From contig CM055103.1 in the NCBI GenBank assembly GCA_029204225.1, positions 38,528,954 through 38,592,953 on the forward strand: 64,000 bases of DNA. The letters run 5' to 3'. The position numbers and the translations under genes were made by a program. Under the pieces are notes generated by a model. It saw nothing but the letters and a program-made list of their open reading frames with translations, made no database searches and was not told where the DNA came from. Below are positions 1-64,000 of this stretch, piece after piece (within the stretch, counting starts at the first letter, position 1; the number at the start of each line of letters is the position of its first letter). Source of the DNA: Diphasiastrum complanatum (taxonomy: Eukaryota; Streptophyta; Lycopodiopsida; Lycopodiales; Lycopodiaceae).

Positions 1-2236
1 CTAAATGAACAAGAGCATAAGACACATTTAATTACTATCTTTAACGTTTTTCCAAAGAGCTCTTTTTCAAAACATGGCAAGCGAAGAAAACAATTTTTTG
101 AAAGATTCATTTTTAACGCATTTAACATCCAAAGTGGGAATTAAAATGGATCCCACCAAAATATGATAAGCCTTCACCTCTTTGAGTCCTAACTTGGTGC
201 CATTGCCTCACCATGATTTTGCTTGATTTGAGGAAAATCACCTAACTTATAGTAACTTTGAAGGATCAACTCTACTGATGTTTTCCAAATCTATACACAC
301 GTGGGAACAGCCTCTCACACGTGGGAACCATGTATCATTCACATGGGAATGCTAGATCTATCAATGAAATGGTGCCATATGGCAATTTTCTACTTGACTA
401 GCTTTCCAACTAGTTCATACTAGAGTCAATCAAGACAAATTCAATCCAAGACACACAATCATTTCCAAAAGTACTATTCAACAATATGTTTCACCTATAA
501 TCATCAAGCAAAAACTAGACCTGCAAGACTTAGTCTTTCTAGAAGACAAAATTCTACACTTCTAGCAATACTACTAATTGACCACCAACATTTTCTTGGT
601 GGAAGTGACATGAAACCTTTTCAAGCGAGTCAATATTGGCTGAAGATCCAGAGGCCCTTGAGCTTTAAAAGACATAGCACATTTTTTGAAAGGAATATCA
701 CAAATAGTTCTCCAAAAACCATGCAAGTGCAACTAGGGCTGAGTCAAGTATTCCAACTCCACGTTTGTTACATGTGGCCCCCTCAAAATTTATCAATTTT
801 TTGCAAATGTAGTTGGCTAAATTGTAACATGTAAATTAACTGTGTATGTGCACCTTTGTTTGAAGAATATAACTACTTCATTTTAGATGTCTCCCCATTA
901 TTATGAGTGTGATTTCCATAAGAACTTGGATGTGGGCCTACTTGTAATGGTTTGTATGGTATTTCATTCGTATCGTGGGCATCTCGGTCAACAATAGTTC
1001 ACGATGCAAAAATTGAAAACACGTGAGTGGTACCCATAATCAATAGTCAAGTACTTGCTATCCCTAAAACATGCCAAAGAGCTCTTTTGATTCTCTAAGA
1101 ACCCCATATGAACAATGTTAAAATTGTCAAATTCTAGCTATTTGATCTAAGTTTATTTGTACATAACTTGTTCCCACACGTGTGGAGCCTATTCCCACGT
1201 GTGGATGGTAGTCATAAATGCATCATTAACTAAAATTGTAAGAGCTTCCAAGAATATGCTCATAAATCCATTGCACCTTTTGACGTCCAGTTGCATATTT
1301 ACATTTGTACTTAGGTTCATCAACATTAGTATTGTTGGATTTTGGGTGTTGTTCATCATGTACTTTAACTAGCATTTGTTAGTCATTCATATTGTTAGCA
1401 AGGCAACAATTACATGGTAGCACATATCAGTTGTAATATAGTGAAGAAGTGTGGAATGTATGATATCAATATGGCATTGCTTGAAAACGATTTGAATCAG
1501 TGCAATATTAAAGTTGATGAAAAATATGAGTAAGAAAAAACTCATTGTCAAATCACAATACTTGCTAAATTTGCAAAAGTTAGTCCTCTCAATAAAGACC
1601 ATAACCTATTCTATAAGTTCACGATGTCCATTATTTGTGCATGATGTGCATTTGTAAATTAAAAAAAAGCATGTGAAAATAATTGACACGTCAATGCCAT
1701 AAGGCTAAGTTGGATAAGAGGGAAATTCATCACACATTGGTGCACACTTGGACAAGCCTTGTTCTCCATCTTTAGGCTTGGCCTACTACTTGATGTGTAA
1801 TGTATATTTGAACATGTCTAAAACAAATGAAACATTAGAACAAAAACAAAAAAGTTGAGTGCAAATTTGCATGATATAAAGTCTCCCAAGGCAAAATTTT
1901 AGACATTTGAAATACCAATGCAATCAAGAGCATCCACATACATCCAATCTAACTCAAGATTACAACTTTGTAAAGTCTTGCACGAATTATTGTATGTATT
2001 TAAGGACCCCTACCGCACGACAAAGCTCAAGAGTAAGGTTTATGAAAAATGACCTGCCCCCATGTCTCGGACTTATGTAACAGTTCTCAAAGGTTATGTG
2101 GGGAAAAATTAGATCATCTCAGGCTATACAACGAAGTCCTCCTCATAGCCTTTAGGTTTCAGTTTTATCACTCCAAAGTGGATCAACATAAGATACCTTC
2201 TAGCCCTTGTCATATCAACGCCACATGCTGATATCC
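1..2236. other. AT-rich stretch without a recognisable gene
   Basis: No open frame here has recognisable domains or convincing coding character. Short CACGTG-centred words recur (cacacgtgggaa near 298 and 326, ttcccacacgtgtgga near 1171, attcccacgtgtgga near 1191). Similar acacatgtgggaatg words occur in the LTR-like sequence near 46435, so part of this stretch may be old LTR material. This is a weak inference from short words only. Confidence 0.5.
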
Positions 2237-3466
2237 TTACTCAATGGACTTCAGCATGCATCTCTTTTTCTGTACACCCACAACTTGATTCATATTCCTA
2301 ACCTTGGAGCTTGTGGAGGACTGCTTTCTCTTGGTTGCAACAGCCCCAGTGATTCCGAGATCCCTGTTCCTCACAATGCCCCTTAATATTGGAAGTATAA
2401 ACCAGGCAATAGTAGTAATCAATATCCCAGGGACAACCCCAAATATCAAACCCCCCAATATGATCACAAGCATCACCATGACTCCATAACTCCTGTCTTG
2501 TCTGGCATGAAATCTGGCTTGTCTTGAGAAAGTGGATGATCTGGCTCTCATTCCTATCATAGGCTTTGGGTGTTCACGGCCAGAAATAGTTAATGAGCCT
2601 TTTGGGTTGGCAGCCATTGAGAAGCTCTTCGTTTTTTTCTCGACCGTGCCATGGCCTATGGCTTCAAGTGCTTTCAGAGAGGACAGAATTAGGTTGCTAT
2701 TTGCAGATTTTGATTCTTGAGGCAAGGAGACTAGGATTCTTCTGAGAGGTGTGAGGATGGGAACACTAAACTTCATAGATGATCCAGTCAATGCAGCGGT
2801 GTTATGAAAATTGACTATTTGTGTTTGCTGGTTACCCATGTTTTTACATATGGAGCGAGTCCCTCGCGAGTTGCTATGGCGACCTGGCAGCATTGATGAT
2901 GCCACTGAATGCAATATATCCTCCTCATGCAGAGAAAGCCGATCTCGTTCTGATGGAAACAAAGAGAGGGAGTGATTCGAAGCAAGGTCGGGATCAAATG
3001 CCAAGGATTCCACGTGCCTATGAACAGATTCCTGTTTTCCTCCTATCAGTTTCTTCAACCATCCTTTGATGTATGATACAAACACAAAAAATAGAGTCAA
3101 GAATTTAGGTATCGTTCTCACTTTGGGCAGTGGATCTGCTGAAGATGGAAGCTCCTGAGATTTGCTGTTTTGTTGGGAGTGATCGAGTGGGGTAGAGGAG
3201 TCGAGGGGGACCAGCAAGCTCGGCGGGGATGACTGAGCAGCAACGTGTTTATGTACAACAGATGAAGGAAAGATAGCGACCAAATTGTTTGATGATGCCG
3301 CTGTGGTCAGCCGTACATCTGCGAGGGATGCTCCAATTCGAGAGGCGATCTGCTCCCTTGTGGCCGTTAGCTCGGATGTGAGCTGAGAGAGCTTTTCCAG
3401 ACCTCTCGCTGAGAAAGGGTTGGTGGGCTTGGACGATCCTCTTGTCCTGCACCGAACTCTTGCCAT
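2237..3466 (-). CDS. Basic plant protein with C-terminal hydrophobic segment, function unknown
   Basis: An uninterrupted 409-codon frame with no sign of introns. The N-terminus is very basic (MARVRCRTRGSSKPTNPFSA) and leads into RGLEKLSQLTSELTATREQI, a probable short helix. From memory this resembles the NP[FY]S-x-RGL-[DE]-K-x-S-x-L segment of plant ZCF37-like proteins of unknown function; that link is tentative. The middle is Ser-rich and low complexity, with a short hydrophobic stretch at about 119-135. Residues about 327-365 form a long hydrophobic segment (VMVMLVIILGGLIFGVVPG and onward) that could span a membrane once or as a hairpin, followed by a basic tail of about 44 residues. The start at 3466 is the first ATG, and a TATAAAA lies about 95 bases upstream. 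No catalytic motif is visible. The other strand here has only short shadow frames. Confidence 0.7.
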   Translation of the reverse strand: MARVRCRTRGSSKPTNPFSARGLEKLSQLTSELTATREQIASRIGASLADVRLTTAASSNNLVAIFPSSVVHKHVAAQSSPPSLLVPLDSSTPLDHSQQNSKSQELPSSADPLPKVRTIPKFLTLFFVFVSYIKGWLKKLIGGKQESVHRHVESLAFDPDLASNHSLSLFPSERDRLSLHEEDILHSVASSMLPGRHSNSRGTRSICKNMGNQQTQIVNFHNTAALTGSSMKFSVPILTPLRRILVSLPQESKSANSNLILSSLKALEAIGHGTVEKKTKSFSMAANPKGSLTISGREHPKPMIGMRARSSTFSRQARFHARQDRSYGVMVMLVIILGGLIFGVVPGILITTIAWFILPILRGIVRNRDLGITGAVATKRKQSSTSSKVRNMNQVVGVQKKRCMLKSIE

Positions 3467-3560
3467 AGCTGCAGCAACCTCAAATGTCTACAACAAAAAC
3501 GCAGCCTCGGATTAATGGTGATGCAGATTCTAAGCCATTTTCACCACTATAGCCCGCCAT

Positions 3561-3567
3561 TTTTATA
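3561..3567 (-). promoter_or_regulatory. Putative TATA box of the 2237-3466 gene
   Basis: The minus strand reads TATAAAA about 95 bases upstream of the ATG at 3466, a normal distance for a plant core promoter with a short leader. It lies just inside the edge of a duplicated block. Confidence 0.45.
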
Positions 3568-3597
3568 GCTGAAATGGGATCAGATTTCGATGTTTTC

Positions 3598-3745
3598 CAG
3601 TGTAAATTCCCAAATCCAACTGACCTCATGGATCATGCAGCCAACTTCAAAGCTCAAACGGATCAGTCTCTCAGTGTAAATCTACAAAACCCAACTGACA
3701 TCATGGATCACGTAGCCATTTTCAAAGCTGAGATGAATCAGATTT
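3598..3745. repeat. Diverged 74-bp tandem duplication upstream of the minus-strand gene
   Basis: The block starting cagtgtaaat at 3598 recurs at 3672 (spacing 74). Both copies share the words ccaactga, tcatggatca and ttcaaagct. The duplication keeps a 168-codon plus-strand frame (3574-4080) open, but outside the duplication the frame has no recognisable content, so I do not call it a gene. It may instead be duplicated promoter DNA. Confidence 0.6.
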
Positions 3746-4080
3746 CCATGTTTTCCATTGTTGGCATCATAAATTATAAGCGAAGGTGGCTGCTAATTTT
3801 ACAGCCCACCAAAGCAGAGATGCTCTCAGCACAGCAGCCCACAAGACTTAAAGCTCCATGGATGGTGACGTTTGCCTCATGTATTAAAGAGCAGCCACTC
3901 AATCTGATGCAACTACACAGACGGAAAGAAAGATATGTTCAACAACACGATCCGTGCTCTACAATATATGCTGCTATTTCCAGATTTCACTCTTCCGTTG
4001 CATTGATTTATTGTAAAACTCGGAGGTGGCTGAATTGCTTCGTCAACTGGGTTAAAGATTACTTACCAAGTTTGGCATAG

Positions 4081-6640
4081 AGATAAGCCCACCCTGCTCT
4101 AGAGGTCAATTTTCCTGGCTCAGATATCAAATTTCTTTATGTTTTTAATTATTTTATGGGAGAAATTTGAAGACATTAGATACATAGGTGGGATATTTGG
4201 TATGCCCTAGTTTGATGGCCCAATTTTAGGGATATTTAGGGAGGGTAGTCACGGGCATGATGGGTATGTGAGGTTGAAAGCATTGGACTACGGTAAATGA
4301 GCACTTTAATGTTATAGCACCAAACTTGGTTATGAAAATAGGCTTATGAAACTAAGAACACAATTCTAGCCTTGCATTGAGTTCAATAATGGATGTATTG
4401 ATATATTTTAAAGTTCGCCACAAGAATCAATAACCCTAAAAGATAACAAAAAGGAAAAGATCTAAAATTGTCATAATTACAATTTGAGTGAACAAACTTT
4501 ATGCAACATAAATTAGCAAAGCAAAGCAAAATATGAAATAACAGATATACTCCAACGACGTGCTCGATTAAAATATAAACATAGGAGAGAGAATTACAAA
4601 AAGTTGTGTCTGTTCAAATACCAATATGCCTTTGAAACTGCAAGATTACATTTTAGCTTGTTGTATCCACACTTGCTAGTTGATTTGTAATGCTGAACAC
4701 CTAGAATTTCAACATGAATTGTTTATAAAACGAGAATCTAACACTATAGTGTTTCGGCATTTTCTTTGGTGGCATCCTTGCATGTTGTTGTAATCCACAT
4801 CACAAGTTACATGTCTAGCCAATGTAGACCTGATGTGTTTCTTCACACCCTATTTTGTAGACTGAATATGTAATCTTGGATGTTGATGGTGTTTTTTGCG
4901 ACCAGAAATCGTATTAGTTCTCTGGAAAGCCTATGAATAAACAAGTAGATGATTGTACGGTTCAAATTCACCTATGTACTAGATGTAGACGACAACATTG
5001 ATTGAAAGATTTTTCCTGCAAAAATTTTTCTATTAGTATGTAGTGGATTCAAAATGATTATCTATAACAAAAATCTTAAATAAAAATGGACAACAGCACA
5101 CACTTACTTCATCCGCGATTACTGTAGAAGCCTCTTTTTGTAGAAAGTCGCCAACTGTGTCGATTCTGTATTGGTCCTTCTATTAGCTTCACATCCTCAT
5201 CTGACAAATGGCCCATTTTTTTTCCAAGGTCCATAATAATTGTGTTCAATTCCGCACGTGCCATGTCCTGCCAATCATCGACTAGAATTTTGTATCCAAA
5301 ATATAGATTTCTTACTATGCAATAATTTTTTATTTAGAATTGCATCAAAGTGTTGTATTGTCGATCAATTTGTTGTGATTGATGTTTGGATGTTTATGGA
5401 AAAGATGTTATACACATGTTTCAAGAAACTTGAAATGACAACAACAACCAAAAAGATCTCTTTAGAATTGTTATTCTATGTAATATTTGAAAGAAAGTAG
5501 ACATTTAGCAAAACAAAATATTATAATGTTACAAAAGAACAAGAATATAATATACCTTCAATTGGATCTTCATGATATTGATTTACGTACTCATCTTTGT
5601 CATGCTTTTTCTATTCAATTAAACTGCTAAGAGTAAATTGATTTGAAAACCTTGTTTGTATTTCAAATTGTTGAAAAAGTGTCAAATGGATGCAGCAACC
5701 TTCTCCAAATAGTTAGTACTTGTTATAGCCAGAGCCCAACATCTCTACAACTCAAATACTACAAAGAGCTAAAAGTGCCTTACATGAATAAACCCACAAA
5801 AGATGACACCTTTGTACGAGTACACATGGCTACCATCTCAATTGCCATCAAAACTAGTGTCTCGGCCGCCATTTCTTTGGTCGTACATTAACTTCCTGCA
5901 TATCCTCTTACGTATTTTGAAGTGGGATAGTGTGCCACATGTATCATGTGTGACATTCCATTTACTACACATCTGAGGTTCACAATATGTGACTCAATTT
6001 GTCACATGATGAGTGAGAGAATGCGCCACATGTATCATGTGTGACCTTCCATTTATTGCCCATCTGAGGTTTACAATAAGCCACATGGCTATTCTCTTTG
6101 AGTGAGGAGCTTAACGACCATCACACTACACTGCGTGGGAAGTGCAAATTCAAAATGGAGCTCTCGCATTGGTCCAGGGAGAAAAAATGGAACTCTCCCT
6201 CTTTTCACATTACCATGCACTTGCAATGTGGTAGATGACATGGTAGGGACCCACTGCCACGTAAGGGCAACTCAAACCCATTTTTTTGGGGCGGACAATG
6301 TCCCGACTCCCTTGGCATGTTGAGTTGCCCTGGGCATGTTGGCCTGTATTTTGAAATATTCTCAACCCTTTGTACCCCATATTTATTCCCTTCAAAGAAA
6401 TGCAATTAAATTCTAATCCTTCATTTTCAAATATTCTCAACCCTTAGCAGCCCATATTTCCTTTAAAGAAATACAATTAAATTCTAATCTTTCCAATTGA
6501 AGGTGATCGATTTTCAAAAAGAAAAACCTAAAGCACTCTGCAACCTTTTTTACACTAAATTATGCTAAAATAAAAATGGGCCACTTAGATTGGGCCATTC
6601 AAATGGGTGGCAAGTTAAAAGGCCAAGCGAAAGCGAATGG
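4081..6640. other. Intergenic, no recognisable gene
   Basis: AT-rich DNA with only short frames and no domain or splice pattern that I can support. It contains the duplicated block at 5921-6095. Homology among the three PDF-PPR loci appears to begin only near its right end, around 6650. Confidence 0.55.
5921..6095. repeat. Two-copy direct repeat, spacing 91 bp
   Basis: The word gccacatgtatcatgtgtga starts at 5934 and again at 6025. In both places it is followed by a close copy of ttccatttattgcccatctg and then aggtt(c/t)acaata. The CACATG..CATGTG words make each unit partly self-complementary. Confidence 0.7.
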
Positions 6641-6711
6641 ATCCATCAGAGCACTTCACTTCTTTTGTAATCTGGAAGCGAATCCAAAGCCAAAAGCAAA
6701 ACACTCCAGGC

Positions 6712-9700
6712 ATGGCAATGGCGATGGCAATCGGAGGAGGAGGCCTTTGTTGCAGTCCCAGTGATCGGTGTTGTCGTCAATCTCTACCCTGCCTCATCCT
6801 CGGAGCCACAGATGAATATGCCCTCTCATTTTCTTCTACTACCCTCACTCGTACTGCTCTTCCTTCGCCTCCTACTAGCGGTCGTCCTCGGATGGCCATG
6901 GAGCGAGGAATTCGGATGACAAGCAGTTTGGAGGAGGAGCGTCGTGAGAGTTTAGGTCTGCTCTGTTTTCCTTGATGTTGCTACTTCTTCCTCGTCTTCT
7001 TGTGAATTTGAGTTTGTAATGTGTGAGATAATTGGGGCTGAATCCGTGGGTGATTGTTTCGATGTGCTGCTGCTGATGGACTGGCTATTTATGGATGGAT
7101 TCGCAGGCCAAGAAGCCAGAATAGAACGGCTTTGGAAGCAGTTTTTTCGCGATCCTTCACAGTGGTGGGACAAAAGGTTTGATAAGGTGAGATACACAAA
7201 GTAGACAGATTGAGAACTCTCTACTTTGTGAGATGTTTATGTTTGTGAGATGTTGCTGGACCTTACTGCCGGGTGGGGGCTTAAGGTAGTTTCGATTTCT
7301 TTTTGGTTTCTGGAGGATATGTATACAGGTTGCAATCCTAACATGCACGCTAAATAGAGTGAGGGACATTCAAGATTCTTCAAATCATAAATCTCATGAG
7401 CTTGGTTTGATGCCCGCTCGGGTTTGACAGGGAAGTCCGGAAGCCCCCGATTTCGAGCACAAGACTACCGGGAAGGCGTTATGGATGAATGATAGGTTTA
7501 GGCCCTCTTGGCTGCAAGCAAAGCTTGCTACTCTCGACTCAGAACAATACGCTCTCAACCTTCACACCTGTATTACACTCAATTCCCGTTTTTCAATCAC
7601 TTTGACCGACCTTCTAAACCCTAAACCTAGCCCAACCCAATATATTCGAAGAGTCTGATCTTAATCTTGGTCTGTCATGCAGGCCAACCACTTTTGAAAA
7701 GAACACAACTTTGGGAGGAGTTCTTTTCAGATCCTTCACAGTGGTGGGACATTAGGAGTGATAAGAAGGTGAAACTGTTGTATCAGTATCCCATGGCATT
7801 CGTTCATTCATGTGTCAGTTCATTCAAGCACTCTAGTGGGCTAGTAGTTTGGCTGCTTAGATCTGTGTAATAGCTCAGTAGCTTCTTGTATTAAAATTAA
7901 GTAGGAGTTGGTGATTCAAGGTCTAGCCATGCTTTGATGATTGCAATCTACTCTATTCCGAATTCCAACATCTGTGATCATTCTAGTACCTTGTCAAGCT
8001 TGAGGCCGTCTACTCTATTCCCAGATTTGTGATCATTCAAGTAGGTTTGTTGGAACCTATGGCTCCTGAGGTTGCGTGCTCAAATCTCTTTTCAGAAAAA
8101 TCCGAAGTTTCCCGACTTCACACATAAGACCAGAAAGGAGGCATTATGGATTGAAAATCGGTTGAATCCTCCCTGGGTTCATGCCAAGCTAGCTGCCATA
8201 GTACAATGTCAAGAACAGGGGCAATCTGGTTTTTCAACACCTGAAGTCTCCGGTATGTTTCTGTATTTGCCATGGTCTCTTTTATTTGCCAGCCTTGGCT
8301 GGCTGAGAGGAGAGATGAATTTCCAGAGATGTTGAAGCTACATCTGCATTCCTTATTCATGTTTTGCCAAAGTTCTGATGCATGGCATGCAGGCAGAGTA
8401 GTGAGGATGGAACAGCTCTGGCGGGAATTTTTCTCAGATCCATCGCAGTGGTGGGACAACAGATTTACTAAGGTGTGGTTAGTAGTTACCCATCTTAAGC
8501 CCATTAAATATGACTTGTAAATTCAGTCTGTGAGGATGGGTTTGGACTTATTTCAGGCTTCAGTTGCTTTGGCTAATCACCTTTGACTGGAAAGTTTTAA
8601 ATGGTGCTAGGGTTATTTGTATGAGGCTGATCTGTTATGGTAGTCATCTATCTGTGATCTGTGTACTGTTATGCAGAAAAGTCCAAAATACCCAGACTTT
8701 ACACATAAAAGTAAACTTGAGGGCCTATGGGTTGATGGTTGGCTGAACCCCTCCTGGGTTAAAGCAAAGATCGCCACTATGGCTTTGGATCATATACAAT
8801 CCAGTGGTGGATTGAGATCACGGTATGGTTTTAATCTGACTGTTGAACGTGGATGTGGAGGCTCAGGTCTGAGATGGCATGTCTTCTTTGTTATTGGTCA
8901 TTCAAAATTGACACTTGTTCATATTTCCTTATGATCGTCATATGAATCATGCAGAGTGCCAAACTGCTTTTGCAATGGTGATAAGGTGAGGAAACTCTGT
9001 CAGGAGGGACGATTGAAAGAGGCACTACACATGGTGAAGCTTATGGTCCAGCAAACTATCAAAGCTCCAATCGGCGTCTACGTTTGCCTTTTGAAGGGGT
9101 GTGCCAGAGGGAAAGCTCTGGAGGAGGGCAAGCAAGTGCATGCCCTTATAGTCGACAGTAAACTTGATTCAAACATTTTTTTAGCAAACAACCTTGTTGA
9201 CATGTACTCCAAGTGTGGCAGTCTGTCAGATGCACACAATGTATTCAGCAAAATGTCCCGACGCAATGTGTTTTCGTGGACTGCCATAATCTCAGCATAT
9301 GCTGATAGCGGACAAGGTGTGGGGGCTATTAATCTATTTCAGCAAATGCAAGAGACAGGCATAGCACCGGACAAGGTTGCATTTGTTGTTGTCCTAAAAG
9401 TATGCGCCAGAATTACAGCCCTGGAGCAGGGCAAGCAGCTCCACTCTGACGTCATAAGAAGAGGCTTTGAGTCGGATTTGATTGTAGCGAACACCCTTGT
9501 TGACATGTATGCAAAATGCGGATGCACAGAGGATGCCCGTGAACTGTTCAACAACATGAGCGAACGAGATGTGGTTTCCTGGAATGTGATGATTGCGGGA
9601 TATGCACAGAATGGGCTCGTCAAGGAGGCCCTTGCTCTGTATAAGCAAATGAAGCAGGAAGGCGTGCAGCCAGACAATGTAACGTTTGTTGTTCTCCTAA

Positions 9701-10707
9701 AAGCATGTGCCAGCATTGCATCCCTGGAACAGGGCAAGCAGCTCCATTCGAACATCATTACGAGAGGCTTTGAGTCGGATGTGATTGTAAGAAGCACCCT
9801 TATTGATATGTATGCAAAATGCGGGTGCCTCGAGGACGCACGTGGACTGTTCAACAACATGAGCGAACGAAATGTGGTTTTGTGGACTGTGATGATTACA
9901 GGATATGCACAGAATGGGCTTGGCAAGGAGGCCCTTGCTCTGTATGAGCAAATGCAGCAGGAAGGCGTGCAGCCAAATAATGTCACGTTTGTTGTTCTCA
10001 TAAACGCATGTGCAAGCATTGCATCCCTGGAACAGGGCAAGCAACTCCACGCGCACATCATAAAGAGAGGCTTTGAATCGGATGTGATTGTGCGGAGAAC
10101 CCTTGTTGACATGTATGCAAAATGTGGATGCACAAACGAAGCCCGTGAATTGTTCAATAACACGAGCGAACGAGATGTGGTTTCATGGAACATGATGATT
10201 GCGGGATATGCACAGAATGGGCTTGGCAAGGAGGCCCTTGCTCTGTATGAGCATATGAAGCAGGAAGGCGTGAAGCCAAACAATGCCACATATAATTGTC
10301 TTCTTTCTGCATGCAGCCATTCTGGCCTAGTAGACGAAGGTCGTCATCTCTTTGATTCCATGTGTAAAAATCTCGGTGTCACACCAACCTTGGAACACTA
10401 TTCATGTATGGTAGATCTTTTTGGCCGTGCAGGGTGCCTGGCTGATGCTGAGGACTTCATTATTAAATTGCCAATTCAGCCTGATACTGTGATTTGGATG
10501 ACTTTGCTTGGTGCTGCTAGAAATTATGGCCACGTAGAAATAGGAAGACGTGCCTTTGATTGTATCTTGAAGTTGGAACCAGAAAATGCCTCAGCTTATG
10601 TGCTGCTGTCAAAAATCTATGCAACCGCCGGTAGGATGGATGAGGTAGCAAAATTAAGAAAAAAAATGAAGGCCATAGGTGTGAGTGCCGGAGTGCAGCT
10701 GGACTGA
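6712..10707 (+). CDS. PDF-PPR fusion protein, copy 1 (8 exons, 890 aa)
   Basis: Exons 6712-6943, 7107-7186, 7431-7569, 7683-7768, 8096-8252, 8393-8472, 8677-8822 and 8955-10707 join in frame with GT-AG introns; the same sites are kept in two paralogues. Residues 1-77 are Ser/Thr/Arg-rich, like an organelle transit peptide. Three PDF modules follow at about 84-140, 160-215 and 240-295; each has LWxxFFxDPSQWWDxR then PxxPDFxHK then ALW/GLW. From family knowledge this motif belongs to OSB proteins, where it binds single-stranded nucleic acid; no OB fold is present here. From about 320 a PLS PPR tract follows with repeats of exactly 303 bp. An organellar RNA-binding role is inferred. The tail is broken: relative to copy 3 five bases are missing near 10683, so the frame ends at VQLD while the E-type words (CSWTEVDNQVHACVVGD) continue in another frame to about 10760. 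There is no DYW deaminase. Start: ATG at 6712, aligned with the other copies. Confidence 0.85.
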
Positions 10708-11285
10708 AGTCGATAACCAAGTGCATGCCTGTGTTGTTGGTGATGCAAAAAGCAAGTGAGTTGGGCTGAACTGGATAGATTGGTGGGTTTGATGAAAGAT
10801 TCATCTTTCCTGCTCATCTCGATCCTGTTACAATTTGAAATCTGAATGCTCTGAATGAAGCAATCAGGTGGTTCGTTGTTGCAGGCAGGTGACATTCATT
10901 GTCCAAAATGGCCAGGCATTGATGGCAGGTCGACCCGGGGACCAGGTGATATTGATTGTCCAAAATGGAGATGGCAGGCCGACCCGGGGACTCGGGGAGG
11001 CTGAGGAGCTGCTGGGAAGCTCGATCTGGTGGACGAGATAATAGGATCGCGGGTTCATCTGAAGAAGCATTTCCTCCCTGCCAGACGTCCAGAACGGGCC
11101 GGGATCGCATCATGTGAAGACGCCCTAAGAATGGCGTCTGTTCTTGTGGAGATTATTGGTGATTGTAAGTGAAAAAAACGGAACTGCAGCTCATTCTGGT
11201 ATGGCAGAAGACTTGATACCTTGCCTATGAGACTTACCATAGGACAACTTTTATTGAACTCTTTTAATTCCATTGTCATGGCTAA
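10708..11285 (+). other. 3' flank of copy 1, with conserved 3' UTR block
   Basis: The first 60 bases are the out-of-frame remainder of the E-type tail. Positions about 11127-11200 (tggcgtctgttcttgtggag and onward) match 40508-40585 downstream of copy 3, so the duplicated segment extended this far. The matching block is absent after copy 2. The hAT element begins right after this block. Confidence 0.65.
10886..10990. repeat. Two-copy tandem repeat in the 3' flank of copy 1
   Basis: The words gtccaaaatgg (10901 and 10958) and gatggcaggtcgacccgggg (10921; close copy at 10970) occur twice in order. This block has no counterpart downstream of copy 3, so it arose or was inserted after the gene duplication. 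Confidence 0.7.
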
Positions 11286-11293
11286 GTTTGAAG
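11286..11293. repeat. Left 8-bp target-site duplication of the hAT element
   Basis: GTTTGAAG directly precedes the left terminal inverted repeat and recurs exactly at 16510-16517. An 8-bp duplication is diagnostic of the hAT superfamily. Confidence 0.9.
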
Positions 11294-11724
11294 CATAGTT
11301 GCACCGCGATTCGCGAATCGCGATTCAAAATCGCGATCAGAATCGCGATCCCGACTCGCGATTCGGGATTTTCCCAGAATCGTGTAGAATCGATTCTTTT
11401 TTTTGTTGAAATTTTTTTGTGCAATATGGGTATCAGATGAAAGCTCTGATCGAGGGGAGTATGATTGTGTAGTTTGCCGACTGTTTCAGGTGCAGGATGG
11501 TCCCTTTACGCTAAAGCTGCATCCCATATAAAAAAAAGTGAACACATTGGGGCATTCCTAGTGAACATAGCAGGAATCTCCCTTTCTCTGATTCTCCCTC
11601 TCTCTATCTCTCTCTGATCACGATTCACAACAAACGGAACTAAAACCATGCTGAACAAAAACCTAGCTGAATCATTCTGAACTTTAGCCTTAAATGAAAC
11701 AATTTTTGACAAAACAACCATACT

Positions 11725-11726
<2 letters not shown>

Positions 11727-11805
<79 letters not shown>
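11727..11805. repeat. (CT)n(CA)n compound microsatellite
   Basis: A CT dinucleotide run up to about 11762 passes directly into a CA run. It lies inside the hAT element, downstream of the transposase. Confidence 0.97.
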
Positions 11806-11806
<1 letters not shown>

Positions 11807-12146
11807 ATAAATCATAAACCATAAAACCGAAGTTATTGAACTAAAACCACAAAGAACAATACTGAATCACGACAATGCTGTGAATAGGATCATCATAATA
11901 TATAATATCGGGCCACATGGCACCAAAAAGGGGTACAATGATGTTCCATGAACGTAATGAAAACTATATAACTAAGGCTCGTCAGAGTCATGGTAGGATA
12001 AATCATCCGAATCTGTGGACTGCAGATCCCATGGGTCCGCAGATGAATCGGAACTGGAGGGAGCCATATGTCGTGGTGTGGCCCTGGCTCTGCTGCGTGC
12101 TCTGGATCCCTGCTGTGTGCACTGGCTCTGGACCACCCCCCTCTCC

Positions 12147-12186
12147 CTGCCTCTACCTCTGCCTCTGCCTCTGCCTCTGCCTCTCT
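12147..12186. repeat. (GCAGAG)n hexanucleotide tract at the transposase C-terminus
   Basis: On the coding (minus) strand the tract encodes alternating Arg-Gln or, in another frame, Arg-Gly. The transposase frame ends inside it at 12153. An overlapping frame runs on through Arg-Gly repeats to 11972 and ends in an acidic tail (DSDDLSYHDSDEP). A length change in this tract could switch which C-terminus is made. Confidence 0.8.
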
Positions 12187-15100
12187 CCCCTCCTCTGGCC
12201 CCCATCTGGCTGCCCCCAAGCCCTGTGTCTACTCCGTCGTGCCTGTGTGTCAGGTGGCCGTAACCCTACGCCCTGGGATGGCCCTACCCACTGTGATGAT
12301 GCCTGGCCGACGACTGCCTGTGATGCTCCACTCCTGTCTACAAAAAGAGTACTCAGCCCCCCCCTCCTAGAACCTCTAGGTCTCCCCCTAGGCCTACGTG
12401 CAGGAATGGCTGGCTCCTCCTCCGTCTCTGCATCAGGGTCCACTAGCAGGTCAGCCAGGTCATCCCCCTGTGCCTCCGCCCACATCTCCTCGTCCTCCTC
12501 TGTATCTCCCTCAACCCACTCCTCCTCCTCCACATAGTGTGCCCCGAGCATCTCTCCACCCTCCGAGACCTCGTCATCTCCCTCCTCAGCCCTCTCCCTC
12601 TGCCTCTCTGTCCTCCTCTGCTGCCGTAAAGCCCGTGCGTCAGCCTGTGCCTGTCTGTAGAGCTCTCTATGGATCTCATCATCCATCTCCTCCTGTGTGG
12701 GTGGTGCTCGAGGAGCAGCAGCTATCGAATCCACCAAGCAAGTGTCGGGGTCCACCTGCAACCAAAAACAATACATTGTTGTTAGGCAGGTATTGTGCAA
12801 CTCACTGCATATTTTGAAAGCAAATCAATTCACCAAAGCATACCAAGAAAAAAGGGGTGATGATGTGACTCACCTCGAGCATCTGACCCTCTCCTCGTGT
12901 GCGCCTCAGCATACGGCCGTTGGTGTTCACAAACACCAACCGCCTACACTGCTCGATGGACAACCTGTTCCTCTTCTGCGTGTGATACAAGGCCCAAGTG
13001 CTCCAATTCCGCTCACAAGCTCCTGCAGAACAGTCCTGTGCAAGGACTCTCTCAGCCAATCGCCTCAGGTCACCTGTGCTGCGCCCGTGGATGCACCACC
13101 ATGTAACGGGCCTCAGCTGATCCTCCCTCCGCCGACTCTGCTCTCCATCGAATGGAAATTGGAAGCGCTCAAATGCGAGCAGCTGGCTTGCAATGTTGGC
13201 CAGCATCGGACCTATTGGCAAAAGGAAAAACATGGCACATGTAAGACCCCTCAAATTCAGACACTACCAATGAGTACAATACTGCAGTAACATTGCTACC
13301 AAATGATTTCTCACACGTACCTGGTCCGGGCCATACGCGCTCCGTGTACTCCACCCATCCCCGGTGCAGCTCCGGATCGTCTCTCTCTCGTGTAGAGCGC
13401 CACAAGGGGTGTAACATGTGGGCTACGGCGTGGATGGGTCGGTGGAAGTAGTCCCATCTGGCCTCCCAGATGCGTGAGATCTCGCGCCTCCTGCAGCAGA
13501 CAAATTACAACAATCACTAAGCCATAACATAAAAGAAACGCATCAGACTCGAGTGAGAAACAACAAACTAGACACTGAAGAGTCATACCTATGCTCGTCC
13601 AAGGCTGACAACAGAATCCCCTCGCCGATGCGCTCCATGAACTCGTAAATGAGACCGAGGGTGCACCCCTCACGGTCTACCAGACGCAGCACTCTGTAAA
13701 TGGGTAGTAGGATCCCACTAATCTCCTCAGCAGCTCTCCAGAACTCGTCGCCGTACACAGTGGACTGGAAAAATGCCGAATGGGGGAGGTCTGTAAAGTC
13801 CCGGAAGGCCACGCTGGAAACCATCCTCCGCAATGCATCCTTCACCACCACCAATCGCTCTAGCACCAAGAAGTAAAACGCAAAGTGTGTGGGTGCGGGC
13901 TTCTTCAGGTTTAGGGTGGAGAAGGTGCGGAACAGGGCCAACACACGCCTCTTCCTGGTGACAAAAGTGACCAGGCGCATGGCCGTAGAAGTGATCTGCA
14001 ACACAAACACCTAGTAAGAAAGTTTAGACAGTAGTTGAGACGTGGTTAGCAGCATCGAAGGAAGAAAGCATAGCAAATAGAACAAACTATACCTCTCTGA
14101 TCCATGGAAGCGCACATAGGTCATGGATGAGCAAGTCTATGCAATGTGCAGCACAGGGTGTCCACACAATGCTGGGGTGCTCCCTCATCATAATCTCGCC
14201 CATCTGCTTGCAGTTCAAGGCGTTGTCGGTGATAACCTGAACCACGTGCTCATCTCCGATGTCAGCAATAACATCTCTAATGACCTTCCATATGAAATCG
14301 GCTGTGATGGCGTCACCACCTCGAGTGGCATCCACGCCACGTAGGAATACTGTGCCAAGCGGGCAAGAAACCAAGACATTGATGACGGATCGCCGACGAA
14401 TGTCGGTCCATCCATCGCTCAGTATCGTGCATCCATACCTGTCACAAAACACCCATTAGCTACATGCAAAAATTACGGCACCAGTAAATCCTAAACACAT
14501 GCAAAGAGATTACAAAGACAAATTACTTACTGCTGCCAAGCTGAGCGAATGGAACTCAACTCCCGCGTGATGGTCTCCTCCTCCTGACAAAGCAACCTGC
14601 CTCGTAGTGCCTCTCGCCTGGGAGGTGTCCATGTAGCATCCACGGCCGCCATCTGTGCACAGAACTCCCTGAACACCCAAGGGTCAGCAACAGCAAAGGC
14701 AATGCCGCACTCGTAAAAGAACTGGCCACACAGTCGAGTGCAACGGGCCTGCTGCTCTCTCTGCCAGCCGCATCGATCAAGGGTCTGCTGCTTGGGCCTA
14801 ACCCCTCTCTGCTGTGTATATGGTGCTCGTGGTCTGGCATGCCCAACGGATGGCTGATCTGTGGGTGTGTCACTCTCTCTGGCAACATCTGCCGAAGCAT
14901 GTGGTGCATCTGCTGCCGAGGAGGAGGGTCGAGAAGCACCCGCTGCTGCTGAACCAACATGCTCATCTGATGGTCCTGCTGCTGCTGCGGATGGAACTGA
15001 AGGTGCTCTACTGGGCCTTGCACCTGAACCATGCTCTGCCCGTGCTGTACTGGGCCCTGCAGCTGTACCATGCTCTGCCCGTGATTTTACTGGGCCCTGC

Positions 15101-15529
15101 ACCTGTACCATGCCCAACCCATGATGTACTACGCCCTGCAGCTATACCATGCCCTGCCCGTGATGTACTAGGCCCAATATCCATGGTAGGCCCTGCCTGT
15201 CTGCCTGTGAGCCCTCCTGCATGCCTACCTGTAGCTGCTCCTGCTGTCTTTCCCTGTCTAGAATCCTATGATGCAGTACCGGGCCCGTACATGGTAGACA
15301 ACCTCTGCAGATCCTCATCAGAAATCCTGGGGCAATCAGATATGCCCAATGTCCGCCCATCTGGCCCTCTGACCCGCAGCAAGTGAGCCCTAACCCTGGT
15401 GAGTGATCCCGTGAAGTGACCACCGCAATGCAAGCATCTCCATCTGCGGGTGCTTGAGCCATGGTGTGTGCCCACATCCCCGTCGGTAAGCTCAACCTCG
15501 GCCCAAAGGCCTCGGTCCCGCACTGGCAT
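12153..15529 (-). CDS. hAT transposase (BED finger, DUF659, dimerisation domain)
   Basis: Exon 1 starts at ATG 15529 and encodes a BED-type zinc finger (CLHCGGHF...RAHLL...DCPRI). Exon 2 ends at 14531 (donor GTAAGT). Later exons join in frame: 14438-14093, 13995-13589, 13490-13321, 13211-12874 and 12755-12153, all GT-AG. The 14438-14093 exon is the DUF659/catalytic region with SDGWTD, VITDNA and TPCAAHCIDLL. The 13211-12874 exon carries the dimerisation domain with TWWCIHG and SAGACERNWSTW. The expected acidic residues and CxxH are therefore visible. The last exon is Glu/Arg-rich. The exon 1-2 junction is unresolved: it falls in a 39-bp minisatellite at 15010-15186 with one 40-bp unit that changes frame. 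Otherwise no stop or frameshift is seen, so the gene may be functional. It should cut and paste DNA with hAT ends. Confidence 0.82.
15010..15186. repeat. 39-bp minisatellite within the transposase gene
   Basis: Units begin near 15010, 15049, 15089, 15128 and 15167 with actgggcc(c/t)tgca or a close variant. Units are 39, 40, 39 and 39 bp plus a partial one. Multiples of 39 keep frame (13 residues, RAEHG-rich on the coding strand), but the 40-bp unit at 15049-15088 does not. Confidence 0.85.
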
Positions 15530-16509
15530 CGTATCAACACGACCCTAAACCTGCAAACAACAAATAATCAGGCAAACGTTCAGTAGAAAAAAAAAATACA
15601 TTGCATTGAACAACATTACCGAGCTCAAATAGAGCTCAAAATACCAGAGCATACATCAGAACGATTCCAGTTCACACATTATATCAAGTGCCAAAGAAGA
15701 ACATGAGATTAGGGCGTGGGATAGAATAATTTCTGTATGAGGGATAACAGGCGACTGACGTTAGCGTCGGAGTCCGTGCAGGCATAAAGGAGTGCAGTGT
15801 GGGCCTAAACCGCGCCCCTAGCAGATGTTTGCACGATGGTCCACGTCTAAACCCTAAAAAGTATGGAATCAAGGCATGAAAATTGAAATTTGTGATACGA
15901 ACGTAGACGGGCGGAACGGAGGTCATAGGAGTCTGTGCAAGCATGTGGAAATGCATTCTAGGCTCAGACATCACCTCACTCGGTTTCCAACAAGCCATTC
16001 TGTGAAAATGGCCAAAATACACAAGCATTTGGAATGTGGTGTTCAAATCTCGCTAGGCGTGTCGTGACGGCTGAAACTGATGCTGTAAAAATCACTGTGG
16101 GCGTGAAGAAAGGTGGTCTAGAGCCAGACTACGCTCGATTTGGTTGCCTACAGCTCAATGTCAACAATTGCAAAAAATCAAGCCTACACTTACCAAATAT
16201 CGAAATTTGGTCGTTTCGCTCTCCACGAAGCTCAGACCCACCCGGCACCGTGCACACCAACTCCGTATCGTCGAGTAGATGTCTGCCAAGTATTCACTTG
16301 CGAAGATTGGACGCCCATGGCTCTCAGAAAAAAAATTTGCCTCCTCCACTACTGGCGCGGTTCTGTGCGCGAGGAGGCCGAAAATCGGGTTTTTTTTTTT
16401 TTTTTTTTTTTTTGCGATTCTGTCCACGATTCGCTGCAACGAATCGCGATTCGCAGAATTGCGATTCCCGAATCGCGAAGCTGGCGAATCGCGATTCGTT
16501 GCAACTATG

Positions 16510-16517
16510 GTTTGAAG
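16510..16517. repeat. Right 8-bp target-site duplication of the hAT element
   Basis: GTTTGAAG directly follows the right terminal inverted repeat and is identical to 11286-11293. Confidence 0.9.
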
Positions 16518-17009
16518 TCATTCACGAGTTGAAAATATGTAACCTTTTCTTGGCTTCTATTTTCTTGAAATTCTACAAATACTCGATTGCCTTGGCTTGT
16601 CTTTTATTGATGGGTCCTGGCTTTGTTAGTCTCATTCTAAGGGGTCTATAGGTGTGATTACTTTCATAAAGAATTGACAATTGCCATGCGTGACAATATT
16701 CCCTTGCTTTGAAATTCACACCCGTCTTTCTTTTATGCATAATTGAGACCTTTCACAGCAGTTTGGTTTGTGAAATATAGATTTGTGTTGAGTTTATAAA
16801 TAGATCATGCCACTTATTCACAAAGGAGGGGCAAAAAAGGACTTGTTCCTGCTTTGCAAATAAGAGGTCTTTGAGTTGAAATCCATCCTTTATTTGCAAG
16901 TTGGGGCAAAAACAAGCCCCGCCTATGATTTTCAAATTAGAGGTTTTTTAAAATTAGCCTCTTATTTGTAAAAGACTGTCGTAGAGGGAGGAGGGAGTGG
17001 GAGTTCCCT

Positions 17010-17150
17010 TTATTGCAAATTGAGGGAGGGTATTTACTTGCCTTTTACTAGCAAAGCATAGGTAGAAAAAAGCTCACTTTTATTTGCAAATTGAGGGTGG
17101 GTTTTTACTTGCTTTTTACAAGCAAAGCATAGGTAGAAAAAAGCTCACTG
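17010..17150. repeat. 71-bp tandem duplication
   Basis: Two units share tt(a)tttgcaaattgaggg, tttacttgc and gcaaagcataggtagaaaaa (17051 and 17122). Related but shorter tttgcaa-type words occur just upstream between 16850 and 16970. Confidence 0.75.
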
Positions 17151-17769
17151 TTTTTGTTTATCAAATTAGAGGCAATTTTTTTTATCGGTTGCTTTTCCTT
17201 CTCATCCTTCATTTGCAAACGGAAGTAGGAAAAGTTCTACATTTTATTATCATAAAACAGACGAGATTACATCCATTGATTAAAATAAGTGTTTTGAATT
17301 TGACAAACCAATAACTATTTCTAAAAAAATATTTACAAGATAAAATATAAAATACCAAAATAAATTCTAACATGTATTTATACCATAATCAAATGTTTTT
17401 TACACCTAATGAACTTTTTTGCAAGATAAAAAATTACTAAAACAAATTTCAGGATGTATCATGTCAAATTTTAAATTATATTATTCAATATTTAGTAAAA
17501 ATAAATGCTCTTAAAAGATGATACAAGTTCATAACATGCAAAATTTGTAAATAGTATCATGCATATTATTGCAAATCTCTTATATACATTTGATTTTATC
17601 ATTCAATATAAGATATTACATATATAAGTTTAAATTACTAGATTTTTTTATTATGTACTTTTGTGCAAATAACACAAGCATATCATGTTAAAAGAAAAGC
17701 TATTTTGACACATTTGAGAACCAAATTCTGAGTGACAACATTATTTCGGAATATTTATTTCAACCAACC

Positions 17770-17960
17770 AACATAGTAAGCCGACGTGCCAAGTAAAACA
17801 ACTAAAAAGAAAATTTACAGCCTTTAAAGATAGCACGCCGACGTGCTATATGAAATGAGAATTTTATTTTTGCAACCAACCAAGATAACATGCCGACGTG
17901 CTATATGAAATGAGAAGATTTTTGTGCAGCCAACCCAGATAACACGCTGACGTGCTATTT
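17770..17960. repeat. 55-bp tandem array with GCCGACGTGC core
   Basis: The core gccgacgtgctatatgaaat starts at 17837 and 17892, and a variant gctgacgtgctatttgga at 17946 (spacing 55 and 54). A partial unit with gccgacgtgcca lies near 17780. Each unit also carries a caaccaacc word. The first core forms a small inverted repeat (AGCACG..CGTGCT). Confidence 0.8.
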
Positions 17961-18189
17961 GGATTGGTTGCACAAAAAAAAAAAAATTCCAACATGCTGT
18001 TTGGGTTGGTTGCAAAAAAAAAAAATTAATTTGAATTTTATTTTAACTTAGTGGGATCTTTAACTATGTACCAAACCACATTCTTAATAATAAACATTGA
18101 AGTAGTAGCATAAAAAGGGTGGCACACTAGGTGCTATCTTTTTGTTGAATGATGGCAAAAAGAAACTCACAAAACTCGCAAAAAATTTA

Positions 18190-18610
18190 CTCGCAAAATG
18201 TCAAGGCTCGTATCATGGCTTTTCAGCAAGCAAGATACTATTTCACTATCATCAATTGAATCTGAGTACAAGGCCTTGACATCAACATGCAAGGTCTTAT
18301 GGCTCAGAAAGGCTTTTGGTGGAGCTTCAAGTCATGGAGTCTGAGAAAGTTCCATGGATATATTGTGACAACCAATCAGCACAATTACTTGCCACTAATC
18401 CTACATTCCAACAAGCATATCGAGATTACTCATCATTTTGTGAGGGAGAAGGTGCAAGCTAAAAAGATTAAATTCCATCATGTGCCATCATCGGATTGCT
18501 TAGCTAATTTGCTTACTAAATCCTTGCGTAAGGATTCTGTTGTTAAGCCAAGATCATTGAGGAGTGTGATAAATGACAATTCTAGCTTGGTTTGTAAAAT
18601 AATTTTTTGA
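18190..18610 (+). pseudogene. Ty1/copia RNase H relic
   Basis: Read across frames, the segment shows copia RNase H words in the right order: a SLSSIESEYKAL-like start, WLRKAFG, a CDNQSAQLLATNPTF segment, then in another frame NKHIEITHHFVREKV and LANLLTKSLRKD. A frameshift separates NPTF from NKHIEI and a stop breaks the first part. No LTR, primer site or other pol domain accompanies it, so it is an isolated 3' fragment of a retroelement. Confidence 0.8.
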
Positions 18611-20275
18611 TGTACATTGTAATTCACACATGAGAAACCAAATTGCCACTAGCCTAGGTAGGTTAGATCTCAATCATAGGGATTAGTTAGGTTAGTTGGT
18701 CATGATTCCTAAATTATAGGACCAAACTCCTCAAATCAAAGAGGTAGATGAGTAACCTAACTACTAAGTTGGCAAACCTAAACCTACTAACACATGCTGC
18801 CAACAAAAAGTATGATCCATATCATACTTTGATTTGATCATTCCATTGAGGCAAGATTAAAATTTGAGAGCTTTTTGACTATCTCGAGTTTTTCCCTCAT
18901 TTGTGTGTTGATCTTATGATGCAATTGTAAAATAAAATTGATTAGGATAATTCTCTATACAATTACCAATAATCTCCACAAAAATAGACACCATCCTTAA
19001 AATGGTGGAATCGGTTTGCATCCATCACGCTGATCTCATGCCCCATCGTTCTGAAATGATCTTTCTGGCATTGTGGTAGTCACAGCACATGCCAAGATTC
19101 TTCTTGATGAGGATAGTGTCCCAGGAGGCATGCTGATTAGCCCAAAAGCAAGGCCAGCTCCTCGCTGTGTTTGCACAAAGCAATCTCCTCTTCATCATCC
19201 AGCACAAATCTCAAATCAAGTATACACCCATTAGAAAAGAACCAATCATATCTGTAGTGACATAAAGAAAACATACTCCATTCTCCATTCCCATCAATTT
19301 CCTCACTCTCATAGGCATGCTCATAAGCCTCGTAATCAATGTTATCATCTTAAATGTTGTTTTGCACCATAATCATGTCGTCTTTTAAGTTCCTCAAGAT
19401 CATAGAATTGATTCATGGGCTCCTATTGATCTCCAGTTCCACATTGCATCTTGTGTTGCTCATCCACACTTATCGTACAGACTAGTCTTCAGTTTCAAAT
19501 TGGAATTGACCTTGACTTGACCTTGACCTTGACATTCATCGTCGTTGGACTCTAGTTCATCTTGACCATCGAATGATTCAATTGCATCATTTGCAAACCA
19601 ACCTTCCATGACTTGTTCATTTAGATCATCGTATTGTTGGTCGTCATTGAAATTTTTAGATTAGTGGTCTAGTAGAAAATCGTCTTGAAACTTATAAGTT
19701 TCATCAGCAGATTCATCACCTTGGTCATAATCTTTAGTGTAATCTTCACTTTATCCCAACGGCCTTCCATGACATTATTAGAACTATCTTCGCAATGTGA
19801 GTGGTTGTGATCTTCTTGTTCATAATTCCAATCCATTGGAATATTAGGGATTCCATTGGATCAGCTTTTGTGAGTAGCACCCTCCAATTGCTATGCTTTT
19901 ATGTCCATTTTTGGCGGCCGAGAACTTCGATTTTGTGAGGAGCTTAAACTCTCGTTCCAACACTTTCTTGATCGCTATTTCGCGCTATCCACCCCAAACG
20001 GCCAGGTTTCAATCTATGCGACAGATCAAGGCTTACAATGTCACCATCCTTGCAGCTCGCGGCTAACAGCAGCCACAGGTCGCGCATCAACCCAACTAGA
20101 AACAGGCCTTCGGATTCATGCTTCAATTTCAGAATGTGCACAACAGCAGCAGGAGTTGTGTCTCCACAGCCGTTTCTTCCATATCACCCACAAACAACAA
20201 GACACAATTGAGTTTTGCGAACAAAATACAGAAATTGTGCGTTTTGTATCCAGCACTGCACTTTTTCTTTTGTGA
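18611..20275. other. Intergenic and 5' flank of PDF-PPR copy 2
   Basis: No gene is supported. A short simple stretch of ttgacc words lies near 19505-19535. From about 20255 the sequence (cttttgtgattggaagtc and onward) aligns with the leaders of the other two PDF-PPR loci, marking the 5' edge of the duplicated unit. Confidence 0.5.
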
Positions 20276-20314
20276 TTGGAAGTCATCCCAAGCAGAAACC
20301 AAAGCTCAGCCTGC

Positions 20315-23300
20315 ATGGCATTAACAACACCAATAGCAATGGCAATCGCAGGAGGAGGCCTTTGTTGCAGCCCTAATGATCGGTGTTGTCATCATCACGT
20401 CTTCTGTTTTGATCATTCTCCTATTCCTTATCAATCTCTAACCCTTTTCTGCCCCCGTCTCATCCTCGGAGCCTCAAAGGAATACGTGCTCTCATTTTCT
20501 TCTACTTCCCTCACTTGTCCTCCTACTAGCGCTCGACCTCGGATGGCCATGGGGCGAGGAATCCGGATGGCAAGTAGCTTGGAGGAGGACCGTGAGAGTT
20601 TGGCTTTGCTTTGTTTTCTTTGATGTTGCTACTTCTCCTTTTTCTTCTTCTTGTGAATTTAAACTTGTTATCCGTGATAGAATTAGGACTAATTCCCCTG
20701 GCTGCGTGTGTTTATGTTACTCTGTTGTTTTGATGTGCCGCTGCTGATGGGTTGGCTATGTATGGATAGGATCGCAGACCAAGCAGCCAGAATAGAAGGG
20801 CTTTGGAAGCAGTTCTTTCGCGATCCTTCGCAGTGGTGGGACAAAAGGTTTGATAAGGTAGATTTGCTCTTTTTTGGGTTTTTAAAAGAATTACATTCAG
20901 TGAGTGACATTCCGTGTGGCAGGATGCTTTAGATCATGGCTCTCATGAGCTTTGCTTGATGCCCGCTTGGGTTGCACAGGGAGGTCCGGAAGCCCCCGAT
21001 TTCGAACACAAAACTACTGGGAAGGCGTTATGGATGAATGATAGGTTTAGGCCCTCTTGGCTACAAGCAAAGCTTGCTACTCTCTACTCAGCACAATTTG
21101 CTTTCAACCTTCACACCTGTATTACACTCAACTCGCGTTTCCCAATCACTTTGACCGACCTCTTAAACCCTAAACCCAGGCCAGCCCAACCCATTAAATG
21201 ACTCTGATCTTCTTAATCTCGCTTTGTCACGCAGGCCAAGCATCTTTGAAAACAACGCAACTTTGGGAGGAGTTCTTCTCAGATCCTTCGCAGTGGTGGG
21301 ACAATAGGAGTGATAAGAAGGTGAAACTGCTGGTATGAGAATCCCATGGAATTCATACATTCACGTTTCAATTCATTCAAGCGCTATAATGGACTAGTGC
21401 TTTGGCTGCTTAGATTTGTGTAATAGGTCTTGCAGTTGGTGGTCCAAGGTCTAGCCATGCTTTGATGATTGCAAATCTATTCTATTCCAAATTCCAACAT
21501 CTGTGATCAATTCTAGTACCTTGTCAGAGGCCGTCTACTCTATTCCCAGATTTGTGATCATTCTAGTAGGTTTGTTGGAACCTATGGCTCCTGAGGTTGC
21601 GTGCTCATATCTCTTTTCAGAAAAATCCGAAGTTTCCCGACTTCACACATAAGACCAGAAAGGAGGCATTATGGATTGAAAATCGGTTGAATCCTCCCTG
21701 GGTTCATGCCAAGCTAGCTGCCATGGTACAATGTCAAGAACAGGGGCAATCTGGTTTTTCAACACCTGAAGTCTCCGGTATGTTTCTGTATTTGCCATGC
21801 TCTCTTTTATTTGCCAGCCTTGGCTGGCTGAGAGGAGAGATGAATTTCCAGAGATGTTGAAAGCTACATCTACATTCCTTATTCATGTTTTGCCAAAGTT
21901 CCGATGCATGGCATACAGGCAGAGTAGTGAGGATGGAACAGCTCTGGCAGGAATTTTTCTCGGATCCATCGCAGTGGTGGGACAACAGATTTACTAAGGT
22001 GTGGTTACCCATCTTAAGCCCATTCAATATGACTTGTAAATTCAGGCTGTGAGTATGGGCTTGGACTTATTCAGATTTAAGTTATTTTGGCTAATCACTT
22101 TTGAGTTGAAAAGTTTTAATTGGTGCTAGGGTTATGTGTATGAGGCTGATCTGTTTTGGTAGTCATCTATCTGTGATCTGTGTACTGTTATGCAGAAAAG
22201 TCCAAAATACCCGGACTTTAAACATAAAAGGACACTTGAGGGCCTATGGGTGGATGGTTGGCTGAACCCCTCCTGGGTTAAAGCAAAGATCGCCACTATG
22301 GCTTTGGATATACAATTTATGGAGGGATTGAGATCACGGTATTTTCTTGATCTGATTGTGGAATGTGGATCTGGAGGCTATGGTCTGACAATACGTCTTC
22401 TTTGTTATCGGTCATTTAAAATCGACACTAGCTCAAATTTCCTATGAATCATATGAATCATGCAGGGTCCCCAACTCCTTTTGCAATGGTGATAAGGTGA
22501 GCAAACTCTGTCAGGAGGAACGATTAAAAGAGGGACTACATATGTTGAAGCTTATGGTCCACCAAACTAATAAAGTTCCAATCAGCATCTATGTTTGCCT
22601 TTTGAAGGGGTGTGCCAGAGGGAAAGCCCTGGAGGAGGGCAAAGAAGTGCATGCCCTTATAGTCCACAGTAAACTTGATTCAAACATTTTCTTAGCAAAC
22701 AACCTTGTTGACATGTACTCCAAGTGTGGCAGTGTGTCGGATGCACACAAAGTATTCAGCACAATGCCCCAACACAACGTGTTTTCATGGACTGCTATCA
22801 TCTCAGCATATGCTGATAGCGGACAAGGTGTGGAAGCTATCAATATGTTTCAGGAAATGCAAGAGACAGGCATAGCGCCAGACAAGGTTGCATTTGTTGT
22901 TGTCCTAAAAGTGTGCGCCAGAATTACAGCCCTGGAACAGGGCAAGCAGCTTCACTCTGACATCATAAGAAGAGGCTTTGAGTCGGATTTGATTGTAGCG
23001 AACACCCTTGTTGACATGTATGCAAAATGCGGATGCACAGAGGACGCCCGTGAACTGTTCAACAACATGGGCGAACGAGATGTGGTTTCGTGGAATGTGA
23101 TGATTGCGGGATATGCACAGAATGGGCTCGGCAAGGAGGCTCTTGCGCTGTATGAGCAAATGAAGCAGGAAGGTGTGCATCCAGACAATGTGACGTTTGT
23201 TGTGCTCCTAAAAGCATGTGCCAGCATTGCATCCCTGGAACAGGGCAAGCAGCTCCACTTGCAAATCATAAAGAGAGGCTTTGAGTCAGATGTGAGTGTA

Positions 23301-24254
23301 CGGAACACCCTTGTTGACATGTATGCAAAATGCGGGTGCCTACAGGATGCACGTGAACTGTTCAACAATGTGAGCGAACGAAATGTGGTTTTGTGGAATG
23401 TGATGATTACAGGATATGCACAGAATGGGCTTGGCAAGGAGGCCCTTGCTATGTATGAGCAAATGCAGCAGGAAGGAGTTCAGCCAAACAAGGTCACATT
23501 TGTTGTTCTCCTAAACTCATGTGCCAGCATTGCAGCCCTGCAACAGGGCAAGCAGCTCCACTCGCACATTATAAAGAGAGGCTTTGAGTCGGATGTGATT
23601 GTACAGAGCACCCTTGTTGACATGTATGCAAAATGCGGATGTACAAAGGACGCCCGTGAATTGTTCAACAACATGAGCGAACGAGATGTGGTTTCGTGGA
23701 ACGTGATGATTGCGGGATATGCACAGAATGGGCTTGGCAAGGAGGCCCTTGCTCTCTATGAACAAATGCAGCAGGAAGGCGTGCAGCCAAACAATGTCAC
23801 GTGTATTTGTGTTCTTTCTGCATGCAGCCATTCTGGCCTAGTAGATGAAGGTCGTCAACTCTTTGATTCCATGTGTAAAAATTTTGGTGTTACACCAACC
23901 TTGGAACACTATGCATGTATGGTAGATCTTCTAGGCCGTACAGGGTGCCTGGTTGATGCTGAGGATCTCATTATGAAATTGCCAAATCAGCCTGATAGTT
24001 TGGTTTGGAGGACTTTGCTTGGTGCTGCTAGAAATTATGGCCATGTGGAAATAGGAAGACGTGCCTTTGATTGTGTTGTGAAGTTAGAACCAGAAAATGC
24101 CTCAGCTTATGTGCTGCTATCAAACATTTATGCAGCTGCTGGTAGGATGGATGAGGTAGCAAAGATAAGAAACGAAATGAAGCACATAGGTGTAAAAAAG
24201 TGCGGGGGTGCAGCTGGATTGAAGTTGATAACCAAGTGCCTGCCTTTGTCATAG
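20315..24254 (+). CDS. PDF-PPR fusion protein, copy 2 (8 exons, 916 aa)
   Basis: Exons 20315-20591, 20778-20857, 20980-21118, 21235-21320, 21621-21777, 21919-21998, 22196-22338 and 22466-24254 join in frame with the same sites and phases as copy 1. Exon 1 encodes MALTTPIAMAIAGGGLCC and a Ser/Arg-rich leader. PDF modules: LWKQFFRDPSQWWDKR with PDFEHK; LWEEFFSDPSQWWDNR with PDFTHK; LWQEFFSDPSQWWDNR with PDFKHK. The PPR tract has the same four 303-bp units but differs from copy 1 at several expected base-selecting positions. One base is missing near 24190 relative to copy 3, so the frame ends in CGGAAGLKLITKC; the E-type words RGCSWIEVDNQVPAFVIGD lie in the adjacent frame, open to 24433. Organellar RNA binding is inferred. 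The start is the ATG aligned with copies 1 and 3; a second ATG 21 bases on could also serve. Confidence 0.84.
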
Positions 24255-24364
24255 GTGATACAAGTCATCTACAAAGCAAGGAGATTTGGGCTGAACTGGA
24301 TAGATTGGTGGGGTTGTTGAAGTCTTATGACATCAACTCAACAACAACGAGTCAACATTCATGG

Positions 24365-24430
24365 AAGATCAAGTATTACTATAGACCCTACTATCAGAAG
24401 ATCAAGTATTACTATAGACCCTGCTATCAG
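24365..24430 (+). repeat. 33-bp tandem duplication at the end of copy 2's shifted frame
   Basis: The unit aagatcaagtattactatag... occurs at 24365 and 24398 (33 bp, 11 codons, KIKYYYRPYYQ in the frame of the E-type remnant). Homology to the other copies stops just before it, so this marks the 3' break of copy 2. Confidence 0.85.
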
Positions 24431-24433
24431 TAA

Positions 24434-25787
24434 GATGAACATTGGAACAAAGGAGATATTAAGTAAAATTTTGATTGCCATACAAGATAATAATAAACAA
24501 AGGAAACAAATACAGAATACAAGAATGGTAAGAATGGAAATGGAAAGAAATGAATAGTAAAATGGGCACTTGTTTGATTTTATCATGATTCGTATAGTCC
24601 ATTAGAAAAAGAAATTGATTCCAAAAGGGCCTTGTAAGAAATCGTGCCTTAGTAGGAGAATGTTAGAGAGAGAATAACAAGATAACCGAAATTTTTTCTC
24701 ACTTTTTTAGTTTTTGTTGCTGCGTGCCGTCTAACTTGTGTGGTTGGCTCATTTTTTGAAGTATATTAACAATGCACATGAACAAAGCGTGCTGTCAAAA
24801 AACAAAACACGCGCCACAAGCGGGAGAAAATTCCCTCCAAAATTTCATGTGTAAAGGAATACACAACACCTAAAACCCATGATCAATATTTGTAGATCGA
24901 AGATTTACATAAATAGAACCTCTAGTATTTTAGATTTTTTCAATCATGTTGTCACACTAATTTGCGTTTTGAGTCTTCTCAAGAATAACTTTGAGTAGCT
25001 TTGTGAGGAAGTTTTAGCAATGTGGGCTCATGTTGCAGCTTTCTATTGATGCTATATGTTTTGTTCTTGCAGGTGTTGATTGCTTTTCATAGACTTCAGG
25101 TTTATTGTTATTCTAGTCCCTCTTAGATTAATAAATCATATTGTTGTAAATAATGTAGTTGATGTTTCGAGCTTCTTGGTTGAGTAAGATGTTCCCTCAT
25201 AAATTTAAAGTGATAATTTTACCTTTTTAACTTTATTGGATTGTGATATGGGATTCGAGCAATAGAGAATAGTCTAAATTTTCAAACAAAATTAAGCTCA
25301 TATATGTTATTTTTTCTTGGTACTGATATGTACAGACAATTGTTGAGATGAGATATCGTTATCAATCGAGAATCTACATTTTTGGTAAGAGAACTTATCT
25401 ATCCTCGCATGGTTCCGATATGTACAGATATTTGATGATGTGGCATAAGTTATATTTGACTTTGTTACAAATGTCTATATTAGAATAACCACCTCTTTGT
25501 GTAGGATTAAGGGTTTGAAAGACAATGCTAAACCTTGTAGAGGTTCCAATCTTCTTCTCTTAAAATATAAAAATTAAAAAAACTTGAAGTTGAATCTGAA
25601 TTTTACTTTTATGCTTTTTTCAAATTTGAAAATGCAAATTTAAATAGAACTCAATTATAAAATAAAAATATAAGCTATATATATATATGGAACCATATAT
25701 AGGATATGATCATTTCATCATATTTGATGCAAATAAATCAATTTTGTTTTTTTATCTCATCTCTAGCAGAGTTCAAATAAAAAAGTA
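24434..25787. other. AT-rich intergenic DNA
   Basis: No coding content, RNA gene or element end recognised. It separates copy 2 from a truncated LTR. Confidence 0.55.
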
Positions 25788-26786
25788 GATTTGTGACAGG
25801 CGAAAAAGGCGACACTACCCTACAAATGCAATAAGTGCCTTTATAGAAAAGCGAAGGCACCCTGTAAATCAAATCTTAAGGCATTTGTCAGAGTGTTGCA
25901 TTTTTCGCATTTTCACCAACGTTCATTTCAGCGAAGGTTGACGTCGCGGCCTTCTCACGCTCATTCCATGCACTGTGCAAATAGATTTGACAACGACAAC
26001 AGCCACCCACGATCTTCCACAGACAACACATCCACTTTGTACCTTCTTCATCTACACACCTGTAAAATTATGTATATGTTGAATACCATCTGCGTATTAA
26101 TAAATCAACACATGTGAGAAACAAAAAACAAGCATAACAACATCATAAGCTTGTCAAAGATAGACGTAGTAGATGCTTTCGTGCATCGATTCTTTGTATT
26201 GTCAGTAATAGGCTTATCGTCTTTTTACAGATTGGATTAGCTTTGTGAAGCACGCGGTTTCGTCCGCTATTGTCTTGTGTTCACCTGCATTATTGATTTG
26301 TATATTTTGCTATACTCAATTTGATTACAGCTCTATTTGTTCTACGTTCAGATTTGTGTCAATATTGCTATGCTTTTCTTCATTTTGTCTGACTTTCTTA
26401 TTACTTAATCTGGTAGTTTGTTCGTCACGAATTATTATTAGTCTAGTTGTTCGCGACTAATATTTAGTTTTGCCTTTCGCGACTGATTATCAGTCGAGCT
26501 CAGTCTAGCTCTTCGCGAATAATTCGCGACTGATAATTTGTCTAGCTGTTCGTGACAAATTATCTTTTTGATGTTTTGTTGCTTAATGTTTGGCTACGTA
26601 ATTAGATCGAACATGATTTCTATCACTAACGTTCTGTTTGTGTCTGATAGGCGTAGTCATGCTTAAGAAAAGAGTGAGATAGCTCATTCTACTGCGCACG
26701 TTTCTTTTTCGAGTTTTGAGTTCGTTTCTTTTCGTATTCGTTTCTTTTCGAGCTATTTTCGTTTCTCACACCCCTCTTTCCCAACA
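25788..26786 (+). mobile_element. 5'-truncated LTR of the copia B family
   Basis: From gatttgtgacaggcgaaaaa to the final cccaaca this segment is collinear with 29938-30954, the inner and right parts of the copia B LTR. They share ggcaccctgtaaatcaa, ccacccacgatct and gcacgcggtttcgtccgcta. The first 140 bases of the LTR, including the TGTTGG end, are missing. No primer-binding site follows the CCAACA end, so it is a solo or 3' LTR remnant. Confidence 0.8.
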
Positions 26787-26949
26787 CTAATGACAATAGC
26801 CAACTGATGTTCAAACTACTAATCATGAATTGTGTACCATTGTTGATGCTTACAAAACAATGTTCCCTTTAATTCAAGGGCAATCTTCCAAGCTGTTGTA
26901 TTGGTTGTAGTATGAGGTTCGTCGTTGAGAGTGTATCCTCACCTCAACA

Positions 26950-26956
26950 GAGAGAG

Positions 26957-27016
<60 letters not shown>
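26950..27016. repeat. (GA)n microsatellite
   Basis: A GA run of about 66 bases with one interruption (gc at 26958). It may lie in the 5' LTR of copia A, whose left end I could not place. Confidence 0.97.
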
Positions 27017-27019
<3 letters not shown>

Positions 27020-27435
27020 CTGAAGTGAATCTGATAGAGTTTTATAAGAAAAGATGAAAGATACAATACAAAGAAAATGACTCTTTTTTATGGATTTGAA
27101 AGGTGAGCCTTCTTCACTATGATTGGCCAGACTTCAATGGAAGGATTCTAATCCAAGCCCAGTTAGAATTAAAGTAGAACTATTGTGTTACTGTACTGTG
27201 GGTCCTATTAGTAGATAAGGGTCAGTTGGCCTTGCCACGAGACGAGTCGACGGGACACGCGTTCCATCAACGGCAACCTGGACCATGCATGGGTTGTCTG
27301 AGTGAAGAACTATATGTATAGTGTATTTTCATTTTGAGAAATATGGTTGCTACGTGAGCTTGGTGTGGAGAGTGTTTTTCTGTCGGTGTTACTGTGTAGC
27401 ATGATCTGTGTTCCTGTTCGAAGCAAATTCTAAGT

Positions 27436-27447
27436 TGGTATCAGAGC
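27436..27447 (+). promoter_or_regulatory. Primer-binding site of copia A
   Basis: TGGTATCAGAGC is the standard plant copia priming site, used with initiator methionine tRNA. It comes directly after the 5' LTR, which ends near 27434. Confidence 0.85.
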
Positions 27448-28559
27448 CGTATAGGGAGTGTACATAGTACAGTGTCGCCATTGAAGAGAGCTTCGGGAGA
27501 AGAGAAGTCTTCTGAGAGTTCGGGGCTTACGACGGGTTGAAGACAGAAAGAAAAGCACTGGTGCACAGCTTTTAGCATACAGAGGCTTGCCAAGCTCGAA
27601 ACTGTAAGAGGATTCGGAGACAGGAGTTGTCTGCTGAATCGGAACTCAAGACAAACGGAATTCTAAAATTCTGTAGGGAGGCTGCTTGGTGTTTGCGATT
27701 GGTGTGCATTCAATCAGATACCGATTGACAAACGATTTGAAGTAGTGGATTCCTTGGTGTAGGGAGACTTCAGAGAAAGAGGATTTGCCTGTTGAAGAAC
27801 TGTATAAAGGCTACCAAGTGCCAAGAAGGGTGCAAAAACCCTGGCTTAGGGTTTACATGTGTAAAATTGTGGATCTTCCACTGTAGAAGATCTTTTTCAG
27901 AGTTGTAAAAGCTTGTTGGAGGGCGTCCTGATGCAAGAGAAAGATTCCTAAGAGGCCATGGAAGGTCGTGTTGTGGATAGAGTGCTGGATCAACTTATCC
28001 TTGGGTGGCAGCCATATCTTAAAGCTTGAGAAGATAGTAGGATAACTCGTGGAGGAGGAGGAAGCCAAGAGGAGCTCGCACGCGTCTACGAGCGCTAATT
28101 GCGTAGTGGCCCAAAGGGGCTAGCGTATCCACGAGAGTGTATTGGCGCGTGCGGAGATTCTTGACCATCAGATCAAGCCTGACAATCATCTACGGTTGAG
28201 ATATTTGGGTTGTGGATCGTGAGATGCAAAGAGACCGTTGGATCTCCTTAAATCCATGAGAAACTTCAATAGAAAGGGCCGAAGGGCATTTGGCCATTCA
28301 ACTTCAATAAAAATCTCCACTTTGAAATTGGAGTTGGGTACCAATTTTCTTGAAGGTTGAAGTTACTTCAATAAGAAGAAACAAAAATAAGAAAAGTCCC
28401 GATTTTTGGTCCTTTATCCGTTTTGACCCAAACGAAAGGCTATAACCTCCAAACGAAGGACACCCAGACTGTACCTACAAGTACGGCACCGCAAAACAGA
28501 GTGATTGTAGCCGAGAAAGTGTTCGGAGCGGAGAGTCCATTTTGAGTGAAAGTAGCAAA

Positions 28560-29353
28560 TTGGATGAGATTTCCAACTATGGAGTGTGAAAATTCAAAAT
28601 GAAAAACATACTGATAGAGAAGGAGCTGGGGGATATCGTTAAAGCATTTGATAGAAGAGCAAGAAGAGCCTTGACTTATATCAACTTGTCAGTAAAGGAT
28701 CATATCATTACCCACATTTGTGATGCTGTTACACCTAGACAGACATGAGATGTGCTAAAAGAGCAGTTCGAGATGTCAAATCCTTCAAGAATCATGTTTT
28801 TGAAGTCAAAACGAATAGTGCCTGCATGGAACAAGGAGAGCACATTTAGACATACATGACCATAATCAAGACAATGAGAGATGAACTACATTATATTAGT
28901 GAGCGCATACGTGATATTGAGCTGGTGCACAATGTATTGTGCGGCATTGCAAAATCTTATCAGATGTTTGGAAGTGGAATAGCATCAAGAGACAGATTGC
29001 CAACCTTTGACGAGCTCACATGAATCTTGATGTAGGAGGAGCAACGATGAGAAATGGTGAAAGCTAGACGTCAAAATTCTAACGATCAAGCACTTGCGAC
29101 ACGCCAAAAACAAGGCAAAGGCAAGGGCAAGAAGAAGTCTAAGCAACAATTCACCAAGACTCAGGAGGATGAGGGATCTTCCAACGAGACAAAAAAGAAG
29201 GGCAAATGCTTCCATTGCGGCAAAAAGGACCATTGGAAGAGCGAATGTCAAAATTTTTTGGCGGAATCAAGCAAGGGGAAACCAAAGCAAGCAGGTAACC
29301 TTGTCGATGAGGGTGAGATTGAAGACTCTAGCATCTTCATATCAACATTGTGA
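28560..29353 (+). pseudogene. Copia A gag
   Basis: The frame opens with LDEISNYGV, a stop, then KFKMKNILIEKELGDIVKAF. The stop (TGA, 28587) replaces the Trp expected in the NYxxW motif of DUF4219/UBN2-type gag. More stops follow near 28747 and 28858. The last part, 29054-29353, is open and ends in a CCHC zinc knuckle, CFHCGKKDHWKSEC. The capsid part is therefore inactive while the nucleocapsid part is intact. Confidence 0.82.
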
Positions 29354-29367
29354 TCTAATCAAGATGA

Positions 29368-29640
29368 TCAAACATGGTACATTAACTCAAGAGCCACAAG
29401 ACACATGACAAGTAACAAAGATTGGTTCATCAGCTTGAGATAGTTGGATAATGGAACGTCTGTTTCACAAGCAAATGGTGATGTGTGTAAGATCAAGGTG
29501 ATAGACACTGTTTTCATCCAACTACCTGATGGCAAAAGCAAGACGATCAAGGAGGTACTTTATGTACCAAGTTTGAAAAAAAATTCTACTTTCTGTTGGT
29601 GTCATTACTGATCAAAAGTTGAAAGTAGAATTTGCCCATG
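29368..29640 (+). pseudogene. Copia A protease fragment
   Basis: WYINSRATRHMTSNKDW is the copia aspartic protease active-site block, where DSGAT is usual. Here Asp reads Asn and Gly reads Arg (GAT to AAT and GGA to AGA), so it is catalytically dead. VLYVPSLKKN follows, then a frameshift. Confidence 0.8.
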
Positions 29641-29795
29641 ATCGTTGCTTTGTGAAGGATGTGAACCAAAGTTCAAAGTCGTTGTGGATGGTATAAGAGA
29701 GCCCAACACTAAATTGTACAGGTTGAATGCCTCAATTAGGGGGCAACATGGGCTTATCTCGTCCATTCCATCACAAACTGAACTGTGGCATAAAA

Positions 29796-30954
29796 TGTTG
29801 GATTTATTTCCTCTACTCTCATAAATCCCATTTTAATCTGCCTCCATTCATGTTGCATATTTACTCACGTTGTCGCGCAGTCTGCATATTTACATGTAAA
29901 TTCTAACAGGCGAAAAAGATGACATTGTGTTTTTATACGTGATTTGTGACAGGCAAAAAAGGCGACACTGCCTTTCAAAATGTCGAAAGTGCCCTAGGAA
30001 ATGTTAAGGCACCCTGTAAATCAATCCTAAGGCATTTCGTCAGAGTGTCGCATGTTTCGCATCTTCACCAACGTTCGTTTCAGCGAAAGTTGATGTTGTG
30101 GCCTTCTCACGCTCATCCCATGCAATTGGGCAATCAGATTTGACAACGACAGCAGCCACCCACGATCTCCTACAGACAGCACATCCACCTTGTTTTTCAT
30201 CTGCACACCTATAATATTGTGTATACATACTGGATACCATTTTGAGTATTTAGCTTGACGAGATTGATTGATCACAGGACGATTGATTAAGAGATTGAAG
30301 ATCAAGTGTCTGTAAATTCAGCATCAGCAGCTTATCAGAGATATACGAAAGTAGATGCTCTGCGCATTGATTCTTTAATTGTCAGTAATAAGGTTTCATT
30401 CCTTTATAGATTGAATTAGCTTCGTAGAGCACGCGGTTTCGTCCGCTATTGTCTTGTGCTCTACTGCATTATTGAAATGTATATTTGATATACTTAAATA
30501 TGATAACAGCTCTTTGTGTTGCGTTCAGATCTGTGTCAGTATCGCTATGCTTGTTTTTCATTCTGTCTGACTTTTCCGGTTGCTCAATTTGGTAATAGAC
30601 GACTAACATTTAGTCTTGTCTTTTTTCGTGAATCATTCACGACTAATTATCAGTCGAGCCCAGTCTCTCTCTTCGCGAATCATTCACGATAAATAATTCT
30701 TCTGATACTTTATTAACAAATGTCTGGCTACGTAATCAGAGCGACCGTGGTTTCCGTCACTAATGTTCTGTTTGTTCTGATAGACGTAGTCATGCTTAGA
30801 AAAAGAGTCATATAGCTCATTCCGCTGCGCACAAACATTTTTCGTTTGAGTTTCGTATCTCGTTCGTGTCTCGTTTCTCGTTCGTGTTCGTTTTCGTCTT
30901 AGAGCTATATTTCGTTTCTCACACACGACACTCTCTTATTCTCTTTTTCCAACA
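29796..30954 (+). repeat. 5' LTR of copia B
   Basis: 1159 bp, starting TGTTGG and ending CCAACA, perfect 6-bp inverted ends of the TG..CA type. It is followed at once by a copia primer-binding site. It aligns with the truncated LTR at 25788-26786 and, at its start, with the minus-strand LTR ending at 48523. Confidence 0.9.
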
Positions 30955-30967
30955 TGCTATCAGAGCT
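30955..30967 (+). promoter_or_regulatory. Primer-binding site of copia B
   Basis: TGCTATCAGAGCT follows the LTR end directly. It differs by one base (G to C) from the usual TGGTATCAGAGC site. Confidence 0.8.
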
Positions 30968-31110
30968 ATTTTCATAGCTTGATAAGCTTCTACATTACAA
31001 GACTCTACTAGCTGATAGAGTAATTGTTTTCTTGTTCTGTATTTTCAGTATCAGATTTTCATACTTAAGTCACTGATAGTTTTCCTTATCACTTAGATTA
31101 ATTCTTCCAC

Positions 31111-31773
31111 ATGGATTCCCAAGGGAAAGCCAGTCCTATTATGGACAAGCTTGATAGAGCCAATTACCATCTGTGAAAATTTAAGATGAAAATTGTACTA
31201 ATGGCTAAAGAATTGTATGACGTAGTTACAGGTACAGAAGGAAAACCCGAAGCAGACGACGCAACAATCGCCAGATGGAAGCTAAAGGATGGAAAGGCTT
31301 TCGCGTTGATCATCCTCAACATCACGGATACCCAGATCGGCCATGTATCCGAGGCTCAGACATCGAAAGAAGTCTGGGACATCTTGAGCACACTATACGA
31401 AGTGCGAGATATAGCTTCCAAGCTACATCTCAGAAAAAAATTCTACTTCCTCAAGATGACAAATGATGATTCTCTACAGAATCACATTAATCAATTCAAG
31501 AACCTGCTAAGACAAATGGCCGCTGTCGGATCCGTCATAGACGATCAAGACACAGTGATGCAACTGCTTACAAGCTCTTATGACAGTTGGGTGATGATCA
31601 TCACGACTCATCCAGAATTGACTCTTTCGAGAGTCATCACTATGTTGTTGCAAGAAGACATGCAGATGAATGAAGCCTCAAGTTTCTCAGCTGCTTCTCA
31701 TGCCTTGTACACCAACAAGAGCATGACAAAGCAGAAGAAGAAGAAAGACCCGAAGGAATCAAAGCTAGTCTAG
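31111..31773 (+). pseudogene. Copia B gag, capsid part
   Basis: It starts with ATG at 31111 (MDSQGKASPIMDKLDRANYH), then a TGA at 31173 at the conserved Trp of the NYxxW motif, then an open 195-codon frame of UBN2 type (VWDILSTLYEVRD, LHLRKKFYFLKM, QHINQFKNL-like block). It ends at a TAG at 31771. One reversion-sized change disables translation from the normal start. Confidence 0.85.
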
Positions 31774-31797
31774 AAACCAGCTCAGCACAAAGAACAG

Positions 31798-32283
31798 TTG
31801 AATCCGCAGACAAAGAAGAAGCTGTTTTGCAGATATTACAAGCGAAACAACCACGAAATTCAAGACTGCCGGATACTTCAAGCGAAGAAAAACAGCAAGG
31901 GGCAGTCGAATCAAGTGGAAAATGCAGCTGCAGAAGCTACACAACCTATTCAAGAAGCGGATCATGATGCCTTCATGACTAGCCATCAAGGAGCATCTGG
32001 TGACAGTTCTTGGTTCCTGGATTCCGGAGCCACTCAACATATGACTAGCCTCATTGGCTGTTTCGAGTCCTATACATACACCTTACAGTACCCAAAATAT
32101 GTCCACCTTGGTGACAATAGCACACAAGCTATTAAAGGTGAAGACACTATAAGATTAAGCTTTGCAAATGATCAGTCTAAGCTACTCTCTAAAGTCATGT
32201 ATGTACCAAATTTATCTGCGAATCTGCTCTCTGTAAGCAAAATCACAGATCTAGGACATAGAGTAGAATTCGAATGTGATTAG
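31798..32283 (+). pseudogene. Copia B zinc-knuckle region and protease
   Basis: The nucleocapsid motif reads CRYYKRNNHEIQDC, where CRYCKKxGH...C is usual: the second Cys is Tyr. The aspartic protease site WFLDSGATQHMTS is intact, and VMYVPNLSANLLSVSKI follows. The frame stops at 32281. The same Cys to Tyr change is present in the related minus-strand element at 60650. Confidence 0.85.
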
Positions 32284-33399
32284 TGTAAAGTAGTTGATAG
32301 GACAGACAAGATCCTAGCACTCGGAAAGAGCCATGAATATTTGTATAAATAAAGTCATTGCTTTTCTGCCTCTAGTCAGGCACTCGTCAGTACTTCTATT
32401 CATGCAAATAAAGGTTTACTTTGGCATTATAGACTTGGTCATTTAAATCATGCTGCTGTACAACAACTGTCTAGACAATCTATTGTTTTTGATCTCAACT
32501 ATCCTCGCGAAAAAGTCGAGTTACATGTCTGTCAAGACTGTCTAGTTGGTAAACAGACTAGGAAACCATTTAAATCAAGCCATCAACATATTGCTAGAGG
32601 ATTGTTAGATGTTGTACATTCAGATATTTGTGGCCCGATGAAAATCCTTCGCTGAAGGATGCCAAGTATTTTATAACCTTTATTGATGAATTTTTCAGAA
32701 GGACTACGGTGTATTTTATAAAGAAGAAATCAGAAGTCTTCAACTGCTTCAGAATCTTTAAGGAGCGTGCAGAGAAGAAGACTGGAAGGATGATCAAGGC
32801 CCTCATATCAGACAACGGTGGAGAATATATCTCTATCGAGTTTAAGGAGTATTGCCAGAGCCAAGGCATTGAGTAGCAATTTATCACTCCTTACAGTCCT
32901 CAGACGAATGGCTTAGCCGAGAGGAAGAACCGTACTCTGGTTGAATCTACCAAATGTATGCTATCGCATGCATCGTTGCCCTTGGAGATTCTAGGCTGAA
33001 GCTGTCTCCACTGCAGCCTACGTCCAGAACAGATGTTTGACCAAGGCTCTCTCAGTCAAGACACCCCACGAGGTGTGGACAGGCTCTAAGCCTTCTTTGA
33101 AGAACCTAAGAGTGTTTGGGTGTATTGCCTACGCGCAGATCCCAAAAGACACGAGGAAGAAATTGGACTTCCAAGGTCTCAAGACTATCCTGATCGGATA
33201 TACTTCATCTGATAATACCTATAAGTTGTATGATCCTGATACCCAGCAAATCTTGTATAGTCGAGATACAGTCTTTATCGAGGATCAGTTCGTCTACTAC
33301 AAAGGCAAGGATATTGCTCAAAAAGAACCTTCATCACCTGCCGTTGACACGACAGTCCGAGCTTCTGGCTCAGGGTTGAAGGGTAAACCTAAACCCTAG
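32284..33399 (+). pseudogene. Copia B integrase, broken
   Basis: GAG-pre-integrase (LLWHYRLGHLNHAAV, CQDCLVGKQTRKPF) is followed by the integrase core with HSDICGPM, TFIDEFFRRTTVYF, DNGGEYIS and YSPQTNGLAERKNRT. Stops occur near 32653, 32874 (TAG before QFITPY) and 32996 (the Trp of RFWAEA reads TAG), and a one-base insertion lies near 32983. The C-terminal part from 33037 is open (TPHEVWTGSKPSLKNLRVFG). Confidence 0.85.
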
Positions 33400-36260
33400 G
33401 TCTAAGAAGGATATGTATATATATCTTTGTAAATATTGTGAAATTGATGATGAAAAATCGAGTTTTTCCACTTCCATCAACATTGTCTTTGAGTGGTGAG
33501 GTAAATATATCATATGTGAGTGATCTTATGAATTAATTACATTGTTTGGAAGACACTGGAGGTGATTACAGGTCTAAGATGCTTGCTGCACTTTACTTTT
33601 GTATGTTTGATCAAATCTATGTGCCTTTTGTGGAGTTAAATGCCAAAATAGCTAGTTTTTGTAACTAGTCTTGATTCTAGTTCATAGTTTGGATCTAGAT
33701 TTTTGATTTGTACATCCTCCATCAATTTTAGGATTGATTGGGATTGAATTTGCTGTAAAATTTTGTCAGCTTAAACATGGAGTACAATTCGATTGTCAAG
33801 AATCACATGTTACTCCAATAATCAGAAGTTATGATTGTATTTTTGATAATAATCTATTTGGAGTTTCTTCTGAACATGAATCAAGTGAGCAATTGAGATA
33901 CCAAAGAATGTCTTTCTTGAATTCCCATTGGAAAGTTGATGGTGACAAAATTTTTGCTTCATATCGAAGTGTATATAACAACATCATCTTTGAAGAGCAA
34001 TATGCTGATTGTTACGTCCACGTCAAGTATGTGAGATTCAGAATAATTCCTGACATGGATAGCCGGTACTCTAGTGTAAGGTTATTAGCTACGCCACATC
34101 ATTCCAGGCTTGGCCAATAATGTAACTAATAATCTAATGAGGGGCCAGATACTCTAATTGGACCTATGGAGTTTGTGCTTGTTGATTGATAGCTTTTATG
34201 CAAGAATAGGAGGTCAAATGCTTTTGATAGGATTGGAGGGATCCTAGAGAGAATCTTCTCTAGCTTTTGGAGAGTATATCCTATAGGAACTCGTCCATCT
34301 CCTCATTGTTTTTTTTAATTTCAGAAGCTAGGATCGCCTCCTCTCTTGCATTCAATCACCTTGGCTTGGGGGTGAAGTGGTTAGGGTTTTGACTAGCCAT
34401 TTCCTATTGGTTGGGTGGTTTTGCTCCACAGGTGTCCTTTTTGTTGCATGTAATAGGAGGATCTAAGGAGATCTTCACTTGGCGATCGTAATACCGATAA
34501 TCTTTGCAATGACAAAAATGAAAATGAGTTATTCAGATATTAGATTAATAATGGCATGTTTGAGTATTATAGTGATGTAAATATCATTAGGATGTGGCCA
34601 AACATGGAAGATACATTCTTTGACTTGGAGCATCACTACTTTGGATCATCAAGAAGTGTTCTAAACATCCTATTAGTAAAGGAGATCATCAATGGATTTG
34701 TGGCAGTCCATCTTCATCATGACACTGTCACTAATCTGGTTTATACCGATGGACTAAGAGAAAATCCAAATCCCTTCCTGCTGGATTAAATAGAGAGGAC
34801 ATTAGCATCAAATCATGTACAACAATACGAAGCTAACGGAATTGGATAGCTTATCCAATCAAGAAAGATATTGAAGAAGAAGACTATCGAATCTTGTTGC
34901 TTGGATCCTGTCAACCCATGTAAAACTAATGCAATTAAAGACAATCATGTGTTTCATCAATTACTTCTCAATGATCTTATTAAAAATATATGGGATCAAT
35001 TTGTAGATCAAAGGTTTTTTCTATAGAAGATTGCAACAACCTTGTTCCACAAAAAAAAAAAATGAAAGCTGAACCTAAGGCAACGATATTTGATAAATAC
35101 GAGATGGCTACTGACAAGAATAATACCTGGAAAGATGTTTCCTACTTCAAGGTGGCCAGATATTTTTCACCTTCCACCAAAGGATTTATGGAGCATGGCA
35201 CTCGACAAAGAACTACACGACATGTAATTAGCCCACAAGCTCACTAAATGCAATGCTAAATATAGTCATGGAGCTAAATTAGACTAGAATTAGTCATTAG
35301 GATTGTCAATAAAGTGGCTCGACAACCGCGCTATATTTGCAATAGCAGGATTGTAACAATGGTTGTAAGGCCTATTTTAGCCAAATAGTAGAGGCACAAA
35401 AGACCACTATAAATAGTTGAGATCGTGCTAAATTTGGAGGCTATTATTCATTTGTTTAATTTGAACTCTGTGTTCTCTTGTGTTTCTGAAGCTTCTCTTG
35501 GAAAGCTTTCTTGAATGGAATTGGTGGTTCATGTGCCTAAAATCACATGAGAGCTTTGATCATGCTCTAGAATCAGTTCTTGCATTTCCGTGCTTATTTG
35601 ATGATCATGAATGGACTAGATGTTTTAATGCCAGCACATGACGCCCTTTATGAACAAATGGAGTTTCTGGGAGGTGTCTTCAACATCTCTAGTCCACCTT
35701 ATTAAGAAAGGGCCTTTTGCTCGAATTTTGGAATGCTTTTTACATATCTCGATATTGGTGTTTGGTAGTCTGATAATCAATAAATGGTTCTTCTTAAGGT
35801 GCTTTCACGTAACAAAAAACTTAAATGACATGTCTAAACTGTATTTTTAAAATAGGCACGACGGGTGTACCGTGTTGGGGAAAAAAAAAACCTTTGAAAA
35901 ATGTTCTTTAAATATGGGTATGCATAGAAGCTAAAGATTTTATGTTCAACATTATAAATCAACTAGCAAGCATGGATACAACAAGCTAAATTGTAATCTT
36001 GTAAATTCAAAGGCATATTGATACTCGAAGAAGACGCAACTTTTTGTAATTCTCTATATGCTATTAATCTCACATGTCTTTGGCGTACATTTGATATTTG
36101 AAGTCTTGCTTTGATTTAATATATGTTTCAAAAAGTTTGTTCATTCAAAGTTGTAATTGTGATCTTTTCCTTTTTGTTTTCTTTTAGGGTTGTCCATTCA
36201 CAAGACACGTATCAGCATATCTATTATCAAACTCCATGCAATGCTAGAATTTCATTTCTG
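33400..36260. other. Unassigned stretch with weak coding-like frames
   Basis: Open plus-strand segments at 33734-34120, 34556-34789 and 34990-35247 have fairly protein-like composition (for example HHYFGSSRSVLNILLVKEII and ATDKNNTWKDVSYFKVARYF) but match no family that I recognise, and stops separate them. They could be exons of an unknown gene or a dead transposon. The rest up to the leader of PDF-PPR copy 3 shows nothing recognisable. Confidence 0.35.
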
Positions 36261-36286
36261 ATGTGCTCCACTTCTTCTTTTGTAAC

Positions 36287-36372
36287 CTGGAAGCCAATCC
36301 AAGAAAAAAGCAAAGCAAAGTACAACAGGCTGGAAGCCAATCCAGAAAAAAACAAAGCAAAGCACAACAGGC
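36287..36372 (+). repeat. 43-bp tandem duplication in the leader of PDF-PPR copy 3
   Basis: ctggaagccaatcca begins at 36287 and 36330; each is followed by an A-rich caaagcaaag tract and acaacagg. Copies 1 and 2 have a single version. It lies just before the start codon at 36376. Confidence 0.85.
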
Positions 36373-36375
36373 ATC

Positions 36376-39300
36376 ATGGCAACACCACCAACGGCAATGG
36401 CAATCGCAGCAGGAGGAGGAGGGCTTTGTTGCAGTCCAAACGATCGGTGTTGTTGTCATTACGCCTTTCGTTCTGATCATCAATCTCTAACCCATTTGTG
36501 CCCCCGCCTCATACTCGGAGCCACAAATGAATTTGCCCTCTCATTTTCTGCTAATTCCCTCACTTCTACTGCTCTTCCTTCTCCTCCTACTAGTGGTCGT
36601 CCTTGGATGGCCATGGTGCCAGGAATTCGGATGACAAGTAGCTTGGAGGAGGAGCGTGAGTGTTTAGCTCTGTTCTGTTTTCATTGATGTTGCTATTTCT
36701 TCCTCTTCTTCTTGTGAATTTGTTTCTGTTATGTGTGATAGAATTAGCACTATTTCCGGTGACTGCGTGTGCTTCTGTTACTCTCTTGTTTCGATGTGCT
36801 GCTGCTGATGGGTTGGCTATGAGTGGATGGGTTCGCAGGCCAAGCAGCTAGAATAGGACTTTGGAAGCAGTTTTTTCGCGATCCTTTGCAGTGGTGGGAC
36901 AAAAGGTTTGACAAGGTGAGATTCAAAGTAGAGACATTAAGGACTCTCTACTTTGTGAATGTTTATGTTTGTGAGATGCTGCTGGACCTTACTGCCGGGT
37001 GGGTGGGCTAAATTCAGAAAAGGTAGTTTTACTTTCTGTTGGTTTCTGGAAGAAATACACCAGATTGCAATCCTACGCATACTAAGTAGAGTGAGTGACA
37101 TTCGGTTTGGAATTGCTCTCTTCAGCTTGGCTTGATACCCGCTTGCGTTTAACAGGGAAGTCCGGAAGCCCCCGATTTCGAACACAAGACTACCGGGAAG
37201 GCGTTATGGATGAATGATAGGTTCAGGCCCTCTTGGCTGGAAGCAGAGCTTGCTACTCTCAACTCAGAACAATTTGCTCTCAACCTTCACACCTGTATTA
37301 TACTCAATTCGCGTTTCCCAATCAGTTTGGCCGACCTCCTAAACCCTATACCCAGCTTAAACCTACACAACTTTCTTTTGCAGGCGAAGCATCTTCGAGA
37401 ACGACACAACTGTGGGAGGAGTTCTTCTCAAATCCTGCACAGTGGTGGGACAGCAGGAGTGATAAGAAGGTGAAACTGCTGGTACCAGTATTCACTTCAT
37501 TCAAGCGCTATTGTGGCCTAGTACTTTGGCTGCTTAGATTGTTGTATTAGAATTTGTTGCAGTTGGTGGTTCAAGTCTAGCCATGTTTGATGACTACTCT
37601 ATTCCAAATACTAACAGCTGTGATCATTCTAGTTTCTTGTGAAGCTTGGAGGCCGTCTACTCTTGATCATTCTAGTAGGTTTTCTTGAAGCATTGGCTCC
37701 TGACGTTGCGTGCTCGCATTTCTTTCCAGAGAAATCCGAAATTTCCCGACTTCACACATAAGACCAGAAACGAGGCATTATGGATTGAAAATCAATTCAA
37801 TCCTCCTTGGGTTCATACCAAACTAGCTGCCATGGTACAATGTCAAGAACAGGGGCAATCTGGTTTTTCAACACCTGAAGTCTCTGGTATGTTTCAATTT
37901 TTGTCATGCTCTTTTTTAATCGCTGGCTGAGGGGAGAGATGAATTTCAGAAATTTCTAAAGCCACATCTACATTCCTTAATCAAGTTTTGGCAAAGTTCT
38001 GATGCATGCTGGTTTAGAGCATGCAGGCAGAGTAGCGAGGATGGAACAGCTCTGGCAGGAATTTTTCTCAGATCCGTCACAGTGGTGGGACAACAGATTT
38101 ACTAAGGTGTTGTTCTCCATCTTGAGCCCGTTGAAGATGCCTTGTAAAGTGAAGCTGTAAGGATGGGTTTGGACTTATTTCGGGCTTCAGTTGCTTTAAG
38201 CTAGTTGTCCTCTGTCTGTGATTTGTGTACTGTTATGCAGAAAAATCCAAAATACCCGGACTTTAGACATAAAAGTACACTTGAGGGCCTGTGGGTTCAT
38301 GGTTGGCTGAACCCCTCCTGGGTTAAAGCAAAGATGGCCACTATGGCATTGGGTCATACACAATCAAGTCCTGGATTGAGATCACGGTATGGATTCAATC
38401 TGTGTGGAATGTGGATTTGGAGACTCGGGTCTGAGAGTACATGTCTTCTTTGTTATTGGTCATTTAAAATTAATAGTTGTTCAAATTTCCTTATGATCAT
38501 CATATGAATCATGTTGGGTGTCCAGCTCCTTTCACAAGGATGATAAGGTGAACAAACTCTGTCAGGAGGGACGATTGAAAGAGGCACTACACATGGTGAA
38601 GCTTATGCTCCAGCAAACTACCAAAGCTCCATTCGGCGCCTATGTTTGCCTTTTGAAGGGGTGTGCGAGAGGGAAAGCCCTGGCGGAGGGCAAGCAAGTG
38701 CATGCCCTTATAGTCCAAAGTGAACTTGATTCAAACATTTTCTTAGCAAACAACCTTGTTGACATGTACTCCAAGTGTGGTAGTCTGTCTGATGCACACA
38801 AAGTATTCAGCACAATGCCCCAGCGCAATGTGTTTTCCTGGACTGCTATCATCTCAGCATATGCTGATAGCGGACAAGGTGTGGAGGCTATTAATCTATT
38901 TCAGCGAATGCAAGAGACAGGCATAGCACCAGACAAGGTTGCATTTGTTGTTGTCCTAAAAGTCTGTGCCGGAATTAAAGCCCTGGAGCAGGGCAAGCGG
39001 CTCCACTCTGACATCATAAAAAGAGGCTTTGAGGGCGATGTTGTTATAGGGAGCACCCTTGTTGACATGTATGCAAAATGCGGGTGTCTAGAGGACGCAC
39101 GTGAATTGTTCAACAGCATGAGCGAACGAAATGTGATTTCGTGGAATGTGATGATTACAGGATATGCACAGAATGGGTTTTGCAAGGAGGCCCTTGCTCT
39201 GTATGAGCAAATGCAACAGGAAGGCGTGCAGCCAGAAAATGTCACGTTCGTTGTTCTCCTAAAAGCATGTGCTGGTATTGCAGCCCTGGAACAAGGCAAG

Positions 39301-40341
39301 CAGCTCCACTCCCACATCATAAAGAGAGGCTGTGAGTCGGACGTGATTGTACAGAGTACCCTTGTTGACATGTATGCAAAATGCGGGTGCTTAGAGGACG
39401 CTCGTGAATTGTTCAACAACATGACCGAACGAGATGTGGTTTCATGGAACGTGATGATTGCGGGATATGCACAGAATGGGCTTGGCAAGGAGGCCCTTGC
39501 TATGTATGAGCAAATGCAGCAGGAAGGCGTTCAACCAAACAAGGTCACGTTTGTTTTTCTCCTAAAAGCATGTGCCAGCATTGCAGCCCTGGAACAGGGC
39601 AAGCAGCTCCACTCGCACATCATAAAGAGAGGCTTTGAGTCGGATGTGATTGTACAGAGCACCCTTGTTGACATGTATGCAAAATGCGGATGCACCAAGG
39701 ACGCCCGTGAATTGTTCAACAACATGACCGAACGAGATGTGGTTTCGTGGAATGTAATGATTGCGGGATATGCACAGAATGGGCTTGTCAAGGAGGCCCT
39801 TACTCTGTATGAGCAAATGCAACAGGAAGGCGTGCAGCCAGACAGTGTCACGTATATTTGTGTTCTTTCTGCATGCAGCCATTCTGGCCTAGTAGACGAA
39901 GGTCGTCATCTCTTTGATTCCATGTGTAAAATTCACGCTGTCACACCAACCATGGAACACTGTGCATGCATAGTAGATCTTTTATGCCGTGCAGGGCGCC
40001 TGGCTGATGCTGAGGACTTCATCAACGAATTGCCATTTCAGCCTGATAGTGTGGTTTGGAGGACTTTGCTTGGCGCTGCTAAAAATTATGGCAATGTGGA
40101 AGTTGGAAGACGTGCCTTTGACTGTGTCGTGAAGTTGGAACCAGAAAGTGCCTCAGCTTATGTGCTGCTATCGAACATTTATGCAGCTGCCGGCAGGATG
40201 GATGAGGTAGCAAAGATAAGAAAAGATATGGAGGACATAGGTGTGAGAAAAGTGCCGGGGTGTAGCTGGATTGAATTTGATAACCCAGTGCATGCCTTTG
40301 TTGTAGGTGATGCCAGTCATCCAGAAAGCAAGGAGATTTGA
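36376..40341 (+). CDS. PDF-PPR fusion protein, copy 3 (8 exons, 926 aa)
   Basis: Exons 36376-36655, 36839-36915, 37156-37294, 37384-37469, 37730-37886, 38027-38106, 38241-38386 and 38526-40341 join in frame. Three PDF modules are present (QWWDKR/PDFEHK, QWWDSR/PDFTHK, QWWDNR/PDFRHK). The PPR tract is the best-kept of the three and its tail is the longest: VPGCSWIEFDNPVHAFVVGD then SHPESKEI and a stop. The stop comes from five missing bases after gagatttg; the next words (ggtgggcttgatgaaag) still match copy 1. The usual acceptor of intron 7 (TGCAG in copies 1 and 2) reads TGTTG here. The first downstream AG, at 38524-38525, restores the frame with a shorter junction, and I used it. An organellar RNA-binding role is inferred, as for the others. 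There is no DYW domain. Confidence 0.83.
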
Positions 40342-42200
40342 ACTATATGTATTGGTGGGCTTGATGAAAGCTGGCCATTGCTTTTGGGTTCATCAGCATG
40401 CCTCCCGGGACATCTCTTCTCATCAAGAAGAATTTTCGCATTTGTTTTGATTGCCACAATGCCATAAAGATGATTTCAGAAGAAATGATGGGGTTTCACC
40501 ATTTTAAGGATGGCGTCTGTTCTTGTGGAGATTATTGCTGATTGTAAGTGACAAAAAACAGCAAGAAGAAGTAGCTCATTTGTAAAGGCAAGGCTTGGTT
40601 TTGGAGTTTTTTGTTGCTTATATTGTCACATAATTTAGTCCCGAGTCTTGTGTAGGTTTTTGGATGGTATTCTTATTGGCCTTCTGGACAGAATACAAGC
40701 CATTCACCTGTATCTCCATTTTTTATTTGAGTTTTTGGCCCTGCCGTAGGCAGGGGCTTATTGTTTTCATGTTTGGTTTTAACCTGCTTGAGATCTTTTT
40801 TTTTTCCTTTTTATTTCTAAATTTTTTAATACATTTTGAGGGCCTTAACGATTATTGCGACGACACGTTTCAATTTTTTTAGTTTTTAACAGCACTCTAT
40901 TTTGAAGTTCTCCAAGTCTTCACGCTGTCGCAAATCACTTTGGACGGAGACAATTTGAAGTTTTGATATTTTTTTGTCACGTTCCTTGTCCTCGCTGGCG
41001 CTGCATGCAGGTGTGGATGTGTGGGTGCCACCAACGTGATCTGATCTGTTGGCATAGAAACCATTTCTTTGAATCGTAGTCTCCTCCAGGAATCCTGTGA
41101 TTTACAATCATAAATCCTTTGATTTGTAGAGAAGCAATTTTGAAAAGAAAAAGTGAATATCAGACTGATAGAAACTGAAAGAGGTAATTTTGAAAGGAAA
41201 AACTGGGTATGAGTTTCATAGAAACTGAAAGCAATATAGCACATGGTTCGGAAGTTAGACAAGTTCAAATTTTTTGTAAGATGCTGATAGTTTTGCATAA
41301 GCTTTGTGGCTTTTATTCGCTACTACATAGGACTCCAGATAACAATTCGTTGATCTGTTTCTATGTTTATATATGAGTTGTGGTGTAAAATAATGGCTGA
41401 AGTGGAGATAGATGCATTTGGTTTGCACGTGCATTGAAAATGTATAGGCACTGATACAAACTTGCAATTGTTTTACCAAGAGCTTGTGTATCAATTGTGG
41501 CATCAATGTCTCATAAAATTTGCATGGCAGATATTCTGGCTACAAGGCATATTTAGCCGTAACATAAGGAGTTTCTTTCTCCACCTTATATCAGTGTACT
41601 TTAGAGCATATCTTCGTGTCTATCTGATGTAGTTTCCACCAGGCTGATGTAGGCCGATGCTATTTTGAAGCAGTAACAATCATCATGTTGGGATTAATTC
41701 TGGATCAATATAGCATGCAATCAATTAATCAACTAAAGAGCCATTCTTGAATTTCTGAAAGGGGGATACCTCAATATTGATAGGAAACTAGCCAGTCCTC
41801 TCCAAGGTTGCTCTGCCTGTCAGTCTTGCAGGTCCGCTGGCGTCGGATTTTCGATAATCCTTTGATTTCTGCTGGTCTGTCCCTTCTATACTCTTCTTCC
41901 CCTATTCTGCTGCTTACCTTGCTACCTGCTCTTCTTCTTATAAGATCAATAGCCAACTTTTGGTCGTGAGTGACCGACGGTAGCTACTAGTAACAATAAT
42001 GTTCGTGGTGGGCTCCGATGGTTGGAAACTGCGCATGATTCACATTGAACTGACTACGTGCAATGTCTATGGCAACTCTGGTGATGGCCAACAACACGAA
42101 AAGTTTTCTTCAACGCAAAGTAAGGTGATGATCTTAGTAGGAGCGCTGGCTCACGCACTTCCTTGTTCAAGCGCGAGACAGGTCTGACTGTCCCCTGATA
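40342..42200. other. 3' flank of copy 3 and intergenic DNA
   Basis: Positions about 40508-40585 match the 3' block at 11127-11200 downstream of copy 1. Beyond that nothing is recognisable; short minus-strand frames near 40897-41506 have no domain content. Confidence 0.5.
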
Positions 42201-42219
42201 GGATGATCCATGGAGACTT

Positions 42220-43270
42220 GCGAGGCTGAGTCCTTAGCTGGTAGGTGAGACTAGTTTCCAAATCAGAACGATGTGGCAAACGTTGCTGGAGCAACAATCT
42301 GAACTACCTCAAAGCGCAGTCTGATAGCTTCAGTATAGTGGGAATGAGCATGATTAGCAAGCTATTTAGTAAAGGCTTGTCATCCCGGAGCTGATTAGCT
42401 GCCCGAAGTCATCCCACAAATCTGTTCTCGTAGAAGGCATTCTCAATTCTGAATAGTCCTCAGCTTCTTGTTTGTTAATACTTTCAGAAATCAATTCTGG
42501 TAGACTGACTCCGGATTCCTTTAAGATATCAATCTGATCAACATCAGCTAAATCTATGCTAGTGTTAAGCCTTTCAATATCGAAATTCGAAAACTAATGT
42601 CGTTCTTCAAGACATAGTTGTTGCTAATGACATTGAGGGAATGTACCTGACCTAGTAGGGGAATCTCCATTAGTTTCATACTCAGTGAAATCTACGGATG
42701 AGAAGTCAAATATTTGCAAGAAGCCAGTTTGATCCAATGCTCGTTCTTTATCATATTCTATTGTCGATGCTAACGTGGGCTACCGCTCTGACGAGCTAAA
42801 TAACTGATCTTTACAATTTGTCGAGGTTGTAGTTAACAAGGATGATAGAGAATCGCAATTTATTGACCTTGAAAAACCAGCAAGATACAGCACCGACGAA
42901 GGTGATGAACAATTCGAAGTAAAATTGTCGCTCGAGGTAGATATGACTGTACAGGTTTGCGTTGATGCTTACTATTTACGCTGATGCTAAGATTTAGATC
43001 CGTGATTCTATTTTATATTGCATGATCGCTGGTCGGAGACGTAGGATGACAGATCACCATCTCTGAAGAGTAAATCTTATGAATATCTGATAAATTAATT
43101 TCGACTGAGCATGATTCCTTGCTTGTCAGTCTTGAGTCTTGTAGTAATTCATTGCATGTTAAAGATATTCTCGCGGAATCGGTTTCATGCTCGGAAGTCT
43201 TTTTCAAGGATTCTGAAACTGAATTACCCTGAGACTGAAAGACGGAAGAACTTGGGCGATTTTCATTCCT
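42220..43270 (-). pseudogene. Decayed coding-like sequence, Ser/Asp/Glu-rich, family unknown
   Basis: Reading leftward, three protein-like runs follow one another in different frames. They are about 43270-43013 (SLKKTSEHETDSARISL, ending SDHAI), about 42975-42640 (TVISTSSDNFTSNCSS and onward, with one internal TAG, to FDFSSVDFTEYETNGDSP), and about 42590-42370 (IDLADVDQIDILKESGVSLP to LWDDFGQLISSG). All are hydrophilic and Ser/acidic-rich, like a disordered region of a nuclear or signalling protein. I do not recognise the family. They could be exons of a live gene or a pseudogene; splice sites could not be assigned convincingly. Confidence 0.4.
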
Positions 43271-44079
<809 letters not shown>

Positions 44080-44126
44080 GGTTGTACCATGATGAAAATC
44101 AGAGGCTTCCATGCCTCATAAAGATC

Positions 44127-45335
44127 TCAAAGATCATAGAGATCAAGATCATAAGATGAGCAAAAGTGTTGATTATCAAAATTAAGCAAACTAGCTTGAC
44201 TAGTCCACATATTATGAACTTTATCCATGATGGATCTAATCTTGAAATCAAATTCTATCTTGATCTTCTTGAGGCTAAATACTTGCTCAAGGATGTAAGT
44301 GTCCTCTTTGGATGCTTCACTTAATCTCAAGAGAAGTTTACAAAATGCCTCAAACCATGTAAAAGCATGATTTTTCAAACTATGAGCAACAAGCTCATTC
44401 TTGCTCTTACTAGATCCAAGAGCATACACTTGTTGACTCAACCACTTGCTTTCTAAGTAATCTGGAAACATATCTAAGCCATGAATGACAAGTAATATGT
44501 CCATACTAGAGGCATGATACAAGACAATCATTACCTCACTCCAACTATGAGATGTAGAAACCTCATAAAAGCAAGATGGTACATCAAGTAATGAAAGAGA
44601 AGCATGAGAGAATATGTTGGAGTGAATACCACCTGAAACTTTCCTCTCTTTACCATGAACTTTGAGCCACAAAGACTCGGCCTTGCCCCTTGAAGATCCC
44701 CTTGAAACCATGTGTTGAGAAGACTCCTCCTCAAGCCTTGGCAAATCTCCATCATACACTTGGATTTTTGGTAGATTTGAGAATCCTACCATCATCCTCT
44801 TGATTGAAATTGGATCCTCCTTACTCCTTATGTGCAAAGGAATATTGGCAAAGAAAATGGATCTAAAGATCCCCAAAGTATCAACTATTGCAATCTTCAT
44901 ATCAAGTACTTTTGATAAGAGGTACCTCCAATTGAAGTCTTCAAGCAAGAAGTCACATGAAATAGCACTATCTTTGCTTCTACATGATGAAATGAAATCA
45001 TTCAAATGAACAAAATAAGAGAATTGATGAGAAGTAGACCTCCTTGGCAATAACTCTCCATGTGCTTTTGCCAAAGCACTATCTTCATGAGCTTCACCAT
45101 CTTGGAACATAGACTGAGGTACATCACTTGCCTCCTTCTTGAGATGATCCAAGCTCCTCTTGGCCACACTTCCACAAGGATTAGCATCAATTTTGAAAAG
45201 CTTACCACAACTAGTCCCTCTGGCTACCTTATCATCATTTCTCTTCTTTAAAAGCAAAATGCCTCTTATTACCACAAATGAAGTACTTCTTGTTGGATTT
45301 GCAACTTGTTGATGTTTGTGATGACTCTTCATCAC
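44127..45335 (-). CDS. 402-codon ORF following gag in LTR element D, function unknown
   Basis: A long open frame starting MMKSHHKHQQVANPT. It overlaps the degenerate zinc-knuckle part of gag in another frame, so its first 35 residues are probably a shadow. The rest is of mixed composition (KRSLDHLKKEASDVPQSMFQ, LLEDFNWRYLLSKVLDMKIA, SLKNHAFTWFEAFCKLLLRL, LSEASKEDTYILEQVF) and shows none of the copia or gypsy enzyme motifs. It lies where pol would be. It could be an extra ORF of the element, captured host sequence, or a chance open frame; its length in AT-rich DNA argues mildly for coding. Confidence 0.35.
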   Translation of the reverse strand: MMKSHHKHQQVANPTRSTSFVVIRGILLLKKRNDDKVARGTSCGKLFKIDANPCGSVAKRSLDHLKKEASDVPQSMFQDGEAHEDSALAKAHGELLPRRSTSHQFSYFVHLNDFISSCRSKDSAISCDFLLEDFNWRYLLSKVLDMKIAIVDTLGIFRSIFFANIPLHIRSKEDPISIKRMMVGFSNLPKIQVYDGDLPRLEEESSQHMVSRGSSRGKAESLWLKVHGKERKVSGGIHSNIFSHASLSLLDVPSCFYEVSTSHSWSEVMIVLYHASSMDILLVIHGLDMFPDYLESKWLSQQVYALGSSKSKNELVAHSLKNHAFTWFEAFCKLLLRLSEASKEDTYILEQVFSLKKIKIEFDFKIRSIMDKVHNMWTSQASLLNFDNQHFCSSYDLDLYDL

Positions 45336-45411
45336 TCTCCTCCTTTGACTTGTCCTTCATGAAATGTTGATGTTGCTCTTTGTCCCTTCCTCTTGGCTGG
45401 TCCTTTGTTAA

Positions 45412-45735
45412 CTATGTTTTCACCTTCCCACCATAGATGGATTCCAATGTGTCCCAAGCCTCCTTGGATGTGGTATATGAGCCAATATCACACAACAATT
45501 TATTTGAAACATTTATCTTTATGATATGTAGAGCCATCCTAGCTCTCTTTTTGTACTTTTGGACCTCTTGGAGCTCTTGAGGCCCCTCCTCAAGTCCTAG
45601 CACAATCTTCATCACATCTTGGAGCACCAAAATGGACTCCATTCTAGCCTTCCAAATAGAATAGTTGGAGGATTCCAATAGAAAGGAATCCCCTAGATGC
45701 CATGTAATAGTGAAGGCTCCTTGTGATTTAGGCAA
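45412..45735 (-). CDS. Gag N-terminal part of LTR element D
   Basis: A 107-codon frame, MPKSQGAFTITWHLGDSFLL then ESSNYSIWKARMESIL, containing the NYxxWKxRMxxxL motif of DUF4219/UBN2 gag with its Trp intact. A SKEAWDTLESIYGG segment follows, the usual conserved block. The frame stops at 45412 shortly before the zinc knuckle, so full-length gag would need a frameshift. Confidence 0.75.
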   Translation of the reverse strand: MPKSQGAFTITWHLGDSFLLESSNYSIWKARMESILVLQDVMKIVLGLEEGPQELQEVQKYKKRARMALHIIKINVSNKLLCDIGSYTTSKEAWDTLESIYGGKVKT

Positions 45736-46413
45736 TAAAATGTTGCTTCTCTCTCACTATAGGATCCTTGAAAGGTGTACTACCAACTCCTATGCAAGAT
45801 CTTGCAACAAAATGTGAGATGGATCTCACTAGCTCTACCAATCTCCCTCAAACTAGATCAACCTCTCATCAATTGATGGAGTATAGGCAAAGTTTGGGTC
45901 AAACTATCTTTGGCACGTGTGAAACACTCCAAGAATTCACAAATCACTCAAATACAAGCCAATTGTATGAAAGAAAGTGGCCTTGACCTTTGGGAAGCCT
46001 ATTCTTGAATTTTTTGGTCAAACTAGCAAGATATGATCAAACTAAATGTGTCCACACAGGTCTAGGTGCCCTACCTAAACCTCTTCAAAAGCTTATAACT
46101 TTTGATTGGCTCCACCAAATGGATTTGAAAAAAATTGCTACAAAAACTAGACAAAACTAGCTTTCAAAAAGCTATCTAGCACCGAATTTGGATCTAATTT
46201 GGAAGAGAACTTTCCAAATGAACTTGGCTGTACTTTACACATGTCTAAGCAGAGAATTCTATACAGTACCTGAAATGATTCAATCATTATGATAATGAAC
46301 TCTCTTGATCCAAATTTCCTTGAGATAGCATGGGAGATGCAATCACTCTCTAGATCTTGATTTTCATGAAAATTTTGAAACTATGGATGATAGATGCATC
46401 AAAAACTTAGGTA

Positions 46414-46426
46414 GGCTCTGATACCA
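46414..46426 (-). promoter_or_regulatory. Primer-binding site of LTR element D
   Basis: The reverse complement reads TGGTATCAGAGCC, the copia-type initiator methionine tRNA site, directly after a putative LTR end. Confidence 0.8.
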
Positions 46427-46890
46427 TGTGAAAATCCACACATGTGGGAATGTCCTAATGTTTGAAATTGATCTTAGTAAGCTTGGCTCATGCACTATAG
46501 ATCACCTATTGATTAAAATCCAAGATCAATGACAAGATCTAAGGCAAAAGGCCATTCTACATGCATTCATTCATTACCAAAAGGTGTTTCACACATGTGG
46601 AAGACTTCATGAAGTAAACTAAGTCCCAACAAGCTCCTCTCCTCGGGTAGAGAGAGAGAATATCACTTTTGGGCTCATCTAGAGAGAGAATGCAATACAA
46701 GCAAAACAATGGCTAATTCCTATTGTACCCCTTAAACATAGCCTCTCTGATCCTATTGGATGTGTGATGCAACATCCCTCACCTTTGATTGGACCCTTGC
46801 AACACATCTCTCTCTTATGATTAGACCCTTTGACTTTTGCCGCCACATAGGGTGCATCACTCAGCAATTGCAAACTGGTTTTTTTGTGTC

Positions 46891-47600
46891 ATGCTATTAA
46901 GTTTATGTACAATCATATCTCTTTGCACATGCACATACATATGTAATTGTTAGTAGTTTATTAATCATGAACATTTTCGTATGAGTTGAAGACTTTTTGC
47001 ACGTGTAACATTTTGTATATTGGCTAGTGGATTGTGTAACAGTGCAATGTCGCCATGTAGTCATGGGTATTTATATGCAATGAATTAATCTATGCTATTC
47101 GTATCAATACAACTGATTTGTTCATAAATATTGTTATACAGTTGAGTATAGGATTTTATTCAATTTTGCTTTGTTTGTTATGTGACTATTTAATATCATG
47201 TTATAGATTTATGTCTAGAATCAAAAATATTTTTATAGATGTATGCATGTTCATGAATGACGTTCATAGTTTTTAGTTAATAGTAGAAAAACAAATTTTT
47301 TGTATGAGGTGGAAAACCCTTATGCATATAATATTACGTATGTATGTTGGTGGAAATCCAACAAAAGTAGGTAATTTATAAGAAATGTATAGAAGAACAT
47401 ACCTGATAAGATAATACATGGTTATTCATATTTTGTTCCATGGTTTTGTATATTTGAATCTATTTTTTGATCTGGTGATAGATAGACAATTGTTATATTT
47501 CAATCTAAATAATCAAGTACCAAACAAAAAAAAATAAAATTTTGTATATAAGAACAAGATCTTTTCTACATGCAATAATTAGTTATTGATGTAAAAGTGA
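46891..47600. other. AT-rich stretch, nothing recognised
   Basis: No coding signal. It separates element D from the 3' LTR of the minus-strand copia whose left end is near 47.6 kb. Confidence 0.45.
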
Positions 47601-48523
47601 TATGTGATTTGTTTAAATATGTGACTTTAGTGTTTGTGTAAGAGGAGTGAGAGTTATCATTCAACAAGAATGCAAAAGGATGTAGAACAATAGCGAATCT
47701 ATATAATGAAGTTGTAGTAACAATAATCAGATCACAATACAATTGCGCTAATAAGTGTGTGATCCTACTTACAGATTCAAAACAATTGCTAATGTTCTAA
47801 ATATATCTCTCTCTTTATGATCACTAACTCTAAGGAGTCAGCTACTGTAAGACCCGTTCTGGTCGTTTGATCTCTGTCAGATGACTTAAGATGTATCTAC
47901 GATATCTTCAATCGCTCATTTACATTTATAGCAACTGGAAGATCTTGTATTATTCTAACTTTACATTTACAAGATTGTTTGACAGTTGATTAACTGCCTA
48001 ATTAGACAGTTGTTATTGGAGCGTGAAGACGTAGACAGTTTGTACATGGAATATTGTGTATTTTTGCAGAGTGTCGCTTGTGTAGTATCCCGTGTAAAAT
48101 TACAGTGTTGGGTTTTTTCGCCTTTTGTCGCCTGTCAAAAATTGCATGTAAAAATGCAGTGTCACATTTTTTCCTAATCGTCGTCTGTCAAAAACTGCAT
48201 GTAAAAATGTAGTGTCGCATTTTTCATAGTTTTGGCAAAAAGTGTCACTTTTCTAGAAGTGCCTAAATGGCCCAAAAACAACTTGCATAAGTGTCGCTAA
48301 ACACTTAGTGGAAAATTAAAGTAAAAAGAAGCGACAGTGTCGGGTGTCGGATTTTTTGCCTATGAAAAAACCTGAGTAAAAATGCAGACTGTGGCGACAA
48401 TCAGTTCAAATATGCAGATTGTTGGAAAATAGTTCATTTTTTGCAGGTTTCATCTGAGAGAGTAAAAGTCAGAGAAGGAAGAAGGATTGTTGGGATGAGT
48501 AGGAGTTAGATTAAATTCCAACA
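47600..48523 (-). repeat. 3' LTR of minus-strand copia E (copia B family), left end uncertain
   Basis: On the minus strand a polypurine tract (aagggggag) is followed by TGTTGGAATTTAATC. This resembles the copia B LTR start and shares later words such as cgacaaaaggcg-type and tttttacatg motifs. The right end at 48523 is firm. The left end is not: I could not find a clean TGTTGG-type end. Confidence 0.65.
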
Positions 48524-48580
48524 CTCCCCCTTAAGCTAACTGCTGCGAGTCTGAACTACAATTGAGATTTATCATATCTA

Positions 48581-49830
48581 CTAGGGTAGAATGTTTATCT
48601 CTAACAATGGCTTTGTCAAAATATCAGCCAACATACTGTTTGTGTGACAATAACTTAGTACAACATCTTGGTTTTGAACTTTCTCTCTAAGAAAATGGAA
48701 CCGAACTTCTATGTGTTTAGTTCTAGCATGAGTACGTGGGCTCAGAGATAGAGCTATGCAGCTCTGATTGTCGCACTGGAGTATTGTTGGACCGATCTGT
48801 GGGAATTGCAGATCCTGCAGCAGCCTTCTCAGCCAAATGATCTCCTTCACTGCCGATGTAGTTGCAACATATTTGGATTCTGTAGAGGACAACGAAATGT
48901 ATTTCTGCTTTCTGCTGTTCCATGAAATGGGTCCTCTTGCAAGGAAACAAATATAATCTGATGTGGATTTTCTAGTATCTACGTCTCCTGCCCAATCGAA
49001 ATCTGAATAAGTAGTCAGTGTGAGTGCAACTTTTGTGTTGCCGTTGTAACTCAAGGCATAGTGCTTTGAGGCTTGAATGTACTTCAAAACTTTTCAGTGT
49101 TGTAGGCTTGGATTGGACATGAATTGCGACAGTGTGCTCACAGCATATGCAAGATCAAGTCATGTGTAGATCATAGAGTACGTGATAGATTCTATTACTG
49201 ATTGATAGAGGTACTTGCACATTTCTTGCTGATCTGCCTTCGTTCTGGGGCACATATCTTTGGATAGCTTGCATCTTGGATCTATAGGAGTATCTATGGG
49301 TTTGCAATCCTCCATGCCATATCTGCGAAGTACATTGATTAGGTAAGATTGTTGGCTTATGGTGATCCTTCTGCTCACACGATCTCTGCTGATCTCCATA
49401 CCGAGAAGGTAATGGACTAGGCCTAAATCGGTCGAACTCTGATGAGAGCCAAGATTTGGTTTCTAGTAGTAACTAATTTGAATTGCTGATGATTACAGAA
49501 TCATCAACGTATAGTGCTATTATGACGTAGCTTTGCCCTTTTCGTTTTAGATACACATTCGAATATGCGGAATAGGAGGTAAAGTCGTGCTGCAACAAGA
49601 AACGATTTGATCTATCGTACCGGGCCCTCTGAGCTTGCTTCAGATCGTATAATGTCTTATGCAATTTACATATTAGATGCTCCTTGCCTTGAAGGACATA
49701 ACCTTCTGGTTGATAGATGAACATATCTTCTTGTATATATCCATGTAGGAATGTCGTCTAGATGTCCATCTGGTAAATGTTCAGATCTTCTGCAGCAGCT
49801 ATAGCCAATAAGGTGTAAACAATTTCAGAT
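48581..49830 (-). pseudogene. Copia E reverse transcriptase C-terminal part and RNase H
   Basis: Reading leftward: AIAAAEDLNIYQMDI with HGYIQEDMFIYQPEGYV (about 49810-49680), CKLHKTLYDLKQAQRARYD, then IIALYVDDSVIIS with an intact YVDD. Next come LINVLRRYGMEDCKPIDTPI, YSDFDWAGDVDTRKSTSDY, SSTESKYVATTSAVKEIIWL, CDNQSCIALSLSPRTHARTK and HIEVRFHFLREKVQ, ending MLADILTKPL. Stops at about 49757 and 49456 and between frames near 49100 break it. The upstream part of the reverse transcriptase is displaced by the insertion that ends near 49830. Confidence 0.85.
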
Positions 49831-50425
49831 CCTTAAGATCCAATCCACTTAAATGATCTTTGGTTAGAAAGAGAAATACATTACCAATATCACCAATGTA
49901 GAAAAAATCAGCATCTACACACAAATTGAGATACAAACACTAATAGAACTTGATCAAACTTGAATGAAATGATAAAATATTGTTGCTGTCCGTACAAAAC
50001 TAGCAAGCTATTGTATTTCACACATGTGGATCCGAAAATAACAATAAATGATCATTCTATACATAGAATTGCAAGCAATCACCAAGATAGTGCACCAATA
50101 GATAGTAGAACCCAAGAGAACTATGTATAAGCATGAAATAATCCGTTTATAACAGGTCCAAATCCTATTTGGCCACTTGGCTTTCCCACCAAAATGCTAA
50201 TCCTACTATTTTTGGGTCTAGATTCAATGTACCCAACTATTCAAATTTGAATCTACTCAAACTTGCATTCTAACTTTCCCACACTTTCAAAAAGTGTTTA
50301 TTCAAATGACATTTAGACTAATGAACTTTGAAAAGTCAATCTCTAAGTCTAAAACAAGTTTCGGCCTCAATATGCCAAATATGGAAATATAGCAAAATAT
50401 GATGAAACTAGTTGAATCGTTCACA
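49830..50425 (-). repeat. 3' LTR of inserted minus-strand copia I
   Basis: A polypurine tract (aagagggag) at 50434-50426 precedes TGTGAACGATTCAACTAG on the minus strand. The left end, near 49830, is inferred from where copia E reverse-transcriptase sequence resumes. Confidence 0.65.
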
Positions 50426-50705
50426 CTCCCTCTTCAACTAGTTTTAGCATAGACTTTGATAGCACTCCAAGTGAAGTCTTATGATTCATGAACAAGTCCT
50501 TTCCCAATGCTTTGGTGAAGATACCAGCTACACATTCCCTTGAAGACACATGTTGAAGCTCCATCTCCTTTGCAATGACTTGCTCCCTCACAAAGTGATA
50601 TTGTATCTCAATATGCTTGCTCCTAGCATAGTTTTTGACAATAGAACTTTGATCCATCATAAGAATGATCTTCTTTCTAAGAATAGACCTCCTTTCAATA
50701 ATCAT
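50421..50705 (-). pseudogene. Copia I RNase H, C-terminal end
   Basis: ARSKHIEIQYHFVREQVIAK and the following VSSRECVAGIFTKALGKDLF are typical of the copia RNase H end. The usual ADIFTK reads AGIFTK. The N-terminal part is out of frame. The frame ends at the polypurine tract. Confidence 0.8.
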
Positions 50706-51452
50706 GTAATGCTCAAACTAGAAACAACCATAATTGATATAGAGAATAGTGTCCACATGGGATGCTTCACTATTTCTTACATCAATTTTACATGTAAAAA
50801 TGTGACTAGAACATGAAGAATAAAATAGAATGTAAATGAGATGATTCTACCATGCTTCCAACTCTGAACTCTCTGAAAAAATATAACAAACAGCCAATAA
50901 ATGTGAGTGATCAACATTTGCTTGCATATCTCCTCCTTCTTTCTCCTTTGTTGCAATGTATCCACCATGATACTCCATGATTGAGCTTCCATATCCATCT
51001 TGCCACAAGATACCATCATACCTTGATGACTTGACCATAAATGAGTGACATAATGAGCCTCCAATAGCTTCATTTCCATCAGCAGAACTAGCCAAGAATG
51101 CTAGTACAAATCCAACATCAAAACAATGCTCACCAATGTAGCTAGTTTTAACATATCTTGACAATTTGCACACATCCACATGAAATTGCTCGAACATGAG
51201 ATAGAACAAGTAAAGTAAACTTGAACAGCACTTATTTGCTGATCCTTTGACCTTACTTGATTATTCAATTTTCTACAAAAATAGATCCATAACATCTTTG
51301 CCAATCACTTCTCCTTTGATGCTCTTGAAAAGCTCCAAATGGCCAACTTCTCTTTTGACTAGTTGAAGCGCTTTGAGATCAACCTCTTGATCTTCAACTT
51401 GACCATCAAAGTCATTGAGCAAACTTTTTTTTTCTAGATCCATTACTTTATT
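50706..51452 (-). other. Unassigned interior of copia I
   Basis: Two overlapping open frames (51209-50847 and 51079-50777) have no retroelement motif. The core of reverse transcriptase is expected here but absent, so this is foreign or heavily decayed sequence. Confidence 0.4.
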
Positions 51453-52145
51453 TTACAACAAGATAACATCCATCGACTTGCATAGCTCCATGTACACAAG
51501 AAGATCCACCAAAAGGTGTTTACTGTTCATAAGAACTTGATACTCAAGATCCATTGCTTGGATCCACTCCTCTTCTTTCCTTGCTTGATCTACACTTGTA
51601 GGCTCATCCAAAGAGGTTATGAAAGCAACATAATTTTCAGAAACTACTTGCTTACCCTTTTGATCATATGTGAGCCTTGAAGTTACTTGTCTTTCTCTTG
51701 ATGTTTTCCTTCGCTTTTGACTTGATGAAGGTCCATCATCATCACCATCCAAAGTAGGATCCTTCTCATCAACATCAAGAATGTTAGATCCATCCACAAT
51801 ACCATCAATCATGCTTGATGACACTTTTGGAATGTTCCCCTCATAAAAAATGAAATCTCTACCAACAATTACTTTGTTAGTAGAAGGAATGTAAATCTTG
51901 TAGGCTTTACTCACCTCACTATATCCAACAAAAATATCTCTTCTTGAAGATGGATCCTCCCTGGTCCTATCATCAAAAGTAATGTTGACATAGCATGTGC
52001 ATCCAAAGGTTCTTAGAAAGTTGACACTCGGCCTCCTCTTGAATAGCATCTCAAAAGGTGTCCACGCATCCCAGCGTCTGCTATCCTTGCGACTGATAGC
52101 AAGTCTTGTTGCAGTGTGGGCATGAATAGAACATTGTTTAGTCAT
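51453..52145 (-). pseudogene. Copia I integrase C-terminus and start of reverse transcriptase
   Basis: WTPFEMLFKRRPSVNFLRTF and GCTCYVNITFDDRTREDP are the integrase C-terminal block. A charged linker (DPTLDGDDDGPSSSQKRR) and then EEEWIQAMDLEYQVLMNSKH, the usual start of copia reverse transcriptase, follow. The frame stops there. The integrase catalytic core is missing, since the frame joins protease-end sequence directly. Confidence 0.8.
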
Positions 52146-52266
52146 GTGTTGTTATCAACAACATTGCATGTTTCATTCGAAAATGTCACACGCATCCCAA
52201 TGTCTGCTATCCTTGCGACTGATAGCAATTCTTGTTGCAGTGTGGGCATGAATAGAACATCGTCTA
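52065..52266 (-). repeat. 126-bp direct duplication in copia I
   Basis: The block from cgcatccca to ctagtcat (on +) occurs at 52065 and 52191. On the coding strand it is the VLFMPTLQQ-D/E-LLSVARIAD segment at the end of the protease region, present twice in tandem. Confidence 0.85.
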
Positions 52267-52267
52267 G

Positions 52268-52840
52268 TCATTGGTCTCTACCGTTTGTGTTGAGACACAA
52301 CAAACCAATACCGTTCACATGGTTTTTGGATTCGTCTCCAAGAACTATAGATCTTGATGGACCTACACTCCGAAAGTTAGACATTATCTGTCTTGATGTA
52401 ACAAAGTGTGAGGTTGCTCTTGAATCGAGGATTCCCTCTTGTGTGTCAGATGTTGATGCTGCACACACGTTTTTACACAAATAGGCTATCAAATTTCTAC
52501 TGTTCAACTTTTCTTCGCCCATCTTTGAGCTTTCTGGCTCTTCAACATAGGATAAACTATTATTATTCTTCCATTTGTTTTGAGGCTGCTTGTTCCTTGA
52601 GTTCTGGTAGCAGTCCATGGTTGCATGACCCTTCTTGTGACAATGTATACACTCTATCTTTGGATTTAGCCAACACGAATTTATAGTGTGTCCTTCGCAC
52701 TTGCATCTCACGCATACTTTCTTGTCGCCATTCTATTGTTTCGACTTTTCTTTGTTCTTCCATTTGCCTTTGCTGGCTCCTTCTGTTTGCTGGTCTTGAT
52801 TCTGCTTTTGATCTGACTCCCTCTTCGGATTGAATTAATT
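52268..52840 (-). pseudogene. Copia I gag zinc knuckles and protease
   Basis: A Lys-rich stretch leads to two zinc knuckles (CKCEGHTINSC and CIHCHKKGHATMDC) and then the protease block ILDSRATSHFVTSRQIM, where the usual DSG reads DSR, so it is inactive. IVLGDESKNHVNGIG follows. A frame change lies near 52710. Layout and words match copia F, so the two are relatives. Confidence 0.82.
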
Positions 52841-52842
52841 TG

Positions 52843-53038
52843 AACGCATTTTTGGGGACAGCCCTCATAGACATGTACTCGAAGTGCGGGGATATGGGGA
52901 AGGCACAAGAGGTGTTTGGTAAAATCCCCATTCCCAATTTAGTTTCTTTTGCTGCAATGATTTCAGGACATTGTAAGAATGGTAATAACAAATAAGCTAT
53001 CAGATGTTACATGCAAATGAAGCAGCAGGCCCAAAATG
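52843..53038 (+). pseudogene. PPR gene fragment captured in the copia stack
   Basis: The plus strand reads FLGTALIDMYSKCGDMG then KAQEVFGKIPIPNLVSFAAM and ISGHCKNGNN, a stop, then AIRCYMQMKQQAQNG. This is an S motif followed by most of a P motif of a PLS-class PPR protein. It is not derived from the three genes in this window, whose S motifs read LVDMYAKCGC. Copia integrase sequence lies on one side and copia gag on the other, both in the opposite orientation, so the fragment was captured or inserted. The stop and the small size make it a relic. Confidence 0.85.
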
Positions 53039-53180
53039 GTTTGTCAAGATTAACACTTAACCTCATAGCTTTAGCACTTTCACATAAAGTCCTATTCTTC
53101 CTTTCAGCCACTCCATTTTGTTGTGGGATCCTTGATGTTGTATACTCCCTCTTGATTCCATGTTCATCACAAGGAGGATT

Positions 53181-54679
53181 GACGAGACCTCAGGTCTTGT
53201 TCTTCATTAGAGACTGATACTTAACATTCATGGCAGCTTTCCATTTGTGTGCATCGGGCATTGACAATGCTTATGCAACAGTGGCAGATTCATCATGACT
53301 GATGAATGCCTAAGGGGTGAAATGATCAGGTTGCTGTCATTGTCTTGCAGACCTTCTAACTGTAGGTGCTTGAGTGGATGATTCTCCTTGGTGAATGACT
53401 GAGATCATAACATCTTGCGGTTGAACAATCGTGGGTCTAGGCCCATCGACGGTAAGTGGAGCCATTGGGATGAACTCCGTTGTTCGAACAGACATAGGTC
53501 GTTGCCTATCGATGGAGGCTGGAGTTGCTATGGCATGCCCTTGCATTGGCTGCTTCTGCTTAAAATCGTGATACTTGTCTTCAAGAAAGACTACGTCGTG
53601 ACTGACTGAGATTTGGCCCGTAACAACATCGTATACACAATATGCTTGTGTGATGTTGAATATCCAATGAAGATGTTTTTGCAGCTTACTGGGTCCAGCT
53701 TCTTCCTCAGATCAGACGACACTTATGCATAGCAGAGACATCTGAAAACACGTAGGTGTTTAAAACTTGGTTTCTAGCCATAGTAGGCTTCAAACGGTGT
53801 CTTGGAATCAACTGCTTTAGTGCTAGAGTAATTTTGTGGATAGCAAACCGTAGAGATCGCCTCTGCCCAAAAGGTTTGAGGCAAATGTGCATTGACTGTC
53901 ATGGATCGTGCAGCTTCCAACAATGTGCGGTTCTTCCGTTCAACTACTCCGTTTTGTTGTGGAGTGTAGCTCATGGTAAACTGATGGTGCACGTGACATG
54001 AAGATAGGTAGTCCTTCATATCATTTGACAAGTACTCTCCCCCTGAATCAGACCATAGGGCCTTGATTCTCTGACCAATCTGATTCTCAGCATATTACTT
54101 GAATTCCTTGAAGCTATTGACCGCTTCTGACTTGTTCTTTATGAACATGACTCTGGTAAATTGGGAGTAGTCATCAATGAATGTAATAAAATATAGAGGT
54201 TGACCCAAAGAAGATATGTTCATAGGACCACATAAGTCACTGTGTATCAGTGACAAAATCTTTGATGCCATAAATTAGCATCTGAACAGCTCACAAAAAG
54301 TGAAAAATTGTGACTCAGTATATACAAATTTTCTTCTTTATAAGTAAACATGATTTCTTTTGAATTCTCATCTAAAATAGTACATCAGCTGACAGTGAAC
54401 ATGGCTCTATAGCCCTGATTTGTGATCTTGCTAATAGACAATAGGTTCTTTGTTAACTTGGGTATATAAAGTACACCATTAAGCTGCCTAGTGATGCCAT
54501 CAGAGAATTGTAGTCAAATAGAGCTTTGGCCTTCGACTTGATGTGAACTGGAGTCACCAAAGAAGATGTACTTTGATTTTGTAGCTGTGAGTGTAGAGAA
54601 GAGGTCTTTGCATGGCGTCATGTGCTGAGAAGCACCTGAATCGAGATATCATTGATGGGCATCTCTACTGGGTTGATCT
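53181..54679 (-). pseudogene. Copia E protease, integrase and start of reverse transcriptase
   Basis: Right to left: an intact protease site LDSGASQHMTPCKDLFSTLT near 54640-54590, VLYIPKLTKNLLSISKITNQ near 54450, integrase with MSNDMKDYLSSCH, YTPQQNGVVERKNRTLLEAA and HLPQTFWAEAIS (54031-53774), the C-terminal linker to RRSARQ (53546-53337), and then the start of reverse transcriptase near 53230. Several stops and frame changes break it. Its right edge is cut exactly by the LTR of copia F at 54680, and its upstream gag resumes at 60509. Confidence 0.82.
54675..54679. repeat. Left 5-bp target-site duplication of copia F
   Basis: GATCT precedes the 5' LTR and recurs immediately after the 3' LTR at 60509-60513. 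Five bases is the usual copia duplication length. Confidence 0.9.
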
Positions 54680-55488
54680 TGTAGAACACCTTATCAGACA
54701 AATCTCGGTTCTACTAACAAAGTGCACAGTTTAATTGACAAAGGCTGAGAAACAAACTCGATCTCAAAACATTTCTATTCGTGTTCAAACTCGAAAGATT
54801 TGCGAAATATATTCTTGTTGAAATTTGAAAGATTCACGAACAGGTTCTTGTTGAAACTCGAAAGATTCGCGAACAGTATCTTGACGCGAAATATTTTGAT
54901 TTTTGTTCAACCTCAAAACTGTCAACTGTCGCGAACAATTCGCGAAACATGAAGCTGTCGTGAAGAGACAAACTGTCAACTGTCACGAACAATTTGCGAA
55001 ACAACAAGCTGTTGCGAAGAGACAAGCTGTCGTGAACAATTCGCGAACAAAAATCATTCGAGTTTGAAAACAGAACATTTATTGAATGTCAACCGTCTTA
55101 ACGGTTAGATCTACTGTTACAAAAGTAAAAGGCCAAAAGACCTATCCTGTAACAATATAAATATATGTGCACTACTCGTTGTAACACAACAGAGAAACAA
55201 GGCATCAAGAGATGTATGCTGATGATTCAAAATCAAAATTATAAAAATTCGTTTTTGATCAAAGTTTCTCAACAGATGATTTTATCAATTGTTTCTGATT
55301 GTCTAAAATTGTCCATAATACTCACGCAATATATCTCTTAATTTCGCATGCTTTATTGAATCAAGGTAAAAACTGTTCTATTAGTACATAGACCATAAAC
55401 AGACCCGATTGAAGACAATGCTATTAGTTTGATTTATTCAAACTTTTATCGTCTTCTCTGAGGAAGAATTCTTAGAATTTTTCCTACA
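54680..55488 (+). repeat. 5' LTR of copia F
   Basis: 809 bp, from TGTAGAACACC to TTCCTACA (TG..CA ends with inverted TGTAG/CTACA). It contains short internal repeats (ttgttgaaactcgaaagatt) near 54810-54870, a TATAAATA at 55156-55163, and it is followed by the primer site. Differences from the 3' LTR are largely C/T and G/A changes, many at CG sites. Confidence 0.93.
55156..55163 (+). promoter_or_regulatory. TATA box in the copia F 5' LTR
   Basis: TATAAATA about 330 bases before the LTR end. The 3' LTR has TATAAATA at 60165-60172 in the same place. Likely start region for element RNA. Confidence 0.6.
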
Positions 55489-55501
55489 GTGGTATCAGAG
55501 C
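55489..55501 (+). promoter_or_regulatory. Primer-binding site of copia F
   Basis: gTGGTATCAGAGC follows the 5' LTR directly, complementary to the 3' end of initiator methionine tRNA. Confidence 0.9.
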
Positions 55502-55589
55502 ATATCAAACTAGGATAGTGGTATCCTCGCACCCCTCTCAGCATCCTTCATACATCCATCAACAACCGTATTTAGAGCTTATTCAGAAG

Positions 55590-56885
55590 ATTAGAAGATG
55601 TTTTCTGATCAGCAACATTCAGTCTCAGTACGATCTTGGATACAAAAGGTTTGAATTATTTAATTTGAAAATTAAAGACTTCACTCATATTGAAGGACGA
55701 AGGTCTTTGGCAATGGGTAGAACCAATAGAAGAGAAGCCAATTACGCTTGGCAAAGAACTATGGAGTTTGAGAAATGACAAAGCTATAGAAATTATTGCG
55801 TCTTCAGTGCATGACAACATAATGCTAGATCTTATATCAATTTCGAACGCGAAAGATTTATGGGAAGAATTGCAAACCAAGAATGAGACTCGATCTTGTA
55901 ATCAAGTCATGTTCTTGGAAGATTAATTAACTTACCTACAATGGGACAACAAAGACCTGACCACTTTTGTATGAAAGATAAAGGATTCGTTTATTTCTTT
56001 GCAGAATTCTGGCATGAAAAATACAATCTCAAAGGAAAAATAGCTTAACTATTTTCTTCGAGCACTACCCAGGTCATTCCACACAACTCAAACTTTACTG
56101 GCGAAAGATTCAACAATGACACTTTAAAAGGCAATAGATGGAGTCAAAGAGGAAGTAGAAGCTCACGAATGCTATGACGATAATGGTGATTCCGAAAATG
56201 CTCTTTTTACTCAGAAGAATAAATCTTCAAAGAAGTCTAAGTTTAAGAGGGAGTCATCTAAAAAGAATGGAAATGAATCAAAGACAAATGACCAACAATC
56301 TGGAAAACAACAGAAAAATTCTGGTGATAGGAAGACTTGCAATAGATGCAAAAGATCAGGTCATACAGAAGACAAGTGTTGGTTAAATCCAAAAATTAAT
56401 TGCATTCATTGTTACAAATGAGGTCATGCAGCAGCAGACTATTATCAAAATCCAGAGAACAAGAAGGAACAGAATCGAAGTGAACCTTCAGATTCAAATT
56501 ATGTCAAAGACAAAGCAGAATGCTCTAGAGCAACAGAAGACAGGACGACAAGAAACTCAACAACATATGTTTGTGCTGATTTATGTTGTTCATCAAATTC
56601 AAAAATTCAAGAAGTAGTACTTGATTCGAGAGCCACCTCACATTTTGTTTCTATGAAACAAATTTTGTTTGAGTATAAGAAGACGAATTATTCGAGATTC
56701 ATTATACTTGGAGACAATTCTAAGCATGTAGTTGATGGAACTGGTGTACTATGGTTAGACACGAATCAGGGTGACAAGAAACTGGAGGAAGTTCTCTATG
56801 TCCCTACTCTTGATAAAGATCTTCTATCCGTAGCAAAGATAATCGACACAAGAATGTCAGTAACCTTCACAAGGAACTCTTGTAA
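55590..56885 (+). pseudogene. Copia F gag and protease
   Basis: The gag part shows DEGLWQWVEPIEE, LWSLRNDKAIEIIASSV and SNAKDLWEELQ (55690-55926), then stops. Zinc-knuckle words CNRCKRSGHTEDKCW and CIHCYK, a stop, GHAAADYY follow near 56340-56450. The protease block is LDSRATSHFVSMKQ with DSG changed to DSR near 56625, then VLYVPTLDKDLLSVAKI. Broken gag and an altered active site make it non-functional. Confidence 0.85.
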
Positions 56886-58006
56886 TTGTTCAATGAAGAT
56901 TCTGATAACCTAGTTGCTAAAGGCAACAGAGAAGGTAATTTGTATCACTTGGACATTCGAACTCAAATCGAACAAGCGAATCAAACTCAAGAATCGACAG
57001 TTATTCTGTGGCACAAGAGGCTATGTCACATGAATATGGAAGCCTTGTACCAAGCCAACAAGAGTCAGAGAATTGAAGGAGTCAAAATCAAGAGTCGAGA
57101 TATTCGAACTACTTGCGAATCCTGTCTTAAAGGCAAAATGACTAGAACACCTTTCAGTAAAGATGTTTATAAAGCAACCAAGGTACTGGAATTTGTGCAT
57201 TCAGATATTTGTGGACCATTCAGAGTATTGTCTTTAGGTGATGCAAAATACTTCATAGTGTTTATTGATGACTTCAGCAAGTTCGCTGTAGTATACCTTA
57301 TTCTTACAAAATCAGAAGCCTTTGAGAAATTTGTTGAGTATACGAATTGGGCACAAGTTGAAGTAAATTCGCACACATCGTGGAGGTGAGTACATTTCGA
57401 ATGAGTTCAAAACTTACTGTACTGATCGAGGTATTATGCATATGAAGACTGCATCATACACACCTTAGCACCAAGGAATTGCTGAACGAAGGAATCATAC
57501 ACTTATGAAGATGCTAGGTGTATGATGGCTCATGCGAAAGCACCAAAACAATTGTGGCGGAAGCAATGGCTACATCAAATTATCTTCAAAATTGAATTCT
57601 GAAATCTCGAATACCGGATAAAACTCCTCATGAAATATGGTGGAAGTCGAAGCCAAATCTAGCTCATGTTCGGACATTCGGATGTGCAGTTTATATGTAC
57701 ATACCAGACAAATCGAGAAAGAAACTCGATGAAAAGATAGAACAAGGTTTTCTGGTAGGATTCGAGTTACATTCGTCATATTATCGAGTCTATATATCCG
57801 AAACTGGCAGAATAAAAATTGTTCGAGATGTCAAATTTGATGAGTCAAAGTACATAACAGACCGTGACTTAGTCGGCTATGAAATTCTCAAAATTTATTA
57901 TGAGTTACCAACGACAGAATTAAAGCAAGCAGATGATGAACGAGAGTTACCAGATTCAGAGGGAGTTCAAGATCGAGTACCTGATAGACTCGAATCGCCA
58001 GTTTAA
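56886..58006 (+). pseudogene. Copia F integrase
   Basis: The GAG-pre-integrase part (VILWHKRLCHMNMEALYQAN, CESCLKGKMTRTPF) is followed by HSDICGPF and FIVFIDDFSKFAVVY. A frame change near 57360 breaks the segment before GEY(I)SNEF, and HQGIAERRNHT follows. The C-terminal part (57695-58006) is open: VYMYIPDKSRKKLDEKIEQG-like text and then an acidic linker. Confidence 0.85.
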
Positions 58007-58089
58007 ATTCTAGCAGACAGGTCGAACCCAAAAATGCAGAATCAAATTCGAAACCTGTATAGACTGTGAGAAGATCTGATAGACAACGA

Positions 58090-59735
58090 AAACCACCAGT
58101 AAGTTTGGTCAGGATGTTTCAACAAATATAGCTATCAAATTTTGTGGTTTCATTGACGAATCTCAAACATTCGAGGAAGCTATTGATGGACTAGATAAAG
58201 ATCATTGGATTCAAGCAATGGAGGACGAAATGTCATCCATGTATAAGAACAATGTATAGACACTTGCACATATATCTGATGGAAGAAAACTAGTCAAATG
58301 CAAGTGGATCTACAAGATCAAAACAGGTCCTGATGGAGATAAGATCAGATACAAAGCAAGGCTGGTTGCGAAAAGTTTTTCACAGAAATATGGGATCGAC
58401 TACACTGATACTTTCTCACCGATAGTCAAACACACATCAATTCGCTTGTTATTTGCTTATGCAATGACTCATGATCTCAAAATCCATATTGTGGATGAGA
58501 AAACTGCTTTCTTGCACACAGAATTAGAAGAAGATTTATTCATGGATCAATCACTTGGTTTTATAAGCCAAGAATATCCAAAATTTGGATGTCACATGAA
58601 TAAAAGCATCTATGGTCTGAAACAAACAGCCAGACAATGGTATAGAAAGAAGGACGAAGCGCTACGTTCTTTAGGCTTCAAACCTTTATTCGCTGAATCG
58701 AATGTCTATATCAAACATGTCCAAAATGAAATTATCATTTTAGCTGTTTATGTTAATGACACTCTTGTCTTCTCAAGAAAAGATAAACTAATTTCAGATG
58801 TCAAAAGAGACATTTCTAGAATATTTGAGATCGTTGACCTAGGAGAAGCAAAAATCTATCTAGGCTTGCAGATCGAAAGAGACTTTGAAGGTGGTAAGTT
58901 GTATCTTCACCAACAAAAGTACACTCGAAAAATCATTGAAGACTTCAACATGCTCGAATGCAAAGGTGTGCATACTCCCATGATACTTGGAACAATACTG
59001 AGCAAGGCAGATTGTCCGCAGACTCTCGAGGAAGAGAAGCGAATGGCCAATACACCCTATCGTAGACTGATTGGATCATTGTTGTATCTTGCAGACAACA
59101 CCAGACATGATATAGCATTTGCAGTATACAAGCTGAGCCAATTTAATCAGAACCCAAGACTGTTGCATTGGAAGATAACAAAGAGAGTAGTACAATATCT
59201 CCAAAAAACGAAAGACTATGGACTGTGCTATTCGAAGGAAGCTGGATTTCGGATTGAATCTTACAATGACGCAAGCTGGGCATCCATTAAGGATGATAGC
59301 AAAAGTATTTCATGAGGTTGTACTCTAGCATCTAGCGTAGCCATACTTTGGATAAGCAAGAAGCAAACAACAGTAGCTCAATCTTTGTGTGAGGCCGAAT
59401 ATGTAGTAGCAGCTAAGATGGCAAACGAGCTGATATGGATCAAACAAATGTTGTAAGGGTTTGATGATACTATTTTTGAATCTTATGTCTTACTAATGGA
59501 TAACACTTCAACAATCTATCTTACGAAAGATCCTGTGTTTCATTTGAACACGAAGCATATAGCTATCAAGTATCATGTAATTCGAGACTTAGTCGAAAAA
59601 AAGATACTGAAGACAGTCTTCATACCTACAGAGGAAATCATAGCTGATATCTTAACAAAGCCACTTAGTAAAGCTTTGTTCAAGAAGCAACGAAGAAAAT
59701 TGGGGCTAATCGAATTGCCTACTTTGAGAGGGAGC
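58090..59735 (+). pseudogene. Copia F reverse transcriptase and RNase H
   Basis: HWIQAMEDEMSSMYKNNV then TAG where Trp is expected, KWIYKIKTGPDGDKIRYKAR, YGIDYTDTFSPIVKHTS, then an open 289-codon run with FGCHMNKSIYGLKQTARQWY and LAVYVNDTLVFS, where the catalytic YVDD reads YVND. RNase H continues with ISKKQTTVAQSLCEAEYVVA, MDNTSTIYLTKDPVFHLNTK, HIAIKYHVIRDLVEKKI and IIADILTKPLSKALF. Stops at about 59313 and 59454 break it. It ends at the polypurine tract. Confidence 0.9.
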
Positions 59736-60508
59736 TGTAGAACACCTTATCAGACAAATCTCGGTTCTACTAACAAAGTGCACAATTTAATTGACAAAGA
59801 ATGAGAAACAAACTCGAACTCGAAACATTTTTATTCGTGTACAAACTCAAAAGATTCGCGAAATATATTCTTGTTGAAACTCGAAAGATTCACGAACAGG
59901 TTCTTGTTGAAACTCGAAAGATTTGTGAACAGTATCTTGTTGTGAAATATTTTGATTCCTGTTCAACCTCAAAACTTTCAACTGTCGCGAACAATTTGTG
60001 AAACATGAAGTTGTCATAACGAGACAAACTATCAACTGTTGCGAGCAATTCGCGAACAGAAATCATTCAAGTCTGAAAATAGAACGTTTATTGAATGTCA
60101 ACCGTCTTAACGGTTAGATCTATTGTTACAGAAGTAAAAGACCAAAAGACCTATCCTGTAACAATATAAATACATGTGCACTACTCGTTGTAACACATCA
60201 TAGACACAACAGAGAAACAAGACAACAAGAGATGTATATTGATGATTCAAAATCAGAATTATAAGAATTCGTTTTTGATCAAAGTTTTTCAACATATGAT
60301 CTTATCAATTGTTTTTGATTGTCTAAAATTGTCTATAATACTCATGTAATATATTTCTTAATTTCGCATACTTTATTCAATCAAGGTAAAAACTGTTCTC
60401 TTAGTACATAGACCAGAAACAGACCTGATTGAAGATATTGATATTAGTTTGATCTATTCAAACTTTCATCATGTTCTATGAGGAAGAATTCTTAGAAATT
60501 TTCCTACA
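59736..60508 (+). repeat. 3' LTR of copia F
   Basis: 773 bp, same ends and order as the 5' LTR but shorter by a few small deletions. Several tcgcgaa words in the 5' LTR read ttgtgaa here, and the reverse occurs too, as expected of cytosine deamination after insertion. Confidence 0.93.
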
Positions 60509-60513
60509 GATCT
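60509..60513. repeat. Right 5-bp target-site duplication of copia F
   Basis: GATCT, identical to 54675-54679. It is followed by the continuation of minus-strand copia E. Confidence 0.9.
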
Positions 60514-60960
60514 TTTACCATCAATGCTTTATCATCATCTTGGGAACCTCTGATTGTGTCAGAGTTGCCTACTTGCTGCTGCTGCATCTTTTTCCTCGCT
60601 TCATTGTACTTGAGGATGCAACAGTCTTTCATGTCGTGGTTAGTTCTTTTGTAGTATCTACAAAATAGCTTGGTCTTGGACGATGATTGATTGTGTTGCT
60701 GTTGTTGTGGTTGTTATGCTGCTGGCTGTTCTGCCTTTGCCTTCTTATCCTTGAAGCCTTTCTTCTTCTTGGACTGTTGCTTGTTTGAGTAGAGTGCCAT
60801 GAATTTGGTACTCGTTGTTGTAGACAAGCTTTTCCTCCTAACTTCTTCCTGCAACAGACTTGCTGTCAATTTTTGGAGAGACAGCGTAGGAGTATTGCTA
60901 AGAAGCAACACTAAATTGTCATAGGAGGATGGAAGACTTTGTGCATTTGGCTTTGTCACT
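60509..60960 (-). pseudogene. Copia E gag, C-terminal half
   Basis: SLPSSYDNLVLLLSNTPTLS, LQKLTASLLQEEVRRKSL and MALYSNKQQSKKKKGFKD are UBN2-type gag, then a Gln-rich stretch and the knuckle CRYYKRTNHDMKDC. The knuckle's second Cys reads Tyr, as in copia B. The N-terminal half is missing: to the right the same open frame runs into the tail repeats of another element (60961-61205). Confidence 0.8.
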
Positions 60961-61549
60961 AGGTTCCCTTGGGTCCACAAACCTTTTATCTTCATGTTCG
61001 TGTTCATGTTCGTTTGACCATCGTCTTCGGTCCTTGAAGCTTTTCTATTTGTTGTCTTCGTGTCTTCGGTCCTCAAAGCTTTTTTGTTCGTCATCTTCGT
61101 GTCTTCGGTCCTCGAAGCTTTTCTGTTCGCGACCACGCAGCCCCCTTGTTTCTCTTATGCCTTGAGCTCTAAAGCTATTATAGCTTTGTGGCCAGAAACA
61201 ATTTGTTTCTTCAGCTCCCTCTCAAAGCATGGTAGCTTTATAGCTCCCAGACTCTTCCTCTGCTTATCGAACAAACCTTTGTCTAGGGCCTTGGTGAAGA
61301 TGTCTGCCACCATTTGCTTTGTGCCAATGAAGCTGGTCTTCAATTCTTTCTAGTGACCAAGTCCCTTATCAAGTGACACTTGATTGTGATGTGTTTCATC
61401 CTTGAGTGAAACACGAGACTCTTCGTCAGGTGAATTGCAGAAGTAATGTCCGTAGATTGTGTTCTTCAGTTGTTCTTTCTGGTCTCTTGTTCTAAATGCT
61501 TGTCTCTTGGATCTGATAGCATATCAGGTCTCGGATATGAGCCTGTCGT
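60961..61549 (-). pseudogene. Copia RNase H end and repeat-bearing tail, joined to copia E gag
   Basis: Right to left: RNase H words in changing frames (ITSAIHLTKSLVFHSRMKHI, TIKCHLIRDLV), then SFIGTKQMVADIFTKALDKG and FDKQRKSLGAIKLPCFEREL (61343-61155). Next comes a tail with three 39-bp units encoding KASRTEDTKTTNR-type text (about 61130-61020). The tail matches 62280-62535. The join to gag at about 60960 is a deletion or recombination point. Confidence 0.75.
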
Positions 61550-61563
61550 GGCTTTGATACCAC
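61550..61563 (-). promoter_or_regulatory. Primer-binding site after the LTR at 61564-62162
   Basis: The minus strand reads gTGGTATCAAAGCC right after the CCAACA end of the LTR, one base off the usual copia site. Confidence 0.75.
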
Positions 61564-62162
61564 TGTTGGAAAGTTTCCTTGTCCGATAAAGGATGTAGTG
61601 GGTATCCAGACACGAATTGTTTCGTCCTCTGTGATTGAGATTATCACAGAAACAAACTCAGATGGAATTCAATTCTATCCTTGGGTCTACTGGCCTCTAT
61701 GACAAGATCTACAATCCTCCAAAGTGAGGACAAACAATATTGACCTACGTAGAATCTACTTATGCATGCATTTGACAAGATAAAATTAGTGTGAAGAATA
61801 AGATTGAAAACCAACTGATTACAAACATACAACTATCAAACAATTAAGCATTCAATCATGTTCAAGACAAGAAACTCTTCTGCATAAAACATCTACTGCA
61901 TTATTAGAAAATTCCTTAAGCACTGTTGTGACAAACCACACAGCGCTTCGGCGCATTCTATTGCGAATCCGAATTTGTTGTGTTTATTAGCGGACTTCTT
62001 GAATCTTAGCTTGCTGGCTACATAGTGCTCAGCTTACATTGGCATATTGCCAATCTGCTGCTACTCCATAGTTAATAATCAGGATCTATATGTATGTAGA
62101 GAGGAGGACACGAATAGCAAATCTGAAAATTACAAGAATGGCTGATTAGGCATGTCCTAACA
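61564..62162 (-). repeat. Copia-type LTR, 599 bp (family H, copy 2)
   Basis: On the minus strand it runs from TGTTAGGACATGCC to CTTTCCAACA, with a primer site downstream and a tail upstream. It is related to, but clearly diverged from, the LTR at 63346-63858; both share the start pattern TGTT-G-A--TG---AA--A--C and tcttgtaat. Confidence 0.75.
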
Positions 62163-62164
62163 GT

Positions 62165-62532
62165 TTTCTGTGAATCTACAGAGGATGATGTCCTCTTGGT
62201 ACTTCCGCGATCTCAACTTCACGTGTGGAGATCCGCCTTCGCTTGGGTCTTCGTGTCTTCATGTGACGTTGAATTTGTCCTTAGGTCACCTTGGGTCCAC
62301 GAACCTTTTATCTTCGTGTTCGTGTTTGTGTTCGTTTGACCGTCGTCTTCAGTCCTCGAAGCTTTTCTGTTTGTCGTCTTCGTGTCTTCGATCCTCGAAG
62401 CTTTTCTGTTCATTGTCTTCATGTCTTCGATCCTCAAAGCTTTTATGTTCGCGACCACGCAGCTCCCTTATTTCTCTTTTGCCTTAAGCTCTAAAGCTAT
62501 CATAGCTTTGTGGCTAGAAACAATTTGTTTCT
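62165..62532 (-). other. 3' tail region of family H with 39-bp repeats
   Basis: Three 39-bp units with gaagcttttctgtt(c/t) cores (62359-62460 on +) encode KASRIEDTKTTNR-type text on the minus strand. The block matches 60961-61205 closely. It joins the gag frame directly at 62533, so all of pol has been deleted between them. Confidence 0.75.
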
Positions 62533-63080
62533 TCAATCAAGGTGGTCATGGGCTTCGACTTCTTCTCGAATCTCGATCATTGCTCTTTCGAGAGTCATCT
62601 CTGGATCTTTCGCTAGCAACGTTCGGGTGGTCTGGAAGGATCTTGGTAAAGCTCGTAGCAAAAAGGTGAGTTGCTTCTCTACTGATAGGACATTATCTGT
62701 TCCAGCGTTGTATAACGAAAGGAACAAATCCTTCATCTTTTTGATAGAGGATGTGAGGTCTTTGCCATCCCATCGTAGGTTTGTCAACTGATCTTCAAGA
62801 AGCATTATCTGGCTGTGTGATTTCATTTGAAACCTGGTAAGTAATGCATACCACATCTCTCTTGCATTAGAGAGTGTCGTGAAGTCAAGTGTCAAGCTAT
62901 CTTCGATGGATAAAGACAATACAGCTACTGCCTTGTCGTTCTTTTCTCTCCATTTTCGTAGCTCTTTGCTGGTGGTTGTCAGTATTTCTTCGGTGCCATC
63001 CACCCAGGGCCATAACCCTTCTCCCTTTAAGATGAGAGAGGTCTTCGCCTTCCATGATAGGAAGTTAGACCCAACTGAGT
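62533..63080 (-). CDS. Gag of copia H, open
   Basis: The frame runs from SVGSNFLSWKAKTSLILKGE and GLWPWVDGTEEILTTTSKEL through NDKAVAVLSLSIEDSLTLDF, SNAREMWYALLTRFQMKSHS and FLLRALPRSFQTTRTLLAKD to HDHLD. This is a UBN2/DUF4219-type copia gag with its Trp residues intact, the best preserved gag in the window. The nucleocapsid and pol are deleted. The first clear ATG in the open part is at 63003; the true start is further upstream and is broken by a stop. Confidence 0.75.
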
Positions 63081-63238
63081 CGAGGATTGTGCAGATCTTT
63101 GACTATATGCTACTTATAGATGTCATTGTTGTGAACTGTGTTAATCTTCAGTTTGTTTTCTGGTTCTTTGTTTCGAATGTTCGATCTCTTGGATCTGATA
63201 TCTCTAAAGCTACATCAGTGCTCTGATAGGAGCAAGAG

Positions 63239-63251
63239 GCTCTGATACCAT
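63239..63251 (-). promoter_or_regulatory. Second primer-site-like word in the copia H leader
   Basis: The minus strand reads TGGTATCAGAGCC, a perfect copia primer site, about 95 bases downstream of the site next to the LTR. Sequence before it (ccaatcaaca) resembles an LTR end. A leftover LTR end or a leader duplication are both possible. Confidence 0.55.
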
Positions 63252-63332
63252 TGTTGATTGGAAGAATGCATGCAGGGTTCAAGCATAAAACAGAAACAGT
63301 TCATGTTCGCGCTCCGATGACGAACCTCTGTT

Positions 63333-63345
63333 GCTTTGGTACCAC
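63333..63345 (-). promoter_or_regulatory. Primer-binding site of copia H
   Basis: The minus strand reads gTGGTACCAAAGC immediately after the LTR end, a diverged copia site. Confidence 0.65.
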
Positions 63346-63858
63346 TGTTGAGAGGAAGGGAAAAACCCAGATGGAATTCGATTCCGTCTACCGGCTACAG
63401 CTTGGTAGATCAGATCTATAATCCTCCAGAGTGTAGACAAACACTGCTGAGCTACATTATAATTCGTTTAGGCATTCGACCAAGATGAACCGGCGTGCGG
63501 AATAAAGAATAAACAGTTGAGTGTGAACAAACAATGATCAGACATCCAAATATTCAAGATCATTCAAGATAAAACTACATGTGCATTTAAGCTACTGTAT
63601 TATCAATGATATTTTCTTCTGGGAGCACCACACATCAGTGCAAGAGAAGCTATGTCTCTCACGAATAGTATCAGATAGTCTCGCTTACTAGCGGACGCTT
63701 GGACATCAGTTGACAGTTCTATGCCTAGCTCACATTGGTGTTCAACCAATTTGATGTTCAACCAGTTCTCTCATGTTTGATCTATTTATATGGATAGAGA
63801 GAAAAGGGTTTAAGCTAATCTTTGATTACAAGAACGGTTGGTTAAACACATTCCAACA
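63346..63858 (-). repeat. LTR of copia H, 513 bp (copy 1)
   Basis: On the minus strand it runs from TGTTGGAATGTG to CTCTCAACA. A TATAAATAG lies near 63788-63780. The sequence upstream of it (63859-64000) matches the tail type found next to the other LTR, so both LTRs have tail sequence upstream and a primer site downstream. Confidence 0.75.
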
Positions 63859-64000
63859 GTGCTCCGAATTAACGTCGTCCGTGGAGGAGGTTCTCCTCGT
63901 GGTACTTGCTTGATCTTGGTTGTACTTGGGCATGAAGATCCGCCGCCTTTCGGTCTTCGGGTGTTGTTCGGATTCGTATCTTGTTTGGGCAGCACCTTCG
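63859..64000 (-). other. Tail sequence of a further copia H unit, cut by the window edge
   Basis: ggatcttcatg, gaagaccgaaagg and agtaccacgaggag (minus strand) match the tail upstream of the other LTR in the same order, with differences. It shows that another unit continues to the right. Confidence 0.65.

Follow-up and report, generated by a model that had tools for sequence, protein, structure and literature searches.

The window, a 64,000-nt stretch of the forward strand of contig CM055103.1 from the Diphasiastrum complanatum assembly GCA_029204225.1, carries three tandem PDF-PPR genes, copies A, B and C (Table 1). When spliced in silico, each gene joins eight exons into one frame without an internal stop (2673, 2751 and 2781 nt in A, B and C, respectively). 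The intron phases are the same in all three copies (1,0,1,0,1,0,2), and every modelled intron is of the GT-AG type. In copy C, the acceptor AG that precedes exon 8 in A and B is lost, and the modelled exon 8 starts after the following AG, 9 nt further on, with the frame intact. The initial annotation had proposed seven introns per gene and splicing into single frames with three PDF modules and a PPR tract; both proposals hold, with a shifted exon-8 acceptor in C, and on the basis of sequence the fusion genes are confirmed as gene models.

Table 1. Coordinates in the window of the three PDF-PPR genes and of the relics behind them.
Feature	Position	Strand	Remarks
Copy A gene	6712..10707	+	891 codons incl. 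stop, every intron GT-AG
Copy A exons	6712-6943, 7107-7186, 7431-7569, 7683-7768, 8096-8252, 8393-8472, 8677-8822, 8955-10707	+	joined frame
Copy A three PDF modules	7107..8822	+	two exons per module (2+3, 4+5, 6+7)
Copy A PDF module halves	7115-7553, 7694-8218, 8398-8799	+	PDF matches
Copy A exon 8, PLS PPR + E motif	8955..10707	+	Pfam PPR_2 5e-94, E_motif 1.2e-17
Copy A relics	10685-10747 (another frame); 10765-10812, 11127-11159 (beyond stop)	+	copy A frameshifted before E2
Copy B gene	20315..24254	+	917 codons incl. stop, GT-AG; Pfam PPR_2 + E_motif
Copy B exons	20315-20591, 20778-20857, 20980-21118, 21235-21320, 21621-21777, 21919-21998, 22196-22338, 22466-24254	+	joined frame
Copy B E2 relic	24197-24322	+	another frame
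Copy C gene	36376..40341	+	927 codons incl. stop; E_motif, partial Eplus
Copy C exons	36376-36655, 36839-36915, 37156-37294, 37384-37469, 37730-37886, 38027-38106, 38241-38386, 38526-40341	+	joined frame
Decayed DYW-domain relic behind copy C	40368..40535	+	tblastn with L052 E2-DYW end vs window: 55% identity, E 3e-18

The spliced models share one domain order: a leader, three PDF modules, a PLS-type PPR tract and an E motif. The leader exon encodes only about 77-93 residues, and the first 60 residues contain 3 acidic residues in each copy. Three LWxxFFxxPxQWWDxR / PDFxHK modules per gene precede exon 8, which encodes 583 (A), 595 (B) and 604 (C) residues. The PLS character attributed to the tract from the outset is borne out by L-S-P triplets of 101 residues and by a Pfam E_motif match at the exon-8 end of all three copies; Eplus (E2) is present in C only, and there it is partial. 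Profile searches of the proteins matched the PPR_2 and E_motif models, but no Pfam PDF model matched the window modules.

Decayed E2 or DYW relics, which the initial annotation had missed, lie behind the exon-8 E motif of all three copies. A tblastn search of the window found these relics only and no C-terminal DYW deaminase in A, B or C. Read by eye, the first C-terminal break falls at a different site in A, in B, in C and in a fourth copy (L054). The window copies look like C-terminally shortened members of their family, in which the DYW domain would have been lost by separate C-terminal mutations.

Across the genome, the exact pattern PSQWWDNR occurs at 199 sites, against 0 for its reversed control. 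The top PDF matches were read at 22 genomic places, of which three are the window genes and three more were taken for long open frames or as top matches re-read longer. PDF precedes PPR on the same strand and in the same order at 22/22 places, with 439-484 nt between the last PDF half and the first P repeat found. The 60 kb on either side of the window contain no PDF match better than E 2.2, and the eight top PPR_2 loci (L001-L008) have no PDF within 1.5 kb. Neither this genome-wide family nor its DYW-ended relatives figured in the earlier description of the locus.

Two relatives that were read to their ends (L051 and L052) encode a PDF half, PPR repeats, E and a full DYW_deaminase (positions 1-93 of 93) in one open frame. 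Together with the joined frames of the window, such relatives support the fusion of PDF and PPR claimed initially. Among the matches listed, 58 of 101 close DYW matches have a PDF match 1-7 kb upstream, and 58 of 158 PDF clusters (duplicates included) have a close DYW match downstream; the latter count implies that DYW-less members may be common. At more distant DYW loci, PDFKHK lies upstream in at least 20 of 49 cases, and downstream or on the other strand in 0/49; the PDFKHK site list covers in full only the part from C1 to C8:54.4 Mb, in which 9/20 are linked. A count of 0/49 distant loci with PDF upstream was discarded as misleading, since it used only the listed window-module matches and PSQWWDNR sites. 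In all 20 linked loci, one open frame contains PDFKHK, PPR and DYW, and the distance from PDFKHK to the end is 648+101n residues in 19 of them and 854 in the remaining one. One P-L-S triplet measures 101 residues. By exact PDFKHK spellings only, the motif is absent from 29 of the 49 distant loci and from 15 further DYW matches. The DYW domains of L051 and L052 and the distant loci with PDFKHK in a PPR-DYW frame suggest that the basic design is PDF-PPR-E-DYW, as in organellar RNA-editing factors.

The proposed relationship of the modules to OSB proteins gains support from a candidate OSB gene of the same genome, the comparison being confined to this gene. Its OB-type match (C4:14868730) scores 24.4 bits, below the Pfam cut-off of 26; a PDF first half follows 11 kb beyond, and PDFKHK about 970 nt further. 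This PDFa half scores 41 bits against a PDFa profile built from the window modules, and its exon, read by eye, has a phase-1 acceptor and a phase-0 donor, like exons 2, 4 and 6 of the copies. Symmetric phase-1 modules common to an OSB-type gene point to an OSB derivation of the PDF modules and to an origin by exon shuffling. The 4 kb behind the C4 match appear copia-like by eye. Two OB-type places are followed by EWWDNR sites, at a distance of 11 kb in one case and 21.5 kb in the other. No PDF was found in the 4.9-5 kb read at three mtSSB-like loci (L056-L058), nor in the 4 kb read at two weaker OB-type matches (L059, L060). In copies A, B and C, the first 340-354 residues gave no SSB/OB match at E up to 1, a search that a very divergent OB fold could escape. 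A solved-structure search with the PDF region gave no convincing match among the 4 returned at E up to 10, the best being a glutamate-gated chloride channel (E 0.005).

We consider it probable, at roughly 60%, that copies A, B and C are organellar RNA-editing-type PPR proteins with acquired N-terminal OSB-type PDF modules. The leader would act as a mitochondrial or plastid targeting signal, and the PPR tract would select a short RNA site, next to which the PDF modules would contribute sequence-independent affinity for single-stranded nucleic acid. PDF would then serve as a cis-acting aid, comparable to the help that MORFs give flowering-plant editing factors, and the DYW domain of complete members would deaminate cytidine. 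The DYW-less window copies, if they act, could be site-recognition proteins that borrow the deaminase of another protein, or they could be en route to decay. The portions of the literature covered hold no documentation of RNA binding by PDF. The initial annotation had envisaged a possible tether of RNA or DNA beside a PPR target; the PDF-PPR fusion behind that idea stands, but the genome-wide family, the DYW-ended relatives and the C-terminal shortening of the window copies suggest RNA editing as its natural setting, not a stand-alone tether.

Alternatively, the window copies may be decaying remnants of editing factors, in which PDF and PPR are open only through the recency of decay. The unequal C-terminal breaks and the lost splice acceptor of copy C fit this explanation. 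However, 890-926 codons per copy remain open at a dS between copies of 0.12-0.25. Between copies, the PDF exons show a dN/dS of 0.29-0.36 (Fisher p 0.008 to 1e-5; 0.35-0.36 for the copy A modules against B and C), exon 8 one of 0.31-0.42 (Fisher p 2e-8 to 3e-12) and the leader exon one of 0.41-0.55. Judged by these ratios, purifying selection is acting on both the PDF and the PPR parts, although part of the constraint may predate the loss of DYW; decay as a full explanation is rather unlikely. Within the PPR tract, P and S motifs differ among copies in 9/18 cases at their fifth and last residues, compared with 91/444 other positions (p 0.006), as expected if the RNA targets of the copies diverge. 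The equivalent residues of L motifs vary at 1 of 10.

It is more doubtful still that PDF anchors the protein on organellar ssDNA (in the nucleoid, or on the displaced strand of an R-loop), with editing on nascent RNA and no PDF contact with RNA. The PDF of AtOSB1 alone suffices for ssDNA binding, and three modules fall within the range of one to three described for OSB proteins in the available text of the same source (PMC6963530), but the N-terminal region of the copies gave no SSB/OB match, and the DNA contact is putative. An arrangement in which exon 8 forms a PPR gene of its own, with the PDF exons as a chance OSB-like neighbour upstream, is highly improbable: although the open frame of exon 8 starts upstream of the acceptor, the phases match at intron 7, a start at the first in-frame Met, where the PPR tract begins, would leave no leader, an OB match is missing, and the single open frames with PDF, PPR and DYW at other loci, including all linked distant ones, disfavour expression of exon 8 alone.

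If the editing-type reading is extended to the whole family, OSB-derived PDF could tentatively be viewed as the standard N-terminus of a large class of PDF-PPR-E-DYW editing factors, the fusion being older than the divergence of DYW genes that share only about 60-67% identity in E2-DYW. It might provide a built-in, general single-strand grip without MORF-type helpers and tie editing to the nucleoid. Flowering-plant PPR editing factors assemble with helpers such as MORFs, and editing in early-branching plants, the moss among them, is described as much simpler in the available text of PMC10482289. A lineage whose factors have putative single-strand-binding modules built in (158 PDF clusters listed, duplicates included) would offer a direct test of the helper role. 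Furthermore, PDF modules would lend themselves naturally to use in designed PPR editors, and the PDF-PPR-DYW design would link organelle DNA maintenance to RNA editing.

Searches of the literature that mentions both "PDF motif" and "pentatricopeptide" found no PDF-PPR fusion described in the text available. Like DYW-type PLS PPR editing factors such as moss PPR56, the window genes have a PLS tract with P2-L2-S2 and an E motif, and L051 and L052 add the full-length DYW_deaminase; unlike these factors as presented in the available part of PMC10482289, they carry N-terminal PDF modules, and the window copies are without DYW. With OSB proteins they share PDF motifs of about 50 residues, the Pro-Asp-Phe signature, three motifs per gene and exon boundaries in common with the candidate OSB gene. 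Unlike OSB proteins, the window copies have no OB match, and PDF stands ahead of a PPR tract, not behind an OB fold. Moss PPR proteins are known with added RRM, LAGLIDADG, SMR, NYN, CBS and SAP domains (PMC9459714); in the accessible part of that source PDF is not among these domains and the types given are P-type, whereas the window genes are PLS-type. The likeness lies in the joining of PPR to another domain, which in the PPR4-type is an RRM that is likewise N-terminal.

Copies A, B and C were modelled from the window regions read as tandem plus-strand genes with a common eight-exon layout, intron phases of 1,0,1,0,1,0,2 and joined frames of 890, 916 and 926 residues, respectively. Each PDF module, a motif known from organellar single-stranded-DNA-binding (OSB) proteins, is encoded by two exons, one per half (PDFa and PDFb). 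Modules 1 and 2 are flanked on both sides by phase-1 introns and are thus symmetric units, of a type whose shuffling or duplication leaves the reading frame intact; module 3 starts in phase 1 and ends in phase 2. Exon 8 encodes the PPR tract, with four L-S-P triplets followed by L2 and S2 motifs and E-motif sequence. Pfam searches of the three copies matched neither a PDF model nor an OB domain. The exon-8 acceptor reads GCAG in copies A and B and GTTG at the same place in copy C, whose model uses the next AG, 9 bases downstream and in frame; this altered acceptor is the weak point of the copy C model.

Coordinates of the genes and other features (positions without prefix refer to the window)
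Feature	Location	Strand	Remark
Window	C12:38528954-38592953	+	
Copy A	6712-10707	+	
Copy B	20315-24254	+	
Copy C	36376-40341	+	
Introns 4-6, copy A	7769-8676	+	
Introns 4-6, copy B	21321-22195	+	
Second DYW relic	18966-19229	-	partly inverted copy of the 40369-40481 stretch
Repeat of the array (L021, L023, L025, L037, L054)	C12:38380694-38440537		
Intron-7-equivalent stretch, open in frame	within L051 2691-5741		
Intron-7-equivalent stretch, open in frame	within L052 2025-5390		
Intron-7-equivalent stretch, open in frame	within L053 2972-4786		
Weak OB-type match	C4:14868730		
Open frame	2237-3487	-	416 residues, upstream of copy A
Open frames similar to hAT-type transposase	12802-14455	-	by eye
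Copia-type retroelement fragments	31177-33399, 48581-49093, 51453-52732, 56422-59315		between and behind the genes, by eye

The PDF modules belong to a large family in this 1.74-Gb assembly. The PDF region of copy A gave at least 236 genome matches, with most large contigs represented among the matches listed (best 150 of 970 first-look candidates scored; 150 of the 236 listed). Exact patterns for the signature peptides PSQWWDNR and PDFKHK gave 199 and 326 coding sites, against 0 and 4 in the controls. Profiles of both PDF halves and of the P repeat, built from the window genes, were run on loci fetched from the genome. PDF was present in all 35 loci with results (L021-L055), which represent 22 genomic places including the three window genes and several near-identical duplicates. 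In 26 of the 35 loci the PDF halves are followed on their own strand by P repeats; the remaining nine, overlapping some of the 26, stop too early for P repeats. At the eight top PPR_2 loci, no PDF was found within 1.5 kb.

About 155 kb upstream of the window, the array of three genes is found again, together with a fourth copy whose DYW domain is almost whole but out of frame. This repeat may be a real segmental duplication or an assembly effect such as an unmerged haplotype.

In 13 sources, 12 loci plus the window, all 35 strong PDFa halves end in a lysine codon or AGG together with GT, and AG lies close to the start of all 37 strong PDFb halves (spans of 16 and 13 bases, halves below 40 bits left out, the AG test being weak alone). 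Among ten 61-residue modules from four places, mean identity is 0.79 for modules at the same position (12 pairs, minimum 0.72) and 0.55 at different positions (33 pairs, maximum 0.62), so the three-module layout predates these duplications. By eye, L051, L052 and L053 retain half of module 2 and the whole of module 3.

Relatives with a full deaminase connect these modules to DYW. In L051 and L052, the last PDF half, the intron-7-equivalent stretch, the PPR tract, E motifs and a full DYW_deaminase domain follow one another in a single open frame. Because that stretch is open in frame in L051-L053, PDF and PPR share one frame even if it is unspliced. With the E2-DYW end of L052 as query, the best 150 of 547 candidates were scored and formed two groups, 101 matches at 73-100% identity and 49 at 58-67%. 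At least 58 of the 101 close matches have, on their own strand and 1-7 kb upstream, a listed PDF match, and at least 58 of 158 PDF clusters have, among the matches listed, a close DYW match 1-7 kb downstream on the same strand; both are lower bounds, with 150 of 236 and 100 of 199 PDF places listed.

Part of the distant group shows the same linkage. An exact PDFKHK site lies 0.5-8 kb upstream of at least 20 of the 49 distant matches, and downstream or on the other strand of none (0/49). In all 20 linked loci, which make up perhaps a dozen separate genes since many are equal-length pairs, PDFKHK, PPR and DYW share one open frame, with PDFKHK 5-27 residues from its start. In 19 of the 20, PDFKHK lies 648, 749, 850, 951 or 1456 residues from the end, distances that fit 648 + 101n, with 101 residues being one P-L-S triplet; the odd locus, on C18, measures 854. 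At the sequence level, such spacing argues strongly for PDF, PPR and DYW being parts of one protein. It is also consistent with a PDF half opening an exon at the a/b intron position of the window genes. With this one motif spelling and among the matches listed, no link was found for the other 29 distant matches or for 15 further DYW loci.

The window copies carry remnants of this C-terminal end. Copies A and B are frameshifted ahead of E2, with E2 relics in other frames behind them, and copy C ends at SHPESKEI followed by a stop. The final residues GDYW occur behind copy A and a DYW piece behind copy C. These DYW-less copies might rely on a deaminase supplied in trans, or might be decaying; the C-terminal breaks differ among the three window copies and the fourth one and are preceded by long open frames, which is compatible with both.

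Pairwise comparisons of the window copies (Nei-Gojobori) gave dN/dS values of 0.35, 0.36 and 0.29 for the PDF exons, 0.31, 0.42 and 0.37 for exon 8, and 0.41-0.55 for the leader exon; all six PDF and exon-8 comparisons are significantly below 1. Introns diverge by 3-32% between copies, and the unusual similarity of introns 4-6 of A and B, far less diverged than the others, suggests gene conversion between these two genes. PLS tracts recognise RNA through residue 5 and the last residue of P and S motifs, according to the accessible text of PMC10482289. Among the window copies, these code residues vary in 9 of 18 cases, and the remaining positions in 91 of 444 (p 0.006), a pattern in keeping with divergence of the RNA targets.

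A Pfam SSB search of the genome, bearing on the origin of the modules, gave 12 matches, four above cut-off. Three of the four, read in part, appear by eye to be ordinary mtSSB-like genes, with PDF absent from the 4.9-5 kb read at each; the fourth is a twin on C14. Downstream of the weak OB-type match on C4, at 11 kb, lies a site coding for the signature peptide EWWDNR, in an exon (KLAKEKLWQEFFENPSEWWDNRVNK) with, as read, a phase-1 acceptor and a phase-0 donor, like window exons 2, 4 and 6; some 970 nt further on there is a PDFKHK site. A second pair of matches, an OB-type place and an EWWDNR site 21.5 kb downstream of it, lies on C13. These candidate OSB genes with PDF-type sites suggest that exons were shuffled between OSB genes and PPR genes.

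In the proposed mechanism, the PPR tract would select the RNA site, the PDF modules would contribute an unspecific single-strand grip, and DYW would carry out editing. The PDF motif of AtOSB1 alone suffices for ssDNA binding, as stated in the available portion of PMC6963530. No description of an OSB-type/DYW or PDF-PPR fusion was found in the accessible literature; an earlier one is possible, subscription papers being mostly outside the search. Editing is described in the available portion of PMC10482289 as a simpler process in early-branching plants than in flowering plants, which have MORFs. The mitochondrial DNA replication review (PMC6963530), in the portion available, handles OSB and PPR proteins separately, and the accessible text of PMC9459714 lists RRM, LAGLIDADG, SMR, NYN, CBS and SAP, but not PDF, as added domains of moss PPR proteins.
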